In this document: piece after piece, positions 1 through 64,000 of the stretch
How positions within the stretch are numbered: the stretch's first letter is position 1
Layout of the letters: each line of letters begins with the position of its first letter
From: an uncultured Prevotellaceae bacterium
GTDB taxonomy: Bacteria > Bacteroidota > Bacteroidia > Bacteroidales > Bacteroidaceae
DNA length: 64,000 nt
Assembly: GCA_902776545.1 (NCBI GenBank)
Contig: CACYQO010000045.1
Span: forward strand, 1 to 64,000
Direction: 5' to 3'
Notes under the pieces: model-generated
What the model was told of the DNA's origin: nothing
Databases searched by the model: none
What the model saw: only the letters and a program-made list of their open reading frames with translations
Made by a program: the position numbers and the translations under genes

Positions 1-4
1 TATT

Positions 5-1543
5 ATGGCACAAGAAGATGTATTTAAGAAGATCGTGAGCCACTGTAAGGAGTACGGTTTCGTGTTCCCTTCAAGTGAGATTTACGACGGTTTGGGCGCT
101 GTGTACGACTACGGTCAGAACGGCGTGGAGTTGAAGAATAATATCAAACAGTATTGGTGGAAGGCCATGACGATGCTGCACGAGAACATCGTGGGTATCG
201 ACTCGGCTATCTTCATGCACCCGACGATATGGAAGGCCTCCGGACACGTGGATGCCTTCAACGATCCCCTCATCGACAACCGCGACTCGAAGAAGCGCTA
301 TCGTGCCGATGTGCTGATCGAGGACCAGATTGCGAAGTACGACGAGAAGATCCAGAAGGAAGTGGAGAAGGCCCGCAAGCGTTTCGGCGACTCGTTCGAT
401 GAGGCTAAGTATTTGGAGACTTCGGAGCGCGTGAAGGAGACGAAGGAGAAGCGCGACGCCCTCCACGCCCGTTATGCGGCTGCCATGCAGGGTCCGGATC
501 TCGACGAGCTGAAGCAGATCATCCTCGACGAGGAGATCGTCTGCCCCATCAGCGGCACCAGGAACTGGACGGATGTGCGTCAGTTCAACCTGATGTTCTC
601 TACGGAGATGGGTGCCTCGGCAGATGCTTCGATGAAGATATACCTGCGTCCAGAGACGGCTCAGGGTATCTTCGTGAACTACCTGAATGTGCAGAAGACT
701 GGCCGCATGAAGATCCCCTTCGGCATCGCCCAGATCGGTAAGGCGTTCCGTAACGAGATCGTCGCCCGTCAGTTCATCTTCCGTATGAGGGAGTTCGAGC
801 AGATGGAGATGCAGTTCTTCGTACAGCCCGGCACGGAGCTGGAGTGGTTCCCGAAGTGGAAGGAGACGCGTATGAAGTGGCACCAGGCTCTGGGCTTCGG
901 CGCTGAGAACTACCGTTTCCACGACCACGACAAGTTAGCTCACTATGCCAACGCCGCTACCGACATCGAGTTCAAGATGCCGTTCGGCTTCAAGGAGGTG
1001 GAGGGTATCCACAGCCGCACGAACTTCGACTTGTCGCAGCACGAGAAATACTCCGGCAAGAGCATCAAGTACTTCGATCCTCAGACCAACGAGAGCTACA
1101 CGCCGTACGTCATCGAGACGTCAATCGGTGTGGACCGTATGTTCCTGAGCATCATGTGTCACGCCTTCGAGGAGGAGAAGCTGGAGAACGGCGAGACCCG
1201 CGTGGTGCTGAAACTGCCTGCAGCCCTGGCTCCTGTGAAGTGTGCTGTGATGCCGCTGGTGAAGAAGGACGGTCTGCCCGAGAAGGCCCGTGAGATCATC
1301 GACCAGCTGAAGTTTCACTTCAACTGCCAGTACGATGAGAAAGACTCTATTGGCAAGCGCTATCGTCGTCAGGATGCCATCGGCACGCCGTATTGCGTCA
1401 CCGTCGACCACGACACGCTGAACGACGGCTGCGTCACCTTGCGTTTCCGCGATACGATGGAGCAGGAGCGTGTGGCCATCAGCGAGCTTAACGGCATCAT
1501 CGAGGATAAGGTGAGCATCGCCTCGCTTCTGAAGAAGCTTTAA
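5..1543 (+). CDS. glyS: Glycyl-tRNA synthetase, alpha2 (single-chain) type
   Basis: Charges tRNA-Gly with glycine in the cytoplasm; class II synthetase of the homodimeric type found in Bacteroidetes, eukaryotes and archaea rather than the alpha2beta2 bacterial type. The 512-residue length is normal. Motif 2 (FRNEIVARQ, about residue 249) and motif 3 (GVDRMFL, about residue 375) are visible. A C-terminal anticodon-binding domain runs from about residue 405 to the end (GKRYRRQDAIGTP, CVTLRFRDT). The start is the ATG at base 5; its promoter and ribosome-binding site lie outside the window. The TAA stop overlaps the first bases of a short-unit array that continues into the next gene. Function is secure. 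Confidence 0.96.
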   Translation: MAQEDVFKKIVSHCKEYGFVFPSSEIYDGLGAVYDYGQNGVELKNNIKQYWWKAMTMLHENIVGIDSAIFMHPTIWKASGHVDAFNDPLIDNRDSKKRYRADVLIEDQIAKYDEKIQKEVEKARKRFGDSFDEAKYLETSERVKETKEKRDALHARYAAAMQGPDLDELKQIILDEEIVCPISGTRNWTDVRQFNLMFSTEMGASADASMKIYLRPETAQGIFVNYLNVQKTGRMKIPFGIAQIGKAFRNEIVARQFIFRMREFEQMEMQFFVQPGTELEWFPKWKETRMKWHQALGFGAENYRFHDHDKLAHYANAATDIEFKMPFGFKEVEGIHSRTNFDLSQHEKYSGKSIKYFDPQTNESYTPYVIETSIGVDRMFLSIMCHAFEEEKLENGETRVVLKLPAALAPVKCAVMPLVKKDGLPEKAREIIDQLKFHFNCQYDEKDSIGKRYRRQDAIGTPYCVTVDHDTLNDGCVTLRFRDTMEQERVAISELNGIIEDKVSIASLLKKL

Positions 1544-1656
1544 AGGTGAAAAGGTGAAACATTGAAAGGTGGAAAAATGAGTATGAGGCATATATTGAGA
1601 AAAGGGGTGATAGGTGTTTCACTTTTTCACCTTTTCACCCTTTCACTTTTACTATT
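1542..1656. repeat. Short-unit array hairpin spanning the FKBP-gene start
   Basis: Units of the type AAAGGTGAAAAGGTGAAAC begin inside the glyS stop codon (1542-1560). A reverse-complement block lies at 1616-1656. The two 19-nt arms at 1542-1560 and 1616-1634 pair with one mismatch and enclose the start codon of the downstream lipoprotein gene. The right arm is translated as the hydrophobic core of its signal peptide. Confidence 0.8.
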
Positions 1657-2209
1657 CACATCTTGCTCTGAGGAGAACAACGAAGAGGACGAGTATGCCA
1701 ACTGGCAGGAGCGCAACGACGCACAGATAGACCAGTGGGCAGCGGGAGCCAGCAACGGTATGTATCGCAAGATCCTGACCTTTGCCAAGAACGAGTCGGC
1801 ATCGGGTCTGACGAACAGCGACTATATCTATGTGGAAGAAGTGGAGAAGGGCAGCGGCACGGAGAGTCCCATCTATACGGACAACGTGCGTGTGGCCTAT
1901 CGTGGACGTTACATCCCGACCACGAGCTATCCCGAAGGCTATGTGTTCGACCAGACATTCGTCGGCGACTTCTCCTGGGATACAGCGGATATGGCAGACG
2001 TGACTACGTATGGTGTAGTGGAGGGTTTCTGCACTGCCCTGATGCACATGCACAAGGGAGACCGCTGGATCGTGCATATCCCCTACAAGTTGGGCTATGG
2101 CACCTCGACGTCTTCGGGCATCCGTGCTTATAGCAACCTGACGTTCGATATCGCCATGTTGGAGTTCTGGCCTCAGAATGAGGAAATAGAAATATTCAAG
2201 AGCCGATAG
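1577..2209 (+). CDS. FKBP-type peptidyl-prolyl isomerase, lipoprotein
   Basis: Predicted lipid-anchored prolyl isomerase of the cell envelope. ATG 1577 gives about 210 residues; an in-frame TTG at 1562 lies in the repeat array and is less likely, and ATG 1583 is an alternative. A lipoprotein signal ends in LLLFTSC with the lipidated Cys at residue 30. An FKBP fold is seen from about residue 90 (TDNVRVAYRGRYI, VFDQTF, GVVEGFCTALMHMHKGDRW, VHIPYKLGYG), with the usual spacing of FKBP strands and the GxxxGxxxM-like turn. The hydrophobic signal core is translated from a reverse-complement copy of the upstream short-unit array, which is unusual. Substrate unknown. It follows glyS by 33 bases and may be co-transcribed. 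Confidence 0.85.
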   Translation: MSMRHILRKGVIGVSLFHLFTLSLLLFTSCSEENNEEDEYANWQERNDAQIDQWAAGASNGMYRKILTFAKNESASGLTNSDYIYVEEVEKGSGTESPIYTDNVRVAYRGRYIPTTSYPEGYVFDQTFVGDFSWDTADMADVTTYGVVEGFCTALMHMHKGDRWIVHIPYKLGYGTSTSSGIRAYSNLTFDIAMLEFWPQNEEIEIFKSR

Positions 2210-2220
2210 CTTTTTGGGCT

Positions 2221-3027
2221 ATGCAAAAGTATGCTGACTATATCCGAAGAATAGAGATCGACTCGCTCTGGAGCGGGAAGAAACACGTGGTGTGGGAACT
2301 GAACCGTCAGGTGAATATCCTAAGCGGCATCAACGGTGTGGGCAAGAGCACCATCCTCAACAAGATCATCAAGAGTGTGAACACTAACGGCGACATCATC
2401 AACCACCTGTTGAAGGGGGTGCATATCGATGTGGAGCCTGCCGATGCCACGCATATCCGCTTCGACATCATCCGTTCGCTCGACTCTCCCATGCTCGACA
2501 ATGAGACGTTGAACATGGTCGATACCCGTATCCGTTCGGCGCTTGACTTCCAGCTCTTCCACCTGCAGCGGAAGTACCTCGACTATCAGGTGAACATCGG
2601 CAACCGCATCATCGAGCAGTTGCAGCAGGGGCATGCCGATGCCGCCCAGCAGCTGTCACAGAAGAAAAGCCGCTTCCAAGATATCATCGACGATCTGTTC
2701 ACAGAAACGGGCAAGACGATCGTCAGGACGGAGAACGAGATACGGTTCTCGCAGATCGGCGAGACGCTGGTGCCCTATCAGCTGTCGAGCGGCGAGAAGC
2801 AGATCCTGGCTATTCTGCTCACCGTGCTGGTGGAGGATAACCAGCCCTACGTGCTCTTCATGGATGAACCCGAAGTGTCGCTCCATATCGAGTGGCAGAA
2901 GCGCATCATCGACCTCTGTCTGGAACTGAATCCGAATGTGCAGATCATCCTGACCACACACTCACCTGCAGTCGTCATGAACGGCTGGGTCGATGCCGTA
3001 ACGGAAGTCACGGATATAACTGTATAA
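2221..3027 (+). CDS. AAA/ABC-type ATPase (OLD/AriA-like)
   Basis: A 268-residue ATPase with Walker A GINGVGKST (residues 36-44), an ABC-type signature LSSGEKQ (about 188-194), Walker B VLFMDEPEVSLH (about 211-222) and a switch His in TTHSPAVV. This layout is that of the SMC/RecF/OLD-type AAA_15/AAA_21 ATPases. The region between Walker A and the signature is short, so there is no long coiled coil. It starts 11 bases after the FKBP gene and is followed at once by a DUF4435 gene. By analogy with PARIS (AriA ATPase plus AriB DUF4435 nuclease) and OLD nucleases, the ATPase may sense or regulate and the partner may cut; this is inference. A housekeeping role is equally possible because the flanking genes are core genes. 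Confidence 0.82.
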   Translation: MQKYADYIRRIEIDSLWSGKKHVVWELNRQVNILSGINGVGKSTILNKIIKSVNTNGDIINHLLKGVHIDVEPADATHIRFDIIRSLDSPMLDNETLNMVDTRIRSALDFQLFHLQRKYLDYQVNIGNRIIEQLQQGHADAAQQLSQKKSRFQDIIDDLFTETGKTIVRTENEIRFSQIGETLVPYQLSSGEKQILAILLTVLVEDNQPYVLFMDEPEVSLHIEWQKRIIDLCLELNPNVQIILTTHSPAVVMNGWVDAVTEVTDITV

Positions 3028-3033
3028 ATTTAG

Positions 3034-3096
3034 CAATGGACTACACGACTTAACGACAGAATAGAGTCCTATAGTCCTGTAGTCCTTTGCAAAAAG
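3034..3096. repeat. GGACTACAGGACT-type hairpin array, copy 1
   Basis: The left arm has GGACTACACGACT; the right arm repeats AGTCCT(A/G)TAGTCC and ends in TTTGCAAAAAG. The same organisation recurs at 14458-14529 and 19966-20051. It fills the gap between the ATPase and its DUF4435 partner. The TTG in TTTGCAAAAAG opens an in-frame but probably false start for the next gene. Confidence 0.8.
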
Positions 3097-3104
3097 ATGA
3101 ATTG

Positions 3105-4103
3105 ATGGCTAACCGACTGAAGGATAATCTGAATAGCAGGTACTTAGAGGCGGCGAATGCGCTGACATCGAAGAAGGCGAGGCATAGGATTGTGGCCTAT
3201 GTCGAGAGTTATGATGATATATACTTCTGGCGGACGGTACTCTCAGAGTTTGAGAACGACAAGCGCTATTTCGAGGTGATGCTGCCGTCGAAGGGTAACC
3301 TCACCCGTGGAAAGAAGTCGGTGCTGATGAACTTCCTCAAGGGGGAGCCGTTGGGTAGGGATATGATTGCCTGTGTGGATGCCGACTACGACTATCTGTT
3401 GCAGGGTGTAACCCATTCGTCACAGCAGGTGCTGGATAGTCCGTATGTGTTCCATACTTATGTCTATGCCATCGAGAACTTCCAGTGTTATGCGCCGTCG
3501 CTCCATAATGTCTGCGTCTCCGTGACACTCAACGATCATCGTATCTTCGACTTCCGTGAGTATTTCAGACTGTTCTCAGAGGCCATCTTCCCGCTGTTCG
3601 TCTGGTCAATTATGATGTATCGCAACGGCAACTATCCGAAGTTCACCATCACGGACTTTAACCGCATCGCCGATCCCGGAGGTTTCAACGTGATGTCTCC
3701 TGGGCCGTCGATAGAGAACGTGAAGCGTAAGGTGCATACTAAGATCAACGAACTGCAACGCCAGTATCCCGATGCCAAGGAGGAATATTTGGCCACGAAG
3801 GACAGTATCAAGGCACTGGGTGTGACGCCGCAGACCACTTATTTATATATACAGGGGCATCATCTGTTTGACACCGTTGTGTCGCCGATGCTCTCGAAGG
3901 TGTGTAACCTGCTGCGACAGGAACGGCAGACGGAGATCAACCGTGCCAGAGCTCATCAGACACAGAAGCAGAATGAGATGACCTGCTACGAGAACTCGTT
4001 GCAGGACATCAAGGTGATGCTCAAGAAGAATAGTGGCTATATGGGCTCAGAGCAGTTCCGCCGCGTGCAAGATGATATCCGTGCGTATTTAGGAGGCGCT
4101 TGA
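3105..4103 (+). CDS. DUF4435 protein, TOPRIM-like (AriB-like) partner of the ATPase
   Basis: About 332 residues from ATG 3105; a TTG 18 bases earlier sits in the repeat array. The N-terminal half fits DUF4435. It has an acidic residue in VAYVESYDD (Glu34) and a DADYD cluster (Asp92, 94, 96), the spacing expected of a TOPRIM metal site. A C-terminal helical, charged stretch begins at about residue 270. In PARIS systems the DUF4435 protein (AriB) is the toxic nuclease released by its ATPase. Here the pair is compact, without other defence genes, and lies between glyS/FKBP and manA. No nuclease activity can be proved from sequence. Repeat elements flank the gene on both sides, so it is physically bracketed as a cassette. 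Confidence 0.78.
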   Translation: MANRLKDNLNSRYLEAANALTSKKARHRIVAYVESYDDIYFWRTVLSEFENDKRYFEVMLPSKGNLTRGKKSVLMNFLKGEPLGRDMIACVDADYDYLLQGVTHSSQQVLDSPYVFHTYVYAIENFQCYAPSLHNVCVSVTLNDHRIFDFREYFRLFSEAIFPLFVWSIMMYRNGNYPKFTITDFNRIADPGGFNVMSPGPSIENVKRKVHTKINELQRQYPDAKEEYLATKDSIKALGVTPQTTYLYIQGHHLFDTVVSPMLSKVCNLLRQERQTEINRARAHQTQKQNEMTCYENSLQDIKVMLKKNSGYMGSEQFRRVQDDIRAYLGGA

Positions 4104-4236
4104 TTCTCCCCCTAGGTTCTTTGCAAAGCAAAGCGGCAAAGCCGAGCGAGGGGGAGATAGAGGGGGTCTGAATAAAGGATAACTCTACGCTTGTTCAGAC
4201 CACCCCTGACCCCTCCTAACTTAGGAGGGGAAGGGA
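4104..4236. repeat. CCCCTCC/GGAGGGG palindromic element, copy 1
   Basis: Fills the convergent gap between the DUF4435 gene and manA. It has a left stem around CTCCCCCTAGG...GAGGGGGAG, a GGTCTGAA box, a spacer, the inverse box TTCAGACCACCCC, and a right stem CCCCTCCTAACTTAGGAGGGG-like ending just before the manA stop. Other full copies lie at 14925-15063, 22712-22880 and 31523-31703. It may also act as a bidirectional terminator. Confidence 0.85.
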
Positions 4237-5193
4237 TTACACATAGGTCTCCAGGAACTTGACGGTGCCTTCGACCTTGACTTCCTTCGTTGTGGCTGGA
4301 AGGAGGACGGTGTCACCCATGTGGAACGGCATCTCTTCACCTTCACAGATGAGCTTCCCCTCTCCCTTGACGGCTATCAGAATGACAAACGAATCAAGTT
4401 CGGTGTAGTCGAGTGTCATCGGCTCCGTCAGGTCATAGACAGCTGTAGTGAAGTAGGGGCAGCTAACTACCTGAACCCCTTCGTTCTGCTTCAGCTCGTA
4501 GGCTGTGCGGTAGTCGGGCAGCACGTGATAGTCGATGCTCTCGGCAGCCTCTTTGGTGTGCAGCTCGCGGTAGTTGCCGTTCTTGTCCTTACGCTTGTAA
4601 TCGTAGATACGGTAGGTGACGTCGGAGGTCTGCTGGATCTCTGCCACGAAACTCCCTGAACCGATGGCGTGGATACGCCCTGCGGGAATGAAGAAGACAT
4701 CGCCCTCGCTTACCTCGTAACGGGCCAGGGCATCGGTAATGGTGTCATTCTCCACCATCGCCTTATACTGCTCAGGGGTGATCTGCTGCTTCAGTCCGTT
4801 ATACAGAAATGCTCCTGGGGCTGAGGGGAAGACATACCACATCTCCGTCTTTCCACGGGGTTTGCCCTGACGGTGGGCCACCTCGTCGTTGGGGTGTACC
4901 TGTATCGAGAGGTCTTTCTGGGCATCGATGAACTTGATGAGCAACGGGAACTCATCGCCGAAGCGTTCGTAATTCTCCTGTCCTACGAGCAGGCCTTTCT
5001 GCTCACGCACCAGCTGGTTGAGACTCTTGCCTTTCTGCGGACCGTTGGCGACGATGGTCTCGCTGCCGCTGACACCGGAAATCTCCCAGCTCTCGCCGAC
5101 ATGGTCCTGGCTGGCGTTCAGTTGTTTGAAGGGGATGATCTTGTCGCCTCCCCAAAGTGTTTGTTTTAATAATGGTTCAAATATATACATCAT
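4237..5193 (-). CDS. manA: Mannose-6-phosphate isomerase, class I short form
   Basis: Interconverts mannose-6-phosphate and fructose-6-phosphate in the cytoplasm, feeding GDP-mannose synthesis or mannose use. The 318-residue length is that of the short, cupin-type isomerases. Zinc-ligand motifs are visible: IQVHPND (His about 100), KTEMWYV (Glu) and GRIHAIG (His). A C-terminal cupin-like domain ends FLETYV. Two adjacent ATG codons (5193 and 5190) are possible starts. It is the last gene of the leftward dxs-trkA-trkH-manA cluster and is separated from trkH by a 45-base short-unit array. Confidence 0.94.
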   Translation of the reverse strand: MMYIFEPLLKQTLWGGDKIIPFKQLNASQDHVGESWEISGVSGSETIVANGPQKGKSLNQLVREQKGLLVGQENYERFGDEFPLLIKFIDAQKDLSIQVHPNDEVAHRQGKPRGKTEMWYVFPSAPGAFLYNGLKQQITPEQYKAMVENDTITDALARYEVSEGDVFFIPAGRIHAIGSGSFVAEIQQTSDVTYRIYDYKRKDKNGNYRELHTKEAAESIDYHVLPDYRTAYELKQNEGVQVVSCPYFTTAVYDLTEPMTLDYTELDSFVILIAVKGEGKLICEGEEMPFHMGDTVLLPATTKEVKVEGTVKFLETYV

Positions 5194-5196
5194 CTA

Positions 5197-5238
5197 TAGT
5201 AGTTTTACCTTTTTATTTTTTTACCTTTTTACCTTTCC
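5197..5238. repeat. GGTAAAAAGGTAAA array between trkH and manA
   Basis: Read on the minus strand, the whole trkH-manA spacer is made of AAAGGTAAAAAGGTAAAAAA-type units. It is the same family as the array at 41966-42023. It carries frequent in-frame TAA triplets. Confidence 0.75.
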
Positions 5239-6696
5239 TCAGTTTTCTTTCCAGTAGCTCCTTGTGAAGAGCACCAGCACCGTCATGATCTCCAGACGTC
5301 CCATGAGCATCAGCGGACAGAGCGTCCATTTCACGAAGTCTGGCATCCCTGACCATGAGATGTTCGCTCCGATGTCCGTACTCAATGAGGGGCCGATATT
5401 GCTGACGCAGCTCAGGGCGATGACGATGCTGTTGATCATATCGATGCTCGAGAGGAGCATGATGCCTGCGGTGGCGAGAATCATCAGTATGAAGAGCGTG
5501 AAGAAGGAGAACAGGGCTACTATCCTGGCCTGTGGCACGCTCTGGCCGTTGATCCTCACGGGCAGCACGGCGTTGGGGTGGAGGATCTGACGGAAGTTGT
5601 TGCGGAGTGACTTCAGCGTCATCACCGCACGGATGCATTTGAATCCGCCGCTGGTACTGCCGGCACAGCCACCCACGAACATTAGGGCACCGAGGATGAT
5701 CCACGTGATATGGTGCCACTGTGCCACGTCGTCGTTGAACATGCCTGTGGTAGTCATGAACGACACCACATGGAACAGGCTGCTGCGGATGGCAGACTCC
5801 AGATCATAGCCTGACTGGAAGTAGAGTACGGTGGCGATGCCTGCTGACGACAGCAGCAGGATGCAGATATAGAACTTGAATTCCGAGTTCTTGAACAGTT
5901 CGGCAAACTTTGCCTTGAATATTGAGGCATAGAGTAACGTGAAGTTGATGCCTGCCAGGAACTGGAAGACGATGGCGATATAGTCGATGGCGGGATCGTG
6001 GAAGAATGCCAGCGAGTCGTTGTGGATAGCAAAACCGCCCGTGGCCGTGGTCGTCATTGAATAGTTCGTGGCGTCGAACCAGTCCATGCCTGCCAGCCAG
6101 AAGGCAATGCCGCAATCAATGGTCAGCAGCAGATAGATAGACCAGATCCACTTCGCCGTAGTCGTCAGCCTCGGGTGCATCTTCGCCTTCACGGGGCCCG
6201 TTGCCTCGGCGGCAAATACCTTTACACTTCCTCCCACCAGCGACGGCAGGATGGCGATGGTGAAGAAGACGATTCCCAAACCGCCGATCCACTGCATGAG
6301 CGACCGCCAGAACAGGATACCGTGGGGCAATACCTCCACATCGTCGATGATTGTGGCACCCGTCGTGGTGAAGCCAGACATCGTCTCGAAGTAGGCATCG
6401 GTGATATTGGTGATGCTACCATGGATGAGGAAGGGAAACATGCCAAAGAAAGAGAAGATGACCCAGACGGCTGTCACCAGCAGGAAGGCGTCTTTTCGGC
6501 TCAGCATGTTCTCGGCGTTCCGTCCCAACAGCAGGAAGAGGAATCCGCTTCCGAACGTAATCAGCAGCGACATCAGAAAGGCTATCTGGTCTTCCTCGTG
6601 GAAGTAGAAAGCTATCGCAGCGCACCAGGTCATGAAGAAGGCCTCGATGAACAACAGCGAACCGATGATCTTGCTGATGATGCGGAAGTTGATCAT
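5239..6696 (-). CDS. trkH: Trk-type potassium transporter, membrane subunit
   Basis: Potassium-translocating inner-membrane subunit. The 485 residues carry many hydrophobic segments and the repeated P-loop filter regions of the TrkH/KtrB family, for example MSGFTTTGATI (about residue 105), TTTATGGFA, MTTTGMF and SCVSNIGPS. The gene ends three bases before trkA (trkA stop region 6700), so the two are translated together and form a matched channel and gating ring. Start is ATG at 6696. Nothing is missing compared with family members. Confidence 0.94.
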   Translation of the reverse strand: MINFRIISKIIGSLLFIEAFFMTWCAAIAFYFHEEDQIAFLMSLLITFGSGFLFLLLGRNAENMLSRKDAFLLVTAVWVIFSFFGMFPFLIHGSITNITDAYFETMSGFTTTGATIIDDVEVLPHGILFWRSLMQWIGGLGIVFFTIAILPSLVGGSVKVFAAEATGPVKAKMHPRLTTTAKWIWSIYLLLTIDCGIAFWLAGMDWFDATNYSMTTTATGGFAIHNDSLAFFHDPAIDYIAIVFQFLAGINFTLLYASIFKAKFAELFKNSEFKFYICILLLSSAGIATVLYFQSGYDLESAIRSSLFHVVSFMTTTGMFNDDVAQWHHITWIILGALMFVGGCAGSTSGGFKCIRAVMTLKSLRNNFRQILHPNAVLPVRINGQSVPQARIVALFSFFTLFILMILATAGIMLLSSIDMINSIVIALSCVSNIGPSLSTDIGANISWSGMPDFVKWTLCPLMLMGRLEIMTVLVLFTRSYWKEN

Positions 6697-6699
6697 ATC

Positions 6700-8055
6700 T
6701 TAAAAGAGCGACGATTTCTTGAAGAGTTTCTCGATTTGATTGATATTCTGTTCGTGGCAGAACACCATCACGCAGTCGCCTGCCTGAATCTGGGAGTTAC
6801 CGTTGACGAGCATGCCGTTGCCGTTGCGTACCAGTCCGCCGATGGTGGCACCGAAGGGCAGTCCTAAGTCCTTCACGGGCTTCTTCGTCACCTTCGATCC
6901 TTCGGCAGCCGTAAACTCCGCCACGTCAGCCTCCACGAGCATCAGCGAGCGCAGGTTATCGACGTCTGCCTCAAGCATCATTTGGAAGATGTGGCTGGCG
7001 GCGATGGTCTTCTTGTTGATGATCGTACCGATGTCCAGTTCTTCGGCCATACTCACGTAGTCGAGGTTTTCGACCATCGCAACGGTCTTGCGCACGCCAA
7101 GCTTCTTCGCCGTCAGACAGGCGAGGATATTGGTCTCGGCATTACCTGTCAGCGCCACGAAGGCCTGGGTATGGCGGATGCCTTCTTCCTCAAGCAGTCC
7201 GAGGTCGCGGCCGTCACCGTGGATCACCATCGCATCCTCGCGCTCGAAAAATTCATTGAGCTTCTCACAACGCTGGGCGTCCTTCTCGATGATCTTCAGA
7301 TTCATATAGTTAGGGATGGTGAGGGCTGCACGGACAGCCGATTTGCCACCACCCATGATGATCACGTTCTTCACGTCGGCATAGTGCTCCTTGCCCACGA
7401 TCTTACGGATATAGGGGATGTACTCCTTGGTGGTCATGAAATAGACGAGGTCGTTGACGCGCAGTTCGTCGAGACCACCGGGAATAAGCGTGTCGCCGCC
7501 ACGTTTGATGGCTACGATATGATAGGGGTCATCAGGACCGCAGAGGTCTTTCAGCGGCTGATTCAGAATTTCTGCCGTCTCACGGAGCTTCACGCCCAAA
7601 AGGATGAGGGCGCCGCCATGGACGTCCCACCGCTGGCGCACCCACGACAGCTTCAGACTGTTCGTGATGTCCGTCGCCACTAAGACTTCGGGATAGATGA
7701 GGGAGTCGATGCCCAGGTTCTTGAAGAACGGCTGCAGATCCTGCGACAGATATTCGTAGTTGTCGATGCGGGCCACGGTCTTCTTCGCTCCCATGGCATG
7801 GGCGAGGATACAGGCATTCATGTTGATGCTCTCCTCAGGTGTCACGCCGACGAAGAGGTCGGCGTTCTGTGCCCCGGCCTCCTTCAGGGCCTTGATGCTG
7901 GTGGGTGATGCCTGATAGGTCATCACGTCATATTCGCTGAGCGCAGCCAACCGTTCCTCATTGTCGTCGATGAGCACACAGTCCTGATGGCCTCTTGACA
8001 ATAGCTTCGACAAGTGAGTTCCTACGGCACCTGCACCGACAATGACTATCTTCAT
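6700..8055 (-). CDS. trkA: Trk system potassium uptake regulatory protein (RCK ring)
   Basis: Cytoplasmic NAD-binding gating subunit for TrkH. The 451 residues form two tandem RCK_N/RCK_C units. The first Rossmann motif is VIVGAGAVG (residues 4-12) and the second VIIMGGGKSA (about residue 232). Each is followed by a ligand-binding RCK_C module (about 145-220 and 370-450). It lies directly upstream of trkH with a 3-base gap. The 25-base gap from dxs is made entirely of a GAAAAGTGAT array, so there is no room for a separate promoter and co-transcription with dxs is likely. Confidence 0.95.
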   Translation of the reverse strand: MKIVIVGAGAVGTHLSKLLSRGHQDCVLIDDNEERLAALSEYDVMTYQASPTSIKALKEAGAQNADLFVGVTPEESINMNACILAHAMGAKKTVARIDNYEYLSQDLQPFFKNLGIDSLIYPEVLVATDITNSLKLSWVRQRWDVHGGALILLGVKLRETAEILNQPLKDLCGPDDPYHIVAIKRGGDTLIPGGLDELRVNDLVYFMTTKEYIPYIRKIVGKEHYADVKNVIIMGGGKSAVRAALTIPNYMNLKIIEKDAQRCEKLNEFFEREDAMVIHGDGRDLGLLEEEGIRHTQAFVALTGNAETNILACLTAKKLGVRKTVAMVENLDYVSMAEELDIGTIINKKTIAASHIFQMMLEADVDNLRSLMLVEADVAEFTAAEGSKVTKKPVKDLGLPFGATIGGLVRNGNGMLVNGNSQIQAGDCVMVFCHEQNINQIEKLFKKSSLF

Positions 8056-8085
8056 ATTTCACTTTTCACTTATCACTTTTCACTT
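8056..8085. repeat. AAGTGAAAAGTGA array between dxs and trkA
   Basis: On the minus strand the dxs stop (TGA) is followed by GAAAAGTGATAAGTGAAAAG-type units right up to the trkA ATG. No Shine-Dalgarno-like sequence stands apart from the array. Confidence 0.75.
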
Positions 8086-10050
8086 CAGAATCGCCTTAGC
8101 GATGGATTCAGGATCGAGGCCGACGATCTTATTCAGCTCACAGACCTTCCCGTGCTCCACGAACTGGTCAGGCAAGCCTAAGCGGGTAACTTCAGGCTGA
8201 TAGCCGTGATCGTTCATCCATTCCAGCACAGCAGAGCCAAGACCACCCTGCTTCACACCATTCTCTACGGTGATGATGCGCTTGAATTTCCGACCCACCT
8301 CTTCGAGGATCTGCTCGTCGAGAGGCTTGAGGAACCGCATGTCGTAGTGGGCGATAGACGGGGGTACGGAGGTGCGGGGGGGCGGGGGTACGAGATTACT
8401 TCCTGCGCTGAGACTATTCTCGCGCTCCCGTGCCTTCGTACCCTCGCGCCCCCGAACAATGTTAATCGCCTCCGTGACATTATTACCTATTGGCCCGATA
8501 CTCAGCACAGCCACGTCGTCTCCGTCTTTCAGCTTACGGCCTGTACCCACCTTGATTTCTTCAAATGGACAGCGCCAGTCTTTCAGCACGCCGCCACCTC
8601 TTGGGTATCGTATCACAAACGGTCCCTTGTCCGGCAGCTGGGCGGTGTACATCAGTCTCCGTAACTCATGTTCGTCCATGGGCGATGAGATGGTGAGGTT
8701 CGGAATTGGCCTCAGGGCGGCAAGGTCGAAGGCACCATGATGCGTAGGTCCGTCTTCGCCCACCAGTCCTGCACGGTCGAAGCATAACACGACGTTCAGG
8801 TTCAGCAGCGCCACATCGTGGATGATATTGTCGAAGGCCCTCTGGGCGAAGGCGCTGTAGATATTGCAGAAAGGCAGCAGACCGTCTTTCGCCATACCGC
8901 CAGAGAAGGTGACGGCATGACCTTCGGCGATGCCGACGTCGAAGGTACGCTCGGGTATCTCCTTCATCATGATGTTCATCGAACAGCCAGAGGGCATGGC
9001 GGGCGTCACGCCGACAATCTTCGGATTCTGTCTGGCCAGTTCCAGAAGGGTATGGCCGAATACGTCCTGATATTTCTGAGGTTTGTTGGGGTCGTTGTCC
9101 ACGAGGCGTTCGCCCGTGTCGGGATTGAACTTGCCTGGGGCGTGCCAGATGGTCACGTCCTTCTCCGCAGGGGCATAGCCGTGACCCTTCTGGGTGTGCA
9201 GATGCAGCAGCTTCGGGCCTTTCATGTCCTTGATCTGTCTGAGGATGCGGACGAGTTCCTTCACGTTATGTCCGTCGAAGGGACCGAAGTAACGGATGTT
9301 CATACCCTCGAAGATGTTCTGTTGGTGCGAGATGGCACTCTTCAGGGCGTTCGACAGACGGATGAGGCCTTTTCGCCTCTCGTCGCCGAGCATGCCCTTG
9401 CGGTTCATCCAGCGCGAGGCCTTGAAGCGCAGGGCGTTGTAGGTCTCGTTAGTGCTCAGGTTCAGCAGATACTGTTTCATGCCGCCCACCGAGCGGTCTA
9501 TCGACATGTTGTTGTCGTTGAGGATAATCAGCAGGTCGTTGGGACTCGACGACGCGTTGTTCAGACCTTCGAAGGCAAGTCCGCCGCTCATGGCTCCGTC
9601 GCCGATGACGGCCACCACATGACGGTTCTTCTTCTCTTCGAGTTTGGCTGCAACGGCCATACCCAAGGCCGCCGATACCGAGTTGCTCGCATGACCGCAG
9701 GCAAAGGTGTCGTACTCGCTCTCGGAAGGTGAGGGGAAGGGTTTGATACCGCCCAGTTTCCTGTTCGTGCAGAATTGTTCCCGCCGGCCTGTCAGGATCT
9801 TATGGCCGTAGGCCTGATGGCCCACGTCCCAGACCACTCTGTCTTCGGGAGTGTCATAGACATAATGCAAGGCGACGGTGATTTCGACCACGCCGAGGCT
9901 GGAAGCCAGATGGCCGGGATTGACCGCTACCTCCTCTACAATATCCTTGCGCAGCTCTTTACACAGCTGTGGCAAATCGTCCACCGACAACTTGCGTAAA
10001 TCCTCAGGGTATTGGATCTTATTGAGTAGTGTAAATTCAGTCTTTTCCAC
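8080..10050 (-). CDS. dxs: 1-deoxy-D-xylulose-5-phosphate synthase
   Basis: First enzyme of the MEP isoprenoid pathway: condenses pyruvate and glyceraldehyde-3-phosphate using thiamine diphosphate. Visible motifs are [14 protein letters not shown] (about residue 75), the TPP motif GDGAMSGG...NDNN (about 150-185), [13 protein letters not shown] and the C-terminal transketolase domain ([11 protein letters not shown]). I chose GTG 10050, which gives about 656 residues. A TTG at 10074 is in frame but lies inside the -7 box TATCTTTG, upstream of the expected transcription start. Residues about 532-565 are an extra GC-rich, Arg/Pro-rich segment not expected at this point of the family; it is encoded by an inverted short-unit array. 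The catalytic core is intact. Confidence 0.94.
8356..8457. repeat. In-frame GC-rich inverted array inside dxs
   Basis: One arm (8358-8393) has units such as GGGGGTACG, GAGGTGCG and GGGGGCG. The other (8421-8455) has their complements, CGCTCCCG, TGCCTTCG and TACCCTCG. About 27 bases separate them. It is translated as an Arg/Glu-rich then Pro/Ser-rich stretch between the Dxs C-terminal strand ending in NIVRG and the conserved MRFLKPLDE. No frameshift results. Confidence 0.82.
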
Positions 10051-10071
10051 TTTGATTAAGTTATTTTGCTG

Positions 10072-10079
10072 CAAAGATA
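10072..10079 (-). promoter_or_regulatory. Bacteroidetes -7 box for dxs
   Basis: Minus-strand TATCTTTG followed by GC, matching TAnnTTTG. It overlaps the TTG at 10074 and so argues for the GTG start at 10050. Confidence 0.65.
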
Positions 10080-10088
10080 CAACATTTT

Positions 10089-10205
10089 TTAGACATAGTA
10101 TCTTTTTTGATGACTTTTTTTAGACAGAAGAACATAAGAACATATTTTTGTGTATTAAAAATTGTCTAAAAATATCATGTTCTTATGTCATTATGTCTAA
10201 AAAAA
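10089..10205. repeat. ACATAAGAACATAAGAACAT hairpin array, copy 1
   Basis: The left arm is TTTTTAGACAGAAGAACATA-type and the right arm ATGTTCTTATGTCATTATGT-type, around an AT-rich spacer. It fills the divergent gap between dxs and the PanE-like gene. Other copies are at 17790-17955 and 19273-19410. Confidence 0.8.
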
Positions 10206-10208
10206 GAG

Positions 10209-10216
10209 TACCTTTG
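10209..10216 (+). promoter_or_regulatory. Bacteroidetes -7 box for the PanE-like gene
   Basis: TACCTTTG followed by CAGC, 20 bases before the ATG at 10237. The region 20-25 bases upstream that should hold the -33 element lies within the right arm of the hairpin array. Confidence 0.7.
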
Positions 10217-10236
10217 CAGCGCAAAATCGAAATCGA

Positions 10237-11139
10237 ATGAAATACGGAGTCATTGGAGTGGGAGCCATCGGCGGCTATTATGGCAGCAAGTTGGCGTATA
10301 GCGGACAGGAGGTACACTTTCTGTCGCATAGTGATTATGAGTTTGTCAAGGAGCGTGGCATGCAGGTGGATTCCTGTGACGGTTCGTTCCATCTGAAACA
10401 GGTTAATGTGTATCAGTATCCGAAGGATATGCCGAAGTGCGATGTGGTGATTGTCGGATTGAAAACAACCAACAATCATCTGCTCCCAGAACTTCTGCCG
10501 CCGTTGCTTCATAAACATACCGTCGTAGTGCTCATCCAGAATGGCATTGGCGTGGAGGCCGATGTACAGCAGATGTTCCCAGACGTACCGCTGATAGGCG
10601 GTCTGGCTTTCATCTGCTCTGCCAAGACGGAGCCCGGCCGCGTGAACCATCAATGTTATGGCAGCATCAATCTGGCCAACTACTCCTGTAAGGATGAAGT
10701 GACCTTTGAAATCATCCTAAAAGATTTTACAGATGCAGGCATTCCTGCTGCCTCAGTTCCTTATGACGAGGCCCGATGGAAGAAGGCCGTCTGGAACATG
10801 CCGTTCAATGGTATGACCGTTGCCCTGAATACCCGTACGGATCTCCTTTTGAAGAATCCTTCCACCCGCCAGCTCATCCGCGACCTGATGATGGAAGTTG
10901 TTGAGGCCTCACGTGCCCTGGGCATCAGCGGCGTAGACGAGGCGTTTGTGGAGAAGATGATCGACATGACGGATTCGATGACGCCCTACAGCCCCTCGAT
11001 GAAGCTCGACTTCGACTTCCACCGTCCGATGGAGATCCATTATCTTTACACGCGCCCCATCGAGATTGCTCGTGCTGCCGGCTATCGCATGCACAAGCTT
11101 GAGATGCTTGAGGCCGAGCTCCGCTTCTTATCGGTATAA
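10237..11139 (+). CDS. panE: 2-dehydropantoate 2-reductase family protein
   Basis: NADPH-dependent reductase expected to convert ketopantoate to pantoate for coenzyme A synthesis. The 300 residues include the Rossmann motif GVGAIGGYYG (residues 7-16), VVIVGLKTTNN, VVLIQNGIG and the ApbA C-terminal helical domain with WKKAVWNMPFNG (catalytic Lys region) and a conserved region near SMKLDFDFHRPMEIHYL, which resembles the family's SM-D...R-TEID motif. Members of this family sometimes act on other 2-keto acids, so the substrate is not certain. It has its own promoter and ends at a strong terminator. Confidence 0.85.
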   Translation: MKYGVIGVGAIGGYYGSKLAYSGQEVHFLSHSDYEFVKERGMQVDSCDGSFHLKQVNVYQYPKDMPKCDVVIVGLKTTNNHLLPELLPPLLHKHTVVVLIQNGIGVEADVQQMFPDVPLIGGLAFICSAKTEPGRVNHQCYGSINLANYSCKDEVTFEIILKDFTDAGIPAASVPYDEARWKKAVWNMPFNGMTVALNTRTDLLLKNPSTRQLIRDLMMEVVEASRALGISGVDEAFVEKMIDMTDSMTPYSPSMKLDFDFHRPMEIHYLYTRPIEIARAAGYRMHKLEMLEAELRFLSV

Positions 11140-11144
11140 TAAAA

Positions 11145-11169
11145 AACCCCCGCCAGACCAGCGGGGGTT
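11145..11169. terminator. Bidirectional terminator between panE and the esterase gene
   Basis: Perfect 9-bp stem AACCCCCGC / GCGGGGGTT with a 7-base loop, preceded by A-rich and followed by T-containing sequence. It serves the two convergent genes. Confidence 0.88.
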
Positions 11170-11176
11170 AATATTA

Positions 11177-12511
<1,335 letters not shown>

Positions 12512-12587
12512 CTACAGTCTTTGACACCGTCGGGGGCCAAAAGTAAAATGGAAGTTTCGTTTCTTATAGAAGATTAACACTTGTAGA

Positions 12588-12618
12588 TTGGAAATTACAT
12601 AAAAAAGTAATAAATTTG
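12588..12618 (+). promoter_or_regulatory. Promoter of the lplA-gcv operon
   Basis: TTG at 12588-12590 and TAAATTTG at 12611-12618, followed by CA, with a 20-base gap. The ATG follows 5 bases after the box, implying a very short or absent leader. Confidence 0.6.
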
Positions 12619-12623
12619 CACCC

Positions 12624-13307
12624 ATGAAATACGTAAGTCTGCCTGAGGAGCGATTTCGACCGCTGTCGTTTTACTTGGCGATGGAGGATCATCTGGCACA
12701 GCACATGGAGGGTGACGATGAGGAATACCTGTTCATGTGGCAGGTGGAGCCCAGCGTGATCTACGGTCGCAATCAGGTAATGGAGAACGAGGTGAACCTG
12801 GACTACTGTCGTGAGCACGGCATCCGGGTGTATCAGCGGAAGAGTGGCGGCGGCTGTGTGTATGCCGATCAGGACAATCTGATGCTGTCGTATGTGACGA
12901 GGGAAGAAAACGTAGGCTTTGCCTTCAACTGCTTTGTGACGATGGTGTTGCTGGTGCTCAGGAAGATGGGCATCGAGGCGACGGGTACCACACATAACGA
13001 TATCATGATCGGCGAGAGGAAACTTTGTGGTACGGCGTGCAGAAAGACCGCGAAGGGTTGCATCGTACATTCGACCATGCTCTACGACACGAACATGGAC
13101 CACATGCTCAACGCCATCACCCCGGGTCCGGAGAAGTTAGAGAAGAAAGGTATCCAGAGCGTGCGCCAACGCATCACCTTATTAAAAGACTATACGTCGC
13201 TGAGCCTCGACGAGGTGAAGACGCTCATCCGGAAAACCCTCTGCCAAGGTGAACGAATGCTGACGGAGAAGGAAATATGTATAATAGGTGAAAAGGTGAA
13301 AGAGTGA
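12624..13307 (+). CDS. lplA: Lipoate-protein ligase family protein
   Basis: Predicted to attach lipoate to the H protein of the glycine cleavage system and other lipoyl domains. The 227 residues form a BPL/LplA/LipB catalytic domain with QRKSGGGCVYAD (lipoate-binding RRxSGGGxVYHD motif, about residue 71) and NDIMIGERKLCGTACRK (GxKxxGxA, about residue 125). It lacks the C-terminal accessory domain of E. coli LplA, so it may work with a partner or as a transferase. It is the first gene of the gcv operon. Its last residues (GEKVKE) and its TGA stop are supplied by a GGTGAAAAGGTGAAA array. Confidence 0.85.
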   Translation: MKYVSLPEERFRPLSFYLAMEDHLAQHMEGDDEEYLFMWQVEPSVIYGRNQVMENEVNLDYCREHGIRVYQRKSGGGCVYADQDNLMLSYVTREENVGFAFNCFVTMVLLVLRKMGIEATGTTHNDIMIGERKLCGTACRKTAKGCIVHSTMLYDTNMDHMLNAITPGPEKLEKKGIQSVRQRITLLKDYTSLSLDEVKTLIRKTLCQGERMLTEKEICIIGEKVKE

Positions 13308-13348
13308 AAAGGTGAAATAAATCGTAAATTCGTAAATCGTAAATAAAT
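13287..13348. repeat. GGTGAAAAGGTGAAA array plus TCGTAAATTCGTAAA array
   Basis: The first array encodes the lplA C-terminus and stop. It runs into a second family with units AATCGTAAAT that reaches to the gcvT ATG. The second family also occurs in frame inside lpdA (18856-18895). Confidence 0.78.
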
Positions 13349-13350
13349 CT

Positions 13351-14454
13351 ATGAGTATTAGACAAGAATTAGGAAAAAAAGACAAACGAACCTGCTTGTA
13401 TGACAAACATGTTTCGCTGGGTGCCCTGATGTCACCATTCGGCGGCTTCGAGATGCCCATTCAGTATGTTGGTATTGCCCAGGAGCATTATGCGGTCAGA
13501 GAGCATGTGGGCCTCTTCGATGTGTCCCACATGGGAGAGGTGACGGTGAAGGGTAAGGATGCTGAGCGCTACGTGCAATATATCTTCACCAACGACATTG
13601 CCAATGCACCCTTGGGGAAGATCTATTACGGCATGATGTGCTACGAGAACGGCGGAACGGTCGATGATCTGCTCGTTTATAAGATGGGCGAGAACGACTT
13701 CTTCCTCGTGATTAACGCTGCCAATATCGACAAGGACTGGACGTGGATGCAACAGCAGGCCGAAGGTTTCGATATCGACCTGCAGAACCGCTCGGACTAC
13801 TACGGACAGATTGCCGTGCAGGGACCGGAGTCGGAGTATGTCGTCGAGACGGTGCTGGGGATTCCGTGTAAGGAGATGGTGTTCTACACCTGCAAGGTCT
13901 TTGAGGAGACAATAATCAGCCGTACAGGCTATACCGGGGAGGACGGATTTGAGATCTACGCCTCGCACGACTATATCCGTGAATGCTGGGATAAACTGAT
14001 TGCCGCTGGGGTTCAGGCTTGTGGACTCGGCTGTCGTGATACCCTCCGCTTCGAGGTAGGCCTGCCGCTCTATGGCGACGAGCTGTCGGAAGAGATTTCG
14101 CCCATCATGGCAGGATTGGGTATGTTCGTGAAGTTAGACAAGGCAGAGTTTATCGGTAAGGAGGCGCTTGCTAAGCAGAAGACCGAGGGACCAGCCAAGA
14201 AACTCGTGGGCATCGAACTCTTCGACAAGGCTATTCCCCGTCACGGTTATACCGTTCTGAATATGGAGGGCGAACCTGTCGGCGAGGTCACCACGGGCTA
14301 TCACACCCTCTCCTCGGACAAGAGCGTCTGTATGGCCCTCGTCGATGCCGCCTACGCCAAACTCGACACCGAGTTGCAGATCCAGATCCGTAAGAAGGTC
14401 TTCCCGGGCAAGGTCGTGAAAAAGCAATTCTACAACAAAAATTATAAAAAGTAA
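13351..14454 (+). CDS. gcvT: Glycine cleavage system T protein (aminomethyltransferase)
   Basis: Transfers the methylene group from aminomethyl-lipoyl-H protein to tetrahydrofolate and releases ammonia. The 367 residues show FDVSHMGEV (about residue 52), folate-site sequences including IYYGMMCYENGGTVDDLLVY, SRTGYTGEDGFEIY (about residue 190) and a C-terminal beta-barrel domain (VGEVTTGYHTLSSDKSV). Length and motifs are normal. It lies between lplA and gcvH in one operon and the spacers on both sides are repeat arrays. Confidence 0.96.
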   Translation: MSIRQELGKKDKRTCLYDKHVSLGALMSPFGGFEMPIQYVGIAQEHYAVREHVGLFDVSHMGEVTVKGKDAERYVQYIFTNDIANAPLGKIYYGMMCYENGGTVDDLLVYKMGENDFFLVINAANIDKDWTWMQQQAEGFDIDLQNRSDYYGQIAVQGPESEYVVETVLGIPCKEMVFYTCKVFEETIISRTGYTGEDGFEIYASHDYIRECWDKLIAAGVQACGLGCRDTLRFEVGLPLYGDELSEEISPIMAGLGMFVKLDKAEFIGKEALAKQKTEGPAKKLVGIELFDKAIPRHGYTVLNMEGEPVGEVTTGYHTLSSDKSVCMALVDAAYAKLDTELQIQIRKKVFPGKVVKKQFYNKNYKK

Positions 14455-14457
14455 CAA

Positions 14458-14529
14458 TTAGCAACGGACTACAGGACTCAAAAGACTTGCTCTAAAAGTC
14501 CTTAAGTCCTGAAGTCCTTTGCAAAAAAG
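14458..14529. repeat. GGACTACAGGACT-type hairpin array, copy 2
   Basis: The left arm GCAACGGACTACAGGACT and the right arm AAGTCCTTAAGTCCTGAAGT fill the gcvT-gcvH gap. As in copy 1, the right arm ends TTTGCAAAAAA, whose TTG makes an in-frame upstream start that I do not accept. Confidence 0.8.
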
Positions 14530-14539
14530 CAATATCGTT

Positions 14540-14923
14540 ATGTCAAAGGTAATTGAAGGACTCTACTACTCGGAGTCGCACGAATTTGTAAGAGTAGAAG
14601 GTGACTTTGGTTTCGTGGGTATCACAGACTATGCCCAGAACGCATTAGGCAATGTGGTGTATGTCGACATGCCCGAGGTGGATGATGAGGTGGAGGCTGG
14701 CGAGGAGTTCGGTGCCGTGGAGAGCGTCAAGGCTGCCTCCGACCTGATCTCGCCCGTCAGCGGAAAGGTTGTTGAGATCAACGAGGCTCTTGAGGACCAG
14801 CCCGAGCTGATCAATCAGGATGCCTTCGAGAACTGGATCATCAAAGTGGAACTCTCCGACAAATCCGACCTCGACAGCCTCATGGATGCTAAGGCCTACT
14901 CGGAATTCTGCGAAAAAGAGTAA
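14540..14923 (+). CDS. gcvH: Glycine cleavage system H protein
   Basis: Lipoyl carrier that shuttles the aminomethyl group between the P, T and L proteins. About 127 residues from ATG 14540, the usual length. The lipoylated lysine is Lys64 in AVESVKAAS, in the expected hairpin. The N-terminal YYSESHEFV and GITDYAQNALG segments match the family. A TTG 21 bases upstream lies in a repeat arm and is rejected. It is followed by a palindromic element before gcvPA. Confidence 0.96.
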   Translation: MSKVIEGLYYSESHEFVRVEGDFGFVGITDYAQNALGNVVYVDMPEVDDEVEAGEEFGAVESVKAASDLISPVSGKVVEINEALEDQPELINQDAFENWIIKVELSDKSDLDSLMDAKAYSEFCEKE

Positions 14924-14924
14924 C

Positions 14925-15063
14925 TTCTTCCCCTCCTAAGTTAGGAGGGGTTAGGGGTGGTCTGAACAAGCGCATTGCCTGAGGCGGTTCTTGCGTCCCT
15001 TCGGTAGCAAGCGTCTTCGGCCGAGCGCAGACCCCTCTAACTCCCCCTAACTTAGGGGGAGAA
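14925..15063. repeat. CCCCTCC/GGAGGGG palindromic element, copy 2
   Basis: Lies between gcvH and gcvPA inside one operon. Order: CCCCTCCTAAGTTAGGAGGG stem, GGTGGTCTGAAC box, spacer with TTCTTGCGTCCCTTCGGTAG, a CCGAGCG motif, inverse half-box CAGACCCCTC, and closing stem CTCCCCCTAACTTAGGGGGA. It would place a long hairpin in the operon mRNA. Confidence 0.85.
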
Positions 15064-15083
15064 ATAAATACACCAAATGATCT

Positions 15084-16397
15084 ATGTATAAATATTTCCC
15101 ACATACAAGTGATGACCTGCAGGCGATGCTGGCGAAGGTGGGGGTAGAGAGTCTCGACGCACTCTATGCCCAGATACCTGAGAGCATCCGCTTCAAGGGC
15201 GACTATGAGTTGCCGAGGGCCGCCAGCGAGATGGAGGTAAGACAACTCTTCGAGAAACTCGGAGCGGAGAACAAACAACTGACCTGCTTTGCCGGTATGG
15301 GTGTCTATGACCACTATACCCCCTCCGTCATTCCTAACCTGTTGCAGCGCTCAGAGTTCCTGACCTCCTACACACCGTACCAGGCAGAGATCTCCCAGGG
15401 CACGCTGCATTATATCTTCGAATACCAATCGATGATGGCTGAACTGACGGGCATGGATGTCTCCAATGCCTCGATGTACGACGGTACGACGGCCTGTGCT
15501 GAGGCGATGATGATGGCTGTGGCCGCAGGCAAGAAAGTGAATAAGGTGTTGGTGTCGGGCAATCTGAACCCCTTGACCTTTGACGTGCTGAACACCTACG
15601 CCCTGCATCAGGGTATAGAAATCGAGGTGCTGCCTGTCAAGGATGGTGTTACGAGTCTCGACGATGTGAAGGCCCGTCTGGCTGAGGGTGGTGTGGCCGG
15701 TGTCATCGTGCAGCAGCCGAATGTCTATGGTATCGTGGAGGACTTCACGGGCTTTGCCGATGCCTGTCATGACAGCAAGGCACTCTTTATCATGGATAGC
15801 GTGGCTGCTGATCTCGCCGTCTTGAAGACTCCGGGCGAGTGGGGGGCTGATATTGCCGTGGGCGATGGCCAGTCGTTAGGCATTCCTATGCAGTTCGGTG
15901 GCCCTTACGTAGGCTATATGTGCTGTACGGAGAAACTCATCCGCAAGATGCCGGGACGTATCGTCGGTATGACAAAGGACAACCGCGACCAGCGTGCCTT
16001 CGTGCTTACCCTCCAGGCCCGCGAACAGCATATCCGCCGCCAGAAGGCCACGTCGAATATCTGTAGCAATCAGAGTCTGATGGCTCTTTGGGTGACAGTC
16101 TATATGTCGCTCATGGGTAAGCAGGGCTTGAAGGAGGCAGCCCAGCTGTCCTACGCCGGAGCCCACTATCTCTGCGACGAACTGTTGAAGACGGGCCGTT
16201 TCTCACTCGGACACGACAAGCCGTTCTTTAATGAGTTCTATGTGAAGTACGATGGTGACACCAACACCCTCTATCAGCGTTTTATCGAGGCTGGTATCAT
16301 GGGAGGCCTGCGGTTTGAAGAGGGATTCCTCTTTGCCGTTACCGAGAAGCGCACCAAGGAAGAAATTGATAACCTCGTAAAGATAGCTGCCCTATGA
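15084..16397 (+). CDS. gcvPA: Glycine dehydrogenase (decarboxylating) subunit 1
   Basis: N-terminal half of the split P protein, which decarboxylates glycine and loads the aminomethyl group on the H protein. The 437 residues match the separate alpha subunit, with [11 protein letters not shown] at the N-terminus, [11 protein letters not shown] (about residue 95), [12 protein letters not shown] and [17 protein letters not shown] (about residue 270). It overlaps gcvPB by four bases (ATGA), indicating translational coupling of the two subunits. Single-chain P proteins are found in many other bacteria; the split form seen here is the alternative arrangement. Confidence 0.95.
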
Positions 16398-17797
16398 ATA
16401 ATCGATTATACGGAAACCTGATCTTTGAACTCTCAAAGGAAGGTCGCAGAGGATATAGTCTGCCAAGAAACAACTTTGGCGATTACGAGATTCCCCAGGA
16501 GTTGTGCCGTGCCGAGGACGCCGCGCTGCCAGAGTGCGACGAGCTGACGGTGGTGCGCCACTACACGAACCTCTCTAATAATAACTTCGGTGTCGATACG
16601 GGCTTCTATCCCCTCGGCTCCTGTACGATGAAGTACAATCCGAAGATCAACGAGGAGATGGCTGCCCAGCCGCAGTTCCAGAACCTGCACCCCTTGCAGC
16701 CGGAACATACGGTAGTGGGAGCCAGGGCGTTGATGATCCTCTTGGAGAAGTCGCTCTGTGCCCTCACGGGACTGGACCACTTCACCTTCAAGCCCTATGC
16801 CGGAGCCCATGGTGAACTGACGGGTCTGATGACTATCGACAACTATCACCGCTCACACGACGACCTGCAGCGCAAGAAAGTGATTGTGCCCGACTCTGCC
16901 CACGGCACGAATCCCGCCTCGGCGGCCGTCTGCGGTCTGGAGATCATCGAGGTGAAGTCGAAGGCAGACGGTACGGTCGATGTCGATGACCTGAAGCGCA
17001 TCGTCGCTGAGCAGGGAAATGAGATTGCCGCCATGATGATGACCAATCCCAATACCCTCGGCCTCTTCGAGACGAGCATCCCTGAGATAGCAGAACTCAT
17101 CCACGACTGCGGCGGTCTGATGTACTACGACGGGGCGAACCTGAACCCCATGCTTGGCGCCTGTCGTCCTGGTGATATGGGCTTCGACGTGATGCACATC
17201 AACCTCCACAAGACCTTCTCCACGCCTCATGGCGGTGGTGGCCCGGGTAGCGGTCCTGTCGGTGTGCGTGAGGGATTTCAGGAGTTCTTCCCCAACGTGT
17301 CGCCCTACAACGGCAATTTCGCCGTGATGATGCGGGCCTACGCTTATATCCTCTCGTTGGGACGTGAGCATATTAAAGAGGTGGGACCGTTGGCCACGCT
17401 CAATGCGAACTATATCAAGGAGTCGCTGAAGGATGTCTACGAACTGCCCATCGACACGACCTGTTGTCATGAGTTCGTGTTCGACGGTCTGAAGGACAAG
17501 TCAACTGGTGTGACGACGATGGACGTGGCAAAGCGACTGCTCGACTACGGCTATCATGCGCCTACCATCTATTTCCCCTTGCTCTTCCACGAGTCGCTGA
17601 TGATCGAGCCGACGGAAAACGAGTCGAAGGAGACGCTCGACGGTTTCATCGCCGTGATGCGTCAGATCGCCGAGGAGGCAAAGACCGATCCGGACATGGT
17701 GAAGTCCGCTCCTCATACGACGCCCATCGGCCGTGTCGATGATGTCCTCGCCGCGAAGCATCCGGTTGTGACTTACCGACAAATGCTTTCGACATAA
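16394..17797 (+). CDS. gcvPB: Glycine dehydrogenase (decarboxylating) subunit 2
   Basis: PLP-containing half of the split P protein. The 467 residues show [12 protein letters not shown] (about residue 77), [23 protein letters not shown], the DGANLNPM segment and the PLP lysine in [20 protein letters not shown] (Lys about 275). It begins inside the end of gcvPA. The final Ser-Thr and the TAA stop are read from the first ACATAAG unit of a hairpin array. Confidence 0.96.
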
Positions 17798-17955
17798 GTA
17801 CTTTTTAGACATAAGAACATAAGAACATATTTTAATCCACTATGATAGCGCAGCCATTATGTTCTTATGTTCTTATGTCTAAAAAAACATGTCCTTTTGT
17901 TCTTCTGTCTTAAAAATATGTTAGTCTGTTATTATGTCTTTAATATGTTCATATG
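17790..17955. repeat. ACATAAGAACATAAGAACAT hairpin array, copy 2
   Basis: Left-arm units begin in the gcvPB stop codon. The spacer has CTATGATAGCGCAGCC. The right arm is ATGTTCTTATGTTCTTATGT followed by further degenerate units (TGTTCTTCTGTCT, TGTTATTATGTCT, ATGTTCATATGTC). The last unit contains the lpdA ATG. Confidence 0.82.
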
Positions 17956-19281
17956 TCAAAAACTGATCTAATTGTCATTGGCGCTGGCCCTGGAGGCTAT
18001 CGCGCCGCTGAATATGCCGCCAAGCAAGGCCTGAAGGTCACGATCTTCGAGGGCGCTGACGTCGGAGGCACCTGTCTCAATGTCGGCTGCATCCCCACGA
18101 AGACCTACGTCCATTCCAAGACCTTCGAAGAGGCTCGTGAACGCATGGCTCAGGTTGTCCCCCAACTCCGTGCTGGGGTAGAGGGTATCCTCTCGCACCC
18201 CAACATCACCCTCATCCGCGAGAACGCCCATTTTGAGAATCTCACAGAAGGGACAGTCCCCGTTGTGAGAATCCAGGCTAGCGGCGAGAGTTATGAAGCA
18301 GACAATATCATTATTGCCACGGGTTCTGAGACGAAATGGTTGCCGATCAAGGGTAAGGATGATCCCCGTGTGGTTGATTCCACAGGTCTTCTCCAACTCG
18401 ACACGCTGCCCAAACGCCTCGCCATCATCGGTGCCGGTGTCATCGGTATGGAGTTTGCGAGTGTCTTCCATCGTTTCGGTTCAGAGGTGACGGTCATCGA
18501 ATACCTGAAGGAGTGCCTGCCAGCCCTCGACAGCGACATCGCCAAACGTCTGCGCAAATACCTGGAGAAGCAGGGCATCACCTTCAAGATGAAGACAGCC
18601 GTAGAGGATATCGCCGATCTTGATGCCGATGTCATCCTCATGGCCACAGGTCGCAAGCCCCGTACCGAGGGCCTGAACCTCGAAGCCTTAGGCATCACCC
18701 TCGCCCCCAACGGCGCCATCTCCGTCGATGATGACTTTGAGGTAATCACAAGGTTCAAAGTTCAAAGTTCAAAGTTCAAAGTCTTTGCTATCGGCGATGT
18801 CAACGGCCGTCAGATGCTTGCCCATGCCGCAGAGGCCCAGGCTATCTATGTCGTCAATCAAATCGTAAATCAAAAATCTGCAAATCGTAAATTTCTCGAC
18901 ATCATGCCTGCCGCAATCTTCACCACTCCCGAAGCTGCCTGTGTAGGACCCACGGAGGACCAGCTCAAGGAGCAGGGCATCCCATACGTCTGCAAAAAGT
19001 CCTTCTGGCGCGCCAATGGCAAGGCCCTCGCCATGAACGCCACAGAAGGAATGCTGAAACTATTCGTTTCCCCTCCTGAGTTAGGAGGGGTGCCCGAAGG
19101 GCGGGGTGGTCTGAAGAACGGTCTCATCCTCGGCTGCCACGCCTACGGCGCTCATGCTGCCGACATCGTCCAAGAGGTCTCCGTTCTGATGTGCAAGCAC
19201 ACCACCATCGACGAACTCGCCGACATGGTACACATCCATCCGACCCTGTCGGAGATACTAAAAAACGCTGCTGAGACATAA
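17953..19281 (+). CDS. lpdA: Dihydrolipoyl dehydrogenase (L protein, E3)
   Basis: FAD/NAD flavoenzyme that reoxidises dihydrolipoyl-H protein. The 442 residues show GAGPGGYRAAEYA (FAD site), the redox pair in GGTCLNVGCIPTK (Cys41, Cys46), an NAD-binding IIGAGVIGMEF (about residue 157), AIGDVNGRQMLAHAAEAQA (about 278) and the catalytic HIHPTLSEI near the C-terminus. Three extra segments are encoded by repeats: about 267-277 (TTCAAAG units), about 302-315 (AATCGTAAAT units) and about 372-388 (a short copy of the palindromic element). All are in frame. The stop TAA comes from an ACATAAG unit. Motifs are intact, so the enzyme is probably active. Confidence 0.93.
   Translation: MSKTDLIVIGAGPGGYRAAEYAAKQGLKVTIFEGADVGGTCLNVGCIPTKTYVHSKTFEEARERMAQVVPQLRAGVEGILSHPNITLIRENAHFENLTEGTVPVVRIQASGESYEADNIIIATGSETKWLPIKGKDDPRVVDSTGLLQLDTLPKRLAIIGAGVIGMEFASVFHRFGSEVTVIEYLKECLPALDSDIAKRLRKYLEKQGITFKMKTAVEDIADLDADVILMATGRKPRTEGLNLEALGITLAPNGAISVDDDFEVITRFKVQSSKFKVFAIGDVNGRQMLAHAAEAQAIYVVNQIVNQKSANRKFLDIMPAAIFTTPEAACVGPTEDQLKEQGIPYVCKKSFWRANGKALAMNATEGMLKLFVSPPELGGVPEGRGGLKNGLILGCHAYGAHAADIVQEVSVLMCKHTTIDELADMVHIHPTLSEILKNAAET
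18752..18783. repeat. In-frame GTTCAAA tandem array in lpdA
   Basis: Four 8-bp units of GTTCAAAG, read as alternating RFKVQSSKFKV because 8 is not a multiple of 3. It sits just before the conserved FAIGDVNG strand. Confidence 0.85.
18856..18895. repeat. In-frame AATCGTAAAT array in lpdA
   Basis: Degenerate units AATCGTAAATC and AAATCGTAAATT, read as NQIVNQKSANRKF. The same family fills the lplA-gcvT gap. Confidence 0.75.
19067..19117. repeat. Palindromic element fragment in frame in lpdA
   Basis: CCCCTCCTGAGTTAGGAGGGG stem, then GGGGTGGTCTGAA box; the distal half is absent. It is translated as SPPELGGVPEGRGGLKNG between FV and LILGCHAYGAH. Confidence 0.85.
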
Positions 19282-19410
19282 GAACATCTTTTTTAGACAT
19301 AAGAACATAAGAACATATTTTGTTTCGCCATGATAGCGCAGCATTTCTGTTCTTATGTTCTTATGTCTAAAAAAACTTCTGTCTAAAAAGTTCTTCTGTC
19401 TAAAAGAATG
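19273..19410. repeat. ACATAAGAACATAAGAACAT hairpin array, copy 3
   Basis: Lies between convergent lpdA and purN. It supplies the lpdA stop on the plus strand (GACATAAG) and the last residues and stop of purN on the minus strand (LLDRRTF, TAG). Its spacer CCATGATAGCGCAGC is like that of copy 2. Confidence 0.82.
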
Positions 19411-19958
19411 TCTTCCACGACCTTGGGGAAGTATTCCATTTCGAGTTGATGTTCCTTCTCCGCGATGTCATCCACCGTATCGTCGGGTGAGAGCGCGACG
19501 CGGTACTGGGCGATGATCTCTCCCGCATCGCAGACGGGTGTCACCCAATGTACGGTCATTCCCGTCTCCGTTTCTCCCGCAGCCTTCACGGCCTCATGCA
19601 CATGATGTCCCCACATTCCCTTGCCACCGTATTTCGGCAGCAGGGCAGGGTGGATATTGATGATTTTATGCGGATAGGCGTCGATGAGGAAGTTCGGTAT
19701 CAGCGGCAGCCATCCTGCCAGGACGATGAAACCGATGTCGTACTTCCTGAGCAGCGGCATCATTACCTCCGGGTCGTTCAGATCGGCCTTGGGTGTCACA
19801 GCCGTCGGCACCCCTAACCGCTCTGCCCTCACGAGGGCATAGGCATCAGGCTTATTACTGACAACGAGGGCGATGTTCACCACCTCCGAGTCCTTGAAAT
19901 ACTTAATCAGGTTCTCGCAGTTCGTCCCGCTCCCCGACACAAAAATTGCTATGTTCAT
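19383..19958 (-). CDS. purN: Phosphoribosylglycinamide formyltransferase (GART)
   Basis: Formylates GAR with 10-formyl-THF, the third step of purine synthesis, and so uses one-carbon units of the kind made by the adjacent glycine cleavage operon. About 191 residues from ATG 19958; a TTG 15 bases upstream is in a repeat. Motifs are FVSGSGTNCENLI, IVLAGWLPLIP, the catalytic INIHPALLPKYGGKGMWG (Asn and His) and VCDAGEII (Asp). The C-terminal LLDRRTF and stop are encoded by the hairpin array. Confidence 0.94.
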   Translation of the reverse strand: MNIAIFVSGSGTNCENLIKYFKDSEVVNIALVVSNKPDAYALVRAERLGVPTAVTPKADLNDPEVMMPLLRKYDIGFIVLAGWLPLIPNFLIDAYPHKIINIHPALLPKYGGKGMWGHHVHEAVKAAGETETGMTVHWVTPVCDAGEIIAQYRVALSPDDTVDDIAEKEHQLEMEYFPKVVEDILLDRRTF

Positions 19959-19965
19959 TCTTTCT

Positions 19966-20051
19966 TTTTGCAACGGACTACAGGACTACAAGACTTTTTT
20001 AGGGAATGCCCCTCATGCATAAAGTCCTTAAGTCCTGTAGTCCTTGCTAAA
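19966..20051. repeat. GGACTACAGGACT-type hairpin array, copy 3
   Basis: Arms CAACGGACTACAGGACTACA and AGTCCTTAAGTCCTGTAGTC flank a 25-base spacer between ddh and purN. The purN-proximal end is TTGCAAAAAG in minus-strand reading, as in copies 1 and 2. Confidence 0.8.
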
Positions 20052-20951
20052 TTATACTAAGTGTTCTATGAGATCAGCGCGGTCGCCGGGGAGCATGTCG
20101 ATGACGGGAATCTCGACCATCGTGTAACAGCCGGGCTGCAGACGCATCGAAGCACGGGCCACGTTGACCAGCACCTGACCTGTCAGGGCGGGGTTGTTGA
20201 TGCTCATATTGAACTCCAAGCGCTGGTTCTGCGTCTTGCCGCTGACACCTTTGCGCACGAGGTTCACGCCGTGACCCATGTCGCGCACATCGTCGACGCT
20301 CTCCACCTGGAACACATGCGTCTCGTCGGAGGCGAAATACGGATCGGCTTTGATGTCCTTCGTCACGTCCTCCAGCTTGGCACCCTCTTCCAGCTCCACA
20401 TATACCATACGGCGGTGGATGCCCTCACCCAGGGGGATGGTCATGCTCAGCGCGTTCTTCACACCTTTCTTGCTGCGAACGCACACGCTGTGGCCCATCG
20501 ACATACCCGGACCGAAGTTCGTGTACGAGAGACCCTTCGGCGCGAGACTCTGCATGAGCGTGCGGACGATGGAGTCAGAGCCCGGGTCCCAGCCGGCAGC
20601 AATCACGCTGACGGTGTTCGTCTCCTGGTTCAGTTTCATCAGTCGCTCACGATAGCCACGGATGTTCGTGTGGATGTCGAACGAGTCGACGGTGTTGATG
20701 CCTAAGGGCAGGATCATGTTGGCATACTCCTCGCACGAGCGGGTGGGGGTGGCGAGGATGGCCACATCGACATCCTTCAGTTCGCGGATGTCCTTCACCA
20801 CGTCATACTGTGCCAGTTCTGCGGGCTTGTTCTCTGCGCCATTGCGGCGTACGATGCCTGCCACTTCGAAGTCGGGGGCCGTCTGTAAGGCCTCCAGAGC
20901 ATACTTTCCGATGTTGCCGTAACCTACGACGGCGGCTCTGATTTTCTTCAT
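20052..20951 (-). CDS. ddh: meso-Diaminopimelate D-dehydrogenase
   Basis: NADPH-dependent reductive amination of tetrahydrodipicolinate directly to meso-DAP, a one-step route to lysine and the peptidoglycan cross-linker. The 299 residues have the Rossmann motif VVGYGNIGKYALEAL (about 9-23), SFDIHTNI, AAGWDPGSDSIVRTL (about 120) and GPGMSMGHSVCVR (about 150), all typical of Ddh. Length is normal. The gene upstream on the minus strand, about 40 bases away, is an exported FISUMP protein with its own promoter. Confidence 0.95.
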   Translation of the reverse strand: MKKIRAAVVGYGNIGKYALEALQTAPDFEVAGIVRRNGAENKPAELAQYDVVKDIRELKDVDVAILATPTRSCEEYANMILPLGINTVDSFDIHTNIRGYRERLMKLNQETNTVSVIAAGWDPGSDSIVRTLMQSLAPKGLSYTNFGPGMSMGHSVCVRSKKGVKNALSMTIPLGEGIHRRMVYVELEEGAKLEDVTKDIKADPYFASDETHVFQVESVDDVRDMGHGVNLVRKGVSGKTQNQRLEFNMSINNPALTGQVLVNVARASMRLQPGCYTMVEIPVIDMLPGDRADLIEHLV

Positions 20952-20990
20952 TTTCTCTATGTCTTTAGTTGGTTGATTTATATAGTCACT

Positions 20991-21662
20991 TTATTGTACT
21001 GCGCGGATGCAGCGACCGCTGAAGCGATTGCTGGAGAGGTTTCCGATGTCCACTTTGACATCCTCGAAATCGAATTCCAGGCACCAGGCCTTGAAGGGAT
21101 TGCCAGAGTAGAGGATTGATGACCAGTAGACACCTTTGACGGCACGGAACTGGACTTCTCCATAGAAGCGGAAGCCCGTGATGGGCAGGAAGATGGAGTT
21201 GCCCGTCTTCTTACCCGTTACCTTATAGCCGTTCACACCGTCCTTCGTGGTCCATTCCCAGGTACACTTGGAAGGGTCGATCAGCTCGTCGAACTCTTCC
21301 ACGGTGGGCATGCGCCATTTGCCACCCCAGTTGGTGTGGGCAGCATCATCGGTGGGAAGCAGCTTGATCACCTTGTCGTTGATACAATATTTCAACAGGA
21401 AGTTGGAATCTCCTTTGCTCCACGCATAGGTGCCCCACGAGTAGTAGTCCTTCGGTTTGATCTCACCCCATGCGAAGTACGTGCCGAAGCCAGAGTCCTT
21501 CTTGGCCCCCACATTCATGTTGGCCCACTTCACACTCAGTCCCAAATCTACGGCCTCCACTCCGTCAGGAGCTTTCGATCCGTCGTCCGTTCCGTTCACC
21601 TTGGCATGGCCGACGGCTCCCAGAAACATGACGGACAGCGCCATTAAGAATAATTTCTTCAT
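20991..21662 (-). CDS. Exported FISUMP-domain protein
   Basis: About 223 residues from ATG 21662 (signal peptide MKKLFLMALSVMFLGAVGHA). The longer frame to 21734 would start upstream of the promoter and is rejected. The body matches the Fibrobacter succinogenes major paralogous domain: VDLGLSVKWANMNVGA, GTYFAWGE, the signature GKWRMPTVEEFDELI, and a C-terminal GRCIRAVQ. These domains have a lectin-like look but their ligand is unknown. Confidence 0.85.
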   Translation of the reverse strand: MKKLFLMALSVMFLGAVGHAKVNGTDDGSKAPDGVEAVDLGLSVKWANMNVGAKKDSGFGTYFAWGEIKPKDYYSWGTYAWSKGDSNFLLKYCINDKVIKLLPTDDAAHTNWGGKWRMPTVEEFDELIDPSKCTWEWTTKDGVNGYKVTGKKTGNSIFLPITGFRFYGEVQFRAVKGVYWSSILYSGNPFKAWCLEFDFEDVKVDIGNLSSNRFSGRCIRAVQ

Positions 21663-21692
21663 ACTTATAACAGTTTTTGTCTTTTGACGCTG

Positions 21693-21700
21693 CAAAGGTA
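21693..21700 (-). promoter_or_regulatory. Bacteroidetes -7 box for the FISUMP gene
   Basis: Minus-strand TACCTTTG followed by CAGC, 31 bases before ATG 21662, with a TTTG about 20 bases further upstream (in ATATTTGGTGGG). Confidence 0.72.
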
Positions 21701-21733
21701 CATTATTTTTTATTTCCCACCAAATATTTGTCA

Positions 21734-22630
21734 TTATTTTAGCTTGACGACGCTTTTCGACACCACCGTCTGTCCCATCGTCTCGGTGGTGGAATCGACC
21801 ACGATGCTCTTCACCCAGCCGTCATCTTGCAGCTCGTAAGTGGCGGTCTCCTTGTGGTCCATCTTCAGCATACTGGTTGACATCAGCTGGTCGATGTTGT
21901 CCTTGATCATCTGGGCCTGATCGGGAGCGGTCTCCTCCACCTGCTTGATGATCGTCTGCTTCATATCGTCCTCCGTCATGTTCATCACCGAGTTGGCGAT
22001 GATGGTCTTGCCGTTGACGAAATACAGGCGCTTCATCTTGATGCCCTCCTTGCTGACGAACTCCTCCTGGCTGCCCGTGGTGATGGTCTTGCCGTTGAGT
22101 GCTAAGGGCGACGTGGCCTCCTGCAGGGTCTGTACGAGACCCTCGACGGTGAGCGACTTGGATATCTGCTGCTTCACGGCGTCCTTGGAAACGACTCCAG
22201 CGAGCTGGGGCATGTCCGCCTTCAGCTGGTCGATGAAGGCGTCTGCCTGCGCGTTGTATTTCGTCTTCACCTCGTCACCGTTCAGGATGTTCTGGATACG
22301 GCCGTCCTTGTCGAGGGCAGCCCGCACCACGGCGTCCTTCAGCATCTCCTGGGCAGCAGCCACCAGTTTACCGGCGATGTTGCCCGGCTCACACTCCGTC
22401 TTCACGTCCGTGACCACCATCTCGAGCACATAGCTGTCGGCGTTGGCGTCGGTGATGGAGTACTTCGAGTCTGCCGTCACCTTCACGTCGCCCTGTCCGG
22501 GAAGCGTGATGGTGGCTTCTGCTGCATACGTTTTTACTGTGCCCTTCTCCATTTTCGGGGCTACTTTCACTTGTGCCTGTAAGGCCATGGCGATTGTCAG
22601 CATCAGGCTGACCATCATGATCTTTTTCAT
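21734..22630 (-). CDS. Exported protein of unknown function (DUF6263-like)
   Basis: The 298-residue secreted protein has signal peptide MKKIMMVSLMLTIAMALQAQ. The mature part is rich in Lys, Asp and Thr, with early beta strands (GTVKTYAAEATITLPG, DVKVTADSKYSIT) and a late helical segment (MTEDDMKQTIIKQVEETAP). It ends in strands (KSIVVDSTTETMGQTVVSK). It resembles the DUF6263 exported proteins of Bacteroidetes, but this is from memory of the pattern only. No catalytic motif is visible. It has its own promoter. Confidence 0.65.
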   Translation of the reverse strand: MKKIMMVSLMLTIAMALQAQVKVAPKMEKGTVKTYAAEATITLPGQGDVKVTADSKYSITDANADSYVLEMVVTDVKTECEPGNIAGKLVAAAQEMLKDAVVRAALDKDGRIQNILNGDEVKTKYNAQADAFIDQLKADMPQLAGVVSKDAVKQQISKSLTVEGLVQTLQEATSPLALNGKTITTGSQEEFVSKEGIKMKRLYFVNGKTIIANSVMNMTEDDMKQTIIKQVEETAPDQAQMIKDNIDQLMSTSMLKMDHKETATYELQDDGWVKSIVVDSTTETMGQTVVSKSVVKLK

Positions 22631-22664
22631 TATTACTATTATTTAGAGTTTATGATTCAGTGTG

Positions 22665-22672
22665 CAAAGGTA
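22665..22672 (-). promoter_or_regulatory. Bacteroidetes -7 box for the DUF6263-like gene
   Basis: Minus-strand TACCTTTG followed by CACAC, about 35 bases before the ATG at 22630. Confidence 0.7.
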
Positions 22673-22711
22673 CGCAATATATTTGAATCAGCCAATAAAA
22701 TCTCCCATTTT

Positions 22712-22880
22712 TTCTCCCCCTAAGTTCTTGGCAGAGCCAAGCGGCAAAGCCGAGCGAGGGGGAGTTAGATGGTGGCTGTGTTTCTCCCCCTAATTAGGGG
22801 GAGATAGGGGGGGTCTGAACGCGGGAAACTGTTCGCTTCTTCAGACCACCCCTTGCCCCTCCTGATCAGGAGGGGAAGAG
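22712..22880. repeat. CCCCTCC/GGAGGGG palindromic element, copy 3, with nested stem
   Basis: Starts CTCCCCCTAAGTTCTTGGCA, with GGCAAAGCCGAGCGAGGGGG, then an extra complete stem CTCCCCCTAATTAGGGGGAG, the GGTCTGAAC box, spacer, TTCAGACCACCCC, and closing stem CCCCTCCTGATCAGGAGGGG. The additional inner stem suggests growth by unit addition. Confidence 0.85.
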
Positions 22881-22974
22881 ATTACCCTCCTGCTCCCGGA
22901 CGCTCGTCGTCGTCATCGCTCTTGGAGAAGGTCCTATTTGTTGCGGTTCGTTTCTCTGAAGTGGATCGCTTTTT

Positions 22975-23161
22975 TGTGCCTGTGACAGATTGTGCCTGTG
23001 ACAGATGCTATCTATTACTTTTATGATGGTTTTATTTTTTTAGTATAGACCCTCAATTTTTCTGTAATTCACTCATTATCAGTTTGATAGACTCCAGTTT
23101 TTGCTGTGAAACATCTGTGACACATTTGTGACACATCTGAAATTCAACATCATCTGTCACA
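22975..23161. other. Cluster of TGTGACA heptamers (iteron-like)
   Basis: Direct TGTGACA copies at 22981, 22997, 23116 and 23127 and an inverted TGTCACA at 23155. The first two are within a 16-bp tandem repeat (TGTGCCTGTGACAGAT). The third and fourth are 11 bp apart, one helical turn. The stretch has no gene. It could be a protein-binding array or remnant origin of a mobile element; function is inferred only from layout. Confidence 0.5.
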
Positions 23162-23220
23162 CAAATCGCCCGTTTAGCCGAATTTGCAATTCGCCAGAAC
23201 CCTGCCATCTGGATAACCAG

Positions 23221-23255
23221 CCTTTATCACGCAATAAGGAACCCTTATTGAAAAT
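23221..23255. repeat. 35-bp direct repeat, copy 1
   Basis: Begins CCTTTATCACGCAATAAGGA and is identical to 23936-23970. It contains an imperfect palindrome around AATAAGGAACCCTTATT. Confidence 0.85.
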
Positions 23256-23329
23256 GAACCAAGCCTTCTATGGTATTTAAAGAAAGTAACCTGTCAACCA
23301 CAAAATTGCATAATTTTTACTTAAAAGAC

Positions 23330-23360
23330 TTGCATTTCTCTTTATTTTTTTGTATCTTTG
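23330..23360 (+). promoter_or_regulatory. Orphan promoter upstream of the 23.4-kb hairpin
   Basis: TTG at 23330-23332 and TATCTTTG at 23353-23360, followed by CAAC, with a 20-base gap. No open reading frame follows. Confidence 0.6.
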
Positions 23361-23364
23361 CAAC

Positions 23365-23455
23365 ATGATAGCGATCAGGCAAGATAAATGATAGCAACTT
23401 TTCGTAAGGAGACGGCTCGGGGCAGACGATTGGATGCCCCGAGCCGTCTCTTCGT
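23365..23455 (+). ncRNA. Candidate small RNA or attenuator ending in a strong hairpin
   Basis: Starts about 7 bases after an orphan promoter. A perfect 16-bp stem (GAGACGGCTCGGGGCA at 23409-23424 with its complement at 23435-23450) and a 10-base loop follow. The downstream T content is moderate (CTTCGTTTG). ATGATAGC occurs twice in the presumed leader. No gene follows closely, so this may be a free-standing short transcript or the terminator of a lost gene. I do not recognise the family. Confidence 0.45.
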
Positions 23456-23647
23456 TTGCCGTTCGCCGATCAATGGTCCGCCTACAGGCCACATCCCGAT
23501 GATATTAACTCATTCTCCCTATTGGATTAATATAATCTCCGTTTTTGCTTAAGCCATCTCTCCAACAGCCTATGAGCAAGGATTCGTGGGCCATCAACTC
23601 GAAGAAGCCGGCAAGGAGTGCATTCATGAGATGGGCCAGGGCTCACG

Positions 23648-23812
23648 ATGTTTACCTACTCCCGTCTTACGATTAACGAAGCGCAGGATCACCGTGACCC
23701 CAGCGACCATGTCATCATAGCCCATGCCATCACCGAGTGTCTTACGCTCCTGTCGAGCGACCAGAAGTTTGCCTTTTACCGCAGTCAAGGACTCGACTTT
23801 TTGGAATACTAA
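23648..23812 (+). pseudogene. Remnant of a PIN-domain (VapC-like) toxin, C-terminal part
   Basis: A short open stretch of 54 codons, closed upstream by a TGA, reads HRDPSDHVIIAHAITE and then LTLLSSDQKFAFYRSQGLD. This is the C-terminal third of PIN-domain ribonucleases, with the conserved Asp residues before HVIIAHA and in SSD. The first two thirds, including the N-terminal catalytic Asp, are missing and no antitoxin gene is readable next to it. It is probably a decayed toxin-antitoxin locus. Confidence 0.65.
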
Positions 23813-23836
23813 CCCGATCACCACTATACAACGAAA

Positions 23837-23879
23837 TTAACCGAGACGGGATTTCAACGATGAAAAAGATGGAGGTGAG
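23837..23879. repeat. TTAACCGAGACGGGATTTCA direct repeat, copy 1
   Basis: A perfect 20-bp core at 23837-23856 recurs at 24679-24698. The following bases are also similar (GATGAAAAAGATGGAGG versus GATGAGAAAGATTGAGG). Together the copies bracket the DUF3791-type gene pair. Confidence 0.8.
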
Positions 23880-23935
23880 CGGGCTTTTTGGGCTCAGATG
23901 TGACCCGACTCACATCACTCCTTATTCTTAACCGG

Positions 23936-24045
23936 CCTTTATCACGCAATAAGGAACCCTTATTGAAAATTAACCGTGCCTTATCGAAAATTAAGCGAGC
24001 CTTATTGATAAATAACCCATCCTTATCGATAATTAAGCGAAACGA
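23936..24045. repeat. 35-bp direct repeat, copy 2, with CCTTAT.GA array
   Basis: Identical to 23221-23255 over 35 bp, then continues as a series of degenerate units: GCCTTATCGAAAATTAAGC, GCCTTATTGATAAATAACC, TCCTTATCGATAATTAAGC. It shows unit-wise expansion of the same motif. Confidence 0.75.
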
Positions 24046-24119
24046 TGCTTCTTCGCCCGCTTTCCGTTAATCTTTGTCACTTTTTCCCCGCGACAGCGGA
24101 TTATTTTCAAAAGATTTCG

Positions 24120-24127
24120 TACCTTTG
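24120..24127 (+). promoter_or_regulatory. Bacteroidetes -7 box for the DUF3791-type pair
   Basis: TACCTTTG followed by CACC, 40 bases before ATG 24168. No clear TTTG is seen at -33. Confidence 0.62.
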
Positions 24128-24167
24128 CACCCGAATATTCAACTTAAATACGTATTTTGATACGATT

Positions 24168-24392
24168 ATGGCAAACAGCTTTACAGACAAGATAGAATGG
24201 ACACTCATCTTCGCGATGGAGTTCGGGCGGCACTTCGGACTGACGCTCAAGCAGGCGTTCAACTACCTGAGCCGCTTCGGTGCCATCAAATTCATCGACG
24301 AGCACTACGACTACTGCCACACGCAGTCTTTCCAGTCGATGGTCAATGATATGGCCGAGTACTGCCATAGGAAAGGAGGGGCGCTGTTATGA
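24168..24392 (+). CDS. Small DUF3791-like protein
   Basis: Seventy-four residues from ATG 24168; longer upstream readings start in the promoter region and are rejected. The pattern WTLIFAMEFGRHFGLTLKQA ... YLSRFGAIKFIDEHYDYCHT ... MVNDMAEYC matches the DUF3791 family of small Bacteroidetes and Firmicutes proteins, in which conserved helix-turn positions precede a YD.LHT-like turn. DUF3791 genes are often next to a DUF3990 gene in a toxin-antitoxin-like arrangement, but no DUF3990 protein is readable here. It overlaps the next gene by four bases (ATGA). Function unknown. Confidence 0.7.
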   Translation: MANSFTDKIEWTLIFAMEFGRHFGLTLKQAFNYLSRFGAIKFIDEHYDYCHTQSFQSMVNDMAEYCHRKGGALL

Positions 24393-24610
24393 ACGAGAAA
24401 GAACAGATGAAACTCGACATGGTGAAGCACCTCGCCCTGCGCCTTGTGGCCGACCAGCCCGGGCTCACGATGGAGCAGGCCCTCGCCACTGTCATCAACA
24501 GCGAAACCTATATGCGTCTGCAGCGCGATGCCACTGGTTTCTACTATCAGAGTCCAGGCTACGTGTACAGCTTCCTCGACAACGAATTGAAAAAGGCGAG
24601 AGTGGCTTAA
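24389..24610 (+). CDS. Small hypothetical protein coupled to the DUF3791-like gene
   Basis: Seventy-three residues starting inside the stop codon of the previous gene, so the two are translationally coupled. It is helical and acidic to neutral with MKLDMVKHLALRLVADQPG, MEQALATVINSETY and YQSPGYVYSFLDNELKKA. The layout (N-terminal helix, MT.EQAL..V.NS..Y, C-terminal helix) is like other small proteins adjacent to DUF3791 genes. No catalytic or membrane motif. It lies between two TTAACCGAGACGGGATTTCA repeats with its partner. Confidence 0.65.
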   Translation: MNEKEQMKLDMVKHLALRLVADQPGLTMEQALATVINSETYMRLQRDATGFYYQSPGYVYSFLDNELKKARVA

Positions 24611-24678
24611 CCACCCAACGACATAACCACTGAATAACGGCGAGAGAGACTTTTATGCACCAATCCAACCGAACGACC

Positions 24679-24720
24679 TTAACCGAGACGGGATTTCAGG
24701 GATGAGAAAGATTGAGGCAC
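24679..24720. repeat. TTAACCGAGACGGGATTTCA direct repeat, copy 2
   Basis: Second copy of the 20-bp core (24679-24698), 842 bp after the first, just upstream of the giant exported protein gene. Confidence 0.8.
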
Positions 24721-24748
24721 TAATGAAACCATCATAAAGAAATAAATT

Positions 24749-27700
24749 ATGATACAAAAACCAAACACATTGATTTCAAGGGCGGCGATGATGCTGCTCA
24801 TGATGCTGCTCACGACGATAACGGCGTGGGCAGAGAACGACGCCGTGACGTACATCGACATGAACGGCGTGACGCAGACCGTGACAGACTACACCGAAGT
24901 GACCAGCGGTATGACGGCGGATGGAAGCGGTGACATCGAATGGAGCTCTGGCACGTATGTCGTCAAGACCAGTGTCACGCTCAGCGGCAGAATCAGGTTC
25001 GATAGAGAAGTCATCGACCTCATCGTCTGCGACGGCAAGACGCTCACCGTCAACGGCAGCAACAACGGTGCTTTCAGTGGCAACACGCTCAACATCTACG
25101 CCCAGAGCACCGGCACGGGCATGGGCGCGGTCAACGCCAAAAAGCTTATCAGTTGCAACCATCTGAACATCGCCGGCGGCACGGTGACGCTCGATGCCGG
25201 TGGTGACAGCTACGGCCTCTATATCTATGACGGCGACGATAGCGGGCTGACTGTCAACGGCGGCGACGTCACCATCCTGAACAACGATGATAGCCAAGGC
25301 GCTATCTATTTCGCTGATGAGGGCTTCGTCACCCTGAACGGCGGCAAGCTGACCGTGACCAACAGCAAAGACTCTGACTATAGAAATGCCATCAAAGGAC
25401 ATGGAGAAAACACCATCAACTTTAACGGCGGCACGGCGGAGATTAACGGACGCATCTATAATTGTCAGAACATCAACCTGAACGGCGGCAACGTCACCGT
25501 CAACGGCGAGATAGATTATTATTACGGATACACCGTGACCTACGACTTCGCCAGCACCACCGACAGCTACTATATCCAGTCGTTCAGCGACAATATATCA
25601 TTGGGAGAGACCCGCACCGTGAAGGTGGCCGAGGGCAAGGGCATGAAGGACGGCAGAGGCAACATCTACTACGGCACGCTCACTGATAGCGATATTTCGG
25701 CCATCAGCGGCAAAACGATGACGCCCGCCACCGAGGACGACCTCAAAGGCATCGTATTTTCCATCACCTACAAAGTGAACGATGGCACCATGCCTGACAG
25801 CTACGACGAGACCTACACCATCGAGAGCCCAAACATCATCCTGCCCACGCCCACCCGCGAGGGCTACACCTTCGGCGGATGGTACACCAACGAGGGGCTG
25901 ACGGGCGATGCCGTGACCACCATTGCTACAGGCTCCACGGGCGACAAGGAGTTCTGGGCCAAGTGGACTCCCGTCACCTACACCGTCAGCTTCAACGCCA
26001 ACGGCGGCGAGGGCACGATGGCAGCAGAGACCCTCACCTACGACACTACATGGCCCCTGCCCCCCAACGCCTTCACCCGCTCGGGCTACAGCTTCGACGG
26101 CTGGGCCACGTCGGGCGACGGCGATGTGGCCTACACCGACGGCCAGATCGTGCAGAACCTCGCCACGATACAAGGCGCCAATGTTGAGCTGTTTGCCAAG
26201 TGGACTGTCAGCACCTATACCATCAGCTATGACCTCAACGGCGGCTCGCTGCCCGAAGGACAGACGAACCCGACGACCTACACGGTGGAGAGCGAAGCCT
26301 TCATGCTGGTGAACCCCGTGAGGACGGATTACGTTTTCAGCGGATGGACAGGCACAGGACTTGACAACGCACAGACGGAAGTCACCGTGGCGCACGGCTC
26401 TACAGGCAATCGTACCTACACCGCCACATGGACCTTAAGCCCCGCATACTGGGGTGAAGGCAACGACGGCAGCTCTGCGCATCCCTACATCATCACCACC
26501 ACGGCAGGCCTCGACCTGTTAGCCACGCTCGTCAACGGCGGCAACGACTTCAAGGGAAAGTACTTCCACTTAGGAGCTGACATCGAGTATGACAGTGACG
26601 TGGAGAATAACTTCACGCCGATTGGAGGCTCTATCAACGGCAAAACTAAATACTTCAAAGGCAATTTCAACGGACAAGGCAGCGACGGCACGCAATATGA
26701 GATTAGCGGCATCAACATCAACAGGCCAAATGATTATAACATTGGACTCTTCGCAATTACTCATGCTGATACTAAACTTGATAACATCGTGCTCCGCAAT
26801 GCCACTATCACTGGAAATGATTATGTCGGCGGCATTGTGGGAACCGACATTGGATATATAGATAACTGTCTCGTCTTCAACACCAGCGTCAAAGCCATTA
26901 AAACAGTCTCTGGTATCATCTGCGGTAGAGTCGTTTCTAACTATAACAATAGGTTAATCAACAACTACTACTACAACTGCTCCGCAAAGAAAAGCAACAA
27001 CGCTGCCCAGACCGCGAACATTGGCACGGGAGTCTACAAAGACATCAACGGTGCAAAGAGCATCCACACCCTTTCCTTCGGCACCGATGTCAGCACCAGC
27101 ACATCGCCCACGCTGACCTATAAGGGTACCGACTACTATGCCGTAGGCACTCCCATTACCCTCAGCTACAGTGAGACGGTGCCCGCGGACAAGACACTGT
27201 TCTTTACCGTGAACGGTGAGGTCATCGACGGCGACGCCTTCAATATGCCTGCCGATAGGGCTGACGCTACCGCAGCAGCCGTGTTGGAGATCGACTTTGC
27301 TTACTACTGGGGCGAAGGCAACGACGGTAGCGAGGCGCATCCCTACGTCATCAGCACCCCGGCCGGCCTGAACCTGCTGGCCACCATGACCAAGAAGGGT
27401 GAGCACTATAGCGGCAAGTTCTTCCGCTTGGGTGCCGACATCGACATGAGCGGCGTCAGTTTCAACGGCATCGGCGCGGGTGCAGGAAACTCGTTCAGCG
27501 GCATCTTCGACGGTGGCATCTACGACGGCGATGGCAACCTCACCGGTCGCCACACCATCAGCGGCATCAGCATCAATCGCGACGAAACGGCGGGCTTCTT
27601 CTTGAGCCTCGGCCACTATGTTTACGTCGACCAAGCATACATCGGCGGCACAGTCCGTAACCTCGTGCTCGAAGGCACGGTGAGCGGCGGCAGCAGCAGT

Positions 27701-30700
27701 AGCGTTGGCAGAATCGGCGGACTGGCAGGCAATGTCTTCCAGAATAGCACGGTGGAGAATTGTGTGAGCCTCCTCCTCGTCGATCCCGGCTACCCGATCG
27801 ACTACAAGGGCAGCCTTGTTGGCAAGAACGAGGGCACCGTCACCGGCTGCTACTACCTCGGAATGGGCGGAACGTGGGGCAACGTTGCCCTTAATGCCGT
27901 GGGCAATGGTAATGACGCCATCAACTGCACCCCGCTCTACAGCGTCGAGGCCGAGAGCGAAGGCGACTATCCCGTGACGATGAGCAGCATGACAAGCGAC
28001 GGCACCATCTACGGCGACCGCTACCACGTGGCCGGAACCCACGTCACCATGACCCTTACCGCCCCCGAAAGGGAAGGCTACGCACTCGCGGGCTTCAAGT
28101 ATCAGGTTTATAATGAGAATACCTATAGCTACGACGACGTGAACCTGACCGACAACAACGACGGCACCTACACGCTGACCGTTCCCGCCATGAACGTCAC
28201 CATTGAGGCCAACTACAGCTACAACGGCTTGGCCGGACTGGCACAAGACGACCAGAACCGCTACCTCGTCACCTCCATGAACGACCTGCGGGCCGTGGCC
28301 TCTGCGGTTGACGTATTAGAAGGCTGCTCGGGCATGACCTTCCTGCTGGCCAACGACATCGAGAACGCAGGAGCCTTCAGCGGCATCGCCGTGGGCACCA
28401 ACAACGGGTTCTACGGCACCTTCGACGGCGGCGGCCACACCATCAGCGGCATGACCATCGAGAGCGATGCTTCTCAAGTTGGCTTCATCGGCAACCTGCC
28501 CGGCATACTGCAAAACCTGACACTCAAGGACTGCATCGTCACCGCTACCGACGGCAAGGCAGGCATGTTGGCAGGCAGCTGCTATAACGGCTACATGTAC
28601 CATTGTCGCGTTCTTGGCGGCACCGTCACTGCCCCCAGCGCCTCGGCCATCGCCAATACGTTCTATCCCTTCGATGCCAGCGACAACCGCTACGACGTGG
28701 GTGTCGTCGTGGTCAGCGACGGCGTGATTAGGAATCCCGGCAGTTGCGGCACCAGCGGTGGAGACCGTGGTTCTGACAGCTCAGCCAAACTCATCCCTGT
28801 GGAATACATCGATGCCGACGGCAACACCGCCGAATGTTCGACATTCACCAGATTAGAAGGCGGCAGCGGCACCACGACCCTCGACGGCGGATGGTATGTG
28901 GTGGCCAGCAATATTACCTTTACGGGCAAGATTACCTGCACGGGCGACGCACACTTCATCCTCTGCGACGGCTACACGATGAACGTTGGCACGGCTGAAA
29001 AACCCGTCATTAATGGCATTTTAGCCGGCGGCCACTCCATCAGCATCTACGCCCAAAGCACGGGCGGCAATAAAGGCCAACTCCGTATGTACACTTCGAT
29101 TAACGGCATCTATACCAATCGCGGCAACGTCACTATCAACGGCGGCGAGGTAACGGCCAACGGACATATCGGCATCCTTGCTAACAACGGCAACATCACC
29201 ATCAGCGGCGGCGAGGTGACGGCCTCGGGCAGTGACATCGGCATCCTTGCTAGCAACGGCAACATCACCATCAGCGGCGGCGAGGTGACGGCCTCGGGCA
29301 GTGACGACGACGGGGGAGGCATTGTTGCTTCGGATAATGGTACCAATAGTGGCGGCCTCAGCATCAGCAACGCCACCGTCACGACATCAGCCATGAAAGG
29401 CATTTTCGCGATGGGAGGCATCACCATCAACAGCGGCACGGTCACAACCAATGGCAATGGTCAGTATGGGAATGGCATCGAGGCCAGCGGATGTGACCTC
29501 ACCATCAGCGGCGGCCAAGTGACGGCCAACGGAGGTGAATTCGGCATCTCTGTAGACGGCGGCAACATGACCCTCGGCTGGACCAACCCCGACGACTTCA
29601 TCCACGCGAATAGTTACTATTGTGACGCTCACAGCACCCTCAGCATCGCCTCGGGCAAGTACTTCATCGATGAGGACGGCAACATCTACGGCGACAGTGG
29701 CATCACGGGCATCGACGGCAAGACGCTGACTCCCTACATCCAGCCAACCGTTTCCTACTTGGACGAGAATGGCGACGAGCAGACCCTTCAGCCCAGCGAG
29801 TACACCTTGCTTACCGGCGGCGGAGCCACCACACTCGACGGCGGATGGTATGTGGTGACCAGCAACATCACCTTTACGGGCAAGATTACCTGTACGGGCG
29901 ACGCACACTTCATCCTCTGCGACGGCTACACGATGAACGTTGGCACGGCTGAAAGCCCCGTCAGTGATGGCATCTTTGGCTACGGCCACTCCATCAGCAT
30001 CTACGCACAGAGCACGGGCGGCAACAAAGGCCAGCTCCGTATGTACACTTCGAATTACAGCCTCTATGCCAATGGCGGCAACGTCACCATCAGCGGCGGC
30101 GAGGTGGAAGCCAACGGAACTATCGGCATCATTGCCACTGGCGGCAACATCACCATCAGCGGCGGCGAGGTGGAAGCCACGGGCAGTAACAACGGCGGAT
30201 CTGGTATTGTTGCTTGGAGAAACTTTTCCACTGGCGGTGTCCTCAGCATCAGCAACGCCACTGTCACGGCATTGGGCACGGCAGGCATTAAAGCGGAGGG
30301 AGACATCACCATCAACAGCGGCACGATCACAGCCAAAGGCAATGGTGAGTCTGGTTATGGCATCTGGTCCGACCAATGCAACATCACCATCAGTGGAGGC
30401 CAAGTGACGGCCAACGGAGGCTACTTCGGCCTCTTTACACACGGCGGCAACATCACCCTCGGCTGGACCAACCCCACCGACTTCATCTACGCTAACAGCT
30501 ATAGCGAAAACCGCGGCATCATCAACATCGCCGACGACAAGACGCTCTACGACGAGGACGGCACGCCCTACAGCGACACCATCAACAAGGACGCAGAAAC
30601 CGAAACATACCCCATCGACGGCAAGACCCTGCGACCCTTGGACAACGTCCTCGTGCTCAACGACGATGCCGACAACTCCGCCGCCATCAGCGCCAGCACT

Positions 30701-31438
30701 GGACAGCGCAACGTCATCCTGCAGGGCCGCAAGCTCTGGAAGGACGGGGCATGGAACACGCTGTGCCTGCCGTTCGCGATGACGGCGGAGCAGGTGACGG
30801 CACAGTTGGCTCCGGCAAAGCTGATGACGCTCAGTTCCTCCGCATTTGCTGGTCAGGAATTAACGCTGAACTTCGAGGACGCCACCACCATCGAGCCTGG
30901 CAAGCCCTACATCATCAAGTGGACCCGCCCCGACGGCTACACCGTGGACGGCGGCTTCGACATCACCAACCCCGTGTTCACCGGCGTCACCATCCCCTCT
31001 GGCTACACCAGCAGCGATGCCATCACCGCAGCCCTCGCCACGGCCAGCTGTAGCACAGACTACGTGACCTTCATCGGCACCTACGGCCCCACCGCCATCT
31101 ACACCGACCCCGCCACCAATCTCTACCTCGGTGCCGGGAACAAACTCTACTATCCCTCCTCTGCCAAGGACATCAATTCCTTCCGCGCCTACTTCCAGCT
31201 CAACAATGGCCTCACCGCAGGCACGCCTGACACGTCTACCGGCGTTCGTGCCTTCGTCCTGAATTTCGGGGACGAGGAAACGACCGGCATTATTCCGACC
31301 ACTAATTTCACTAATTACACGAATTCAGATAGCGACGCGTGGTACGACCTCAGCGGCCGCAAGCTCTCTGGCAAGCCCACGAAGCCCGGCCTCTACATCA
31401 ACAACGGTCGCAAGATTCTTGTCTCAGACAAGCGGTAA
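24749..31438 (+). CDS. Giant exported InlB/beta-helix repeat protein with T9SS-type C-terminus
   Basis: A 2229-residue protein predicted to be secreted and probably surface-displayed. Signal peptide at 1-28 (LLMMLLTTITAWAE). Region 30-330 is a parallel beta-helix-like domain (VNGGDVTIL, LNGGKLTVT). Three InlB B-repeats (Listeria-Bacteroides type, GYTFGGWYTN, GYSFDGWATS, YVFSGWTGTG) span about 340-562. Two WGEGNDGS..HPY modules with GLUG-like repeats start at about 567 and 852. Two long near-identical carbohydrate-binding-like modules follow at about 1350-1667 and 1668-1967 (TLDGGWYVV, ITFTGKITCTGDAHFILCDG, SGGEV). The end (WYDLSGRKLSGKP...GLYINNGRKILV) resembles a T9SS sorting tail, consistent with sov in this window. 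Adhesin or glycan-binding roles are inference. Confidence 0.85.
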   Translation: MIQKPNTLISRAAMMLLMMLLTTITAWAENDAVTYIDMNGVTQTVTDYTEVTSGMTADGSGDIEWSSGTYVVKTSVTLSGRIRFDREVIDLIVCDGKTLTVNGSNNGAFSGNTLNIYAQSTGTGMGAVNAKKLISCNHLNIAGGTVTLDAGGDSYGLYIYDGDDSGLTVNGGDVTILNNDDSQGAIYFADEGFVTLNGGKLTVTNSKDSDYRNAIKGHGENTINFNGGTAEINGRIYNCQNINLNGGNVTVNGEIDYYYGYTVTYDFASTTDSYYIQSFSDNISLGETRTVKVAEGKGMKDGRGNIYYGTLTDSDISAISGKTMTPATEDDLKGIVFSITYKVNDGTMPDSYDETYTIESPNIILPTPTREGYTFGGWYTNEGLTGDAVTTIATGSTGDKEFWAKWTPVTYTVSFNANGGEGTMAAETLTYDTTWPLPPNAFTRSGYSFDGWATSGDGDVAYTDGQIVQNLATIQGANVELFAKWTVSTYTISYDLNGGSLPEGQTNPTTYTVESEAFMLVNPVRTDYVFSGWTGTGLDNAQTEVTVAHGSTGNRTYTATWTLSPAYWGEGNDGSSAHPYIITTTAGLDLLATLVNGGNDFKGKYFHLGADIEYDSDVENNFTPIGGSINGKTKYFKGNFNGQGSDGTQYEISGININRPNDYNIGLFAITHADTKLDNIVLRNATITGNDYVGGIVGTDIGYIDNCLVFNTSVKAIKTVSGIICGRVVSNYNNRLINNYYYNCSAKKSNNAAQTANIGTGVYKDINGAKSIHTLSFGTDVSTSTSPTLTYKGTDYYAVGTPITLSYSETVPADKTLFFTVNGEVIDGDAFNMPADRADATAAAVLEIDFAYYWGEGNDGSEAHPYVISTPAGLNLLATMTKKGEHYSGKFFRLGADIDMSGVSFNGIGAGAGNSFSGIFDGGIYDGDGNLTGRHTISGISINRDETAGFFLSLGHYVYVDQAYIGGTVRNLVLEGTVSGGSSSSVGRIGGLAGNVFQNSTVENCVSLLLVDPGYPIDYKGSLVGKNEGTVTGCYYLGMGGTWGNVALNAVGNGNDAINCTPLYSVEAESEGDYPVTMSSMTSDGTIYGDRYHVAGTHVTMTLTAPEREGYALAGFKYQVYNENTYSYDDVNLTDNNDGTYTLTVPAMNVTIEANYSYNGLAGLAQDDQNRYLVTSMNDLRAVASAVDVLEGCSGMTFLLANDIENAGAFSGIAVGTNNGFYGTFDGGGHTISGMTIESDASQVGFIGNLPGILQNLTLKDCIVTATDGKAGMLAGSCYNGYMYHCRVLGGTVTAPSASAIANTFYPFDASDNRYDVGVVVVSDGVIRNPGSCGTSGGDRGSDSSAKLIPVEYIDADGNTAECSTFTRLEGGSGTTTLDGGWYVVASNITFTGKITCTGDAHFILCDGYTMNVGTAEKPVINGILAGGHSISIYAQSTGGNKGQLRMYTSINGIYTNRGNVTINGGEVTANGHIGILANNGNITISGGEVTASGSDIGILASNGNITISGGEVTASGSDDDGGGIVASDNGTNSGGLSISNATVTTSAMKGIFAMGGITINSGTVTTNGNGQYGNGIEASGCDLTISGGQVTANGGEFGISVDGGNMTLGWTNPDDFIHANSYYCDAHSTLSIASGKYFIDEDGNIYGDSGITGIDGKTLTPYIQPTVSYLDENGDEQTLQPSEYTLLTGGGATTLDGGWYVVTSNITFTGKITCTGDAHFILCDGYTMNVGTAESPVSDGIFGYGHSISIYAQSTGGNKGQLRMYTSNYSLYANGGNVTISGGEVEANGTIGIIATGGNITISGGEVEATGSNNGGSGIVAWRNFSTGGVLSISNATVTALGTAGIKAEGDITINSGTITAKGNGESGYGIWSDQCNITISGGQVTANGGYFGLFTHGGNITLGWTNPTDFIYANSYSENRGIINIADDKTLYDEDGTPYSDTINKDAETETYPIDGKTLRPLDNVLVLNDDADNSAAISASTGQRNVILQGRKLWKDGAWNTLCLPFAMTAEQVTAQLAPAKLMTLSSSAFAGQELTLNFEDATTIEPGKPYIIKWTRPDGYTVDGGFDITNPVFTGVTIPSGYTSSDAITAALATASCSTDYVTFIGTYGPTAIYTDPATNLYLGAGNKLYYPSSAKDINSFRAYFQLNNGLTAGTPDTSTGVRAFVLNFGDEETTGIIPTTNFTNYTNSDSDAWYDLSGRKLSGKPTKPGLYINNGRKILVSDKR
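28798..30640. repeat. Two long in-gene duplicated modules
   Basis: Segments 28798-29750 and 29751-30640 encode matching modules. Long stretches agree at the DNA level, for example around GACGGCGGATGGTATGTGGT, GACGCACACTTCATCCTCTG and the AGCACGGGCGGCAA region. Recombination between them would delete or add about 0.9 kb in frame. Confidence 0.8.
29168..29305. repeat. 69-bp tandem duplication in the giant gene
   Basis: Two almost identical 69-bp units encode IGILANNGNITISGGEVTAS and IGILASNGNITISGGEVTAS, each followed by GSD. Related but diverged units occur at 30061-30180. Confidence 0.88.
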
Positions 31439-31473
31439 ACCGAGCAGCGGTTAAGTGAGAGAAGTGAGAGACA

Positions 31474-31522
31474 ACAAAAAACAGGACCCGCATCCCCTCG
31501 TGATGCGAGTCCTGTTTTTTGT
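31474..31522 (+). terminator. Rho-independent terminator after the giant gene
   Basis: Stem ACAAAAAACAGGAC...CGCATC pairs with GATGCG...GTCCTGTTTTTTGT around a short CCCTCGT loop, with one mismatch. It has a T run on the plus strand and an A run upstream. Confidence 0.85.
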
Positions 31523-31703
31523 TTCTCCCCCTAAGTTCTTGGCAAAGCCAAGCGGCAAAGCCGAGCGAGGGGGAGATAGAGGGGGGCTGAACCATCGCTT
31601 TCTCTTCGGCAGAGTCTGAGGCTGTTCTTGCGTCCCTTCGGTAGCAAGCGGCAAAGCCGAGCGCAGACCACCCCTAACCCCTCCTGACTCAGGAGGGGAA
31701 ACG
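31523..31703. repeat. CCCCTCC/GGAGGGG palindromic element, copy 4
   Basis: Occupies most of the 435-base gap between the giant gene and ruvA. It starts CTCCCCCTAAGTTCTTGGCA, has two GCAAGCGGCAAAGCCGAGCG-type blocks, TTCTTGCGTCCCTTCGGTAG, CAGACCACCCC and the closing CCCCTCCTGACTCAGGAGGG stem. The rest of the gap (31704-31810) is AT-rich with no gene seen. Confidence 0.85.
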
Positions 31704-31810
31704 GTTACTATGGTAAACGTAGGTTTTAAGATATCAGGGTCATCAAGAAAGACTCATTGACGAATAAAATGCGGCTGAAAGCAATAAAACACGCTTGCGT
31801 ACGTTAATAT

Positions 31811-31848
31811 AAAGGTGAAAAAGTGAAAAGGTGAAAAAGTGAAACAAG
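31811..31848. repeat. AAAGGTGAAAAAGTGAAA array upstream of ruvA
   Basis: Tandem GGTGAAAA/AGTGAAAA units end 26 bases before the ruvA ATG. No inverse arm is near, unlike the arrays at 1542 and 55402. Confidence 0.78.
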
Positions 31849-31873
31849 AAACCACAGGTTAAGATTATATATA

Positions 31874-32503
31874 ATGATTGAGTATATAAAAGGAGAACTG
31901 ACGGAACTGACACCTGCGCTGGCGACGGTGGAGGCAGGGGGCGTGGGCTACGGCCTGAGCATCTCGCTGAACACCTTCAGCACCCTGCAAAGTGGAAAGT
32001 GGAAGGAGGAAAGTGGAAAGAAAATAGTGAAACTGTACGTCTATGAGGCGATACGCGAGGATGCGCATGTGCTCTTCGGATTTGTGAACAAGAAGGAGCG
32101 CGAGATGTTCCTGCAGCTCATCACGGTGAACGGGGTGGGGGCGAACACGGCGCGGATGATGCTGTCGGGCATGAGCGTGAGCGAACTCTGCAACGCCATC
32201 TCGACGGGTAATGCGCGACTGATACAGGGTATTAAGGGCATCGGCAAGATGACGGCACAGAGAATTATCGTGGATCTGAAGGATAAGATCGTGGCGCTGG
32301 GTATTGCTGATCAGACCACCCCTGGCCCCTCCTACTCAGGAGGGGAAGCTGCCGCTGTGGTGAAGGAAGAGGCCGTGAGCGCCCTGACGATGCTGGGCTT
32401 CTCGCCGGCACCGACACAGAAGGTGGTGCTGCAGATCCTGCAGGAACAGCCTGACCTGCCGGTGGAGCAAGTGGTGAAACTGGCGCTGAAGCAGATTAAA
32501 TAG
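31874..32503 (+). CDS. ruvA: Holliday junction DNA helicase subunit RuvA
   Basis: Binds Holliday junctions as a tetramer and directs RuvB-driven branch migration. The 209 residues begin MIEYIKGELTELTP. The two helix-hairpin-helix regions are visible (LQLITVNGVGANTARMML and IQGIKGIGKMTAQRII), as is domain III (ALTMLGFSPAPTQKVV), which contacts RuvB. Two unusual in-frame inserts are present: QSGKWKEESGKK (about 39-50) from a GTGGAAAG array in the domain I barrel, and QTTPGPSYSGGE (about 147-158) from a half palindromic element in the flexible linker before domain III. Both positions should tolerate loops. Confidence 0.94.
   Translation: MIEYIKGELTELTPALATVEAGGVGYGLSISLNTFSTLQSGKWKEESGKKIVKLYVYEAIREDAHVLFGFVNKKEREMFLQLITVNGVGANTARMMLSGMSVSELCNAISTGNARLIQGIKGIGKMTAQRIIVDLKDKIVALGIADQTTPGPSYSGGEAAAVVKEEAVSALTMLGFSPAPTQKVVLQILQEQPDLPVEQVVKLALKQIK
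31988..32022. repeat. In-frame GTGGAAAG array in ruvA
   Basis: Units AAAGTGGAAAGTGGAAGGAG and AAAGTGGAAAG are read as QSGKWKEESGKK in domain I. Confidence 0.82.
32310..32348. repeat. Half palindromic element in frame in ruvA
   Basis: TCAGACCACCCC box followed by a CCCCTCCTACTCAGGAGGGG stem, read as QTTPGPSYSGGE. It corresponds to the distal half of the element family. Confidence 0.85.
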
Positions 32504-32703
32504 AGGAAAGTGGAAAGAGGAAAGAGGAAAGAGAATACTAAATACAAAGAAATGATTATCAGGGCATTTGGGAAGAAGAATGTCTTGATCATTTTTGCTT
32601 TGTTATATGTTATTGTCTCTTTTGCTGTTTATACTCCTTCTTCAGAAATATCTCCGAGCATGGAGAATTCTCTTTCCACTTTCCACTTTCCTCTTTCCTC
32701 AGA
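32502..32703. repeat. GAGGAAAGTGGAAAG hairpin array spanning the sov start
   Basis: The left array (32502-32533, GAGGAAAGTGGAAAGAGGAA-type) begins at the ruvA stop. The reverse-complement array (32668-32700, CTTTCCACTTTCCACTTTCC-type) is inside the sov coding sequence and is read as SLSTFHFPLSS. The sov start codon lies in the loop. Confidence 0.82.
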
Positions 32704-35700
32704 AGAAGATTCCATTCGCGCGCGATGGCGCATACAGAAGACGGCGCCGATGGAGGTGGCGGATCTGGACTCGAGTGCCCTCGACCTGAAACGCCCGGAC
32801 AATATCCGTCAGACGGTGGAGTACGACGACTCGGCCAATGTGTACTACGTGGGTACGAAGATCGGCGACTCCTACTTGAATGCCCCTGTGCTGATGACGC
32901 CCGAGGAGTACACGAAGTGGAGTGAGAAGCGGGCCCTGCGTGACTTCTTCCGCAAGAAGGACGCGGAGAACGTGCAGACGGAAGGCAAGGATAAGTTCTC
33001 GTTTGCCGATATGCACTTCGACCTGGGACCTGCGGAGAAGATCTTCGGCCCCGGTGGAGTGCGCATCAAGACGCAGGGAACGGCCGAACTGAAGATCGGC
33101 GCGAACCTGAAGAGCATCGACAACCCCTCGCTGCCCATCCGTAACCGTAAGACCACCGCCTTCGACTTCGACGAGAAGATCAACCTGAGCGTGAACGGTA
33201 AGGTGGGCGACAAGGTGAACATGAACCTGAACTACAACACCGACGCTACCTTCGACTTCGACACCCAGAACCTGAAGCTGAAATATGAGGGCAAGGAGGA
33301 TGAGATTATCAAACTGGTGGAGGCGGGCAACGTGTCGTTCCCCACGAATAACTCCTTGGTGAAGGGCGCATCGAGTCTCTTCGGTCTCAGGACGGACATG
33401 CAGTTCGGTAAGCTGAAGCTCCAGACGGTGCTGTCGCAGAAGAAGTCGTCGACGAAGAGCGTCTCGTCGAAGGGCGGCACTCAGACCACCGCCTTCGAGA
33501 TGGATGCCTCCGACTATGAGGAGAACCGCCACTTCTTCCTCTCGCAGTACTTCCGCGAGCACTACGACGAGGCGATGTCGAAGTTGCCGAACCTTGCCAC
33601 GGGCATCGAGATCAACCGCGTGGAGGTGTGGGTCACGAACAAGTCGGGTACTACCACCAACGGCCGTAACATCATCGCCTTTGCAGACCTCGGTGAGGAG
33701 AAGATCTTAGGAAACCACAACTGGGATACGGCCGGTCAAACCATCCCCAGCAATGGTGCCAACTCGGAATACAATGCGCTGACCACTACGTATGCCGATG
33801 CCCGTGACATCGACCAGGCGAGTACGGTGCTGATGGGCATCAAGGACTTTGAGGACGGCTTGGATTACGAGAAACTGGCGAGCGCCCGACTGCTCAACTC
33901 CTCGGAATATACGCTGAACAAGTCGTTGGGCTATATCTCGCTGAAGACCGGTCTGCAGACCGACCAGGTGCTGGCTGTGGCCTTCGAATATACGCTGGGC
34001 GGCGTGAGCTATCAGGTGGGTGAGTTTGCCAAGTCGCTCCGTAACACCTCCAGCGCACCCTTCCAGTACAACTGGCGGCTGATGATGAAGAACGTCTATT
34101 ATCTCGCCTCGACGGTACAGAAGGAGAAATTCCGTCTGGACATCAAGTACCAGAGTGATACGGCGGGTGTCTATCTGACCTATATCCCCGACCAGCGTGT
34201 GAAAGCCCTGGCGCTGATCAAACTCTTAGGCTGTGACCGTCTGGACAATAACCTCAAGGCGCACTCGAACGGCTTCTTCGACTTCGTGGAGGGCTACACG
34301 GTACAGAACGGCCGAGTGTTCCTGCCTTCGGCAGAGCCCTTCGGCGAATACCTGCGGACGCAGCTGCTGAAGTACGGCCTCAGCGACGAGGAGGCAGAGA
34401 CCTACGTGTTCAGTCAGCTCTACGACTCGACGAAGACCGTGGCGAAGCAGAATGCCGAGAAGGATAAGTTCATGATGACCGGTTTGTATAAGGGCTCTTC
34501 GGCGAATGTCATCTCGCTGGGTGCCTACAACGTGCCGCGAGGTTCCGTCGTCGTGACGGCCGGCGGTGTGACGCTGACGGAGGGTTCCGACTACTCGGTG
34601 GACTACTCTGCCGGTGAGGTGACCATCCTGAACCAGAGCATCATCGACGCCGGCACGAACGTGAACGTGTCGTTAGAGTCGAACACCGAATACGGTATGC
34701 AGCGCAAGACGATGATCGGCGTGAACTGGGAGTATGAGTTCTCGAAGAACTTCCAGTTGGGCGGTACGCTGCTCCACCTCCACGAGCAGGCGCTCATCTC
34801 GAAGGTGTCGATGGGTGAGGAACCGTTGAACAATACCCTCTGGGGCCTGAACGTGAATTGGAAGCAGGAGTCGCAATGGCTCACGTCGATGCTCAACAAG
34901 ATTCCATTCCTTAACGTGAAGCAGCCCTCGCACATCTCCTTCACGGGAGAGTTCGCCCATCTTATTGCCGGTACCGCCGGTGACATACAGGACAACGCCT
35001 CGTATATCGACGACTTCGAGAATACGAAGAGCTATATCAGCGTGAAGGCCCCGAAGTCGTGGACACTCTCGAGCGTGCCGACGATGTTCTCGGAGTTTGC
35101 CGACAAAACGGGTGTCACCAGCGGCTATAACCGTGCGAAATTGGCGTGGTACGCCGTAGATCCCATCTTCACCCGCCGCAGCTCGACGCTCACGCCGAGC
35201 CACATCAAGAGCGACCTCGACCAGCTGTCGAACCACTATGTGCGTGAGGTCTATGTGAAGGAGCTCTATCCCAACCGCGACCAAAGCACCTACAACGGTG
35301 CCACGTCGACACTCGAGGTGCTGAACCTGGCCTACTACCCCTCGGAGCGCGGACCGTATAACCTGACGCGCGACTTCAACAGCGACGGTACGCTCCGTCA
35401 GCCAGAGACGAAGTGGGGCGGTATGATGCGCAATCTCGAGACCAACGACTTCGAACAGGCGAACATCGAGTATATCGAGTTCTGGCTGCTCGACCCCTTC
35501 ATCTACACCCGTCAGGACGGCACCGCCTCTGACTACAGCGGCGACCTCTATTTCGACCTCGGTGAGATCTCGGAGGATATCCTGCGCGACGGAAAGAAGT
35601 TCTACGAGAGCGGTATGCCCGTGGACGGCACCAGCAACTACGTGGAGACCCAATGGGGTAAGATTCCGCAGCAGGCCACGCAGACCTACGCCTTCGCCAC

Positions 35701-38700
35701 CACCACCGGTTCCAGAAAGCTGCAGGATGTGGGTCTCAACGGCCTTACCGACGACGAGGAACGTGAGTACGGGGCGTATAAGGAGTGGCTCGACGCGGTG
35801 GTGAACAGCGGCATCATCACCAACGACAGTATCATTGAGGCCTGGCGTAACGACCCTGCCGGCGACGACTACCACTACTTCCGAGGCTCCGACTACGACA
35901 ACGAACAGAAGAGCATCCTCGACCGATATAAGCTCTACAACAATCCTCAGGGCAACTCGCCCGAGACCGAAGACCAGACGGAGTCGTACGACACCAGCTA
36001 CAAGGCCGGGCCCGACGTGGAGGATATCAACCAGGACTTCACCCTCAACGAGTACGAGCGCTACTATCAGTATAAGGTGCGCATCTCGCCGGAGGTTCTT
36101 GATGCCTATCGCAACGGCACACCTCTGCCCGACTGTGATATTACCGACATGCGTACCAGCAGCGTGAAGCTGCGTAATGGCGACACGACGAGCGTCAACT
36201 GGTTCCAGTTCCGCATCCCCCTGGCGAAATACGTGAATCGTGTGGGTTCCATCAACGACTTCACCAGCATGCGCTTCATGCGTATGTTCATGACGGGTTT
36301 CCAGAAGCCCATCGTGCTCCGCTTCGGCAGCCTCGACCTCGTGCGTGGTGAGTGGCGTATCTACAAGCAGAACCTGAATACCTCGCCCACGGAGACAGGC
36401 AAGTTCTCGGTAAGTGCCGTGAACATCGAGGAGAACAACGACAAGACGCCCGTGAACTACGTGCTGCCACCGGGTATCAGCCGTGCCACCGACCCTTCGC
36501 AGCCGCAGTTAGTGGAGAACAACGAGCAGGCCCTGAACATGGTCGTGACGGACATGCAGCCGGGAGAGTCGAAAGCCGTCTATAAGAAAACCTCGCTCGA
36601 CCTGCGGCAGTACAAGCGTATGCAAATGTTCGTCCACGCCAACCACCTCGTGCCCGACCTGACCAATCTGAAAGACAACCAGCTGGCGGTGTTCATCCGT
36701 CTGGGTAGCGACTATAAGAACAACTACTATGAGTATGAGATCCCCCTGCAGCTGACGCCCGACCGCAGCGACTATAACAAATACTCCAATGCCGACCGTC
36801 GGATCGTGTGGCCATCGGAGAATATGCTCGACATCAAACTGAGCGTCTTCACGGATCTGAAGAAAGACCGTAACATGCAGAAGGCTCAGGGTGGTGCCAG
36901 CTATGCCCAGTTGTTTACCGGTTATGATCCCGACCGTCCCGGCAATAAAATCAGCATCATGGGTAATCCCACCATCGGCGACGTGAAGGTGATGATGATC
37001 GGTGTGCGTAACGTCTCCGGTGAGGTAAAGTCAGGTGAGGTGTGGGTCAACGAGCTGCGACTGATGGAGAGTAACAACGACGGCGGCTGGGCGGCCACAG
37101 GAAACCTGAAGGTGCAGCTCTCCGACTTCGGTTATGTGAACGTGACGGGACGCTATGTCAGCGACGGATTCGGCGGACTGGAGGAGGGTGTCATGCAGCG
37201 CTCGACGGATACGCAGAGGAACTACTCCGTCACCACCTCGCTCGAACTGGGTAAGTTCTTCCCCGAGAAGGCAAAGGTCAGCGCACCCCTCTATTACTCG
37301 GTGACGAAGGATGAGGTACGTCCCCGCTATAGCGCCCTCGACAACGATATGATTCTCGACGATGCCCTCGACGTCGCCGCTTCGGAGCACGAACGCGACA
37401 GTATCGAGTCGCTCTCCGTCGTGAAGACTACCAATACCAACTTCGCCCTCTCCAACGTGCGCTGGGGACTGAAGACCAAGCGCCATCCGATGCCTTACGA
37501 CCCGGCCAACTTCTCGTTCTCATACAGTCACTCGCACTTCTATACCTCGGGTGAGACGACCGTCTATGAGAAGCGCGACGAGTGGCGCGGATCGCTCAAC
37601 TACAGCTATTCGCCCGTTTATAAGACCTGGGAACCCTTCAAGAGCCTCAAGGGCAAGTCGAAGTGGCTCGCCTTCCCCAAGGCATTTGGAATTAATTACC
37701 TGCCACAGAACATCGGATTCAACACCCAGATCAGCCGTGACTACTACGAGATGCAGGAGCGCGACCTTGAGAGTGCGGAGAACCAGAACATGCCCCTGCG
37801 CTGGAACCAGCAGTTCCTCTGGAACCGTGACTTCACCCTGCGCTGGGACTTCACCAAGAACCTGCACTTCAGCTTCCAGTCGGGTACCCGTGCACAGATC
37901 GAGGAACCCTATACCCCTGTGAACAAAGACCTCTATCCCGACCGGTATTCTGCCTGGAAGGACTCCGTGTGGCAGAGTATCAAGAACCTCGGCACGCCGC
38001 TCGACTACCAGCAGCAGGTCACCGCCAGCTACCAGTTGCCGCTGAACAAACTGCCCATCTTCGACTGGGTCAACAGCGATGCCTCCTATACCGCCCGCTA
38101 TACCTGGGTGAAAGGTACGGAGACGGAAGAAGGCGTCAGCTACGGCAACACCATCAACAGCAACCGCAACCTCACCATCAACGGCTCCTTCAACTTAGAG
38201 ACGCTCTACAACCATGTGCCGTTCCTGAAGGCGGCCAACGACCGTTTCAAGAAGTCGGCCAACAATTCGAAAAATACCAAGAACCAGCGCAACAGTCGCA
38301 ATACGTCCAAGAAGGATCCTGCCGACCCCAGGAATCCTAAAGATCCTAAAGAATCTAAGAATCCTAAAGATCCTAATGCCAAGGAAGAAAAACCATCCTC
38401 GGACGAGAAGGCCCTGACGAAGCTGAAGAACACTTACCAGCGTGAGATCACCCTTAAGCCGGATACCACCACCGTCGTGGCCCACAACAAGAACTCCAAG
38501 CGTATCATCGTTACGGCCCGCACGAAAGAAGGCAAGCCCTACGAGGTGAAATACAAGGTGATAGACCCGAACAAGATTCTCTTGATGCCCCCTAAGTTAG
38601 GGGGCCGTAGGGGTCTGAACAAACGGGACTCCATCGCTCCTTCAGACCCCCAACCCCCTGACTCAGGGGGCGTAACCATTATGCTCAGCGTCGTGCCAAA

Positions 38701-40174
38701 GGAGCCGCTCGAGAACCAATGGTGGTATAAGCCCGCCCAGACGGCAGCCAGACTGCTGATGATGGTGCGCAGCGTGAACATCAGTTTCCGCAACCAGTAC
38801 ACGATGAACCTGCCCGGCTATATCCCCAATGTCGGCGATTTCTTCGGCCAGTATAAGGGCAGCGTCCTCTCCCCGGGTCTTGACTTCGCTTTCGGACTCA
38901 TCGGCGACAGTTATATCAACAAGGCCCACGACAACGGCTGGCTGCTCACCGACGAATATGTCGCCACCACGTCGGCCACCGTCAATGACAACAACGACGT
39001 GCAGGTGCGTGCTGTGTTGGAACCGGTTCGTGACCTGAAGATCGACCTCAGCGCCTCCCGTGCCGACAACCGTGCCCGCAGCATCCGCTATATGTATGAT
39101 GGCATGCCCACCACCCATAGCGGCACGTTTAACATGACCACTATCTCTCTCCGTGGTTCGCTGTCAGGCATGGGCGACGCCTCCGACGGCTATCAGTCTG
39201 ATGCCTTCGACCACTTCCGTGAACTCATCCCCGAGTTCCAACAGCGTGTGCAGGCACAGTATAAGGATGCCCCAGGCACCTTCAGCGATGTCAACCCCTA
39301 TGGCGCCGATGTCCTTGTGCCGGCCTTCCTCTCGGCCTATACTGTGGGAGCAGGCAACTCGCTTGACATCTTCCCGGCCATAACCCGCATGCTGCCCAAC
39401 TGGACCGTGCGCTACTCAGGACTCTCGAAACTCCCTTGGATCCGCGACCATCTGAAGAGCATCAACATCAACCACGCCTATAAGTCGGTCTATGCTGTCG
39501 GCAGTTATGCCTCCTATAGTACCTGGCAGGAGTATATGAACGGCTTGGGATTCATAGCCAACACGACCACGAATGCCTTGCAGCCTTCGTCGATGTATAA
39601 TGTGTCGACCGTCAGCATCAACGAGGCCTTCTCGCCATTGCTCGGTGTCGATGCCACGTTCCAGAACAACCTCACGGCGAAGGTCGAATACCGTACCACC
39701 CGTGTCATGAACCTCTCCATGACGAGTGTTCAGCTGAATGAGGCCCTTAGCCGCGACTGGGTGGTAGGTCTCGGTTATAAGATTCAGGACTTCAACATCT
39801 TTGGCAATAAGATGAACCGTAAGATCAGCAAGGCGCAGAGCGGCAAGAAGAATCAGAAAGATCAGAATAATCAGAATACTCAGAATTCTCGGAATTCCAA
39901 GTCAGGTGTCAACCACGACCTGAACCTGCGTCTCGACATCTCCCTCCGCAGTCAGGCCTCTATCACGCGCGACATCGCCACGGGCACCTCCAATGCCTCC
40001 AGCGGCAACAGCGCCTTCAAGCTCTCCTTCATGGCCGACTACACTCTCTCGCGCCTCCTCACCCTCACGGCCTACTACGACTCGCAGACCAACACCCCGT
40101 TGCTCTCCTCGTCGAGCTATCCCACCACCACTCACGACTTCGGCCTCTCCGTCAAGTTCTCCCTGACGCGATAG
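32552..40174 (+). CDS. sov: T9SS translocon protein SprA/Sov
   Basis: Very large outer-membrane translocon of the type IX secretion system, through which CTD-bearing cargo passes. About 2540 residues from ATG 32552 (a GTG at 32510 lies in the array); family members are about 2400-2500. There is an N-terminal hydrophobic segment (NVLIIFALLYVIVSFAV). SprA-type segments follow: DMHFDLGPAEKIFGPGGVRI, NTDATFDFDTQNLKL and the final beta strand THDFGLSVKFSLTR. Extra segments include an N-terminal array product, a Lys/Asn/Pro/Asp-rich stretch (about 1904-1950), a palindromic-element insert (about 2011-2042) and an Asn/Gln-rich stretch (about 2430-2451). The frame stays open throughout. The giant repeat protein at 24.7-31.4 kb is a plausible substrate. 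Confidence 0.93.
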   Translation: MIIRAFGKKNVLIIFALLYVIVSFAVYTPSSEISPSMENSLSTFHFPLSSEEDSIRARWRIQKTAPMEVADLDSSALDLKRPDNIRQTVEYDDSANVYYVGTKIGDSYLNAPVLMTPEEYTKWSEKRALRDFFRKKDAENVQTEGKDKFSFADMHFDLGPAEKIFGPGGVRIKTQGTAELKIGANLKSIDNPSLPIRNRKTTAFDFDEKINLSVNGKVGDKVNMNLNYNTDATFDFDTQNLKLKYEGKEDEIIKLVEAGNVSFPTNNSLVKGASSLFGLRTDMQFGKLKLQTVLSQKKSSTKSVSSKGGTQTTAFEMDASDYEENRHFFLSQYFREHYDEAMSKLPNLATGIEINRVEVWVTNKSGTTTNGRNIIAFADLGEEKILGNHNWDTAGQTIPSNGANSEYNALTTTYADARDIDQASTVLMGIKDFEDGLDYEKLASARLLNSSEYTLNKSLGYISLKTGLQTDQVLAVAFEYTLGGVSYQVGEFAKSLRNTSSAPFQYNWRLMMKNVYYLASTVQKEKFRLDIKYQSDTAGVYLTYIPDQRVKALALIKLLGCDRLDNNLKAHSNGFFDFVEGYTVQNGRVFLPSAEPFGEYLRTQLLKYGLSDEEAETYVFSQLYDSTKTVAKQNAEKDKFMMTGLYKGSSANVISLGAYNVPRGSVVVTAGGVTLTEGSDYSVDYSAGEVTILNQSIIDAGTNVNVSLESNTEYGMQRKTMIGVNWEYEFSKNFQLGGTLLHLHEQALISKVSMGEEPLNNTLWGLNVNWKQESQWLTSMLNKIPFLNVKQPSHISFTGEFAHLIAGTAGDIQDNASYIDDFENTKSYISVKAPKSWTLSSVPTMFSEFADKTGVTSGYNRAKLAWYAVDPIFTRRSSTLTPSHIKSDLDQLSNHYVREVYVKELYPNRDQSTYNGATSTLEVLNLAYYPSERGPYNLTRDFNSDGTLRQPETKWGGMMRNLETNDFEQANIEYIEFWLLDPFIYTRQDGTASDYSGDLYFDLGEISEDILRDGKKFYESGMPVDGTSNYVETQWGKIPQQATQTYAFATTTGSRKLQDVGLNGLTDDEEREYGAYKEWLDAVVNSGIITNDSIIEAWRNDPAGDDYHYFRGSDYDNEQKSILDRYKLYNNPQGNSPETEDQTESYDTSYKAGPDVEDINQDFTLNEYERYYQYKVRISPEVLDAYRNGTPLPDCDITDMRTSSVKLRNGDTTSVNWFQFRIPLAKYVNRVGSINDFTSMRFMRMFMTGFQKPIVLRFGSLDLVRGEWRIYKQNLNTSPTETGKFSVSAVNIEENNDKTPVNYVLPPGISRATDPSQPQLVENNEQALNMVVTDMQPGESKAVYKKTSLDLRQYKRMQMFVHANHLVPDLTNLKDNQLAVFIRLGSDYKNNYYEYEIPLQLTPDRSDYNKYSNADRRIVWPSENMLDIKLSVFTDLKKDRNMQKAQGGASYAQLFTGYDPDRPGNKISIMGNPTIGDVKVMMIGVRNVSGEVKSGEVWVNELRLMESNNDGGWAATGNLKVQLSDFGYVNVTGRYVSDGFGGLEEGVMQRSTDTQRNYSVTTSLELGKFFPEKAKVSAPLYYSVTKDEVRPRYSALDNDMILDDALDVAASEHERDSIESLSVVKTTNTNFALSNVRWGLKTKRHPMPYDPANFSFSYSHSHFYTSGETTVYEKRDEWRGSLNYSYSPVYKTWEPFKSLKGKSKWLAFPKAFGINYLPQNIGFNTQISRDYYEMQERDLESAENQNMPLRWNQQFLWNRDFTLRWDFTKNLHFSFQSGTRAQIEEPYTPVNKDLYPDRYSAWKDSVWQSIKNLGTPLDYQQQVTASYQLPLNKLPIFDWVNSDASYTARYTWVKGTETEEGVSYGNTINSNRNLTINGSFNLETLYNHVPFLKAANDRFKKSANNSKNTKNQRNSRNTSKKDPADPRNPKDPKESKNPKDPNAKEEKPSSDEKALTKLKNTYQREITLKPDTTTVVAHNKNSKRIIVTARTKEGKPYEVKYKVIDPNKILLMPPKLGGRRGLNKRDSIAPSDPQPPDSGGVTIMLSVVPKEPLENQWWYKPAQTAARLLMMVRSVNISFRNQYTMNLPGYIPNVGDFFGQYKGSVLSPGLDFAFGLIGDSYINKAHDNGWLLTDEYVATTSATVNDNNDVQVRAVLEPVRDLKIDLSASRADNRARSIRYMYDGMPTTHSGTFNMTTISLRGSLSGMGDASDGYQSDAFDHFRELIPEFQQRVQAQYKDAPGTFSDVNPYGADVLVPAFLSAYTVGAGNSLDIFPAITRMLPNWTVRYSGLSKLPWIRDHLKSININHAYKSVYAVGSYASYSTWQEYMNGLGFIANTTTNALQPSSMYNVSTVSINEAFSPLLGVDATFQNNLTAKVEYRTTRVMNLSMTSVQLNEALSRDWVVGLGYKIQDFNIFGNKMNRKISKAQSGKKNQKDQNNQNTQNSRNSKSGVNHDLNLRLDISLRSQASITRDIATGTSNASSGNSAFKLSFMADYTLSRLLTLTAYYDSQTNTPLLSSSSYPTTTHDFGLSVKFSLTR
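38318..38376. repeat. In-frame AATCCTAAAGATCCTAAAG array in sov
   Basis: Nine-base units (AATCCTAAA, GATCCTAAA, GAATCTAAG) encode NPK/DPK/ESK triplets. Because the unit is 9 bp, each unit gives the same tripeptide pattern. Confidence 0.85.
38586..38682. repeat. Full palindromic element in frame in sov
   Basis: CCCCCTAAGTTAGGGGGC stem, GGGGTCTGAAC box, spacer, CTTCAGACCCC, and CCCCCTGACTCAGGGGGC stem. It is translated without a stop as PPKLGGRRGLNKRD then PQPPDSGG. All parts of the intergenic element are present. Confidence 0.88.
39843..39902. repeat. In-frame AATCAGAAAGATCAGAAT array in sov
   Basis: Nine-base units AATCAGAAA, GATCAGAAT, AATCAGAAT, ACTCAGAAT, TCTCGGAAT encode NQK, DQN, NQN, TQN, SRN. 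Confidence 0.85.
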
Positions 40175-40222
40175 TTACGACTAATAACGCGAATGTTAAT
40201 TAGCGTAAAAAATGCATTAATA

Positions 40223-40255
40223 TTTGCGGTAATTCGTTTTATTTTACTAATTTTG
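40223..40255 (+). promoter_or_regulatory. Promoter of the STAS-MATE-SpoIIE-NRPS operon
   Basis: TTTG at 40223-40226 and TAATTTTG at 40248-40255, followed by CAG, with a 21-base gap. The leader to ATG 40310 is about 48 bases. This is one of the best consensus promoters in the window. Confidence 0.75.
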
Positions 40256-40309
40256 CAGTTACTTTGTAATATGCATACATTAATAACAAATATCTAAAAC
40301 AAAAAGATT

Positions 40310-40612
40310 ATGAATACTAAAATTGAAGAAATCGACGGAAAATTCTATGCCACGTTGGAAGGAGAAATGGACACCGCAGCAGCTGTTGAGGCTGAAGAAG
40401 TATTGAAACCACTCTATCAGAGCAACGGGAAGGACGTCATCATCGACTGCACGAATCTGGAGTATATCGCTTCAAGCGGCCTGCGTATCTTGCTGAGCAT
40501 CTTGAAAGGCGCCAAGTCAACAGGCAGTAAGGTGATCATGCGCGGTGTGAATGACGATATCAAGAATGTCTTTAAGCTGACAGGATTCATCAGTATCTTT
40601 GAGTTCGAATAA
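40310..40612 (+). CDS. STAS-domain anti-sigma factor antagonist
   Basis: A 100-residue STAS protein of the SpoIIAA/RsbV type. The phosphorylatable serine lies in EYIASSGLRIL (Ser55/56). DVIIDCTNL forms the preceding strand. In partner switching such a protein binds an anti-sigma kinase when unphosphorylated, and a PP2C phosphatase removes the phosphate. The third gene of this operon has both SpoIIE phosphatase and HATPase kinase domains, so kinase, phosphatase and antagonist are encoded together. The target regulator is not visible in the window. First gene of the operon that contains the NRPS. Confidence 0.92.
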   Translation: MNTKIEEIDGKFYATLEGEMDTAAAVEAEEVLKPLYQSNGKDVIIDCTNLEYIASSGLRILLSILKGAKSTGSKVIMRGVNDDIKNVFKLTGFISIFEFE

Positions 40613-40633
40613 GTTGTAGCGACCTATGAGAAG

Positions 40634-40656
40634 CATAATTGAACATTGAACTATGA
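40634..40656. repeat. GAACATTGAAC short array before the MATE gene
   Basis: Two units ATTGAACATTGAAC precede and overlap the ATGATTGAAG start of the MATE gene. The same family is in frame in the NRPS at 44467 and 45889. Confidence 0.6.
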
Positions 40657-41984
40657 TTGAAGAAGAAAAGAAAGGTTTCAATAAGGAGTTTTGGGTGTTC
40701 CTGTGGTCATCCATACTCATTGCCCTCTCGGCCTGTATGGGCAATGTCGTGGACTCTATCATCGTAGGAAACCTGATCGGAGAGGACGGTGTGAGTGCCA
40801 TCAACCTCTCAAAGCCCGTCACACAGTTCATGTTTACCATCAGCATGCTGCTCTCTACAGGGGCAGGTATGCTCGTGGGCATGGAATTAGGCAAGAAGGA
40901 CTATTCTCGGGCTTCCTATATCTTCACCCTTTCTACCATAGGCTGTCTGGTTTTCGGACTGTTACAGACGGTAGCCGGTGTTTTCTTCACCGATGACATC
41001 ACGGGATGGCTTTGCTCTCACGAAGAACTCTTTGTCGCTACGCGCGACTATCTCTTCCCGTTGATGATCGGTGCCCCAACCTATATGATGTCATGGGCCT
41101 TAGGCACGATGGTAGGTGTCGACGGCAGTCCGCGACTGGTATCGATCGCTATCCTCATCGACAATGCCGTTAACCTCGGCTGCGATATCATCTTCATCCA
41201 ATGGTTCGGATGGGGCATCGAAGGATCGTCCACGGCCACCGTCGTCGGTCATATCGTCGGCATTGCGATCATGTGCTGGCATTTCCGCTACCCCGGTCAT
41301 CACTTGCGTATATGTCTTGGAGATGGGTATGCCTTTTCTGCTTTTAGGCAGATGGTGTCGCAAGGAGCGCCCCTGGCGCTTGCTTCCATCAGCCTTACTG
41401 CGCTCCTCTTCTGCGCCAACAGCATCGTTTTAGACACTATGGGCCGAATAGGTATCTTTGCTTTTTCCGTCTGTATGAACATCCTTTACATCTACAATCT
41501 CTTCCTTTCCGGCACCTGTCGTACCGTACAGTCGCTCGGTGCTATACAGGTGGGCAAGGGGGACAACGAGAAGTTCCGTCTTGTCATCAGCAAGTCTTTC
41601 CGTTTCATCACCATGGCCATGCTGATCACTTGCGTCTTTATCTGGATAGCACCTGAGACGATCACGAAGTTCTTCGGTGCCCAAGATGATGACATGATAG
41701 CCGAAGGCGTGCGTGCCCTTCGCATCTTTGCACTCAGTTTCATCCCCTTCTGCTATATCTACACCATCATGGTGGTCTATAAACTCTACGGTCATCACAA
41801 TATGGCGTTGTTCATCTCGCTGGCCCTTTCGCTGACGGTGATTCCCGTCTTGTGGATCATGTCGCATGCTGCTCCCGATTATTTATGGTACAGTTACCTC
41901 ATCGCGTATGCCATCGAAGCCGCTCTCATCGTTTTGTTCCACAATTTGACTCACGCCAGGTTTGAGCTAAAAGTAAAAAGGTAA
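40653..41984 (+). CDS. MATE family efflux transporter
   Basis: Twelve-helix cation-coupled multidrug or metabolite exporter of the inner membrane. The 443 residues show the paired six-helix halves (GNVVDSIIVGNLIGEDGVSA in helix 1-2, GAPTYMMSWALGTMVGVDGSPR, and the second-half QMVSQGAPLALASIS). It lies between the STAS gene (40-base gap) and the phosphatase gene (26-base gap) and upstream of an NRPS, so export of the NRPS product is a reasonable guess. The last residues KVKR and the TAA stop are supplied by a GGTAAAAAGG array. Confidence 0.92.
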   Translation: MIEEEKKGFNKEFWVFLWSSILIALSACMGNVVDSIIVGNLIGEDGVSAINLSKPVTQFMFTISMLLSTGAGMLVGMELGKKDYSRASYIFTLSTIGCLVFGLLQTVAGVFFTDDITGWLCSHEELFVATRDYLFPLMIGAPTYMMSWALGTMVGVDGSPRLVSIAILIDNAVNLGCDIIFIQWFGWGIEGSSTATVVGHIVGIAIMCWHFRYPGHHLRICLGDGYAFSAFRQMVSQGAPLALASISLTALLFCANSIVLDTMGRIGIFAFSVCMNILYIYNLFLSGTCRTVQSLGAIQVGKGDNEKFRLVISKSFRFITMAMLITCVFIWIAPETITKFFGAQDDDMIAEGVRALRIFALSFIPFCYIYTIMVVYKLYGHHNMALFISLALSLTVIPVLWIMSHAAPDYLWYSYLIAYAIEAALIVLFHNLTHARFELKVKR

Positions 41985-42023
41985 AAAAGTAAAAGGTAAA
42001 AAGGTAGAAAGTGGAGAGTGAAA
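41966..42023. repeat. AAAGGTAAAAAAGTAAAAGG array between MATE and phosphatase genes
   Basis: Begins inside the MATE coding end, supplies its stop, and ends in GAAAGTGGAGAGTGAAAAAT, in which GTG 42011 is the likely start of the next gene. Confidence 0.78.
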
Positions 42024-44215
42024 AATCTATTTGGAAAAGGCTGAGCGGAATTGTCAGGCATAATCTGCCGCTGACGCTGATTATCGGGGCGGCGCTGTTG
42101 CTGCAACTGACATCGGGGGTGCTGTACTACTCGGCGCAGAATATTATCCACAAGACGGTGGAGAAATTGATAGAGCGCGAGATGAACGCCATCTATCTTT
42201 GTATTCAAAACAAACTGGCTAAGGTGGAGGTGACGGTTGATAACATGGCGTGGGTGGTGGCCGATGATTTGGAGGATCCGGATTGGATGTATTCGATTAC
42301 CCAAAGGCTGGTGGAAAATAACCCTTCCATCTTGGGATGTACGGTCTGCTTCGTGCCGGACTACTACCCGCAGAAAGGACACTGGTATGAACCATATGCC
42401 GTGAGAAGGACTGACGGAACCGTTGAGACCATGCAGTTAGGCTCGGCAGGGCACGACTATACGAAGTTGGACTTCTACACGGAGACGATGGCCAAGAATG
42501 AGGGCCACTGGTGCGAGCCTTATTTTGACAAGGACGGGGCCAAGGCGATGGTGACCACTTATAGTGTGCCAGTGTGCGACGACAAAGGTAAGACGGTGGG
42601 TGTCGTGGGTGCGGACATTGCGTTGGATTGGCTCGAGGAGGTGATGGAAGAAGGAAAGACGTACAAGAGCACCCAGCGGTATATCGTGACTGATAAAGGG
42701 CATCTGCTGGCAGGTAAGGATAGCGAACTGCTGCAAATGGCGCTTCAGCTGGTGAAGGCTGATGAAGATAAGATGAGTTTTGAAACCATTACAGATGAAC
42801 ACGGCGATGAGCGTCATGTGTATTTCCATCCCGTCGGTGGTAATACAAACTGGATCCTGGTGAGCGTCCAGAATGATAAAGAAGTGTTCAGCAAACTGGG
42901 TAAAATACGCACAACCCTCTTGCTGCCCGTACTTGTAGGTCTGATACTGATTGGGTTTATCGTATGGCGCACGTCACGCAACTTGGAGCGTCTGCGTAAG
43001 GTGAAGGCCGAGAAGGAACGCATTGGCGGCGAACTGCGCGTGGCCAGTCAGATACAGCAGAGCATGCTGCCCCACAGCCTTATACAGCATGCCGATGTGG
43101 ATATCTTCGGGTCGTTGGTGCCTGCCCGTGAGGTAGGCGGAGACCTGTATGATTATTACATCCGCGACGAAAAACTGTTTTTCTGTATCGGTGACGTCAG
43201 CGGCAAGGGAGCCCCGTCGGCGATGGTCATGGGTGTCATCCATTCCTTGTTCCGTGCCTTCTCGGCTCACGAGAATAATCCTGCCCACATAATGCATGCC
43301 ATCAATGAGATTTCATGTCAAGGCAATGAGTCGAATATCTTCGTGACCATGTTTATCGGTGTGCTCGATTTGCCGACGGGTCGTTTGCGCTACTGCGATG
43401 CCGGTCACGACGCGCCGATTGTAATCGAGGAACGAGGAAGGAGAAACGAGGAAGGAGGAATGAGAGAAGGAGAGAGAATTGTTCATATCTCAGTGAAGCC
43501 TCATTTGCCTGTCGGGGTGTTCGAGGACGTAAAGTATGGTATGCAGGAAACGCAGTTGAAGCCGGACTCTACGCTGTTCCTCTATACCGATGGACTGACA
43601 GAGGCGAAGGATGCCGGGCGCAAGCTGTTTGGTATGAAACGAATGGAAGAGGTGCTTCGAGGCGACTGCCCGATTCAGCCCCGAGAGCTGATCGAGGCCA
43701 TCACCAGGAGAGTACATGAGTTTGTCGGTGATGCCGAGCAGAGCGACGACCTGACGATGCTGGCCATCCACTATACGCCAAAGCACTTCGAGAGCAGACT
43801 GACAGAAACGCTTCTGATCAAGAACGACGTACGCGAAGTGTCGAAGTTCAGTGAGTTCGTAAAGTCGGTGATGGAGAAACTGAACGTTGAGAAATCGCTT
43901 GCCCGTCAGTTCCGTCTGGCTGTCGAGGAGGCTGTGGTGAATGTGATTGACTACGCCTATCCTGCCGGAAAAGAAGGTGACATTGAGGTACGCATGATGT
44001 TCGACGGCGAGACATTGAAGACGGTCATTATCGACTCTGGCGTGGCCTTTGACCCCACAGCGAAGGAACGAACCGACACTTCACTTTCTGTAGAAGACCG
44101 TCAGATAGGCGGGTTGGGCATTCTGTTGGTACGCGAACTGATGGACTCCATCAACTATGAGCGTGCAGACGGGCAGAACTTCCTGACGCTGATTAAAAAA
44201 CTAAAAACGATATAA
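42011..44215 (+). CDS. SpoIIE-type PP2C phosphatase with sensor and HATPase domains
   Basis: A 734-residue membrane-bound signalling protein. Two transmembrane segments (about 20-45 and 297-317) enclose a periplasmic dCache-like sensor (about 50-290, with GADIALDWLEEVM). The cytoplasmic part has a SpoIIE/PP2C domain (about 355-590; VPAREVGGDLYDYY, GDVSGKGAPSAM, YCDAGHDAP, YTDGLTEA, QSDDLTM) and a C-terminal anti-sigma-type HATPase domain (about 610-734; RLAVEEAVVNVIDYAYP, GLGILLVRELMD). With the STAS protein it forms a self-contained partner switch. The only plausible start is GTG 42011, which lies in a repeat array. An in-frame Glu/Arg-rich array insert is at about 474-490. It is followed two bases later by the NRPS gene. 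Confidence 0.9.
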   Translation: MESEKSIWKRLSGIVRHNLPLTLIIGAALLLQLTSGVLYYSAQNIIHKTVEKLIEREMNAIYLCIQNKLAKVEVTVDNMAWVVADDLEDPDWMYSITQRLVENNPSILGCTVCFVPDYYPQKGHWYEPYAVRRTDGTVETMQLGSAGHDYTKLDFYTETMAKNEGHWCEPYFDKDGAKAMVTTYSVPVCDDKGKTVGVVGADIALDWLEEVMEEGKTYKSTQRYIVTDKGHLLAGKDSELLQMALQLVKADEDKMSFETITDEHGDERHVYFHPVGGNTNWILVSVQNDKEVFSKLGKIRTTLLLPVLVGLILIGFIVWRTSRNLERLRKVKAEKERIGGELRVASQIQQSMLPHSLIQHADVDIFGSLVPAREVGGDLYDYYIRDEKLFFCIGDVSGKGAPSAMVMGVIHSLFRAFSAHENNPAHIMHAINEISCQGNESNIFVTMFIGVLDLPTGRLRYCDAGHDAPIVIEERGRRNEEGGMREGERIVHISVKPHLPVGVFEDVKYGMQETQLKPDSTLFLYTDGLTEAKDAGRKLFGMKRMEEVLRGDCPIQPRELIEAITRRVHEFVGDAEQSDDLTMLAIHYTPKHFESRLTETLLIKNDVREVSKFSEFVKSVMEKLNVEKSLARQFRLAVEEAVVNVIDYAYPAGKEGDIEVRMMFDGETLKTVIIDSGVAFDPTAKERTDTSLSVEDRQIGGLGILLVRELMDSINYERADGQNFLTLIKKLKTI
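43428..43482. repeat. In-frame GAGGAACGAGGAAGGAG array in the phosphatase gene
   Basis: GAGGAA/GAAGGA/GAGAAA units are read as EERGRRNEEGGMREGERI in the PP2C domain, between YCDAGHDAPIVI and VHISVKPHLPVG. No stop or frameshift. Confidence 0.82.
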
Positions 44216-44217
44216 CA

Positions 44218-47200
44218 ATGAAGACATTTGCACCATTATCAAAAGTACAATATGGCCTCTATGTAGAGTGTGTAGCTCATCAGGGAGAGGCTTGTTATAA
44301 CCTTCCTTATCTCTACGTACTCGACGGTACGCTGGACGGGGACAAACTTTGCCGGGCCATTGAGACCGCTGTGGCAGCACATCCCACGCTGTTCACACGC
44401 ATCGAACTGAATAGCGAGGGCGACCCCCTTCAGACCATCGACGATTCTGAGACGTTTACGTTGGATATTGAACATGGAACATTGAACATTGAAAATGGAG
44501 GCACTTTCAATGGTCAGCCGCTCATCACGCCCTTCGACATCTACAAGGACCGTCTGTTCCATATCCGCCTGCTGAAGGATGTGGAGCATTTCTACTTCTT
44601 CCTCGACATCCACCACATCATCGGCGACGGCACCACCCTGAAGGTGATGCTCAGCGACATAGACAAAGTCTATGGTGGCGGTACGCTGGAACCAGAGGCG
44701 ATGACAATGGCAGAGGTGGCGACGGCTGAGGCAGAGCTACGTAAGACGGCTGCCTTCGACGAAGGCAAGCAGTGGTATGCACAGAACTTCGACTGCGGCG
44801 ACTGCTTCACCCAGCTGATGCCCGACCTTGAGGAGCCGGAGCATAGCGAGGCCAGTATGGTGAGGACGCTCGACGTGGAGATGGCTGAGGTGGACGCATT
44901 CTGCAAGGAGAAAGGTATCTTCAAGAGCAATTTCTTTACGACGGCCTATAGTTTTCTGCTGGCCAAATATAATAATGAACAGGAGTCTCTGTTTACTACG
45001 ATCTACAATGGACGAAGCGACAAGCGCTTCCTGCACTCCGTCGGTATGACGGTGAAGACGCTGCCCGTGTATGCTAAGTTTGACAATGAAACCAAGGTGC
45101 TTGACTATCTAAAGGCAGGTCAGGATCAGATGGGCGGTGTACGCAAGCACGAGGCTTATGCCTTCAGCGATGCCGTGAACGACCTGGGCATCCAAAGCAA
45201 CTCGATGTTCGCCTGGCACGGCACAATGTTTGCCGACGAGCAACTATGCGGCAAGCCGATGAAGACCATCCGCCTCTGCAACAGCACGCTGGAGGCTTCG
45301 CTCTATCTGAAGGCGTTCATCCTCAACGGCAAGTATCAGGTGAAGGCTGAATACAACAGCAACGAGTATTCCGAGGAGATCATCCGTCAGTATTTAGAGA
45401 GCTATGAGGCTGTGATAAAAGGATTCCTCAGCAAGGAGTTTCTGCGTGAGGTCAATATTACAACGGCCAGTCAGATGGAAATGCTCGACTGTTTCAACCA
45501 GACCGATGTGGACTACGATGACACACAGACCATCGTCTCGCAGTTCCGTCGTCAGGCCAAGGCCACACCCGAAAACATCGCCGTGGTCTATAAGGACAAA
45601 CGATATACCTATAAGGATGTGGACGAGATCAGCGACCGCATCGCAGGCTACGTGGCTGCCAAGGGGCTGGGCGCAGAGGATGTGGTATCAGTCCTGATAC
45701 CTCGTTGTGAGTGGATGGCCATCGCCTCGCTTGGCGTACTGAAGGCAGGCTGTGCATATCAGCCTCTCGACCCCACCTATCCCAAAGAGCGTCTGAACTT
45801 CATGATGCAAGATGCCAATGCCAAGCTGCTGATAGCTGACGAGGAACTGCGAAGCATCGTGGATGAATACCAGGGCGACGTATTGTTAATTGAACATGGA
45901 AAATTGAACATTGAAAATGAAGCTATGCTCAGTCAATCTTCAATCATCAATCTTCAATCTTCAATAACCCCCTCCAGCCTCTTCATCCTACTCTACACCT
46001 CCGGTTCTACGGGTGTGCCCAAGGGCTGTCAGCTGATGCACAGCAATCTTGTCTGCTTCTGTCATTGGTATCAGACTTTCTATGGCCTGAAGCCTGAGAA
46101 CAAGGTGGCAGCTTACGCCAGCTATGGATTTGATGCCTGCATGATGGACATGTATCCTGCCCTGACCTGTGGCGCGACGGTGCATATTGTCCCAGAGGAG
46201 CTGCGACTTGACCTGATAGCCCTCAATGACTATTTCGAGCGTGAAAATATTACCCACTCGTTTATGACTACGCAGGTGGGTTACCAGTTTGCCTCAAACA
46301 TTGAGAACCACTCGCTGAAGTTCCTTTCAACTGGTGGTGAGAAGTTAGCATCGCTGACACCTCCGAAAGATTACCAGTTTTATAACGTGTATGGTCCTAC
46401 GGAGACAACTGTCCTGATCACCAGGTATCATGTCGATCAGAAGATGAAGGACATCCCTATTGGCAAGGCGCTTGACAATGTCCATCTCTATGTGGTTGAT
46501 CCGCAGGGACATCGCCTGCCGGTAGGTGCAGCAGGAGAATTATGGGTCAGTGGCCCGCAGGTGAGCCGGGGTTACCTGAACCGTCCTGAGAAAACGGCAG
46601 AAGTGTATATCGGTAATCCCTTCACAGATGATAAAAAGTACGCCCGTGTTTATCGCTCTGGCGACATCGTGCGCTATCTGCCCTCTGGCGACATCCAGTT
46701 CGTAGGCCGTCGCGACGGACAGGTGAAGATCCGTGGTTTCCGCATCGAGCTGAAAGAGGTGGAGGCCGTTATCCGCGAATTCCCTGGCATCAAGGACGCT
46801 ACCGTGCAGGCTTTTGATGAGGAAGGGGGTAGCGGAGGAAAGTTCATTGCCGCCTACATCGTCAGCGATCAGCAAATCGACATCGAGGCACTCAACAACT
46901 TCATCATGGATCAGAAACCGCCTTACATGGTGCCTGCCGTGACGATGCAGATTGAGACTATCCCTCTGAACCAGAACCAGAAGGTGAACAAGCGTGCCCT
47001 GCCGAAGCCGGAAAGGACGAGGAAAGAGGAAGGAGGAACGAGGAACGAGGATGCGCCGATGAATGTATTGGAAGAGGAGTTGCATGAGATGATAGCCGGC
47101 ATTGTGAACAATAAGGATTTCGGCATCACCACCATTCTTGGCTATGCAGGACTGACCTCCATCTCCGCCATCAAACTGGCCGTCCAGATGAACAAGCGCT

Positions 47201-50200
47201 TTGGCATCATGCTTGACTCAAAGTCGCTGGTGAAGAGCGGCACCCTGCAGAGCATTGAGAATGAAATATGGAAATCGTTTCTCGAGGAAGGAGGAAAGAG
47301 GAAAGAGGAAGGAGATATGTCTGCCGCAGAGAATTCTCCCTCCACTCTCCACCTTCCACCTTCCACTAAAGTTCCACTCTCCTATGCTCAGACGGGTGTC
47401 TATTTCGAGTGTCTGAAGAATCCCACTTCGACGGTTTACAATATTCCTTATCTGCTCAGTTATCCTGCTGGCATCGAGGCAGACAAACTGGCTGCTGTCG
47501 TCAAGCAGGTGGTGGAGGCCCATCCTGAGCTGAGCGTTCACTTCGCCACAGAGGGTGATAAGATCATTCAGACCTTAGCAGACAGTCTGCCTGTGAAGGT
47601 GCCCGTCACAGAGATGAGCGATGATGCGCTGACGGTCTATAAGAATGAGTTCGTGCGACCGTTCAACCTGAATAAGGCACCGCTCTACCGCTTCGAGGTC
47701 GTGAAGACCGGAAGTGGAGTCCATCTGCTTTTGGATGTTCATCACCTCGTGTTCGACGGTGGTTCTGCTGATCTGCTGATTCGTCAGATAGGCTCAGCGC
47801 TCGAAGGGGCGGCTGTCGAGAAAGAGAACTATACCTATCTCGATTTCGTCATCGACCAGCAGAAGGCTGAGGAGAGTGAAACCTTCAAGGCCGCCCAGCA
47901 GTTCTTCGCTGAGAAGTTGCAGACCTGCGAAGGAGCGAGTGAGATTCCTGCCGACCTGCCCAAGACAGACCAACTGGGCTTTATCGGTGAGGCTGTCTGT
48001 CCGGCGGATTACGACAAGGCTGCCGCTTTCTGCCGCCAGCAGGAAATCACACCAGCTCACCTCTTCCTCGCAGCCACGAGTTACGTCATATCACGCTACA
48101 CCAACAACCGTGAGGTATATCTGAGCACCATTAGCAGCGGCCGTTCTAATCTGAAGATTGCCGATACGGTGGGTATGTTCGTTAATACCCTCGCCCTCGG
48201 ATTGAAGATCGACGATGTGACGGTGAGCGAATACCTGAAACAGGTGAGTGAGACCTTCGACGAGACGTTGCGCCATGAGGACTATCCCTTCGCCCGTATC
48301 GCTACCGACTTTGGTTTCATGCCCGCTATCGCCTACGCCTATCAGGTGGGCGTGCTGTCGCAGTATACGGTCAATGGTCAGCCCATCCAGCAGGAACTGT
48401 TGGAGCTGAATGTGCCCAAGTTCAAGATCAATATCAAGATTGAGTCGCGTGGCGTGGTGGTGCAGTATGACGATGCCCTCTATTCAGCCGCTTTGGGCAA
48501 CGCCATTGCTGAGAGTATCGTGGCTGTTGCCGAGCGTATCATCGCCCAGCCACAGATGAAGGTTCGCCAGCTCTCCATCATCAGCAAGCGTCAGGAAGAA
48601 GAACTGTCACACCTGCGTCAGACGGCAACAGGCGATGCGCCGTTCAAGTTCTTCCATGAGTGTATCAGTCATTTCGCACAGACCCAGCCCGACCATGAGG
48701 CTTTGGTGGCCATTGATGCCAAGTTCACTTACAAGGAGATGGATGAAGCCACGAACTGTATTGCTGCCGCTTTGCGTCAGAAGGGTGTACAAGAGCGCGA
48801 CCGTGTGGCCCTGCTGTTGCCGCGTACCAGCAGGCTGATCCTCTCACTCTTCGGTGTGCTGAAGGCTGGAGCTGCCTATATCCCTTGCGATCCGGATTAT
48901 CCAGCAGACCGCATCAAACTGATTCTTGAGGACAGTGAGGCCCGTTATATCATCACGACAGCCGACCGCATGGACAGCGTGCCTGCCGACAAGGCCATCA
49001 ATGTGGAAACCCTCCTCACTTCTCCTTCCTCCTTCCTCCTTCCTCCTTCCTCGAACATTACTCCCGATGACCTCGCATACCTCATCTATACCTCAGGTTC
49101 CACAGGTCGTCCGAAGGGCGTCATGCTGCGCCACGAGGGTATCTGTAATTACCTCTACGGCCATCCGGCCAATGTCTTTGCCAATGGCGTACTGACGGAT
49201 GCAGACCGTGTACTCAGTGTGACGACCATCTCGTTCGATGCTGCCCTGCAGGATATCGGTATGGCTTACTACAACGGTAAGACGCTGATTGTGGCTACTG
49301 AGGAGCAGGCCAACAACCCGCTCGACCTCGCTCAGCTCATTCAGGAGCAGCATATCAATATGGTGTCAGGCACACCGTCCCGCTGGCAGACTTGGCTCAC
49401 GAGCGACGATTTCTGCAAGGCCATCTCGCAGGTGAAGATCTGTCGTGCCGGTGGTGAGAAGTTCAGCGATGCGCTCCTGCAACAGATGCGCAGCGTCACC
49501 AAGGCCCGCATCTTCAACTGCTATGGTCCTACGGAGATTACCGTCGCCTCGAACAATGCGGAACTGACGAATGCCCAGATGGTGACTGTTGGTAAGCCAC
49601 AGTTGAACGTCAAGGAGTTTATCGTCGATGCCGATGGCAACGAACTGCCTGCTGGCGTCGTCGGCGAGCTCTATATTGGTGGCCGAGGTGTGGCGCGTGG
49701 CTATAACAACCTCGACGAGATGACCCGTGAGCGTTTCGTGGAGTATCACGGCATTAGGATCTATAAGTCGGGCGACTATGCGAAATGGCTGCCAGATGGT
49801 AATGTGGTCATCCTCGGACGTACCGACCACCAGATCAAACTGCGTGGCCTGCGTATTGAACTCGGTGAGATTGAGAATGTGATGCTCTCCGTGGAAGGCA
49901 TGAAGAAGGTGGTGATCATGATTCGCAAGCTGAATGACAAGGAGCACCTCTGTGCCTACTACACAGCCGATCATGAGATTGCGCCCGACGCCTTGAAGGC
50001 TGAGATCTCCAAACGCCTGACGCAGTATATGGTGCCCACGGCCTATCTACAACTGGCAGAGATGCCGATGACGCCCAATGGCAAAACTGATGTGAAGGCA
50101 TTGCCCGAGCCGCAGCTTGCCGTTACCTCGGCGTTTGTGGCCCCTGCCAATGATACGGAGAAAGCGTTCTGCGACATCTTCGCACAGATCCTGCAGATGG

Positions 50201-50526
50201 ACAAGGTGGGTGCTACCGACAACTTCTTTGAGCTCGGCGGCACATCGCTCGTCGTCACCCGTGTCATCATCGAGGCCGACAAGGCCGGACTGCATGTAGC
50301 CTATGGCGATGTATTTGCCAACCCGACACCCCGAAAGCTGGCAGAACTGATCACAGGTGTAGCTGTAGACGGTGCCGCCAGTGCCGACGACCCTGTAGCC
50401 AACTTCGACTATACCGCCATCAACAACCTCTTGCAGCGCAACACCTTAGGGTTCTTCCGTTCTGGTGAGCGCCAGCAACTGGGCGATGTGCTGATCACAG
50501 GATCTGGGCATCCACATCCTGCGTGA
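44218..50526 (+). CDS. Nonribosomal peptide synthetase, C-A-T-C-A-T, reductase cut by frameshift
   Basis: The 2102-residue dimodular NRPS reads: condensation 1 (about 1-420, HHIIGDG at 132-138), adenylation 1 (about 440-930, YTSGSTGVPKG at about 592), carrier 1 (GYAGLTSISA, Ser about 980), condensation 2 (about 1055-1450, HHLVFDG at 1175-1181), adenylation 2 (about 1480-1960, YTSGSTGRPKG at about 1624) and carrier 2 (ELGGTSLV, Ser2010). It then enters a terminal reductase (GDVLITGS) and ends after a frameshift. Binding-pocket residues by alignment to GrsA are about DAMFSGVVLK for A1 and DAQSCACVAK for A2; I cannot assign amino acids from them. No epimerase or thioesterase. An intact version would release a dipeptide aldehyde. 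At least five repeat arrays are in frame. No phosphopantetheinyl transferase is in the window. Confidence 0.92.
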   Translation: MKTFAPLSKVQYGLYVECVAHQGEACYNLPYLYVLDGTLDGDKLCRAIETAVAAHPTLFTRIELNSEGDPLQTIDDSETFTLDIEHGTLNIENGGTFNGQPLITPFDIYKDRLFHIRLLKDVEHFYFFLDIHHIIGDGTTLKVMLSDIDKVYGGGTLEPEAMTMAEVATAEAELRKTAAFDEGKQWYAQNFDCGDCFTQLMPDLEEPEHSEASMVRTLDVEMAEVDAFCKEKGIFKSNFFTTAYSFLLAKYNNEQESLFTTIYNGRSDKRFLHSVGMTVKTLPVYAKFDNETKVLDYLKAGQDQMGGVRKHEAYAFSDAVNDLGIQSNSMFAWHGTMFADEQLCGKPMKTIRLCNSTLEASLYLKAFILNGKYQVKAEYNSNEYSEEIIRQYLESYEAVIKGFLSKEFLREVNITTASQMEMLDCFNQTDVDYDDTQTIVSQFRRQAKATPENIAVVYKDKRYTYKDVDEISDRIAGYVAAKGLGAEDVVSVLIPRCEWMAIASLGVLKAGCAYQPLDPTYPKERLNFMMQDANAKLLIADEELRSIVDEYQGDVLLIEHGKLNIENEAMLSQSSIINLQSSITPSSLFILLYTSGSTGVPKGCQLMHSNLVCFCHWYQTFYGLKPENKVAAYASYGFDACMMDMYPALTCGATVHIVPEELRLDLIALNDYFERENITHSFMTTQVGYQFASNIENHSLKFLSTGGEKLASLTPPKDYQFYNVYGPTETTVLITRYHVDQKMKDIPIGKALDNVHLYVVDPQGHRLPVGAAGELWVSGPQVSRGYLNRPEKTAEVYIGNPFTDDKKYARVYRSGDIVRYLPSGDIQFVGRRDGQVKIRGFRIELKEVEAVIREFPGIKDATVQAFDEEGGSGGKFIAAYIVSDQQIDIEALNNFIMDQKPPYMVPAVTMQIETIPLNQNQKVNKRALPKPERTRKEEGGTRNEDAPMNVLEEELHEMIAGIVNNKDFGITTILGYAGLTSISAIKLAVQMNKRFGIMLDSKSLVKSGTLQSIENEIWKSFLEEGGKRKEEGDMSAAENSPSTLHLPPSTKVPLSYAQTGVYFECLKNPTSTVYNIPYLLSYPAGIEADKLAAVVKQVVEAHPELSVHFATEGDKIIQTLADSLPVKVPVTEMSDDALTVYKNEFVRPFNLNKAPLYRFEVVKTGSGVHLLLDVHHLVFDGGSADLLIRQIGSALEGAAVEKENYTYLDFVIDQQKAEESETFKAAQQFFAEKLQTCEGASEIPADLPKTDQLGFIGEAVCPADYDKAAAFCRQQEITPAHLFLAATSYVISRYTNNREVYLSTISSGRSNLKIADTVGMFVNTLALGLKIDDVTVSEYLKQVSETFDETLRHEDYPFARIATDFGFMPAIAYAYQVGVLSQYTVNGQPIQQELLELNVPKFKINIKIESRGVVVQYDDALYSAALGNAIAESIVAVAERIIAQPQMKVRQLSIISKRQEEELSHLRQTATGDAPFKFFHECISHFAQTQPDHEALVAIDAKFTYKEMDEATNCIAAALRQKGVQERDRVALLLPRTSRLILSLFGVLKAGAAYIPCDPDYPADRIKLILEDSEARYIITTADRMDSVPADKAINVETLLTSPSSFLLPPSSNITPDDLAYLIYTSGSTGRPKGVMLRHEGICNYLYGHPANVFANGVLTDADRVLSVTTISFDAALQDIGMAYYNGKTLIVATEEQANNPLDLAQLIQEQHINMVSGTPSRWQTWLTSDDFCKAISQVKICRAGGEKFSDALLQQMRSVTKARIFNCYGPTEITVASNNAELTNAQMVTVGKPQLNVKEFIVDADGNELPAGVVGELYIGGRGVARGYNNLDEMTRERFVEYHGIRIYKSGDYAKWLPDGNVVILGRTDHQIKLRGLRIELGEIENVMLSVEGMKKVVIMIRKLNDKEHLCAYYTADHEIAPDALKAEISKRLTQYMVPTAYLQLAEMPMTPNGKTDVKALPEPQLAVTSAFVAPANDTEKAFCDIFAQILQMDKVGATDNFFELGGTSLVVTRVIIEADKAGLHVAYGDVFANPTPRKLAELITGVAVDGAASADDPVANFDYTAINNLLQRNTLGFFRSGERQQLGDVLITGSGHPHPA
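44467..44500. repeat. In-frame GAACATTGAACATTGAAAA array in NRPS condensation 1
   Basis: Units GAACATGGAACATTGAACAT are read as EHGTLNIENGG at about residues 84-95, before the HHxxxDG motif. Confidence 0.8.
45888..45967. repeat. In-frame inverted array before the A1 TSGSTG loop
   Basis: The left arm (ATTGAACATGGAAAATTGAA type, 45889-45921) and the right arm (TCAATCTTCAATCATCAATC type, 45933-45966) surround a short spacer. It is read as IEHGKLNIENE then SSIINLQSSI (about 557-584). It keeps the inverted layout of intergenic elements. Confidence 0.83.
47012..47056. repeat. In-frame AGGACGAGGAAAGAGGAAGG array in the A1-T1 linker
   Basis: Read as RTRKEEGGTRNED at about 932-946, a natural interdomain linker. 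Confidence 0.8.
47281..47371. repeat. In-frame inverted array in the T1-C2 linker
   Basis: GAGGAAGGAGGAAAGAGGAA-type left arm (47281-47318) and CCTCCACTCTCCACCTTCCA-type right arm (47338-47369), read as EEGGKRKEEGD then SPSTLHLPPST (about 1021-1053). Confidence 0.83.
49015..49056. repeat. In-frame CTTCCTCCTTCCTCCTTCC array before the A2 TSGSTG loop
   Basis: Read as LTSPSSFLLPPSSN (about 1600-1613). It sits at the same structural place in A2 as the 45888 array in A1. Confidence 0.8.
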
Positions 50527-51553
50527 CCTCATCGACAGCGATGCAAAGAACATCTATTGCCTGGTACGCGGCAAGACGCAGGAGAAAGCTGAGAGCCGCC
50601 TGAGAACCCTGCTGTTCTACTACTTCGCCAACTCCTTCAAGGAACTGTTCGGTCAACGACTGCACATCATCCTTGGCGATGTGACGCAGAATTTCGATGA
50701 GAACCTGAAGGTGGATACCGTCTTCAACTGTGCCGCCGTCGTGAAGCACTTCTCGGAAGGCACGGAGATTGAGGACGTGAACATCGGCGGCGCACAGCGT
50801 TGTGTGGAGTTCTGCATCAAGACGGGCGCCAACCTCATCCACATCTCCACTGCCAGCACCCGAGGCATGTGGGCTGGTGAGATCAAGGATGATGTCTATA
50901 CCGAGCAGCGACTCTATATGGGCCAGTATCTCGGCAACCAGTACATCTACTCGAAGTACATGGCCGAGCGGCTGATTCTTGATGCTGTTGCCCTGCACGG
51001 GCTCCGTGCGAAGATCATGCGTGTGGGTAACCTCGCTGCCCGAAGCACCGACGGTGAGTTCCAGGCCAACTTCTCGACCAACTCGTTCATGGGCCGCATC
51101 CGTATCTACAACATGCTTGGCTGCTGTCCGTATGCGATGCGCAACAAGCGGGTAGAGTTCTCGCCCATCAATGAAGTGTCGCATGCCATCGTCCTGTTGG
51201 CTACCACCCCGAAGGAGTGTACCGTGTTCCATCCTTACAACATCCACGGTCAGTTCCTCGGCGACGTACTCACCGGACTTGCCACTGTCACCGGCGGCAT
51301 CCGCTTTGTGGAGCAGGAGGAATTCCAGCAGGCCATCGACGAGGCCGGACAAGACCCGCAGAAAGCCAAGCAGATGGCTGCCCTGCTGGCCTATAAGGAT
51401 ATGGCTCACGGACAGAAGACCGCCGACGTGCAGCGCGACAACGACTATACCACACAGGTGCTCTTCCGTCTCGGCTTCGCCTGGTCGCCTACCTCTTGGG
51501 ACTATGTGGAGCGTATGCTCACCGCTATCGGCGGCTTTGGATTCTTTGAATAG
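50507..51553 (+). CDS. NRPS terminal thioester reductase domain, separated by frameshift
   Basis: Continuation of the NRPS in the next frame; a free-standing ORF would begin at ATG 50681. It reads GIHILRDLIDSDAKNIYCLV (second half of the Rossmann entry), VFNCAAVVKHF, the active-site ISTASTRGMW (Thr/Ser) and QYIYSKYMAE (Tyr-x-x-x-Lys), and ends GGFGFFE. This is a Thioester-redct/extended SDR domain that reduces a carrier-bound peptide with NAD(P)H. The junction has TGS followed directly by GIHIL. The usual TGATGFLG glycine loop has therefore lost about four residues, consistent with an 11-base deletion. It is either a true inactivating mutation or a sequence error. Confidence 0.8.
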   Translation, partial: GIHILRDLIDSDAKNIYCLVRGKTQEKAESRLRTLLFYYFANSFKELFGQRLHIILGDVTQNFDENLKVDTVFNCAAVVKHFSEGTEIEDVNIGGAQRCVEFCIKTGANLIHISTASTRGMWAGEIKDDVYTEQRLYMGQYLGNQYIYSKYMAERLILDAVALHGLRAKIMRVGNLAARSTDGEFQANFSTNSFMGRIRIYNMLGCCPYAMRNKRVEFSPINEVSHAIVLLATTPKECTVFHPYNIHGQFLGDVLTGLATVTGGIRFVEQEEFQQAIDEAGQDPQKAKQMAALLAYKDMAHGQKTADVQRDNDYTTQVLFRLGFAWSPTSWDYVERMLTAIGGFGFFE

Positions 51554-51579
51554 AAGAACGACTTTGAAGCAAGAGTGTT

Positions 51580-52403
51580 ATGCAGAAGTCCTTTTCGTCG
51601 AAAATCGGCGTTCTATTGGCTGCCGCAGGCAGTGCCGTAGGACTGGGTAGTATATGGAAATTCCCATACGTCGTAGGGGAAAACGGCGGAGGGGCGTTCA
51701 TCATATTGTATATCGTCTGTTCGCTGATTTTCGGACTGCCTTTGATCATGAACGAGTTCCTGATCGGAAAACTGTCGGGCAGGAGTGCATACAGCGCTTA
51801 CCGTGAGGTCAGCGGAACAAGCCGGTGGCAGTGGATGTCATGGATAAACCTGCTGTGTGTGCTAATCATCATGAGCTTCTATTTTGTGGTTTCAGGATGG
51901 TGTGTCTACTACATGGTTGAGGCTGCTTCAAACGCGTTCGCTGGAATGGATGCCAAGGCGCTGGAGGCCCACTTTGATGCCTTTGAGGGGCGTGCCCCCG
52001 TCTTGTGTCGATACTGGCAGGCATGATTGTCTTTCCGGCTGTGTTTGCCTACGGCTTTACGCCGTCCCAGGGACCGGAACTGACATTCGTCACGCTGCCG
52101 GCTGTCTTCCAGCACATGTTCAGTCCGACGTTGACCTGCACGGTATTCTTTGGCTTGATGTGCGTTGCGGCCATTACGTCCACTATCTCCCTGATGGAGG
52201 TGATGGTCGCCTTTTTCTGTGATGCCACAGCAGGTACCAGGCATCCGCTCAACAGGCACCAGAGCGTGGTGGTGATCGCTGTGATACAGATCGTCACCAA
52301 TGCCTTGTGTATACTGTCGATGACGGGCAATGTCGATTGGCTGAACGTGATGGGCTCGTCCCCATCGCCATCGGCATTATTTTCCTTGATTCCATTAATG
52401 TGA
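51580..52403 (+). pseudogene. Decayed NSS-family sodium:amino-acid symporter
   Basis: The first frame (51580-52026) begins with the typical NSS helix 1, KIGVLLAAAGSAVGLGSIWK and FPYVVGENGG, and continues through helix 3 (SFYFVVSGWCVYYM). It then breaks after HFDAFEGRAP. The next frame (from about 52000) resumes with SILAGMIVFPAVFAYG and GPELTFVTLPAVF, which belong to helices 7-8 of the family. About 100 or more residues between are missing and the C-terminal helices after DWLNVMG are lost. The deletion plus frameshift plus truncation mark it as a pseudogene. It lies 27 bases after the NRPS reductase fragment. Confidence 0.85.
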
Positions 52404-52441
52404 TTTAATAAATAAATTAACAGAATCAGTAGACACTCTCT

Positions 52442-54031
52442 TTATTTCTTGTCGTAAGCGTGGACGGGGTAGTCGGTGGTGAAATGGAGACCTCGGCTCT
52501 CCTTACGTTCGAGGGCGAAGCGGGTGATGAGGTAGCCCACGTTGATCATGTTGCGGAGTTCGCAGATGTCCTTCGACGCCTTCACGCGCTTGAAGAGGTT
52601 CTCCGTCTCCTCGTAGAGCATGTCGAGACGGTCCCAGGCACGATGCAGACGGAGGTCAGAGCGCACGATACCCACGTAGTTGGCCATGATCTGGTTCACC
52701 TCGCGGACACTCTGCGTGATAAGCACCTTCTCCTCGTTGGTCATCGTACCCTCATCGTTCCATTTGGGTACCTGGTCGTTGAAGTCGTAGAGGTCAACAT
52801 GCTTGAGCGAGTCGCGGGCTGCGGTCTCTGCATAGACGACGGCCTCGATGAGCGAGTTTGATGCCAGACGGTTGCCGCCGTGCAGACCGGTGCAGGAGCA
52901 CTCGCCGAGGGCGTAGAGGCGCTCGATGCTGGTCTGGCCATTGAGATCGACCTTGATGCCTCCGCACATATAGTGGGCGGCAGGGCGAACGGGGATATAG
53001 TCGGTGGTGATGTCGATACCCATCGAGAGGCACTTTTGGTAGATATTGGGGAAGTGATGGCGCGTCTCATCGGGATCCTTATGGGTGACATCGAGGCAGA
53101 CGTGGTCGATACCGTGGATCTTCATCTCCTTGTCGATGGCACGGGCGACGATGTCACGGGGGGCCAGCGAGAGGCGCTCGTCGTACTTCTCCATGAACGT
53201 CTCGCCGTTGGGCAGTTTCAGGATGCCGCCATAGCCGCGCATGGCCTCGGTGATGAGGTAGGCGGGGTGCGTCTCGTTGGGGTTGTGGAGCACCGTCGGG
53301 TGGAACTGCACGAACTCCATGTCCTGTACCGTTCCCTTGGCGCGATAGACCATGGCGATGCCGTCGCCAGTAGCGATGACGGGGTTCGAGGTGGTCAGAT
53401 AGACGGCTCCGCAGCCTCCCGTACACATGACGGTGACCTTCGCCAGATAGGTGTCCACCTTCTGCGTCTTGGGATTGAGCACGTAGGCACCGTAGCATTG
53501 GATGTAAGGCGAGCGGCGTGTGACGCGCACGCCGAGGTGGTGCTGGGTGATAATCTCCACAGCGAAGTGGTTCTCCTTGACGTCGATGTTGGGATTGCTT
53601 TTCACGGCTTCCATCAATCCGCGCTGGATCTCGGCACCCGTGTCGTCGGCATGGTGGAGGATGCGGAACTCGGAGTGTCCGCCCTCACGATGCAGGTCGA
53701 AAGTGCCGTCGTCCTTCTTGTCGAAGTTAACGCCCCACTTCACAAGTTCCTTTATCTGCTCGGGTGCCATGCGCACAACCTGCTCCACGGCCTTGCGGTC
53801 GGAGATGTAGTCGCCGGCAATGATGGTGTCAGCGATATGCTTGTCGAAGGTGTCCACCTTCATGTTCGTTACTGAGGCGACGCCGCCCTGTGCGAACGAG
53901 GTGTTGGCCTCGTCGAGGGACGTCTTGCAGATCATACACACCTTGCCCTTGTTGGCCTTCGCCACCTTCAGAGCGTAACTCATGCCAGCCACTCCGGCAC
54001 CGATCACGAGGAAGTCGTATTTGTAAACCAT
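52442..54031 (-). CDS. nadB: L-aspartate oxidase
   Basis: FAD enzyme that oxidises L-aspartate to iminoaspartate, the first step of de novo NAD synthesis. The 529 residues are normal for NadB. Motifs are VIGAGVAGMSYALKVA (FAD), NTSFAQGGVASV, REGGHSEFRILHHADDTG, FVQFHPTVLHNP, the catalytic Arg region PVRPAAHYMCGGI and GECSCTGLHGGNRLASNSL. It has its own promoter and no nadA or nadC neighbour in the window. Start ATG 54031. Confidence 0.95.
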   Translation of the reverse strand: MVYKYDFLVIGAGVAGMSYALKVAKANKGKVCMICKTSLDEANTSFAQGGVASVTNMKVDTFDKHIADTIIAGDYISDRKAVEQVVRMAPEQIKELVKWGVNFDKKDDGTFDLHREGGHSEFRILHHADDTGAEIQRGLMEAVKSNPNIDVKENHFAVEIITQHHLGVRVTRRSPYIQCYGAYVLNPKTQKVDTYLAKVTVMCTGGCGAVYLTTSNPVIATGDGIAMVYRAKGTVQDMEFVQFHPTVLHNPNETHPAYLITEAMRGYGGILKLPNGETFMEKYDERLSLAPRDIVARAIDKEMKIHGIDHVCLDVTHKDPDETRHHFPNIYQKCLSMGIDITTDYIPVRPAAHYMCGGIKVDLNGQTSIERLYALGECSCTGLHGGNRLASNSLIEAVVYAETAARDSLKHVDLYDFNDQVPKWNDEGTMTNEEKVLITQSVREVNQIMANYVGIVRSDLRLHRAWDRLDMLYEETENLFKRVKASKDICELRNMINVGYLITRFALERKESRGLHFTTDYPVHAYDKK

Positions 54032-54056
54032 ATATTGCTAAATATTTATATTTGCT

Positions 54057-54064
54057 GCAAAAGT
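54057..54064 (-). promoter_or_regulatory. Bacteroidetes -7 box for nadB
   Basis: Minus-strand TACTTTTG followed by CAGC, 26 bases before the ATG at 54031. The 18-bp palindrome arm at 54076-54093 covers the -20 to -35 area. Confidence 0.7.
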
Positions 54065-54075
54065 AATAAAAAAAA

Positions 54076-54140
54076 ACCACAGATTACACAGATTAACACT
54101 CATTTAATGTTTTTTTCTTAAAAATCTGTGTAATCTGTGG
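54076..54140. repeat. Perfect 18-bp inverted repeat between divergent promoters
   Basis: CCACAGATTACACAGATT at 54076-54093 and its exact complement at 54123-54140, with a 29-base T-rich spacer. Each arm is itself two units of ACAGATTA. It lies between the nadB promoter and the promoter at 54152. Confidence 0.9.
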
Positions 54141-54151
54141 CTAAAAATTCG

Positions 54152-54159
54152 TAACTTTG
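54152..54159 (+). promoter_or_regulatory. Bacteroidetes -7 box for the exported CarboxypepD_reg-like gene
   Basis: TAACTTTG followed by CACC, 25 bases before the ATG at 54185. Confidence 0.7.
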
Positions 54160-54184
54160 CACCAGAACCAAGACCAGAACGACG

Positions 54185-55399
54185 ATGAAAAGACTTGTAC
54201 TAATACTCATGTTACTGGCTCCGCTGGCGATGATGGCCCAGCAGGTGGTGGTCAGTGGTGTGGTGGTCGACCAGAAGACGGGCGCCCCCTTACGACAGGT
54301 GAGCATATCAGCCGGTCGTATTTCCGTGGTGACGAACGAAGACGGTGACTTCTCGTTGAAGTTGAACGAGATGCCGAAGGCCGTGAACATCTCCCATCTG
54401 GGATATAAGACGCAGCGTCTGACGTTGAAGGATGGTAAGACTGAAGGTCTGCAAATCCGTCTGGAACCGACAGCGATCCAGTTGCGCGAGATTGTTGTCC
54501 AGAACTATAATCCTCGTGAACTGGTGAATATCGCCATCGACAAGATACCTGAGAATTACAGCAAGGTGCCCGAGCTGCTGAAAGGCTTCTATCGTGAGAC
54601 GGCCATGAAGCGCAAACACTATATCTACGTGGCCGAAGGCGTGGAGGATATGTATAAGACGCCTTACGACCGTGGTACGACACGCGACCGTGTGGCCATC
54701 GTCAAGGGTCGTCGGCTGCTCAGTCAGAAGACGGGCGACACGCTGGGTATCAAGGTGGCAGGCGGTCCTGTGCAGGCGGTGGTCATGGATCTGGTGAAGA
54801 ACCGTGAGTTCCTGCTGAACAAGGAAGACCTCGACAACTACGACTTCTCGATGGGCACGTCTGAATACATTAACGACCGTCAGCAGTATGTGGTGCTGAT
54901 GGAGCCGTCGCTGGTGACGACCTATGCCCTCTACCACGGTAAGTTGTATATCGACGCTGAGCGTCTGGCCTTCACCCGTATCGAGCTCGACCTCGACATG
55001 CGCGACAAGGAAAAGGCGACGCAGACGATGCTCGTGAAGAAACCTTTCGGTGTCAGGTTCAAGCCGCGTGAGTTGTCCACCGTCGTGGACTACCGTTATG
55101 ATGACGGCGTGACGCGTATCAGTTATCTGCGTAACATCTTCCGCTTCAACTGCGACTGGAAACGCAAACTGTTCTCGACATCGTTTACTGCTACTTGTGA
55201 GATGGCTGTGACAGACAGTCAGTCTGATGACGTGAAGCCTATCGCCAGCCGAAATTCGTTCGATTCACAGGATGCCTACTACGACAAGGTGGAGTATTTC
55301 CTGGATCCTGAGTATTGGAGAAACTATAATATCATCGAACCCTCGGAGTCGCTCGACAAGGCCATCAAGAGACTGGTGTCGAGGTACAGGAGAAATTAA
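54185..55399 (+). CDS. Exported protein with CarboxypepD_reg-like domain
   Basis: The 404 residues carry signal peptide MKRLVLILMLLAPLAMMAQ. A carboxypeptidase regulatory-like beta-sandwich (about 22-100) reads SGVVVDQKTGAPLRQVSIS, VVTNEDGDFSLKL and NISHLGYKTQRLTL, ending in IVVQNYNP as in TonB-receptor leaders. The rest (about 110-404) is a beta-rich domain of the kind found in exported Bacteroidetes proteins of unknown function, with GFYRETAMKRKHYIYVAEGV. It lacks a TonB plug or barrel, so it is not a SusC protein. Envelope location is inferred. It is upstream of dacB on the same strand with an array in the gap. Confidence 0.75.
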   Translation: MKRLVLILMLLAPLAMMAQQVVVSGVVVDQKTGAPLRQVSISAGRISVVTNEDGDFSLKLNEMPKAVNISHLGYKTQRLTLKDGKTEGLQIRLEPTAIQLREIVVQNYNPRELVNIAIDKIPENYSKVPELLKGFYRETAMKRKHYIYVAEGVEDMYKTPYDRGTTRDRVAIVKGRRLLSQKTGDTLGIKVAGGPVQAVVMDLVKNREFLLNKEDLDNYDFSMGTSEYINDRQQYVVLMEPSLVTTYALYHGKLYIDAERLAFTRIELDLDMRDKEKATQTMLVKKPFGVRFKPRELSTVVDYRYDDGVTRISYLRNIFRFNCDWKRKLFSTSFTATCEMAVTDSQSDDVKPIASRNSFDSQDAYYDKVEYFLDPEYWRNYNIIEPSESLDKAIKRLVSRYRRN

Positions 55400-55401
55400 C
55401 A

Positions 55402-55560
55402 GAAGTGAAAAGTGATAAGTGAAAAGTGAAAAATATAGAATTTAAAGTAATTAGTGAAAAGCGGATAGCGAGAGGTGAAAAGTATATGGTTGTTAATAGC
55501 ATGAGGTGGTGGAGATTTCTGCCACTACTTTTCACTTTTCTCTTTTCTCTTTTCACTTCA
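55402..55560. repeat. AAGTGAAAAGTGATAAGTGA hairpin array spanning the dacB start
   Basis: Forward units at 55403-55433 and 55454-55482 (GTGAAAAGCGG, GGTGAAAAG). Reverse-complement units CTTTTCACTTTTCTCTTTTC at 55528-55557 are translated as the signal-peptide core LLFTFLFSLFTS. The start codon lies in the loop. Confidence 0.82.
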
Positions 55561-56739
55561 TTCGTGCAGGCACAGAAGTTGCCTGAGGTGTCGCTGTTGC
55601 GACAAGACACGGGCGAGGTGATGCTGCCTTGGCCCGTAAACGTACAGACACGATTAGACAGTTTGGTAAAAGACACTTTGTTCGAGCGGACACAACTCGG
55701 ACTGATGGTCTATGACCTCTCTGCCGACTCCGTGCTTTATAGTTATGGTGGCAAGCAGGCCCTTCGCCCTGCCTCGACGATGAAACTGTTGACATCTGTC
55801 GCCGCCCTCGACCTGCTGGGCAGCGGCTATGCCTTTCGTACCTATCTTTATTATAAGGGAACCATCTCCAAGGGTGTGCTTTCGGGCGATGTGTGGCTCG
55901 TGGGAGGCATGGATCCGCTCTTCGACGAGAGGGACATGCGTATCTTTGCCGAGACCATCCATCGGATAGGGGTGGACACCATCCGTGGCCGTATCATGCA
56001 GGACCTCTCCTTCAAGGAGGAACAACTGTTGGGTGAGGGCTGGTGCTGGGATGACGACAACCCACAGCTGACACCGTTGTTGATATCCGGCAAGGATGAG
56101 TTTGCCAGCCAGTTCAAGGACGAGCTGATGAAGTGCGGCGTCTTTGTCGATGCCCCCGTCTCTACAGGTCGTCTCCCGAAGGATAAGGATGTGTTGCTCA
56201 TCTGTTCCCGTTCCCATGCACTCCGTGAGGTGCTGGAGCCGATGATGAAGGAGAGCGACAACCTCTACGCCGAGTCGATGTTCTACCAGATTGCGGCATC
56301 CATAGGTAAGCGTCCTGCAGAGGCGGTACACGCTCGTCAGCTGATCAAACAGCTGTTGACGAGGGCAGGTGTCACAGGCGTGCAGTATCGTATTGCCGAC
56401 GGCAGCGGACTGTCGTTGTATAACTATGTGACGCCGGAACTGATGATTCGTCTGCTGCGCTATGCCTATCTGAAGCGCGACGTGATGGCTGCGCTTTATC
56501 CGTCACTTCCCGTGGCGGGTGTCGACGGCACGTTGAAGAAACGAATGACGAAGGGGTTTGCGTATGAGAATGTGCATGCGAAGACGGGCACGGTGTCGGG
56601 TGTCTCGTCGCTGGCAGGCTATTGCAGGTCGGCCAACCGTCATCTGCTGGCTTTCTGCATCATCAACCAGGGTGTGATGAAGAATGCCGATGGGCGCAAC
56701 TTCCAGGACAAAGTCTGTGAGGCGATGTGTAAACCGTAA
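55486..56739 (+). CDS. dacB: D-alanyl-D-alanine carboxypeptidase/endopeptidase (PBP4, S13)
   Basis: Periplasmic peptidoglycan carboxypeptidase. ATG 55486 or 55501 gives about 412-417 residues with a signal peptide ending SFVQAQ. An upstream GTG at 55426 is inside the array and is rejected. S13 catalytic motifs are visible: PASTMKLL (SxxK), KESDNLYAESM (SxN) and HAKTGTVSGVSS (KTG). The domain inserted between SxxK and SxN is short, as in other Bacteroidetes enzymes. The hydrophobic core of the signal peptide is encoded by the reverse arm of the array. It is followed by a MscS-type channel gene after 15 bases. Confidence 0.92.
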   Translation: MVVNSMRWWRFLPLLFTFLFSLFTSFVQAQKLPEVSLLRQDTGEVMLPWPVNVQTRLDSLVKDTLFERTQLGLMVYDLSADSVLYSYGGKQALRPASTMKLLTSVAALDLLGSGYAFRTYLYYKGTISKGVLSGDVWLVGGMDPLFDERDMRIFAETIHRIGVDTIRGRIMQDLSFKEEQLLGEGWCWDDDNPQLTPLLISGKDEFASQFKDELMKCGVFVDAPVSTGRLPKDKDVLLICSRSHALREVLEPMMKESDNLYAESMFYQIAASIGKRPAEAVHARQLIKQLLTRAGVTGVQYRIADGSGLSLYNYVTPELMIRLLRYAYLKRDVMAALYPSLPVAGVDGTLKKRMTKGFAYENVHAKTGTVSGVSSLAGYCRSANRHLLAFCIINQGVMKNADGRNFQDKVCEAMCKP

Positions 56740-56754
56740 ACAATAAGAAAGAGT

Positions 56755-57903
56755 ATGGAAAAAGTAAAGATAGCTATTGAGAGCCTGATCGGCTGGATGG
56801 GACTGCCAGGGGATTATGTGCCTGTGGTGAGATATGCCATTCTGGTGGTGCTGGCGTTTATACTGGCGTGGCTGGCAGGATGGCTCTGTCGGACGTTTAT
56901 CGTGCCTGTGCTGTTGAAGATCACCAGCAAGACGGATGCGAAGTGGGACGATATCATCTTTAGCCCCAGGGTGCTCCTGTCGGCCTGTCGTATCATCCCT
57001 GCCATCGTCATCTGGGTGCTGTTGCCGTTGGTGTTCTTTGAATATCCGAAGGTGGAGGATATCGTCGGACGGCTCACGGCCATCTACTTCACCATCATGG
57101 CTATGCGTACGGTCATCGTGTTCATCGATTCGTTCAAGCAACTGGAGACAGGTCCGCGTTCGTCGAAGCAGCAGTATCTGTACAGCATCTGTGGGGTCAT
57201 GAAGATCCTGATAATCTTCATCAGCGTTATCGTGGTTGTCGCCATCATCATCAACAAGAACCCTGCAACGCTCTTTGCCGGTCTGGGTGCTGCCTCGGCC
57301 ATCCTCATGCTCGCCTTCCAGGACACCATCAAGGGGCTGGTGGCCGGCATCCGTCTGACCTCCAACGATATGTTGCACATCGGTGACTGGATCACTGTGC
57401 CCTCGGCAGGTGCCAACGGTAAGGTAGAGGAAATAGCGCTGACGATGGTGAAGGTGCGCAATTTCGACAATACTGTCGTCACACTGAGTCCGCAGTCGCT
57501 CGTCGACGGCTCCTTCCAGAACTGGCAGGGGATGATGGAGAACGAAGGCCGCAAGCAAGTGAGGAGGGTGTATTATGACTATAGCTCGCTGAAGTCTGAG
57601 TATTCTGAGTACTCTGAAAACTCTGAGAACTCCAAGGTCGCTACGACAAACATCACGCGCTTCCGCCACGATATGGAGCGGTGGCTCTCCCAGCATCCGA
57701 AGACCATCGACAGCCGTCCGTGTCTGGTGAAGCAGGCCGAGACGCCTCAGGCCACAGGCTGTTGCCTGGAGTTCATCTTCTGGCTGAAGGCACAGGATGC
57801 CGTCACCTATGAACACGACACCAGCGACATCATGGAGTACATCTATGCCGCTGGTGCTGAGTATGGGCTGAAGATCTTCCAGCCCACCGCTTTCCCCTCC
57901 TGA
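56755..57903 (+). CDS. MscS-family mechanosensitive ion channel
   Basis: Inner-membrane channel expected to open under membrane tension. The 382 residues have several N-terminal helices, then the pore and beta domain with FAGLGAASAILMLAFQDTIKG (about 178-200; the conserved MscS entry) and HIGDWITVPSAGANGKVEEI (about 211), and a C-terminal soluble domain. Residues about 280-294 (SEYSEYSENSENSK) come from a CTGAGTATT array inserted in the soluble domain. The last residues (FPS) and the TGA stop are from a truncated palindromic element. It may be co-transcribed with dacB. Confidence 0.9.
   Translation: MEKVKIAIESLIGWMGLPGDYVPVVRYAILVVLAFILAWLAGWLCRTFIVPVLLKITSKTDAKWDDIIFSPRVLLSACRIIPAIVIWVLLPLVFFEYPKVEDIVGRLTAIYFTIMAMRTVIVFIDSFKQLETGPRSSKQQYLYSICGVMKILIIFISVIVVVAIIINKNPATLFAGLGAASAILMLAFQDTIKGLVAGIRLTSNDMLHIGDWITVPSAGANGKVEEIALTMVKVRNFDNTVVTLSPQSLVDGSFQNWQGMMENEGRKQVRRVYYDYSSLKSEYSEYSENSENSKVATTNITRFRHDMERWLSQHPKTIDSRPCLVKQAETPQATGCCLEFIFWLKAQDAVTYEHDTSDIMEYIYAAGAEYGLKIFQPTAFPS
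57592..57642. repeat. In-frame TCTGAGTAT array in the MscS-type gene
   Basis: Nine-base units TCTGAGTAT, TCTGAGTAC, TCTGAAAAC, TCTGAGAAC encode SEY, SEY, SEN, SEN. It resembles the 9-bp arrays in sov. Confidence 0.87.
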
Positions 57904-57922
57904 GTAGGAGGGGGATGGGCTG
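57888..57922. repeat. Truncated palindromic element at the MscS-type gene end
   Basis: CCCCTCCTGAGTAGGAGGGG stem, then GGATGGGCTGA. It supplies the TGA stop codon and last codons, and it lies between two convergent genes. Confidence 0.8.
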
Positions 57923-57933
57923 ATCCGCCTCTA

Positions 57934-60900
57934 TTACTTCTTCGCCGTGGTGCAGATGTTCACCAGATAGACGATGTTCATATATGGAATGCCTGTGTTC
58001 GTCTCAAGGCCGATCTCACAGGTACGGCTATTCGAGTAGCCTACCTCTATCTGATTCGCCTCAATCTGCGGACGCAGTTTCCTGAGGCCGTACTTGTTCA
58101 GCTCTGGGAAAGTAAAACCGCGGTCTCCGGCAAAGCCACAGCAGCCCACACCCTCAGGCAAGAAGACATTCGTAGAACACAGCTTCGCCAGGGCAATCAT
58201 ATCCTTGTCGACACCCATCTGCCGCGTTGAGCAGGTCAGGTGCAGGGCGATGCGCTTATCCGTAGGATGGAAGTCGAGACGGTCTACGAGATACGTCATG
58301 ATAAACTCTGCCGGCTCGTAAAGTTTCATCTTCTTCATCACCTTCCGCATACGATGCAGACACGGACTCTGAGCACAGAGCACGGGATACTTGCCGTGTT
58401 CTGACGCCTCCCACAGGGCCTGTTCCAGTTCGGCACTCTTACGGTCTGCGATGTCGAGCATACCCTTCGACTCCCAGATCTGTCCGCAGCACATCCGCTC
58501 CATGCCTTCTGGGAAGATCACCTCGTAGCCTGCCTTCGCCATCAGCTGGATGACCTCGTCCACAAGGGCGTGCTTCATCGGACCGTCCTTCGGCTGGCCC
58601 ATCGTCTGGTTGATACAGCTGGGGAAGTAAACGACCTTCAGGTCGGAGTGCTCTTCCTCGTGGTGGGGGATGGATTTCTCGATGATGAACTGCGTGAGGT
58701 CAGACTTCTTCGGCTGGCGCTTCTTACGCGGCATGGCCGTGGTCCAAAGGGGCAGACCCATCTTGTTCATCGTACGGCAGACGGTGGTCATCAGCTTCGG
58801 ACCGAGCGTGACATGAGCCATGTGGGCCACGTCGAGAACGACGCGCAGGCCAGACTTGATGCCTGCCATGTGGTTCGCAGCAAACTCACCTACCTGATAG
58901 CCCAGCGCGTTGTTGTTCATGTCGAGCTGGCGGATGAGATGCGTGAGCTCGCCCGTGTTGATCTTCATCGGACAAGAGGTAGAACAGAGGCCATCCGTGG
59001 CACAGGTCTGGTCGCCATAATACTTATACTGCTTGCGCAACTTGGCAGCCCTTTCTGGGTTGGCACCCGTGGCCTCCAGTTCGCGTATCTCACGCTGCAC
59101 GGCGATACGCATCCTCGATGAGAGCGTCAGGCCGCATGACATACAGTTCACCTCGCAGAAGCCGCACTCGATACATTTGTTCGCACGCTTCACCTGTTCG
59201 ATGGTCTCCTTCGCCGTCGAGAGCTTGGGATCCATCAGGAAGTGTCCGCCGTCTGGCACACTCTTGAAGTCGTAGTCGAGCACGGGCAGCGGCTTCAGGC
59301 ACTTGATGAAGCAGTCGGGATCGTCGTTGAAGATCACGCCCTGGTTCAGCAGTCCATCGGGGTCGAAGATCTGTTTCAGTTCCTTCATCACTTCGTAAGC
59401 CTTGTCGCGCCACTCGTACTTCACGAAGGGTGCCATGTTCCGTCCTGTGCCGTGTTCGGCCTTCAGCGAACCGTCGTAACCCTCCACCACGAGTTTCGCC
59501 ACGTCGCGCATCATATCGGCATAGCGCTCCACCTCGTCCTTGCTCTTGAAACTCTGGTTCAGGATGAAATGGTAGTTTCCCTCGAAGGCGTGACCGTAGA
59601 TGCAGGCATCGTCGTAGCCGTGGTCGGCGATGAGCTTCTGCAGCTTCACCGTGGCCTCAGGCAGACTCTCGATGGGGAAGGCGACATCCTCGATGAGACA
59701 CGAGGTGCCCACAGGACGCGTGCCGCCCACAGAGGGGAAGATGCCTGAGCGGATGGCCCAGTACTTGCCATAGACGGCCGGATCCTCCGTGAACTCCGCA
59801 GGGATATAGAGCCTGAACTTACTCAGGCAGGCCTTGATCTTCTCGATCTTCTCCAGCAGCTGTTCGTGGGTGATGCCCTTCGTCTCAGTGAGGATGGCGG
59901 TCAGGTTGTGGTAGTCGCCAGGATCAGCTCCTGCCACCTTGCCGGCGTCCACATCTTTCTTATATTGCAGGTATACAGGATCGTCGACTGAACTGAGCGA
60001 CTTATAGTCGAGCATCTCAGCCGACTTAACGACCAGATTCTCTGCACTATAGGCCAGATCGTCCTCACCAGCCTTCATTTTCTTCATTGCCACCACGGCC
60101 TCGCAGCTCTCCTTCATCGTATGGAAATAGACCATCGCGGAGGCCTTGTAGGGATAGTCCTTCAGCGTCTTCATCGTCACCTCGGAGAGGAAGGCGAGGG
60201 TACCCTCTGAACCTACCATCGAGTGAGCGATGATGTCGAAGGGATCGTCGTAGGCGATGAGCGGACGGAGGTTCAGACCCGTCACGTTCTTGATGCTGTA
60301 TTTCCTGGCGATGCGCTCTGCCAGATCCTTGTCGGCACGCACCTTGTCGCGCAAGGCCTCGATCTTCTTCAGGAAATCGGGATGACTCTTGCGGAAGGCC
60401 TCTTTGCTCTCCTCTGAGCCCGTATCGAGCACGGTACCGTCGGTGAGGATAATCCTCGCACTCACCATCATGCGGTCGCTGTTGGCATGCACGCCGCAGT
60501 TCATGCCAGAGGCGTTGTTGATGACGATGCCGCCCACCATCGCCGAGCCTATCGAGGCTGGATCGGGTGGGAACACACGGCCGTAGGGCTTCAGAATCTG
60601 ATTCACGCGACCACCCACGATACCCGGCTGCAGCTTGATGGTGTTTGGACTCCTGACTCCTGACTCCTGACTCCAGTCTCCTAACTCATACTTCTCCCAA
60701 TGCTTGCCGGCAACGATAAGCACGCTGTCGGTACAGCTCTGACCACTCAGTGAGGTACCTGCGGCACGGAAGGTGAACGGTAGCTTATACTTCTGGCAGA
60801 GACGTACGATCTTCGAGATCTCCTCCTCGCCATCGCTGCGGAGGACCACTTTCGGAATCTGACGGTAGAAACTGGCGTCCGTTCCCCATCCGAGGGTGCG

Positions 60901-60969
60901 GAGCTCATCGGTGTAAATACGTTCAGACGGCATGAATTGTCTGAGATCGGATAAGAACTGATTGAACAT
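57934..60969 (-). CDS. FAD/Fe-S D-lactate (2-hydroxy acid) dehydrogenase, fused
   Basis: A 1011-residue fusion of a GlcD-type flavoprotein and a GlcF-type iron-sulphur protein. The FAD_binding_4 domain is at about 40-270 (FRAAGTSLSGQ, VFPPDPASIGSAMVGG) and the FAD-oxidase C domain at about 280-560 (YGHAFEGNYHF, EHGTGRNMAPF). Next are two 4Fe-4S motifs at about 600-670 (CIECGFCEVNCMSCG, CSTSCPMK) and CCG-type repeats at the C-terminus (MCCGQIW, GVGCCGFAGD). It is expected to oxidise D-lactate or a related acid into the quinone pool. The divergent neighbour is a lactate permease, which supports lactate as substrate. An in-frame array insert (DWSQESGVRSPN) is at about 93-107 before the FAD site. 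Confidence 0.88.
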   Translation of the reverse strand: MFNQFLSDLRQFMPSERIYTDELRTLGWGTDASFYRQIPKVVLRSDGEEEISKIVRLCQKYKLPFTFRAAGTSLSGQSCTDSVLIVAGKHWEKYELGDWSQESGVRSPNTIKLQPGIVGGRVNQILKPYGRVFPPDPASIGSAMVGGIVINNASGMNCGVHANSDRMMVSARIILTDGTVLDTGSEESKEAFRKSHPDFLKKIEALRDKVRADKDLAERIARKYSIKNVTGLNLRPLIAYDDPFDIIAHSMVGSEGTLAFLSEVTMKTLKDYPYKASAMVYFHTMKESCEAVVAMKKMKAGEDDLAYSAENLVVKSAEMLDYKSLSSVDDPVYLQYKKDVDAGKVAGADPGDYHNLTAILTETKGITHEQLLEKIEKIKACLSKFRLYIPAEFTEDPAVYGKYWAIRSGIFPSVGGTRPVGTSCLIEDVAFPIESLPEATVKLQKLIADHGYDDACIYGHAFEGNYHFILNQSFKSKDEVERYADMMRDVAKLVVEGYDGSLKAEHGTGRNMAPFVKYEWRDKAYEVMKELKQIFDPDGLLNQGVIFNDDPDCFIKCLKPLPVLDYDFKSVPDGGHFLMDPKLSTAKETIEQVKRANKCIECGFCEVNCMSCGLTLSSRMRIAVQREIRELEATGANPERAAKLRKQYKYYGDQTCATDGLCSTSCPMKINTGELTHLIRQLDMNNNALGYQVGEFAANHMAGIKSGLRVVLDVAHMAHVTLGPKLMTTVCRTMNKMGLPLWTTAMPRKKRQPKKSDLTQFIIEKSIPHHEEEHSDLKVVYFPSCINQTMGQPKDGPMKHALVDEVIQLMAKAGYEVIFPEGMERMCCGQIWESKGMLDIADRKSAELEQALWEASEHGKYPVLCAQSPCLHRMRKVMKKMKLYEPAEFIMTYLVDRLDFHPTDKRIALHLTCSTRQMGVDKDMIALAKLCSTNVFLPEGVGCCGFAGDRGFTFPELNKYGLRKLRPQIEANQIEVGYSNSRTCEIGLETNTGIPYMNIVYLVNICTTAKK
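60645..60687. repeat. In-frame GACTCCTGACTCCTGACTCC array in the lactate dehydrogenase gene
   Basis: Plus-strand units of GACTCCT. On the coding strand they are read as DWSQESGVRSPNTI. Eight-base-like spacing changes the frame of each unit. Confidence 0.83.
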
Positions 60970-61000
60970 AGGTTGCTTGGTTTTTGTTACTACTTTGGTG

Positions 61001-61008
61001 CAAATATA
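61001..61008 (-). promoter_or_regulatory. Bacteroidetes -7 box for the lactate dehydrogenase gene
   Basis: Minus-strand TATATTTG followed by CACC, 32 bases before the ATG at 60969. Confidence 0.72.
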
Positions 61009-61012
61009 CGAA

Positions 61013-61047
61013 AAAAAGTGGAAAGTGGAAAGAGGAAAGAGGAAAGT
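61013..61047. repeat. AAAGTGGAAAGTGGAAAGAGG array in the divergent promoter region
   Basis: Units of GTGGAAA/GAGGAAA end in AAAGTTTTCCCCC. It lies immediately upstream of the lactate dehydrogenase promoter and may contain its -33 region. Confidence 0.75.
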
Positions 61048-61079
61048 TTTCCCCCGTTTTTGATTTTTTCACTAAAATA

Positions 61080-61112
61080 TTGTGGCTATGTGGCAAAAAA
61101 GTCGTAAATTTG
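61080..61112 (+). promoter_or_regulatory. Promoter of the lactate permease gene
   Basis: TTG at 61080-61082 and TAAATTTG at 61105-61112, 22 bases apart. The leader to ATG 61171 is about 50 bases. Confidence 0.6.
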
Positions 61113-61170
61113 ACGGCAAAATCATTCTGTGACAATAAACTTATAATAATAACAAACTCACTGAAAACCT

Positions 61171-62775
61171 ATGACAGCTTTAATTTCTGTTATCCCAATC
61201 GTGTTGCTCATCGTCTTGATGATGGGTTTCAAAGTGTCTGGCTACAAGAGTGCTGTGATTACTCTTATCGTTACCATCCTCTTGGCGCTCTTTGCCGTTC
61301 CGGCGATGGGCATCCTGCCGGAGAAGTTCGCCGGCGTCAGCATCTTCGGCATCACTATCTGGTCTGTCGTCGAGGGCTTCCTCAAGGCCTGTTTCCCCAT
61401 TATCCTGATCATCATCTGCGCCATCTTCAGCTACAATATCCTTTGCGAGACGAAGGAGATTGAGACCATCAAGACGCAGTTCATCCAGATGACCTCCGAC
61501 AAAGGTCTGCTCGTGCTCCTGCTGACGTGGGGTCTCGGCGGTGTGCTCGAAGGTATGGCCGGCTTCGGCACGGCTGTGGCCATCCCTGCTGCCATCCTCA
61601 TCGGACTGGGCTTCAAGCCGATGTTCTCCGCTGTGATCTGTCTGGTGGCTAATACGGTGGCTGTAGGCTTCGGTGCTGTGGGTCTGCCTGCTACGACACT
61701 CGCCAATCAGGTGGCTGCCAGTGGTGTGGCTACGCCTGAAGAGCTCTGCGAGGTGGCTACGTTCATCATCCTGCAGCTCTCGCTGATGTTCTTCATCACG
61801 CCGTTCCTCATCCTGATGATGACCGACCGCACGAAAATCTTGAAGAACCTCACCATCGCCCTGTTCGTGGGTAGCTTCTCCATCATCGTGCAGTTCTGCT
61901 GTGCCCACTTTATCGGCCCTGAGACACCCGCCATCCTCGGCTCTGTGGCAGCCATCATCGCGATGCTTATTTATAATAATCTGTTCATCCGCGACGAGAA
62001 CCCTGCCGATGAGGTGATTGTCGAGAAGAAGAAGTTCGGCCTGACGAAGACCCTGAAGGCCTGGAGCGTCTATGGCCTGATCATCTTCTTCATCCTCATC
62101 TCCAGCAAGATTGTGCCGCCTATCAACGAACTTCTTGGCAGCACGCTCGTCACCAAGCTCGATCTGCCCGTCATCGGCAATACGTTTAAGTTTGGCTGGC
62201 TCTCCAATGCCGGTCTGATGATCTTCCTTGGTGCCGTCATCGGCGGACTCATCCAGGGCATGAGCATCGGCAGACTGCTGAAACTGCTGGCCAAGACCAC
62301 CATCAACTTGCAGAAGACTGTCGTCACCATCTGCTGCCTCGTGGCTATGGCTATGCTGATGAACAACACGGGTATGACCAACGACATCGCCAAGGGCCTC
62401 GTGCTGCTCACAGGCGCTGCCTTCCCGTTCTTCGCGCCGCTGATCGGTTCGATAGGTACCTTCGTTACGGGTTCTGCCACCAATGCCAACATCCTCTTTG
62501 GTAAGCTGCAGGCTACGGCTGCTGCCGACCTCGGCCTCGTGAACCAGGGCACGTTCTTCGGCGTCACAGGTAGTGAGACCAACTGGCTCGCCGCTGCCAA
62601 CTGTGCAGGTTCTGAGGGTGGTAAGCTCCTCTCGCCGCAGAGTATCGCCATCGCTACGGCTGCCTGCGATATGGAGGGTCAGGACGGTGACATCATGCGT
62701 AAGACCATGCCGTTCGCTATCTTCTGGATACTCATGAACGGTCTGATGGTATTCCTCGGATTACACGTTATTTAA
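61171..62775 (+). CDS. lctP: L-lactate permease (LctP family)
   Basis: Inner-membrane lactate/proton symporter. The 534 residues have about 12-14 hydrophobic segments, LctP-type motifs GGVLEGMAGFGTAVAIPAA (about 112-130) and AVGFGAVGLPATTLANQ (about 170-186). The C-terminal region has NAAN-like turns (GSATNANILFG, GSETNWLAAANCAGSEGGK). It is divergent from the FAD/Fe-S dehydrogenase gene, forming an uptake and oxidation pair. It is followed 3 bases later by serB, so the two may be co-transcribed. Confidence 0.92.
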   Translation: MTALISVIPIVLLIVLMMGFKVSGYKSAVITLIVTILLALFAVPAMGILPEKFAGVSIFGITIWSVVEGFLKACFPIILIIICAIFSYNILCETKEIETIKTQFIQMTSDKGLLVLLLTWGLGGVLEGMAGFGTAVAIPAAILIGLGFKPMFSAVICLVANTVAVGFGAVGLPATTLANQVAASGVATPEELCEVATFIILQLSLMFFITPFLILMMTDRTKILKNLTIALFVGSFSIIVQFCCAHFIGPETPAILGSVAAIIAMLIYNNLFIRDENPADEVIVEKKKFGLTKTLKAWSVYGLIIFFILISSKIVPPINELLGSTLVTKLDLPVIGNTFKFGWLSNAGLMIFLGAVIGGLIQGMSIGRLLKLLAKTTINLQKTVVTICCLVAMAMLMNNTGMTNDIAKGLVLLTGAAFPFFAPLIGSIGTFVTGSATNANILFGKLQATAAADLGLVNQGTFFGVTGSETNWLAAANCAGSEGGKLLSPQSIAIATAACDMEGQDGDIMRKTMPFAIFWILMNGLMVFLGLHVI

Positions 62776-62778
62776 AAT

Positions 62779-64000
62779 ATGGAATCAGACAACAAGTTTG
62801 AACAGATACTGGTGAGGATTACCGGACAGGACCGTCCGGGCCTCACCGCTTCTATTATGGGCATCCTCGCCCGTTACGACGCCCAGATCCTCGACATCGG
62901 CCAGGCCGACATCCATTCCACCCTGTCGCTGGGCATCCTCATCCGTATGAACGAGTCCAACTCCGGACAGGTCATGAAGGAACTGCTCTTCAAGGCTACG
63001 GAGCTTGGTGTGCAGATCGGTTTCTCACCCATCAGCGACGATGAGTACGAAGACTGGGTGGGCCATCAGGGCAAGAATCGTTACATCCTCATGGTGATGG
63101 GTCGCCAGTTGGAGGCCCGTCAGATAGAGGGCGCCACGCGCATCCTCGCAGACCAGGGGTTGAACATCGACTCTATCCTGCGCCTCACTGGCCGTAAGAG
63201 CATCAAGTACCCCACGAAGCACACCCGTGCCTGCATCCAGTTCTCCCTGCGTGGCGAACCTACCAACCGTCAGGAGATGCAGTCGAAGTTGATGAAACTG
63301 TCGTCAGAGATGGAGATCGACTTCTCCTTCCAGCGCGATGATATGTTCCGTCGTATGCGTCGCCTCATCTGCTTCGATATGGACTCCACGTTGATACAGA
63401 CGGAGTGCATCGACGAACTGGCAGAGCGCAATGGGGTGGGAGCTCAGGTGCGGGCCATTACCGAGAGTGCCATGCGTGGCGAGATCGACTTCAAGGAGAG
63501 CTTCACACGTCGTGTGGCTTTGTTGAAAGGCCTCGATGTGAGTGTGATGCAGGAGATTGCCGAGAATCTTCCCATCACAGAGGGCGTTGACCGTCTGATG
63601 ACGATATTGAAGCGCTGTGGTTATAAGATTGCCATCCTCTCCGGCGGATTCACCTACTTCGGCGAATATCTCCAGCGGCGTTATGGCATCGACTATGTCT
63701 ATGCCAACGAACTCGAAATCGGTGAGGACGGTAAACTCACGGGCCGTTATGTGGGTGAGATTGTCGATGGCCATCGCAAGGCAGAACTTCTGAAGCTCAT
63801 CGCCCAGGTGGAGAAGGTGAACCTCGCCCAGACCATTGCCGTGGGTGATGGTGCCAACGACCTGCCGATGATCTCTGAAGCCGGCCTCGGCATCGCCTTC
63901 CACGCCAAGCCCCGTGTCGTCGCCAACGCCAAGCAGTCCATCAATACCATCGGCCTCGACGGTGTCCTCTACTTCCTCGGCTTCAAGGACTCCTACCTCG
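62779..64000 (+). CDS. serB: Phosphoserine phosphatase with N-terminal ACT domains (3' end outside window)
   Basis: Last step of serine synthesis: releases phosphate from O-phosphoserine. At least 407 residues are visible from ATG 62779. Two ACT domains lie at about 8-85 (VRITGQDRPGLTASI) and 100-185, a likely serine-sensing region. The HAD phosphatase domain starts at about residue 199 with CFDMDSTLIQTECIDELA (nucleophile Asp). It continues with ILSGGFTYFGE (motif II), a Lys region at DGHRKAEL and VGDGANDLPM (motif IV). It lies 3 bases after the lactate permease gene. The C-terminus runs off the window at FLGFKDSYL, near the normal end of the family. Confidence 0.95.
   Translation, partial: MESDNKFEQILVRITGQDRPGLTASIMGILARYDAQILDIGQADIHSTLSLGILIRMNESNSGQVMKELLFKATELGVQIGFSPISDDEYEDWVGHQGKNRYILMVMGRQLEARQIEGATRILADQGLNIDSILRLTGRKSIKYPTKHTRACIQFSLRGEPTNRQEMQSKLMKLSSEMEIDFSFQRDDMFRRMRRLICFDMDSTLIQTECIDELAERNGVGAQVRAITESAMRGEIDFKESFTRRVALLKGLDVSVMQEIAENLPITEGVDRLMTILKRCGYKIAILSGGFTYFGEYLQRRYGIDYVYANELEIGEDGKLTGRYVGEIVDGHRKAELLKLIAQVEKVNLAQTIAVGDGANDLPMISEAGLGIAFHAKPRVVANAKQSINTIGLDGVLYFLGFKDSYL

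Follow-up and report, generated by a model that had tools for sequence, protein, structure and literature searches.

The window, a stretch of 64,000 nucleotides from an uncultured Prevotellaceae bacterium, likely a rumen Prevotella, carries arrays of short tandem units that are repeated as their reverse complement after a spacer. Inverted arms were found at all ten places where the original prediction had described mirrored arrays. Our tentative explanation, to which we give slightly less than an even chance, is that the arrays are small non-autonomous mobile hairpins of a MITE/REPIN-like kind, the arms of which are probably kept complementary and changed blockwise by template switching during DNA replication.

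Mirrored arrays in the window and in a genome sample

Inverted 12-mer clusters no more than 250 nt apart number 11 in the window versus a mean of 1.05 and a maximum of 2 in 20 dinucleotide shuffles. Random shuffles, which the original prediction had named as a way to refute it, thus yield about one tenth of the clusters in the window. The corresponding counts are 7 versus 0.1 for 14-mers and 28 versus 14.6 for 10-mers. Nine of the ten places were folded as RNA (z −3.6 to −10.7, with 0 of 200 shuffles as good), the hairpin at 1542 having an empty centroid structure indicative of a diffuse ensemble. The array features are given below by window position, with strand where assigned and inverted arms in brackets.

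1542..1561, plus strand: 5' arm of AAAGGTGA units (1542-1561/1615-1634), overlapping a tRNA synthetase stop codon and within the 5' leader of the FKBP gene
1577..2209, plus strand: FKBP-type gene; the 3' arm codes for the core of its lipoprotein-signal-like N-terminus (..GVSLFHLFTLSLLLFTSC)
1615..1646, plus strand: 3' arm of TTTTCACC units, in N-terminal codons of the FKBP-type gene
3033..3090: GGACTACA hairpin (3033-3090, RNA fold), 5' of a DUF4435 gene
8057..8085: gene-junction AAAAGTG array; relative G065 lacks 28 nt
10114..10206: ACATAAGA hairpin (10114-10143/10177-10206), set between a dxs-like and an ApbA-like gene that diverge
13286..13317: AAGGTGAA array; RUG195 has fewer units, and G065 has GTTTATA-like sequence here
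14461..14522: GGACTACA hairpin (14461-14522, RNA fold), gcvT/gcvH gap; absent from RUG195
14928..15063: GC-rich hairpin, gcvH-gcvPA gap
17802..17885: ACATAAGA hairpin (17802-17829/17858-17885), gcvPB/lpd gap; present in L088, missing in RUG195 (L083)
18749..18782, plus strand: GTTCAAA array within lpd, 21 nt longer than in two relatives
19289..19374: second ACATAAGA hairpin (19289-19315/19348-19374), 3' of lpd; absent from RUG195
19975..20043: GGACTACA hairpin (19975-19997/20021-20043), in the gap that separates genes for a formyltransferase and a diaminopimelate-dehydrogenase-like protein
31989..32020, plus strand: AAAGTGG array within ruvA, nine codons more than in four 200-aa orthologues
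32503..32536, plus strand: 5' arm, GAGGAAA/GTGGAAA (32503-32536/32667-32700), in the gap separating ruvA from the large gene 32552-40174, which we take to be SprA
32667..32700, plus strand: 3' arm, CTTTCCA/CTTTCCT, at about codon 43 of the large gene, after its hydrophobic N-terminus
54077..54140: CACAGATTA hairpin (54077-54094/54123-54140), gap of two divergent genes
55402..55432, plus strand: 5' arm, GTGAAAA (55402-55432/55529-55559), ahead of the S13 carboxypeptidase gene
55486..56739, plus strand: S13 D-Ala-D-Ala carboxypeptidase, signal-peptide-like N-terminus MVVNSMRWWRFLPLLFTFLFSLFTSFVQAQ
55503..55526, plus strand: shared upstream stretch, TTGGTGGCGGAGAATTCTGCCGCT-like with 5 differences, preceding the 3' arm of the S13 gene
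55529..55559, plus strand: 3' arm of CTTTTCA units, coding for the hydrophobic core of the S13 N-terminus
60648..60681, minus strand: GACTCCT array within a FAD-linked oxidase gene; two relatives have a shorter one
61015..61046: AAAGTGG array also present in RUG195; G065 has GTTTATA-like sequence here

Other predicted units also occur in the window, namely GAACATT (44470), a AATCGTAAAT-like unit (13318-13345), GTTCAAAG (18749), TCTGAGTAT (57595), GACTCCT (60648) and, with just two occurrences (8360, 8384), GGGGGTACG. Mirrored copies of these units were not seen within the window; GACTCCT and a GGGGGTACG-like unit are mirrored at other loci of the genome (L209:13911, L213:1229). Neither Rfam families at gathering score nor tRNA genes were found in the window.

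In a 299-kb sample of the genome, the repeat period was 7 in 54 arrays and 8 in 15, whereas periods 3-6 did not occur; two shuffles of the sample gave no arrays. Among array pairs at most 200 nt apart, collected without using complementarity, 15 of 26 showed an inverted match and one a direct match (85% or more), compared with 4.1% of random pairs (p = 8e-15). With the first arm of each family set by us as plus, arm polarity was plus-minus in 32 cases, plus-plus in four, minus-minus in one and minus-plus in none. Mechanical ORF calling placed 56 of 92 arrays within predicted ORFs, for example in ruvA and lpd, and some mirrored pairs sit entirely within such ORFs, a placement not mentioned in the original prediction; the 57595 array was disregarded here, since its scored ORF runs on the opposite strand to a real gene. 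Controls with reversed patterns or reversed sequence are uninformative for GTGAAAA, a unit identical when reversed, and for GGACTACA reversed sequence gave 19 arrays versus 13 in the forward one, so that the threshold is at background for this family.

The excess of tandem units of one length over chance (periods 7 and 8) is a property of heptanucleotide simple-sequence repeats (SSRs), and such ordinary repeats could be all that is present, with heptamers arising and expanding by slippage at many sites and mirroring kept either by hairpin selection or through base composition, leaders being purine-rich and signal peptides pyrimidine-rich. Heptamers are reported to outnumber other long-repeat classes in most genomes surveyed, with polymerase slippage proposed as the cause (PMC4679880, PMC4692102). 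The lpd array grew from a seed of two units, seen as CAAAGCTCAAAG in G065, and the number of units varies at 13286. However, local unit gain alone does not account for arms that mirror each other, for copies dispersed in the genome or for a core that is shared; slippage cannot disperse one unit widely, create sharp ends with unrelated flanks or place one core between different arms, and the mirrored pairs lying wholly within predicted ORFs also speak against this explanation, which we regard as unlikely. Plain slippage, one of the generators originally proposed, leaves both the mirrored arms and the lack of 3-6-nt units unexplained.

Turnover between relatives and shared loop cores

Related strains without mirrored structure had been named in the original prediction as counter-evidence. 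They do exist at several loci, yet what they show there is a real feature being gained and lost. The gcvH-gcvPA gap holds a GC-rich hairpin here, a mirrored CACGGATTA array in RUG195 and a GTTTATA hairpin in L088, and the divergent-gene gap at 54077-54140 holds CACAGATTA here versus a mirrored CACAAAGGA array in RUG195. The FKBP start region is mirrored in 4 of 23 sequences, using three unit families (28 loci fetched and 24 read, of which two had no start found; 22 plus the window compared), and in some relatives this start folds about equally strongly without mirrored arms (G015, z −4.3; G062, z −3.6). Since the gcvPB-lpd hairpin is found in the more distant L088 but not in the closer L083, loss or recombination is needed there. 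G018 and G019 have purine- and pyrimidine-rich arrays to either side of the start region in their ruvA-SprA gap; a search there for inverted matches without gaps at score 12 gave none, and mirroring is suggested by eye only. Empty and filled sites were compared for a target-site duplication, and their junctions differ beyond the insert with none resolved.

The families fall into two sorts, compact dispersed hairpins versus open arrays. The GTTTATA element can be aligned across some 105 nt among its copies, which have sharply defined ends, unrelated flanks, a conserved core and four heptamers per arm; three copies carry GTTTACA in both arms. Dispersal with such ends and flanks is a mark of a MITE, established here for the GTTTATA element and not for the open GTGAAAA arrays; many of the latter surround native gene sequence and therefore did not all move as one hairpin.

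The core ATCTGCGGCAGGAGTATTCT (at most 4 differences allowed) has five matches in the genome's own loci, all five beside arrays and with four unit kinds, of which three pass the shuffle test, and one match in G018; five shuffled versions gave 1, 0, 0, 0 and 0 matches in a quicker scan. Loop-loop scores of 24-26 were obtained for three elements with different arms, versus a shuffled maximum of 19 (567 pairs). An all-against-all comparison with shuffled loops, restricted to loci having at most 50 masked bases, revealed no core common to all families beyond this one group. The string GGCTGCGC, a lead from ACATAAGA loops alone, was discarded as a general loop motif.

That the families share design and not sequence is thus upheld by one loop core with four arm units and by the 105-nt element with its alternative heptamer. 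Together, the shared core and GTTTACA in both arms imply that some unrelated-looking families are one element kind. A single generating mechanism for all families, as originally proposed, does not follow from this: only the one core-sharing group clearly exceeded shuffled loops, and the families divide into the two sorts described above.

In the mobile-hairpin explanation that we tentatively favour, each element would be a short core flanked by two arrays of 7-9-nt units, and copies would move as units, aided by some enzyme. At the replication fork, fold-back would let one arm serve as template for the other, with both changing together, and the 7-8-nt step would be set by the polymerase or copying machine. 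Template switching is a documented maker of hairpins (PMC8794818). If correct, this explanation would define a mobile element class uniting sequence families that look unrelated, and would make the old puzzle of heptamer dominance in long bacterial repeats testable through the arms, cores and empty sites of close species.

Arrays at gene starts

In the main heptamer family, GTGAAAA, the pyrimidine arm has no stop in any frame and codes for hydrophobic N-terminal stretches, resembling signal peptides, in unrelated proteins. Among the matches listed, exact (CTTTTCA)3 arrays code for N-termini at 10 of 20 distinct places, which come from 30 loci, the first of a longer match list. The ten proteins include Pfam matches to PorZ, Big_5, a TonB receptor, GH3, GH43, GH97, DUF1573 and DUF3108, and two have no match. 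In the window, the S13 carboxypeptidase and the FKBP-type protein have array-coded, signal-like N-termini, signal peptides being assessed by visual inspection together with the protein family. The stretch just upstream of the array gave seven matches, all seven followed by an array, versus 0 for three shuffled versions. Judged from sequence, many genes that are unrelated to one another have an arm at their start that looks like it encodes a secretion signal. The mRNA hairpin would span the start codon, with a possible effect on translation.

Placement over start codons may have been first tolerated and later used, since translation of the arm gives a hydrophobic stretch free of stops, and the array-coded N-termini, which are predicted signals, would then serve in secretion. 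A more far-reaching version, possible although we doubt it, is a class of self-rewriting mobile hairpins in which a constant core is copied and the matching 7-9-nt arms are rewritten, one lineage being a transposable start-codon-plus-signal-peptide cassette that supplies the same signal to unrelated exported proteins. Such spread could follow from a heptamer being coprime with three, which gives one stop-free hydrophobic peptide in every frame. New signal peptides would then arise by insertion of a ready-made, frame-independent hydrophobic stretch. Nothing tying array repeats to signal peptides appeared among the open-licence PMC matches listed, where the signal-peptide-shuffling literature is, by title, mostly about recombinant expression; six repeat-unit strings had no match in the open-licence PMC literature.

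Candidate enzymes and comparison with known systems

The search of the genome for a Y1 transposase, put forward with the original prediction, returned three PF01797 matches, two over the cut-off. One of the three own Y1 genes (L001) is flanked by GGGACAGTCCC palindromes, whereas the other two (L002, L003) have CACAGATT arrays within and just behind the ORF; none of the three loci showed ACATAAGA, GGACTACA or GTTTATA arrays. The Y1 genes of relatives have mixed flanks. Y1 matches occur in 40 of 60 genomes, own included, and two in-genus loci (L063, L075) have other short-unit arrays nearby. The L002 query matched 25 of 301 genomes. Palindromes of the GGGGAC/GGGACGG type (four or more of one G3-4/C3-4 word per locus) were found at 16 of 29 family-wide Y1 loci, read from 30 fetched and several without a recognised ORF, versus 3 of 23 mostly in-genus loci (20 from relatives and three own). 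Y1 genes were the transposases examined, and no mobilising enzyme could be linked to any array family.

These loci bear on a further alternative, that several unrelated REPIN/MITE families each have their own transposase (RAYT or other) with no rewriting of arms, species differences being independent insertions in a few permissive gaps and shared N-termini arising by gene-end recombination. REPINs likewise consist of two inverted copies with a short spacer and are dispersed and mostly intergenic. GTTTATA and ACATAAGA resemble discrete elements, and the arrays in or behind two own Y1 genes and near L063 and L075 fit as well. The other palindromes at 16 of 29 family-wide Y1 loci (3 of 23 in the mostly in-genus set) do not, and four arm units on one core and GTTTACA in both arms are unexpected under simple transposition; we consider this alternative rather improbable.

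A dedicated repeat-writing polymerase (a telomerase-like or retron/DRT-like reverse transcriptase), which would copy a short RNA template and make the second arm by fold-back, is very improbable. Such an enzyme would suit units of mostly 7-8 nt, with none of 3-6 nt, and families amplified in only some species, but many units per genome would require many templates. The reverse transcriptase suggested at the outset did not emerge: the only two RVT_1 genes found are both group II intron enzymes, leaving no non-intron candidate in a draft genome (93.7% complete) where such a gene could be missed.

Among known systems, REPIN/RAYT elements resemble the arrays in their inverted pairs and in the presence of Y1 genes in this genome. 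In contrast, the arms here are tandem 7-9-nt arrays that also lie in ORFs and N-termini, and the own RAYT and over half of the family-wide Y1 loci carry other palindromes. The BrickBuilt MITEs of Porphyromonas gingivalis (PMC4596501) are small dispersed Bacteroidota elements with 23-nt direct repeats between small inverted ends and are always intergenic, whereas the repeats here make up both mirrored arms. Heptanucleotide SSRs, described in PMC4692102 for GGGAATC in Xanthomonas and Nostoc and in PMC4679880 for TAACTGA in Beggiatoaceae and some Bacteroidetes, share the 7-nt units, frequent positions by start codons, shorter gaps without them in relatives and occasional inverted pairs. They differ from the present arrays, which have many unit families per genome, frequent mirroring of fixed polarity, cores, and use in ORFs and N-termini. 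The hairpins made by template switching at quasipalindromes (PMC8794818) are similar in that one arm is copied from the other, both change jointly and loops may invert, but those are single-locus stems, and the arms here are tandem arrays at many loci.

Mirrored arrays in the source genome

The draft genome containing the window (contig 45) is 4.22 Mb in size, with 93.7% completeness and 7.6% contamination, so a few of its contigs may come from another organism. Among named relatives, uncultured rumen Prevotellaceae are closest, RUG195 being the nearest (98% identity between the gcvPB proteins). All ten places at which the original prediction had described an array followed, after a spacer, by its reverse complement proved real, far more than occur in shuffled sequence. 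Arrays were also selected by periodicity alone (112 at that threshold), and neighbours within 200 nt were compared. Inverted matches of at least 85% were found in 15 of 26 neighbouring pairs and a direct match in one, with inverted matches among random pairs at 4.1% (same catalogue) or 4.2% (same stretch). Thus, the mirroring of neighbouring arrays is not due to chance. Loosely called arrays separated by no more than 160 nt showed +- polarity in the GTGAAAA-type (9/11), GAGGAAA-type (7/7), ACATAAGA (9/11), GGACTACA (3/4) and GTTTATA (2/2) families. Because the first arm of known hairpins defined the + strand, information comes only from pairs that recur within one family; in families with several such pairs polarity is constant, all other pairs being same-strand and none -+.

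A 299-kb sample of this genome, made up of the window and 12 further stretches (11 from contigs that carry the ACATAAGA family), contained 54 arrays with period 7, 15 with period 8, ten with periods 9-12 and 30 with periods 14-16, the last mostly multiples of 7 and 8. The sample had no arrays with periods 3-6, and two dinucleotide shuffles of it gave no arrays. Period 7 is the commonest or joint commonest class in the relatives G060, G065, G019 and G018 (24-160 kb each). A looser threshold revealed 92 arrays with periods 7-10, including 36 intergenic and 56 within mechanically called ORFs. Window positions 43426-49052 carry seven heptamer arrays in the coding sequence of a SpoIIE-type gene and an NRPS gene.

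The GTGAAAA 21-mer (at most one mismatch, overlapping matches included) has 269 matches in this genome, 107 in G031, 86 in G366 and none in 60 of 120 genus genomes, and GTTTATA has 82 here, 75 in G431 and none in 94 of the 120. These uneven counts indicate that the families were amplified in some species only.

Exchange between relatives and discrete elements

The original prediction had called for a comparison of orthologous gaps, and hairpin absence, unit exchange and unit-number change were all seen among relatives. RUG195 is colinear with the window and ~93% identical (13-kb and 19-kb pieces), the alignment breaking at arrays. It lacks the gcvT-gcvH, gcvPB-lpd and post-lpd hairpins. The gap at 54077 holds mirrored CACAGATTA in the window versus a mirrored CACAAAGGA array in RUG195, and the gcvH-gcvPA gap holds a GC-rich hairpin, a mirrored CACGGATTA array and a GTTTATA hairpin in the window, RUG195 and the relative locus L088, respectively. 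At gcvPB-lpd, yet other units form the mirrored arrays of loci L107 and L110, and many relatives have no gap. The window's hairpin there recurs in L088, a more distant relative, and is missing from RUG195, which counts against simple descent. The lpd-internal array (21 nt, absent from two relatives) and the ruvA-internal array (nine codons more than in four 200-aa orthologues) are gains. The array at 61015 is common to the window and RUG195, and that at 13286 has different numbers of units; in G065 both sites carry GTTTATA-like sequence. Between ruvA and the putative SprA gene, other-unit arrays flank the start region in G018 and G019, without an ungapped inverted match at a score of 12.

GTTTATA forms a discrete element of ~105 nt, in which four heptamers plus GATGATTA lead into a core containing CTATAGGC and GGCTTGCC, followed by the mirror. 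Its ends are sharp and its flanks unrelated in G000, G431, G018 and G060 (29 aligned rows, some being one element counted in both orientations). In three 105-nt copies, one from G000 and two from G018, both arms are built from GTTTACA units. A second core, ATCTGCGGCAGGAGTATTCT, has five matches in loci of this genome (up to four differences) and one in relatives' loci (G018, up to three). Every copy adjoins arrays, namely GAGGAAA/GTGGAAA (two), GAGGAGT, GGAGTCA and CGGAGGTG; one of the five own loci has no clear 5' array, and AGATTACCTT lies upstream in three cases. Loop-loop scores among three such elements were 24-26 versus a shuffled maximum of 19. Two of the elements with this second core (L209:13911 and L213:1229) lie entirely within one predicted ORF, where a start-codon hairpin cannot explain mirroring. 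In many ACATAAGA hairpin loops (L005-L029), GGCTNCGC is present in one orientation or the other, which would fit loop inversion or insertion of the element in both directions.

Array-coded N-termini

Three of the units can be read without stops in all three frames (TCACTTT as SLFTFHF, CCACTTT as PLSTFHF, TCTTATGT as SYVLMFLC). In ten of 20 distinct exact (CTTTTCA)3 places examined, the array occupies codons 11-31 of a long ORF and codes for a signal-peptide-like core, e.g. LFTFHFSLFTSSAQ. These ORFs belong to mutually unrelated Pfam families (PorZ, Big_5, TonB receptor, GH3, GH43, GH97, DUF1573 and DUF3108; two unmatched). The window's S13 carboxypeptidase (55486..56739) and FKBP (1577..2209) genes are two further cases; the S13 orthologue of RUG195 lacks the mirrored arm. 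Among 23 FKBP sequences (the window and 22 orthologues), inverted arms surround the start codon in four, with AAAGGTGA units in the window and G013, AAATGAT in G060 and GAAGATAAAA in G018, and the second arm, whatever its unit, supplies the hydrophobic codons of an N-terminus resembling that of a lipoprotein. On visual inspection, most of the remaining 19 appear ordinary, and G015 has an unmirrored leader array. RNA-fold z-scores across the 23 start regions gave no clean split between mirrored and unmirrored groups. The orthologues in G067 and G034 (L311, L312) have a GC-rich N-terminal repeat (HPSLWE.LGG), a further repeat family that contributes to a signal-like stretch.

Directly 5' of the array, seven loci share TTGGTGGCGGAGAATTCTGCCGCT (up to 6/24 differences), which together with the array codes for WWR..LPLLFTF-like stretches; three shuffled versions had no matches in 520 kb of partly overlapping own loci. 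This common upstream stretch points to copying of a single cassette, predicted to be signal-peptide-like, among the seven loci. It was likely copied as a mobile piece, and recombination exchanging gene ends may have spread it instead. Among the open-licence papers listed in literature searches, none concerns array-coded or mobile signal peptides.

Transposases, reverse transcriptases and a candidate mechanism

Two Y1 (PF01797-type) transposase genes of this genome carry arrays:

L002:1318-2217 (contig C36), Y1 transposase gene with in-frame CACAGATTACACAGATT array (EPQITQIA)
L003:245-1138 (contig C80), Y1 transposase gene with in-frame CACAGATTACACAGATT array (EPQITQIA)

Alignment of these genes with homologues is interrupted at residues ~142-176, the site of the arrays, and more CACAGATT-type repeats follow both stop codons. 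Many Y1 genes of the bacterial family (L001, L220-L247) have GGGGACWGTCCCC or GGGGACGGTTCT palindromes in their flanks, which in L001 are also intragenic and in frame. This genome also has two group II introns that encode reverse transcriptases (L298 on C61, L299 on C68), one of them adjoining a tRNA.

Dispersed hairpins combined with template switching during replication are the best account of the mirrored arrays, held tentatively at just under an even chance. Template switching would copy one arm from the other, and such copying would exchange units in both arms. The cited literature supports single steps of this mechanism: PMC8794818 describes template switching as able to make and keep hairpins, and PMC4679880 and PMC4692102 describe heptamers as a common class of long repeats, for which polymerase slippage has been proposed.
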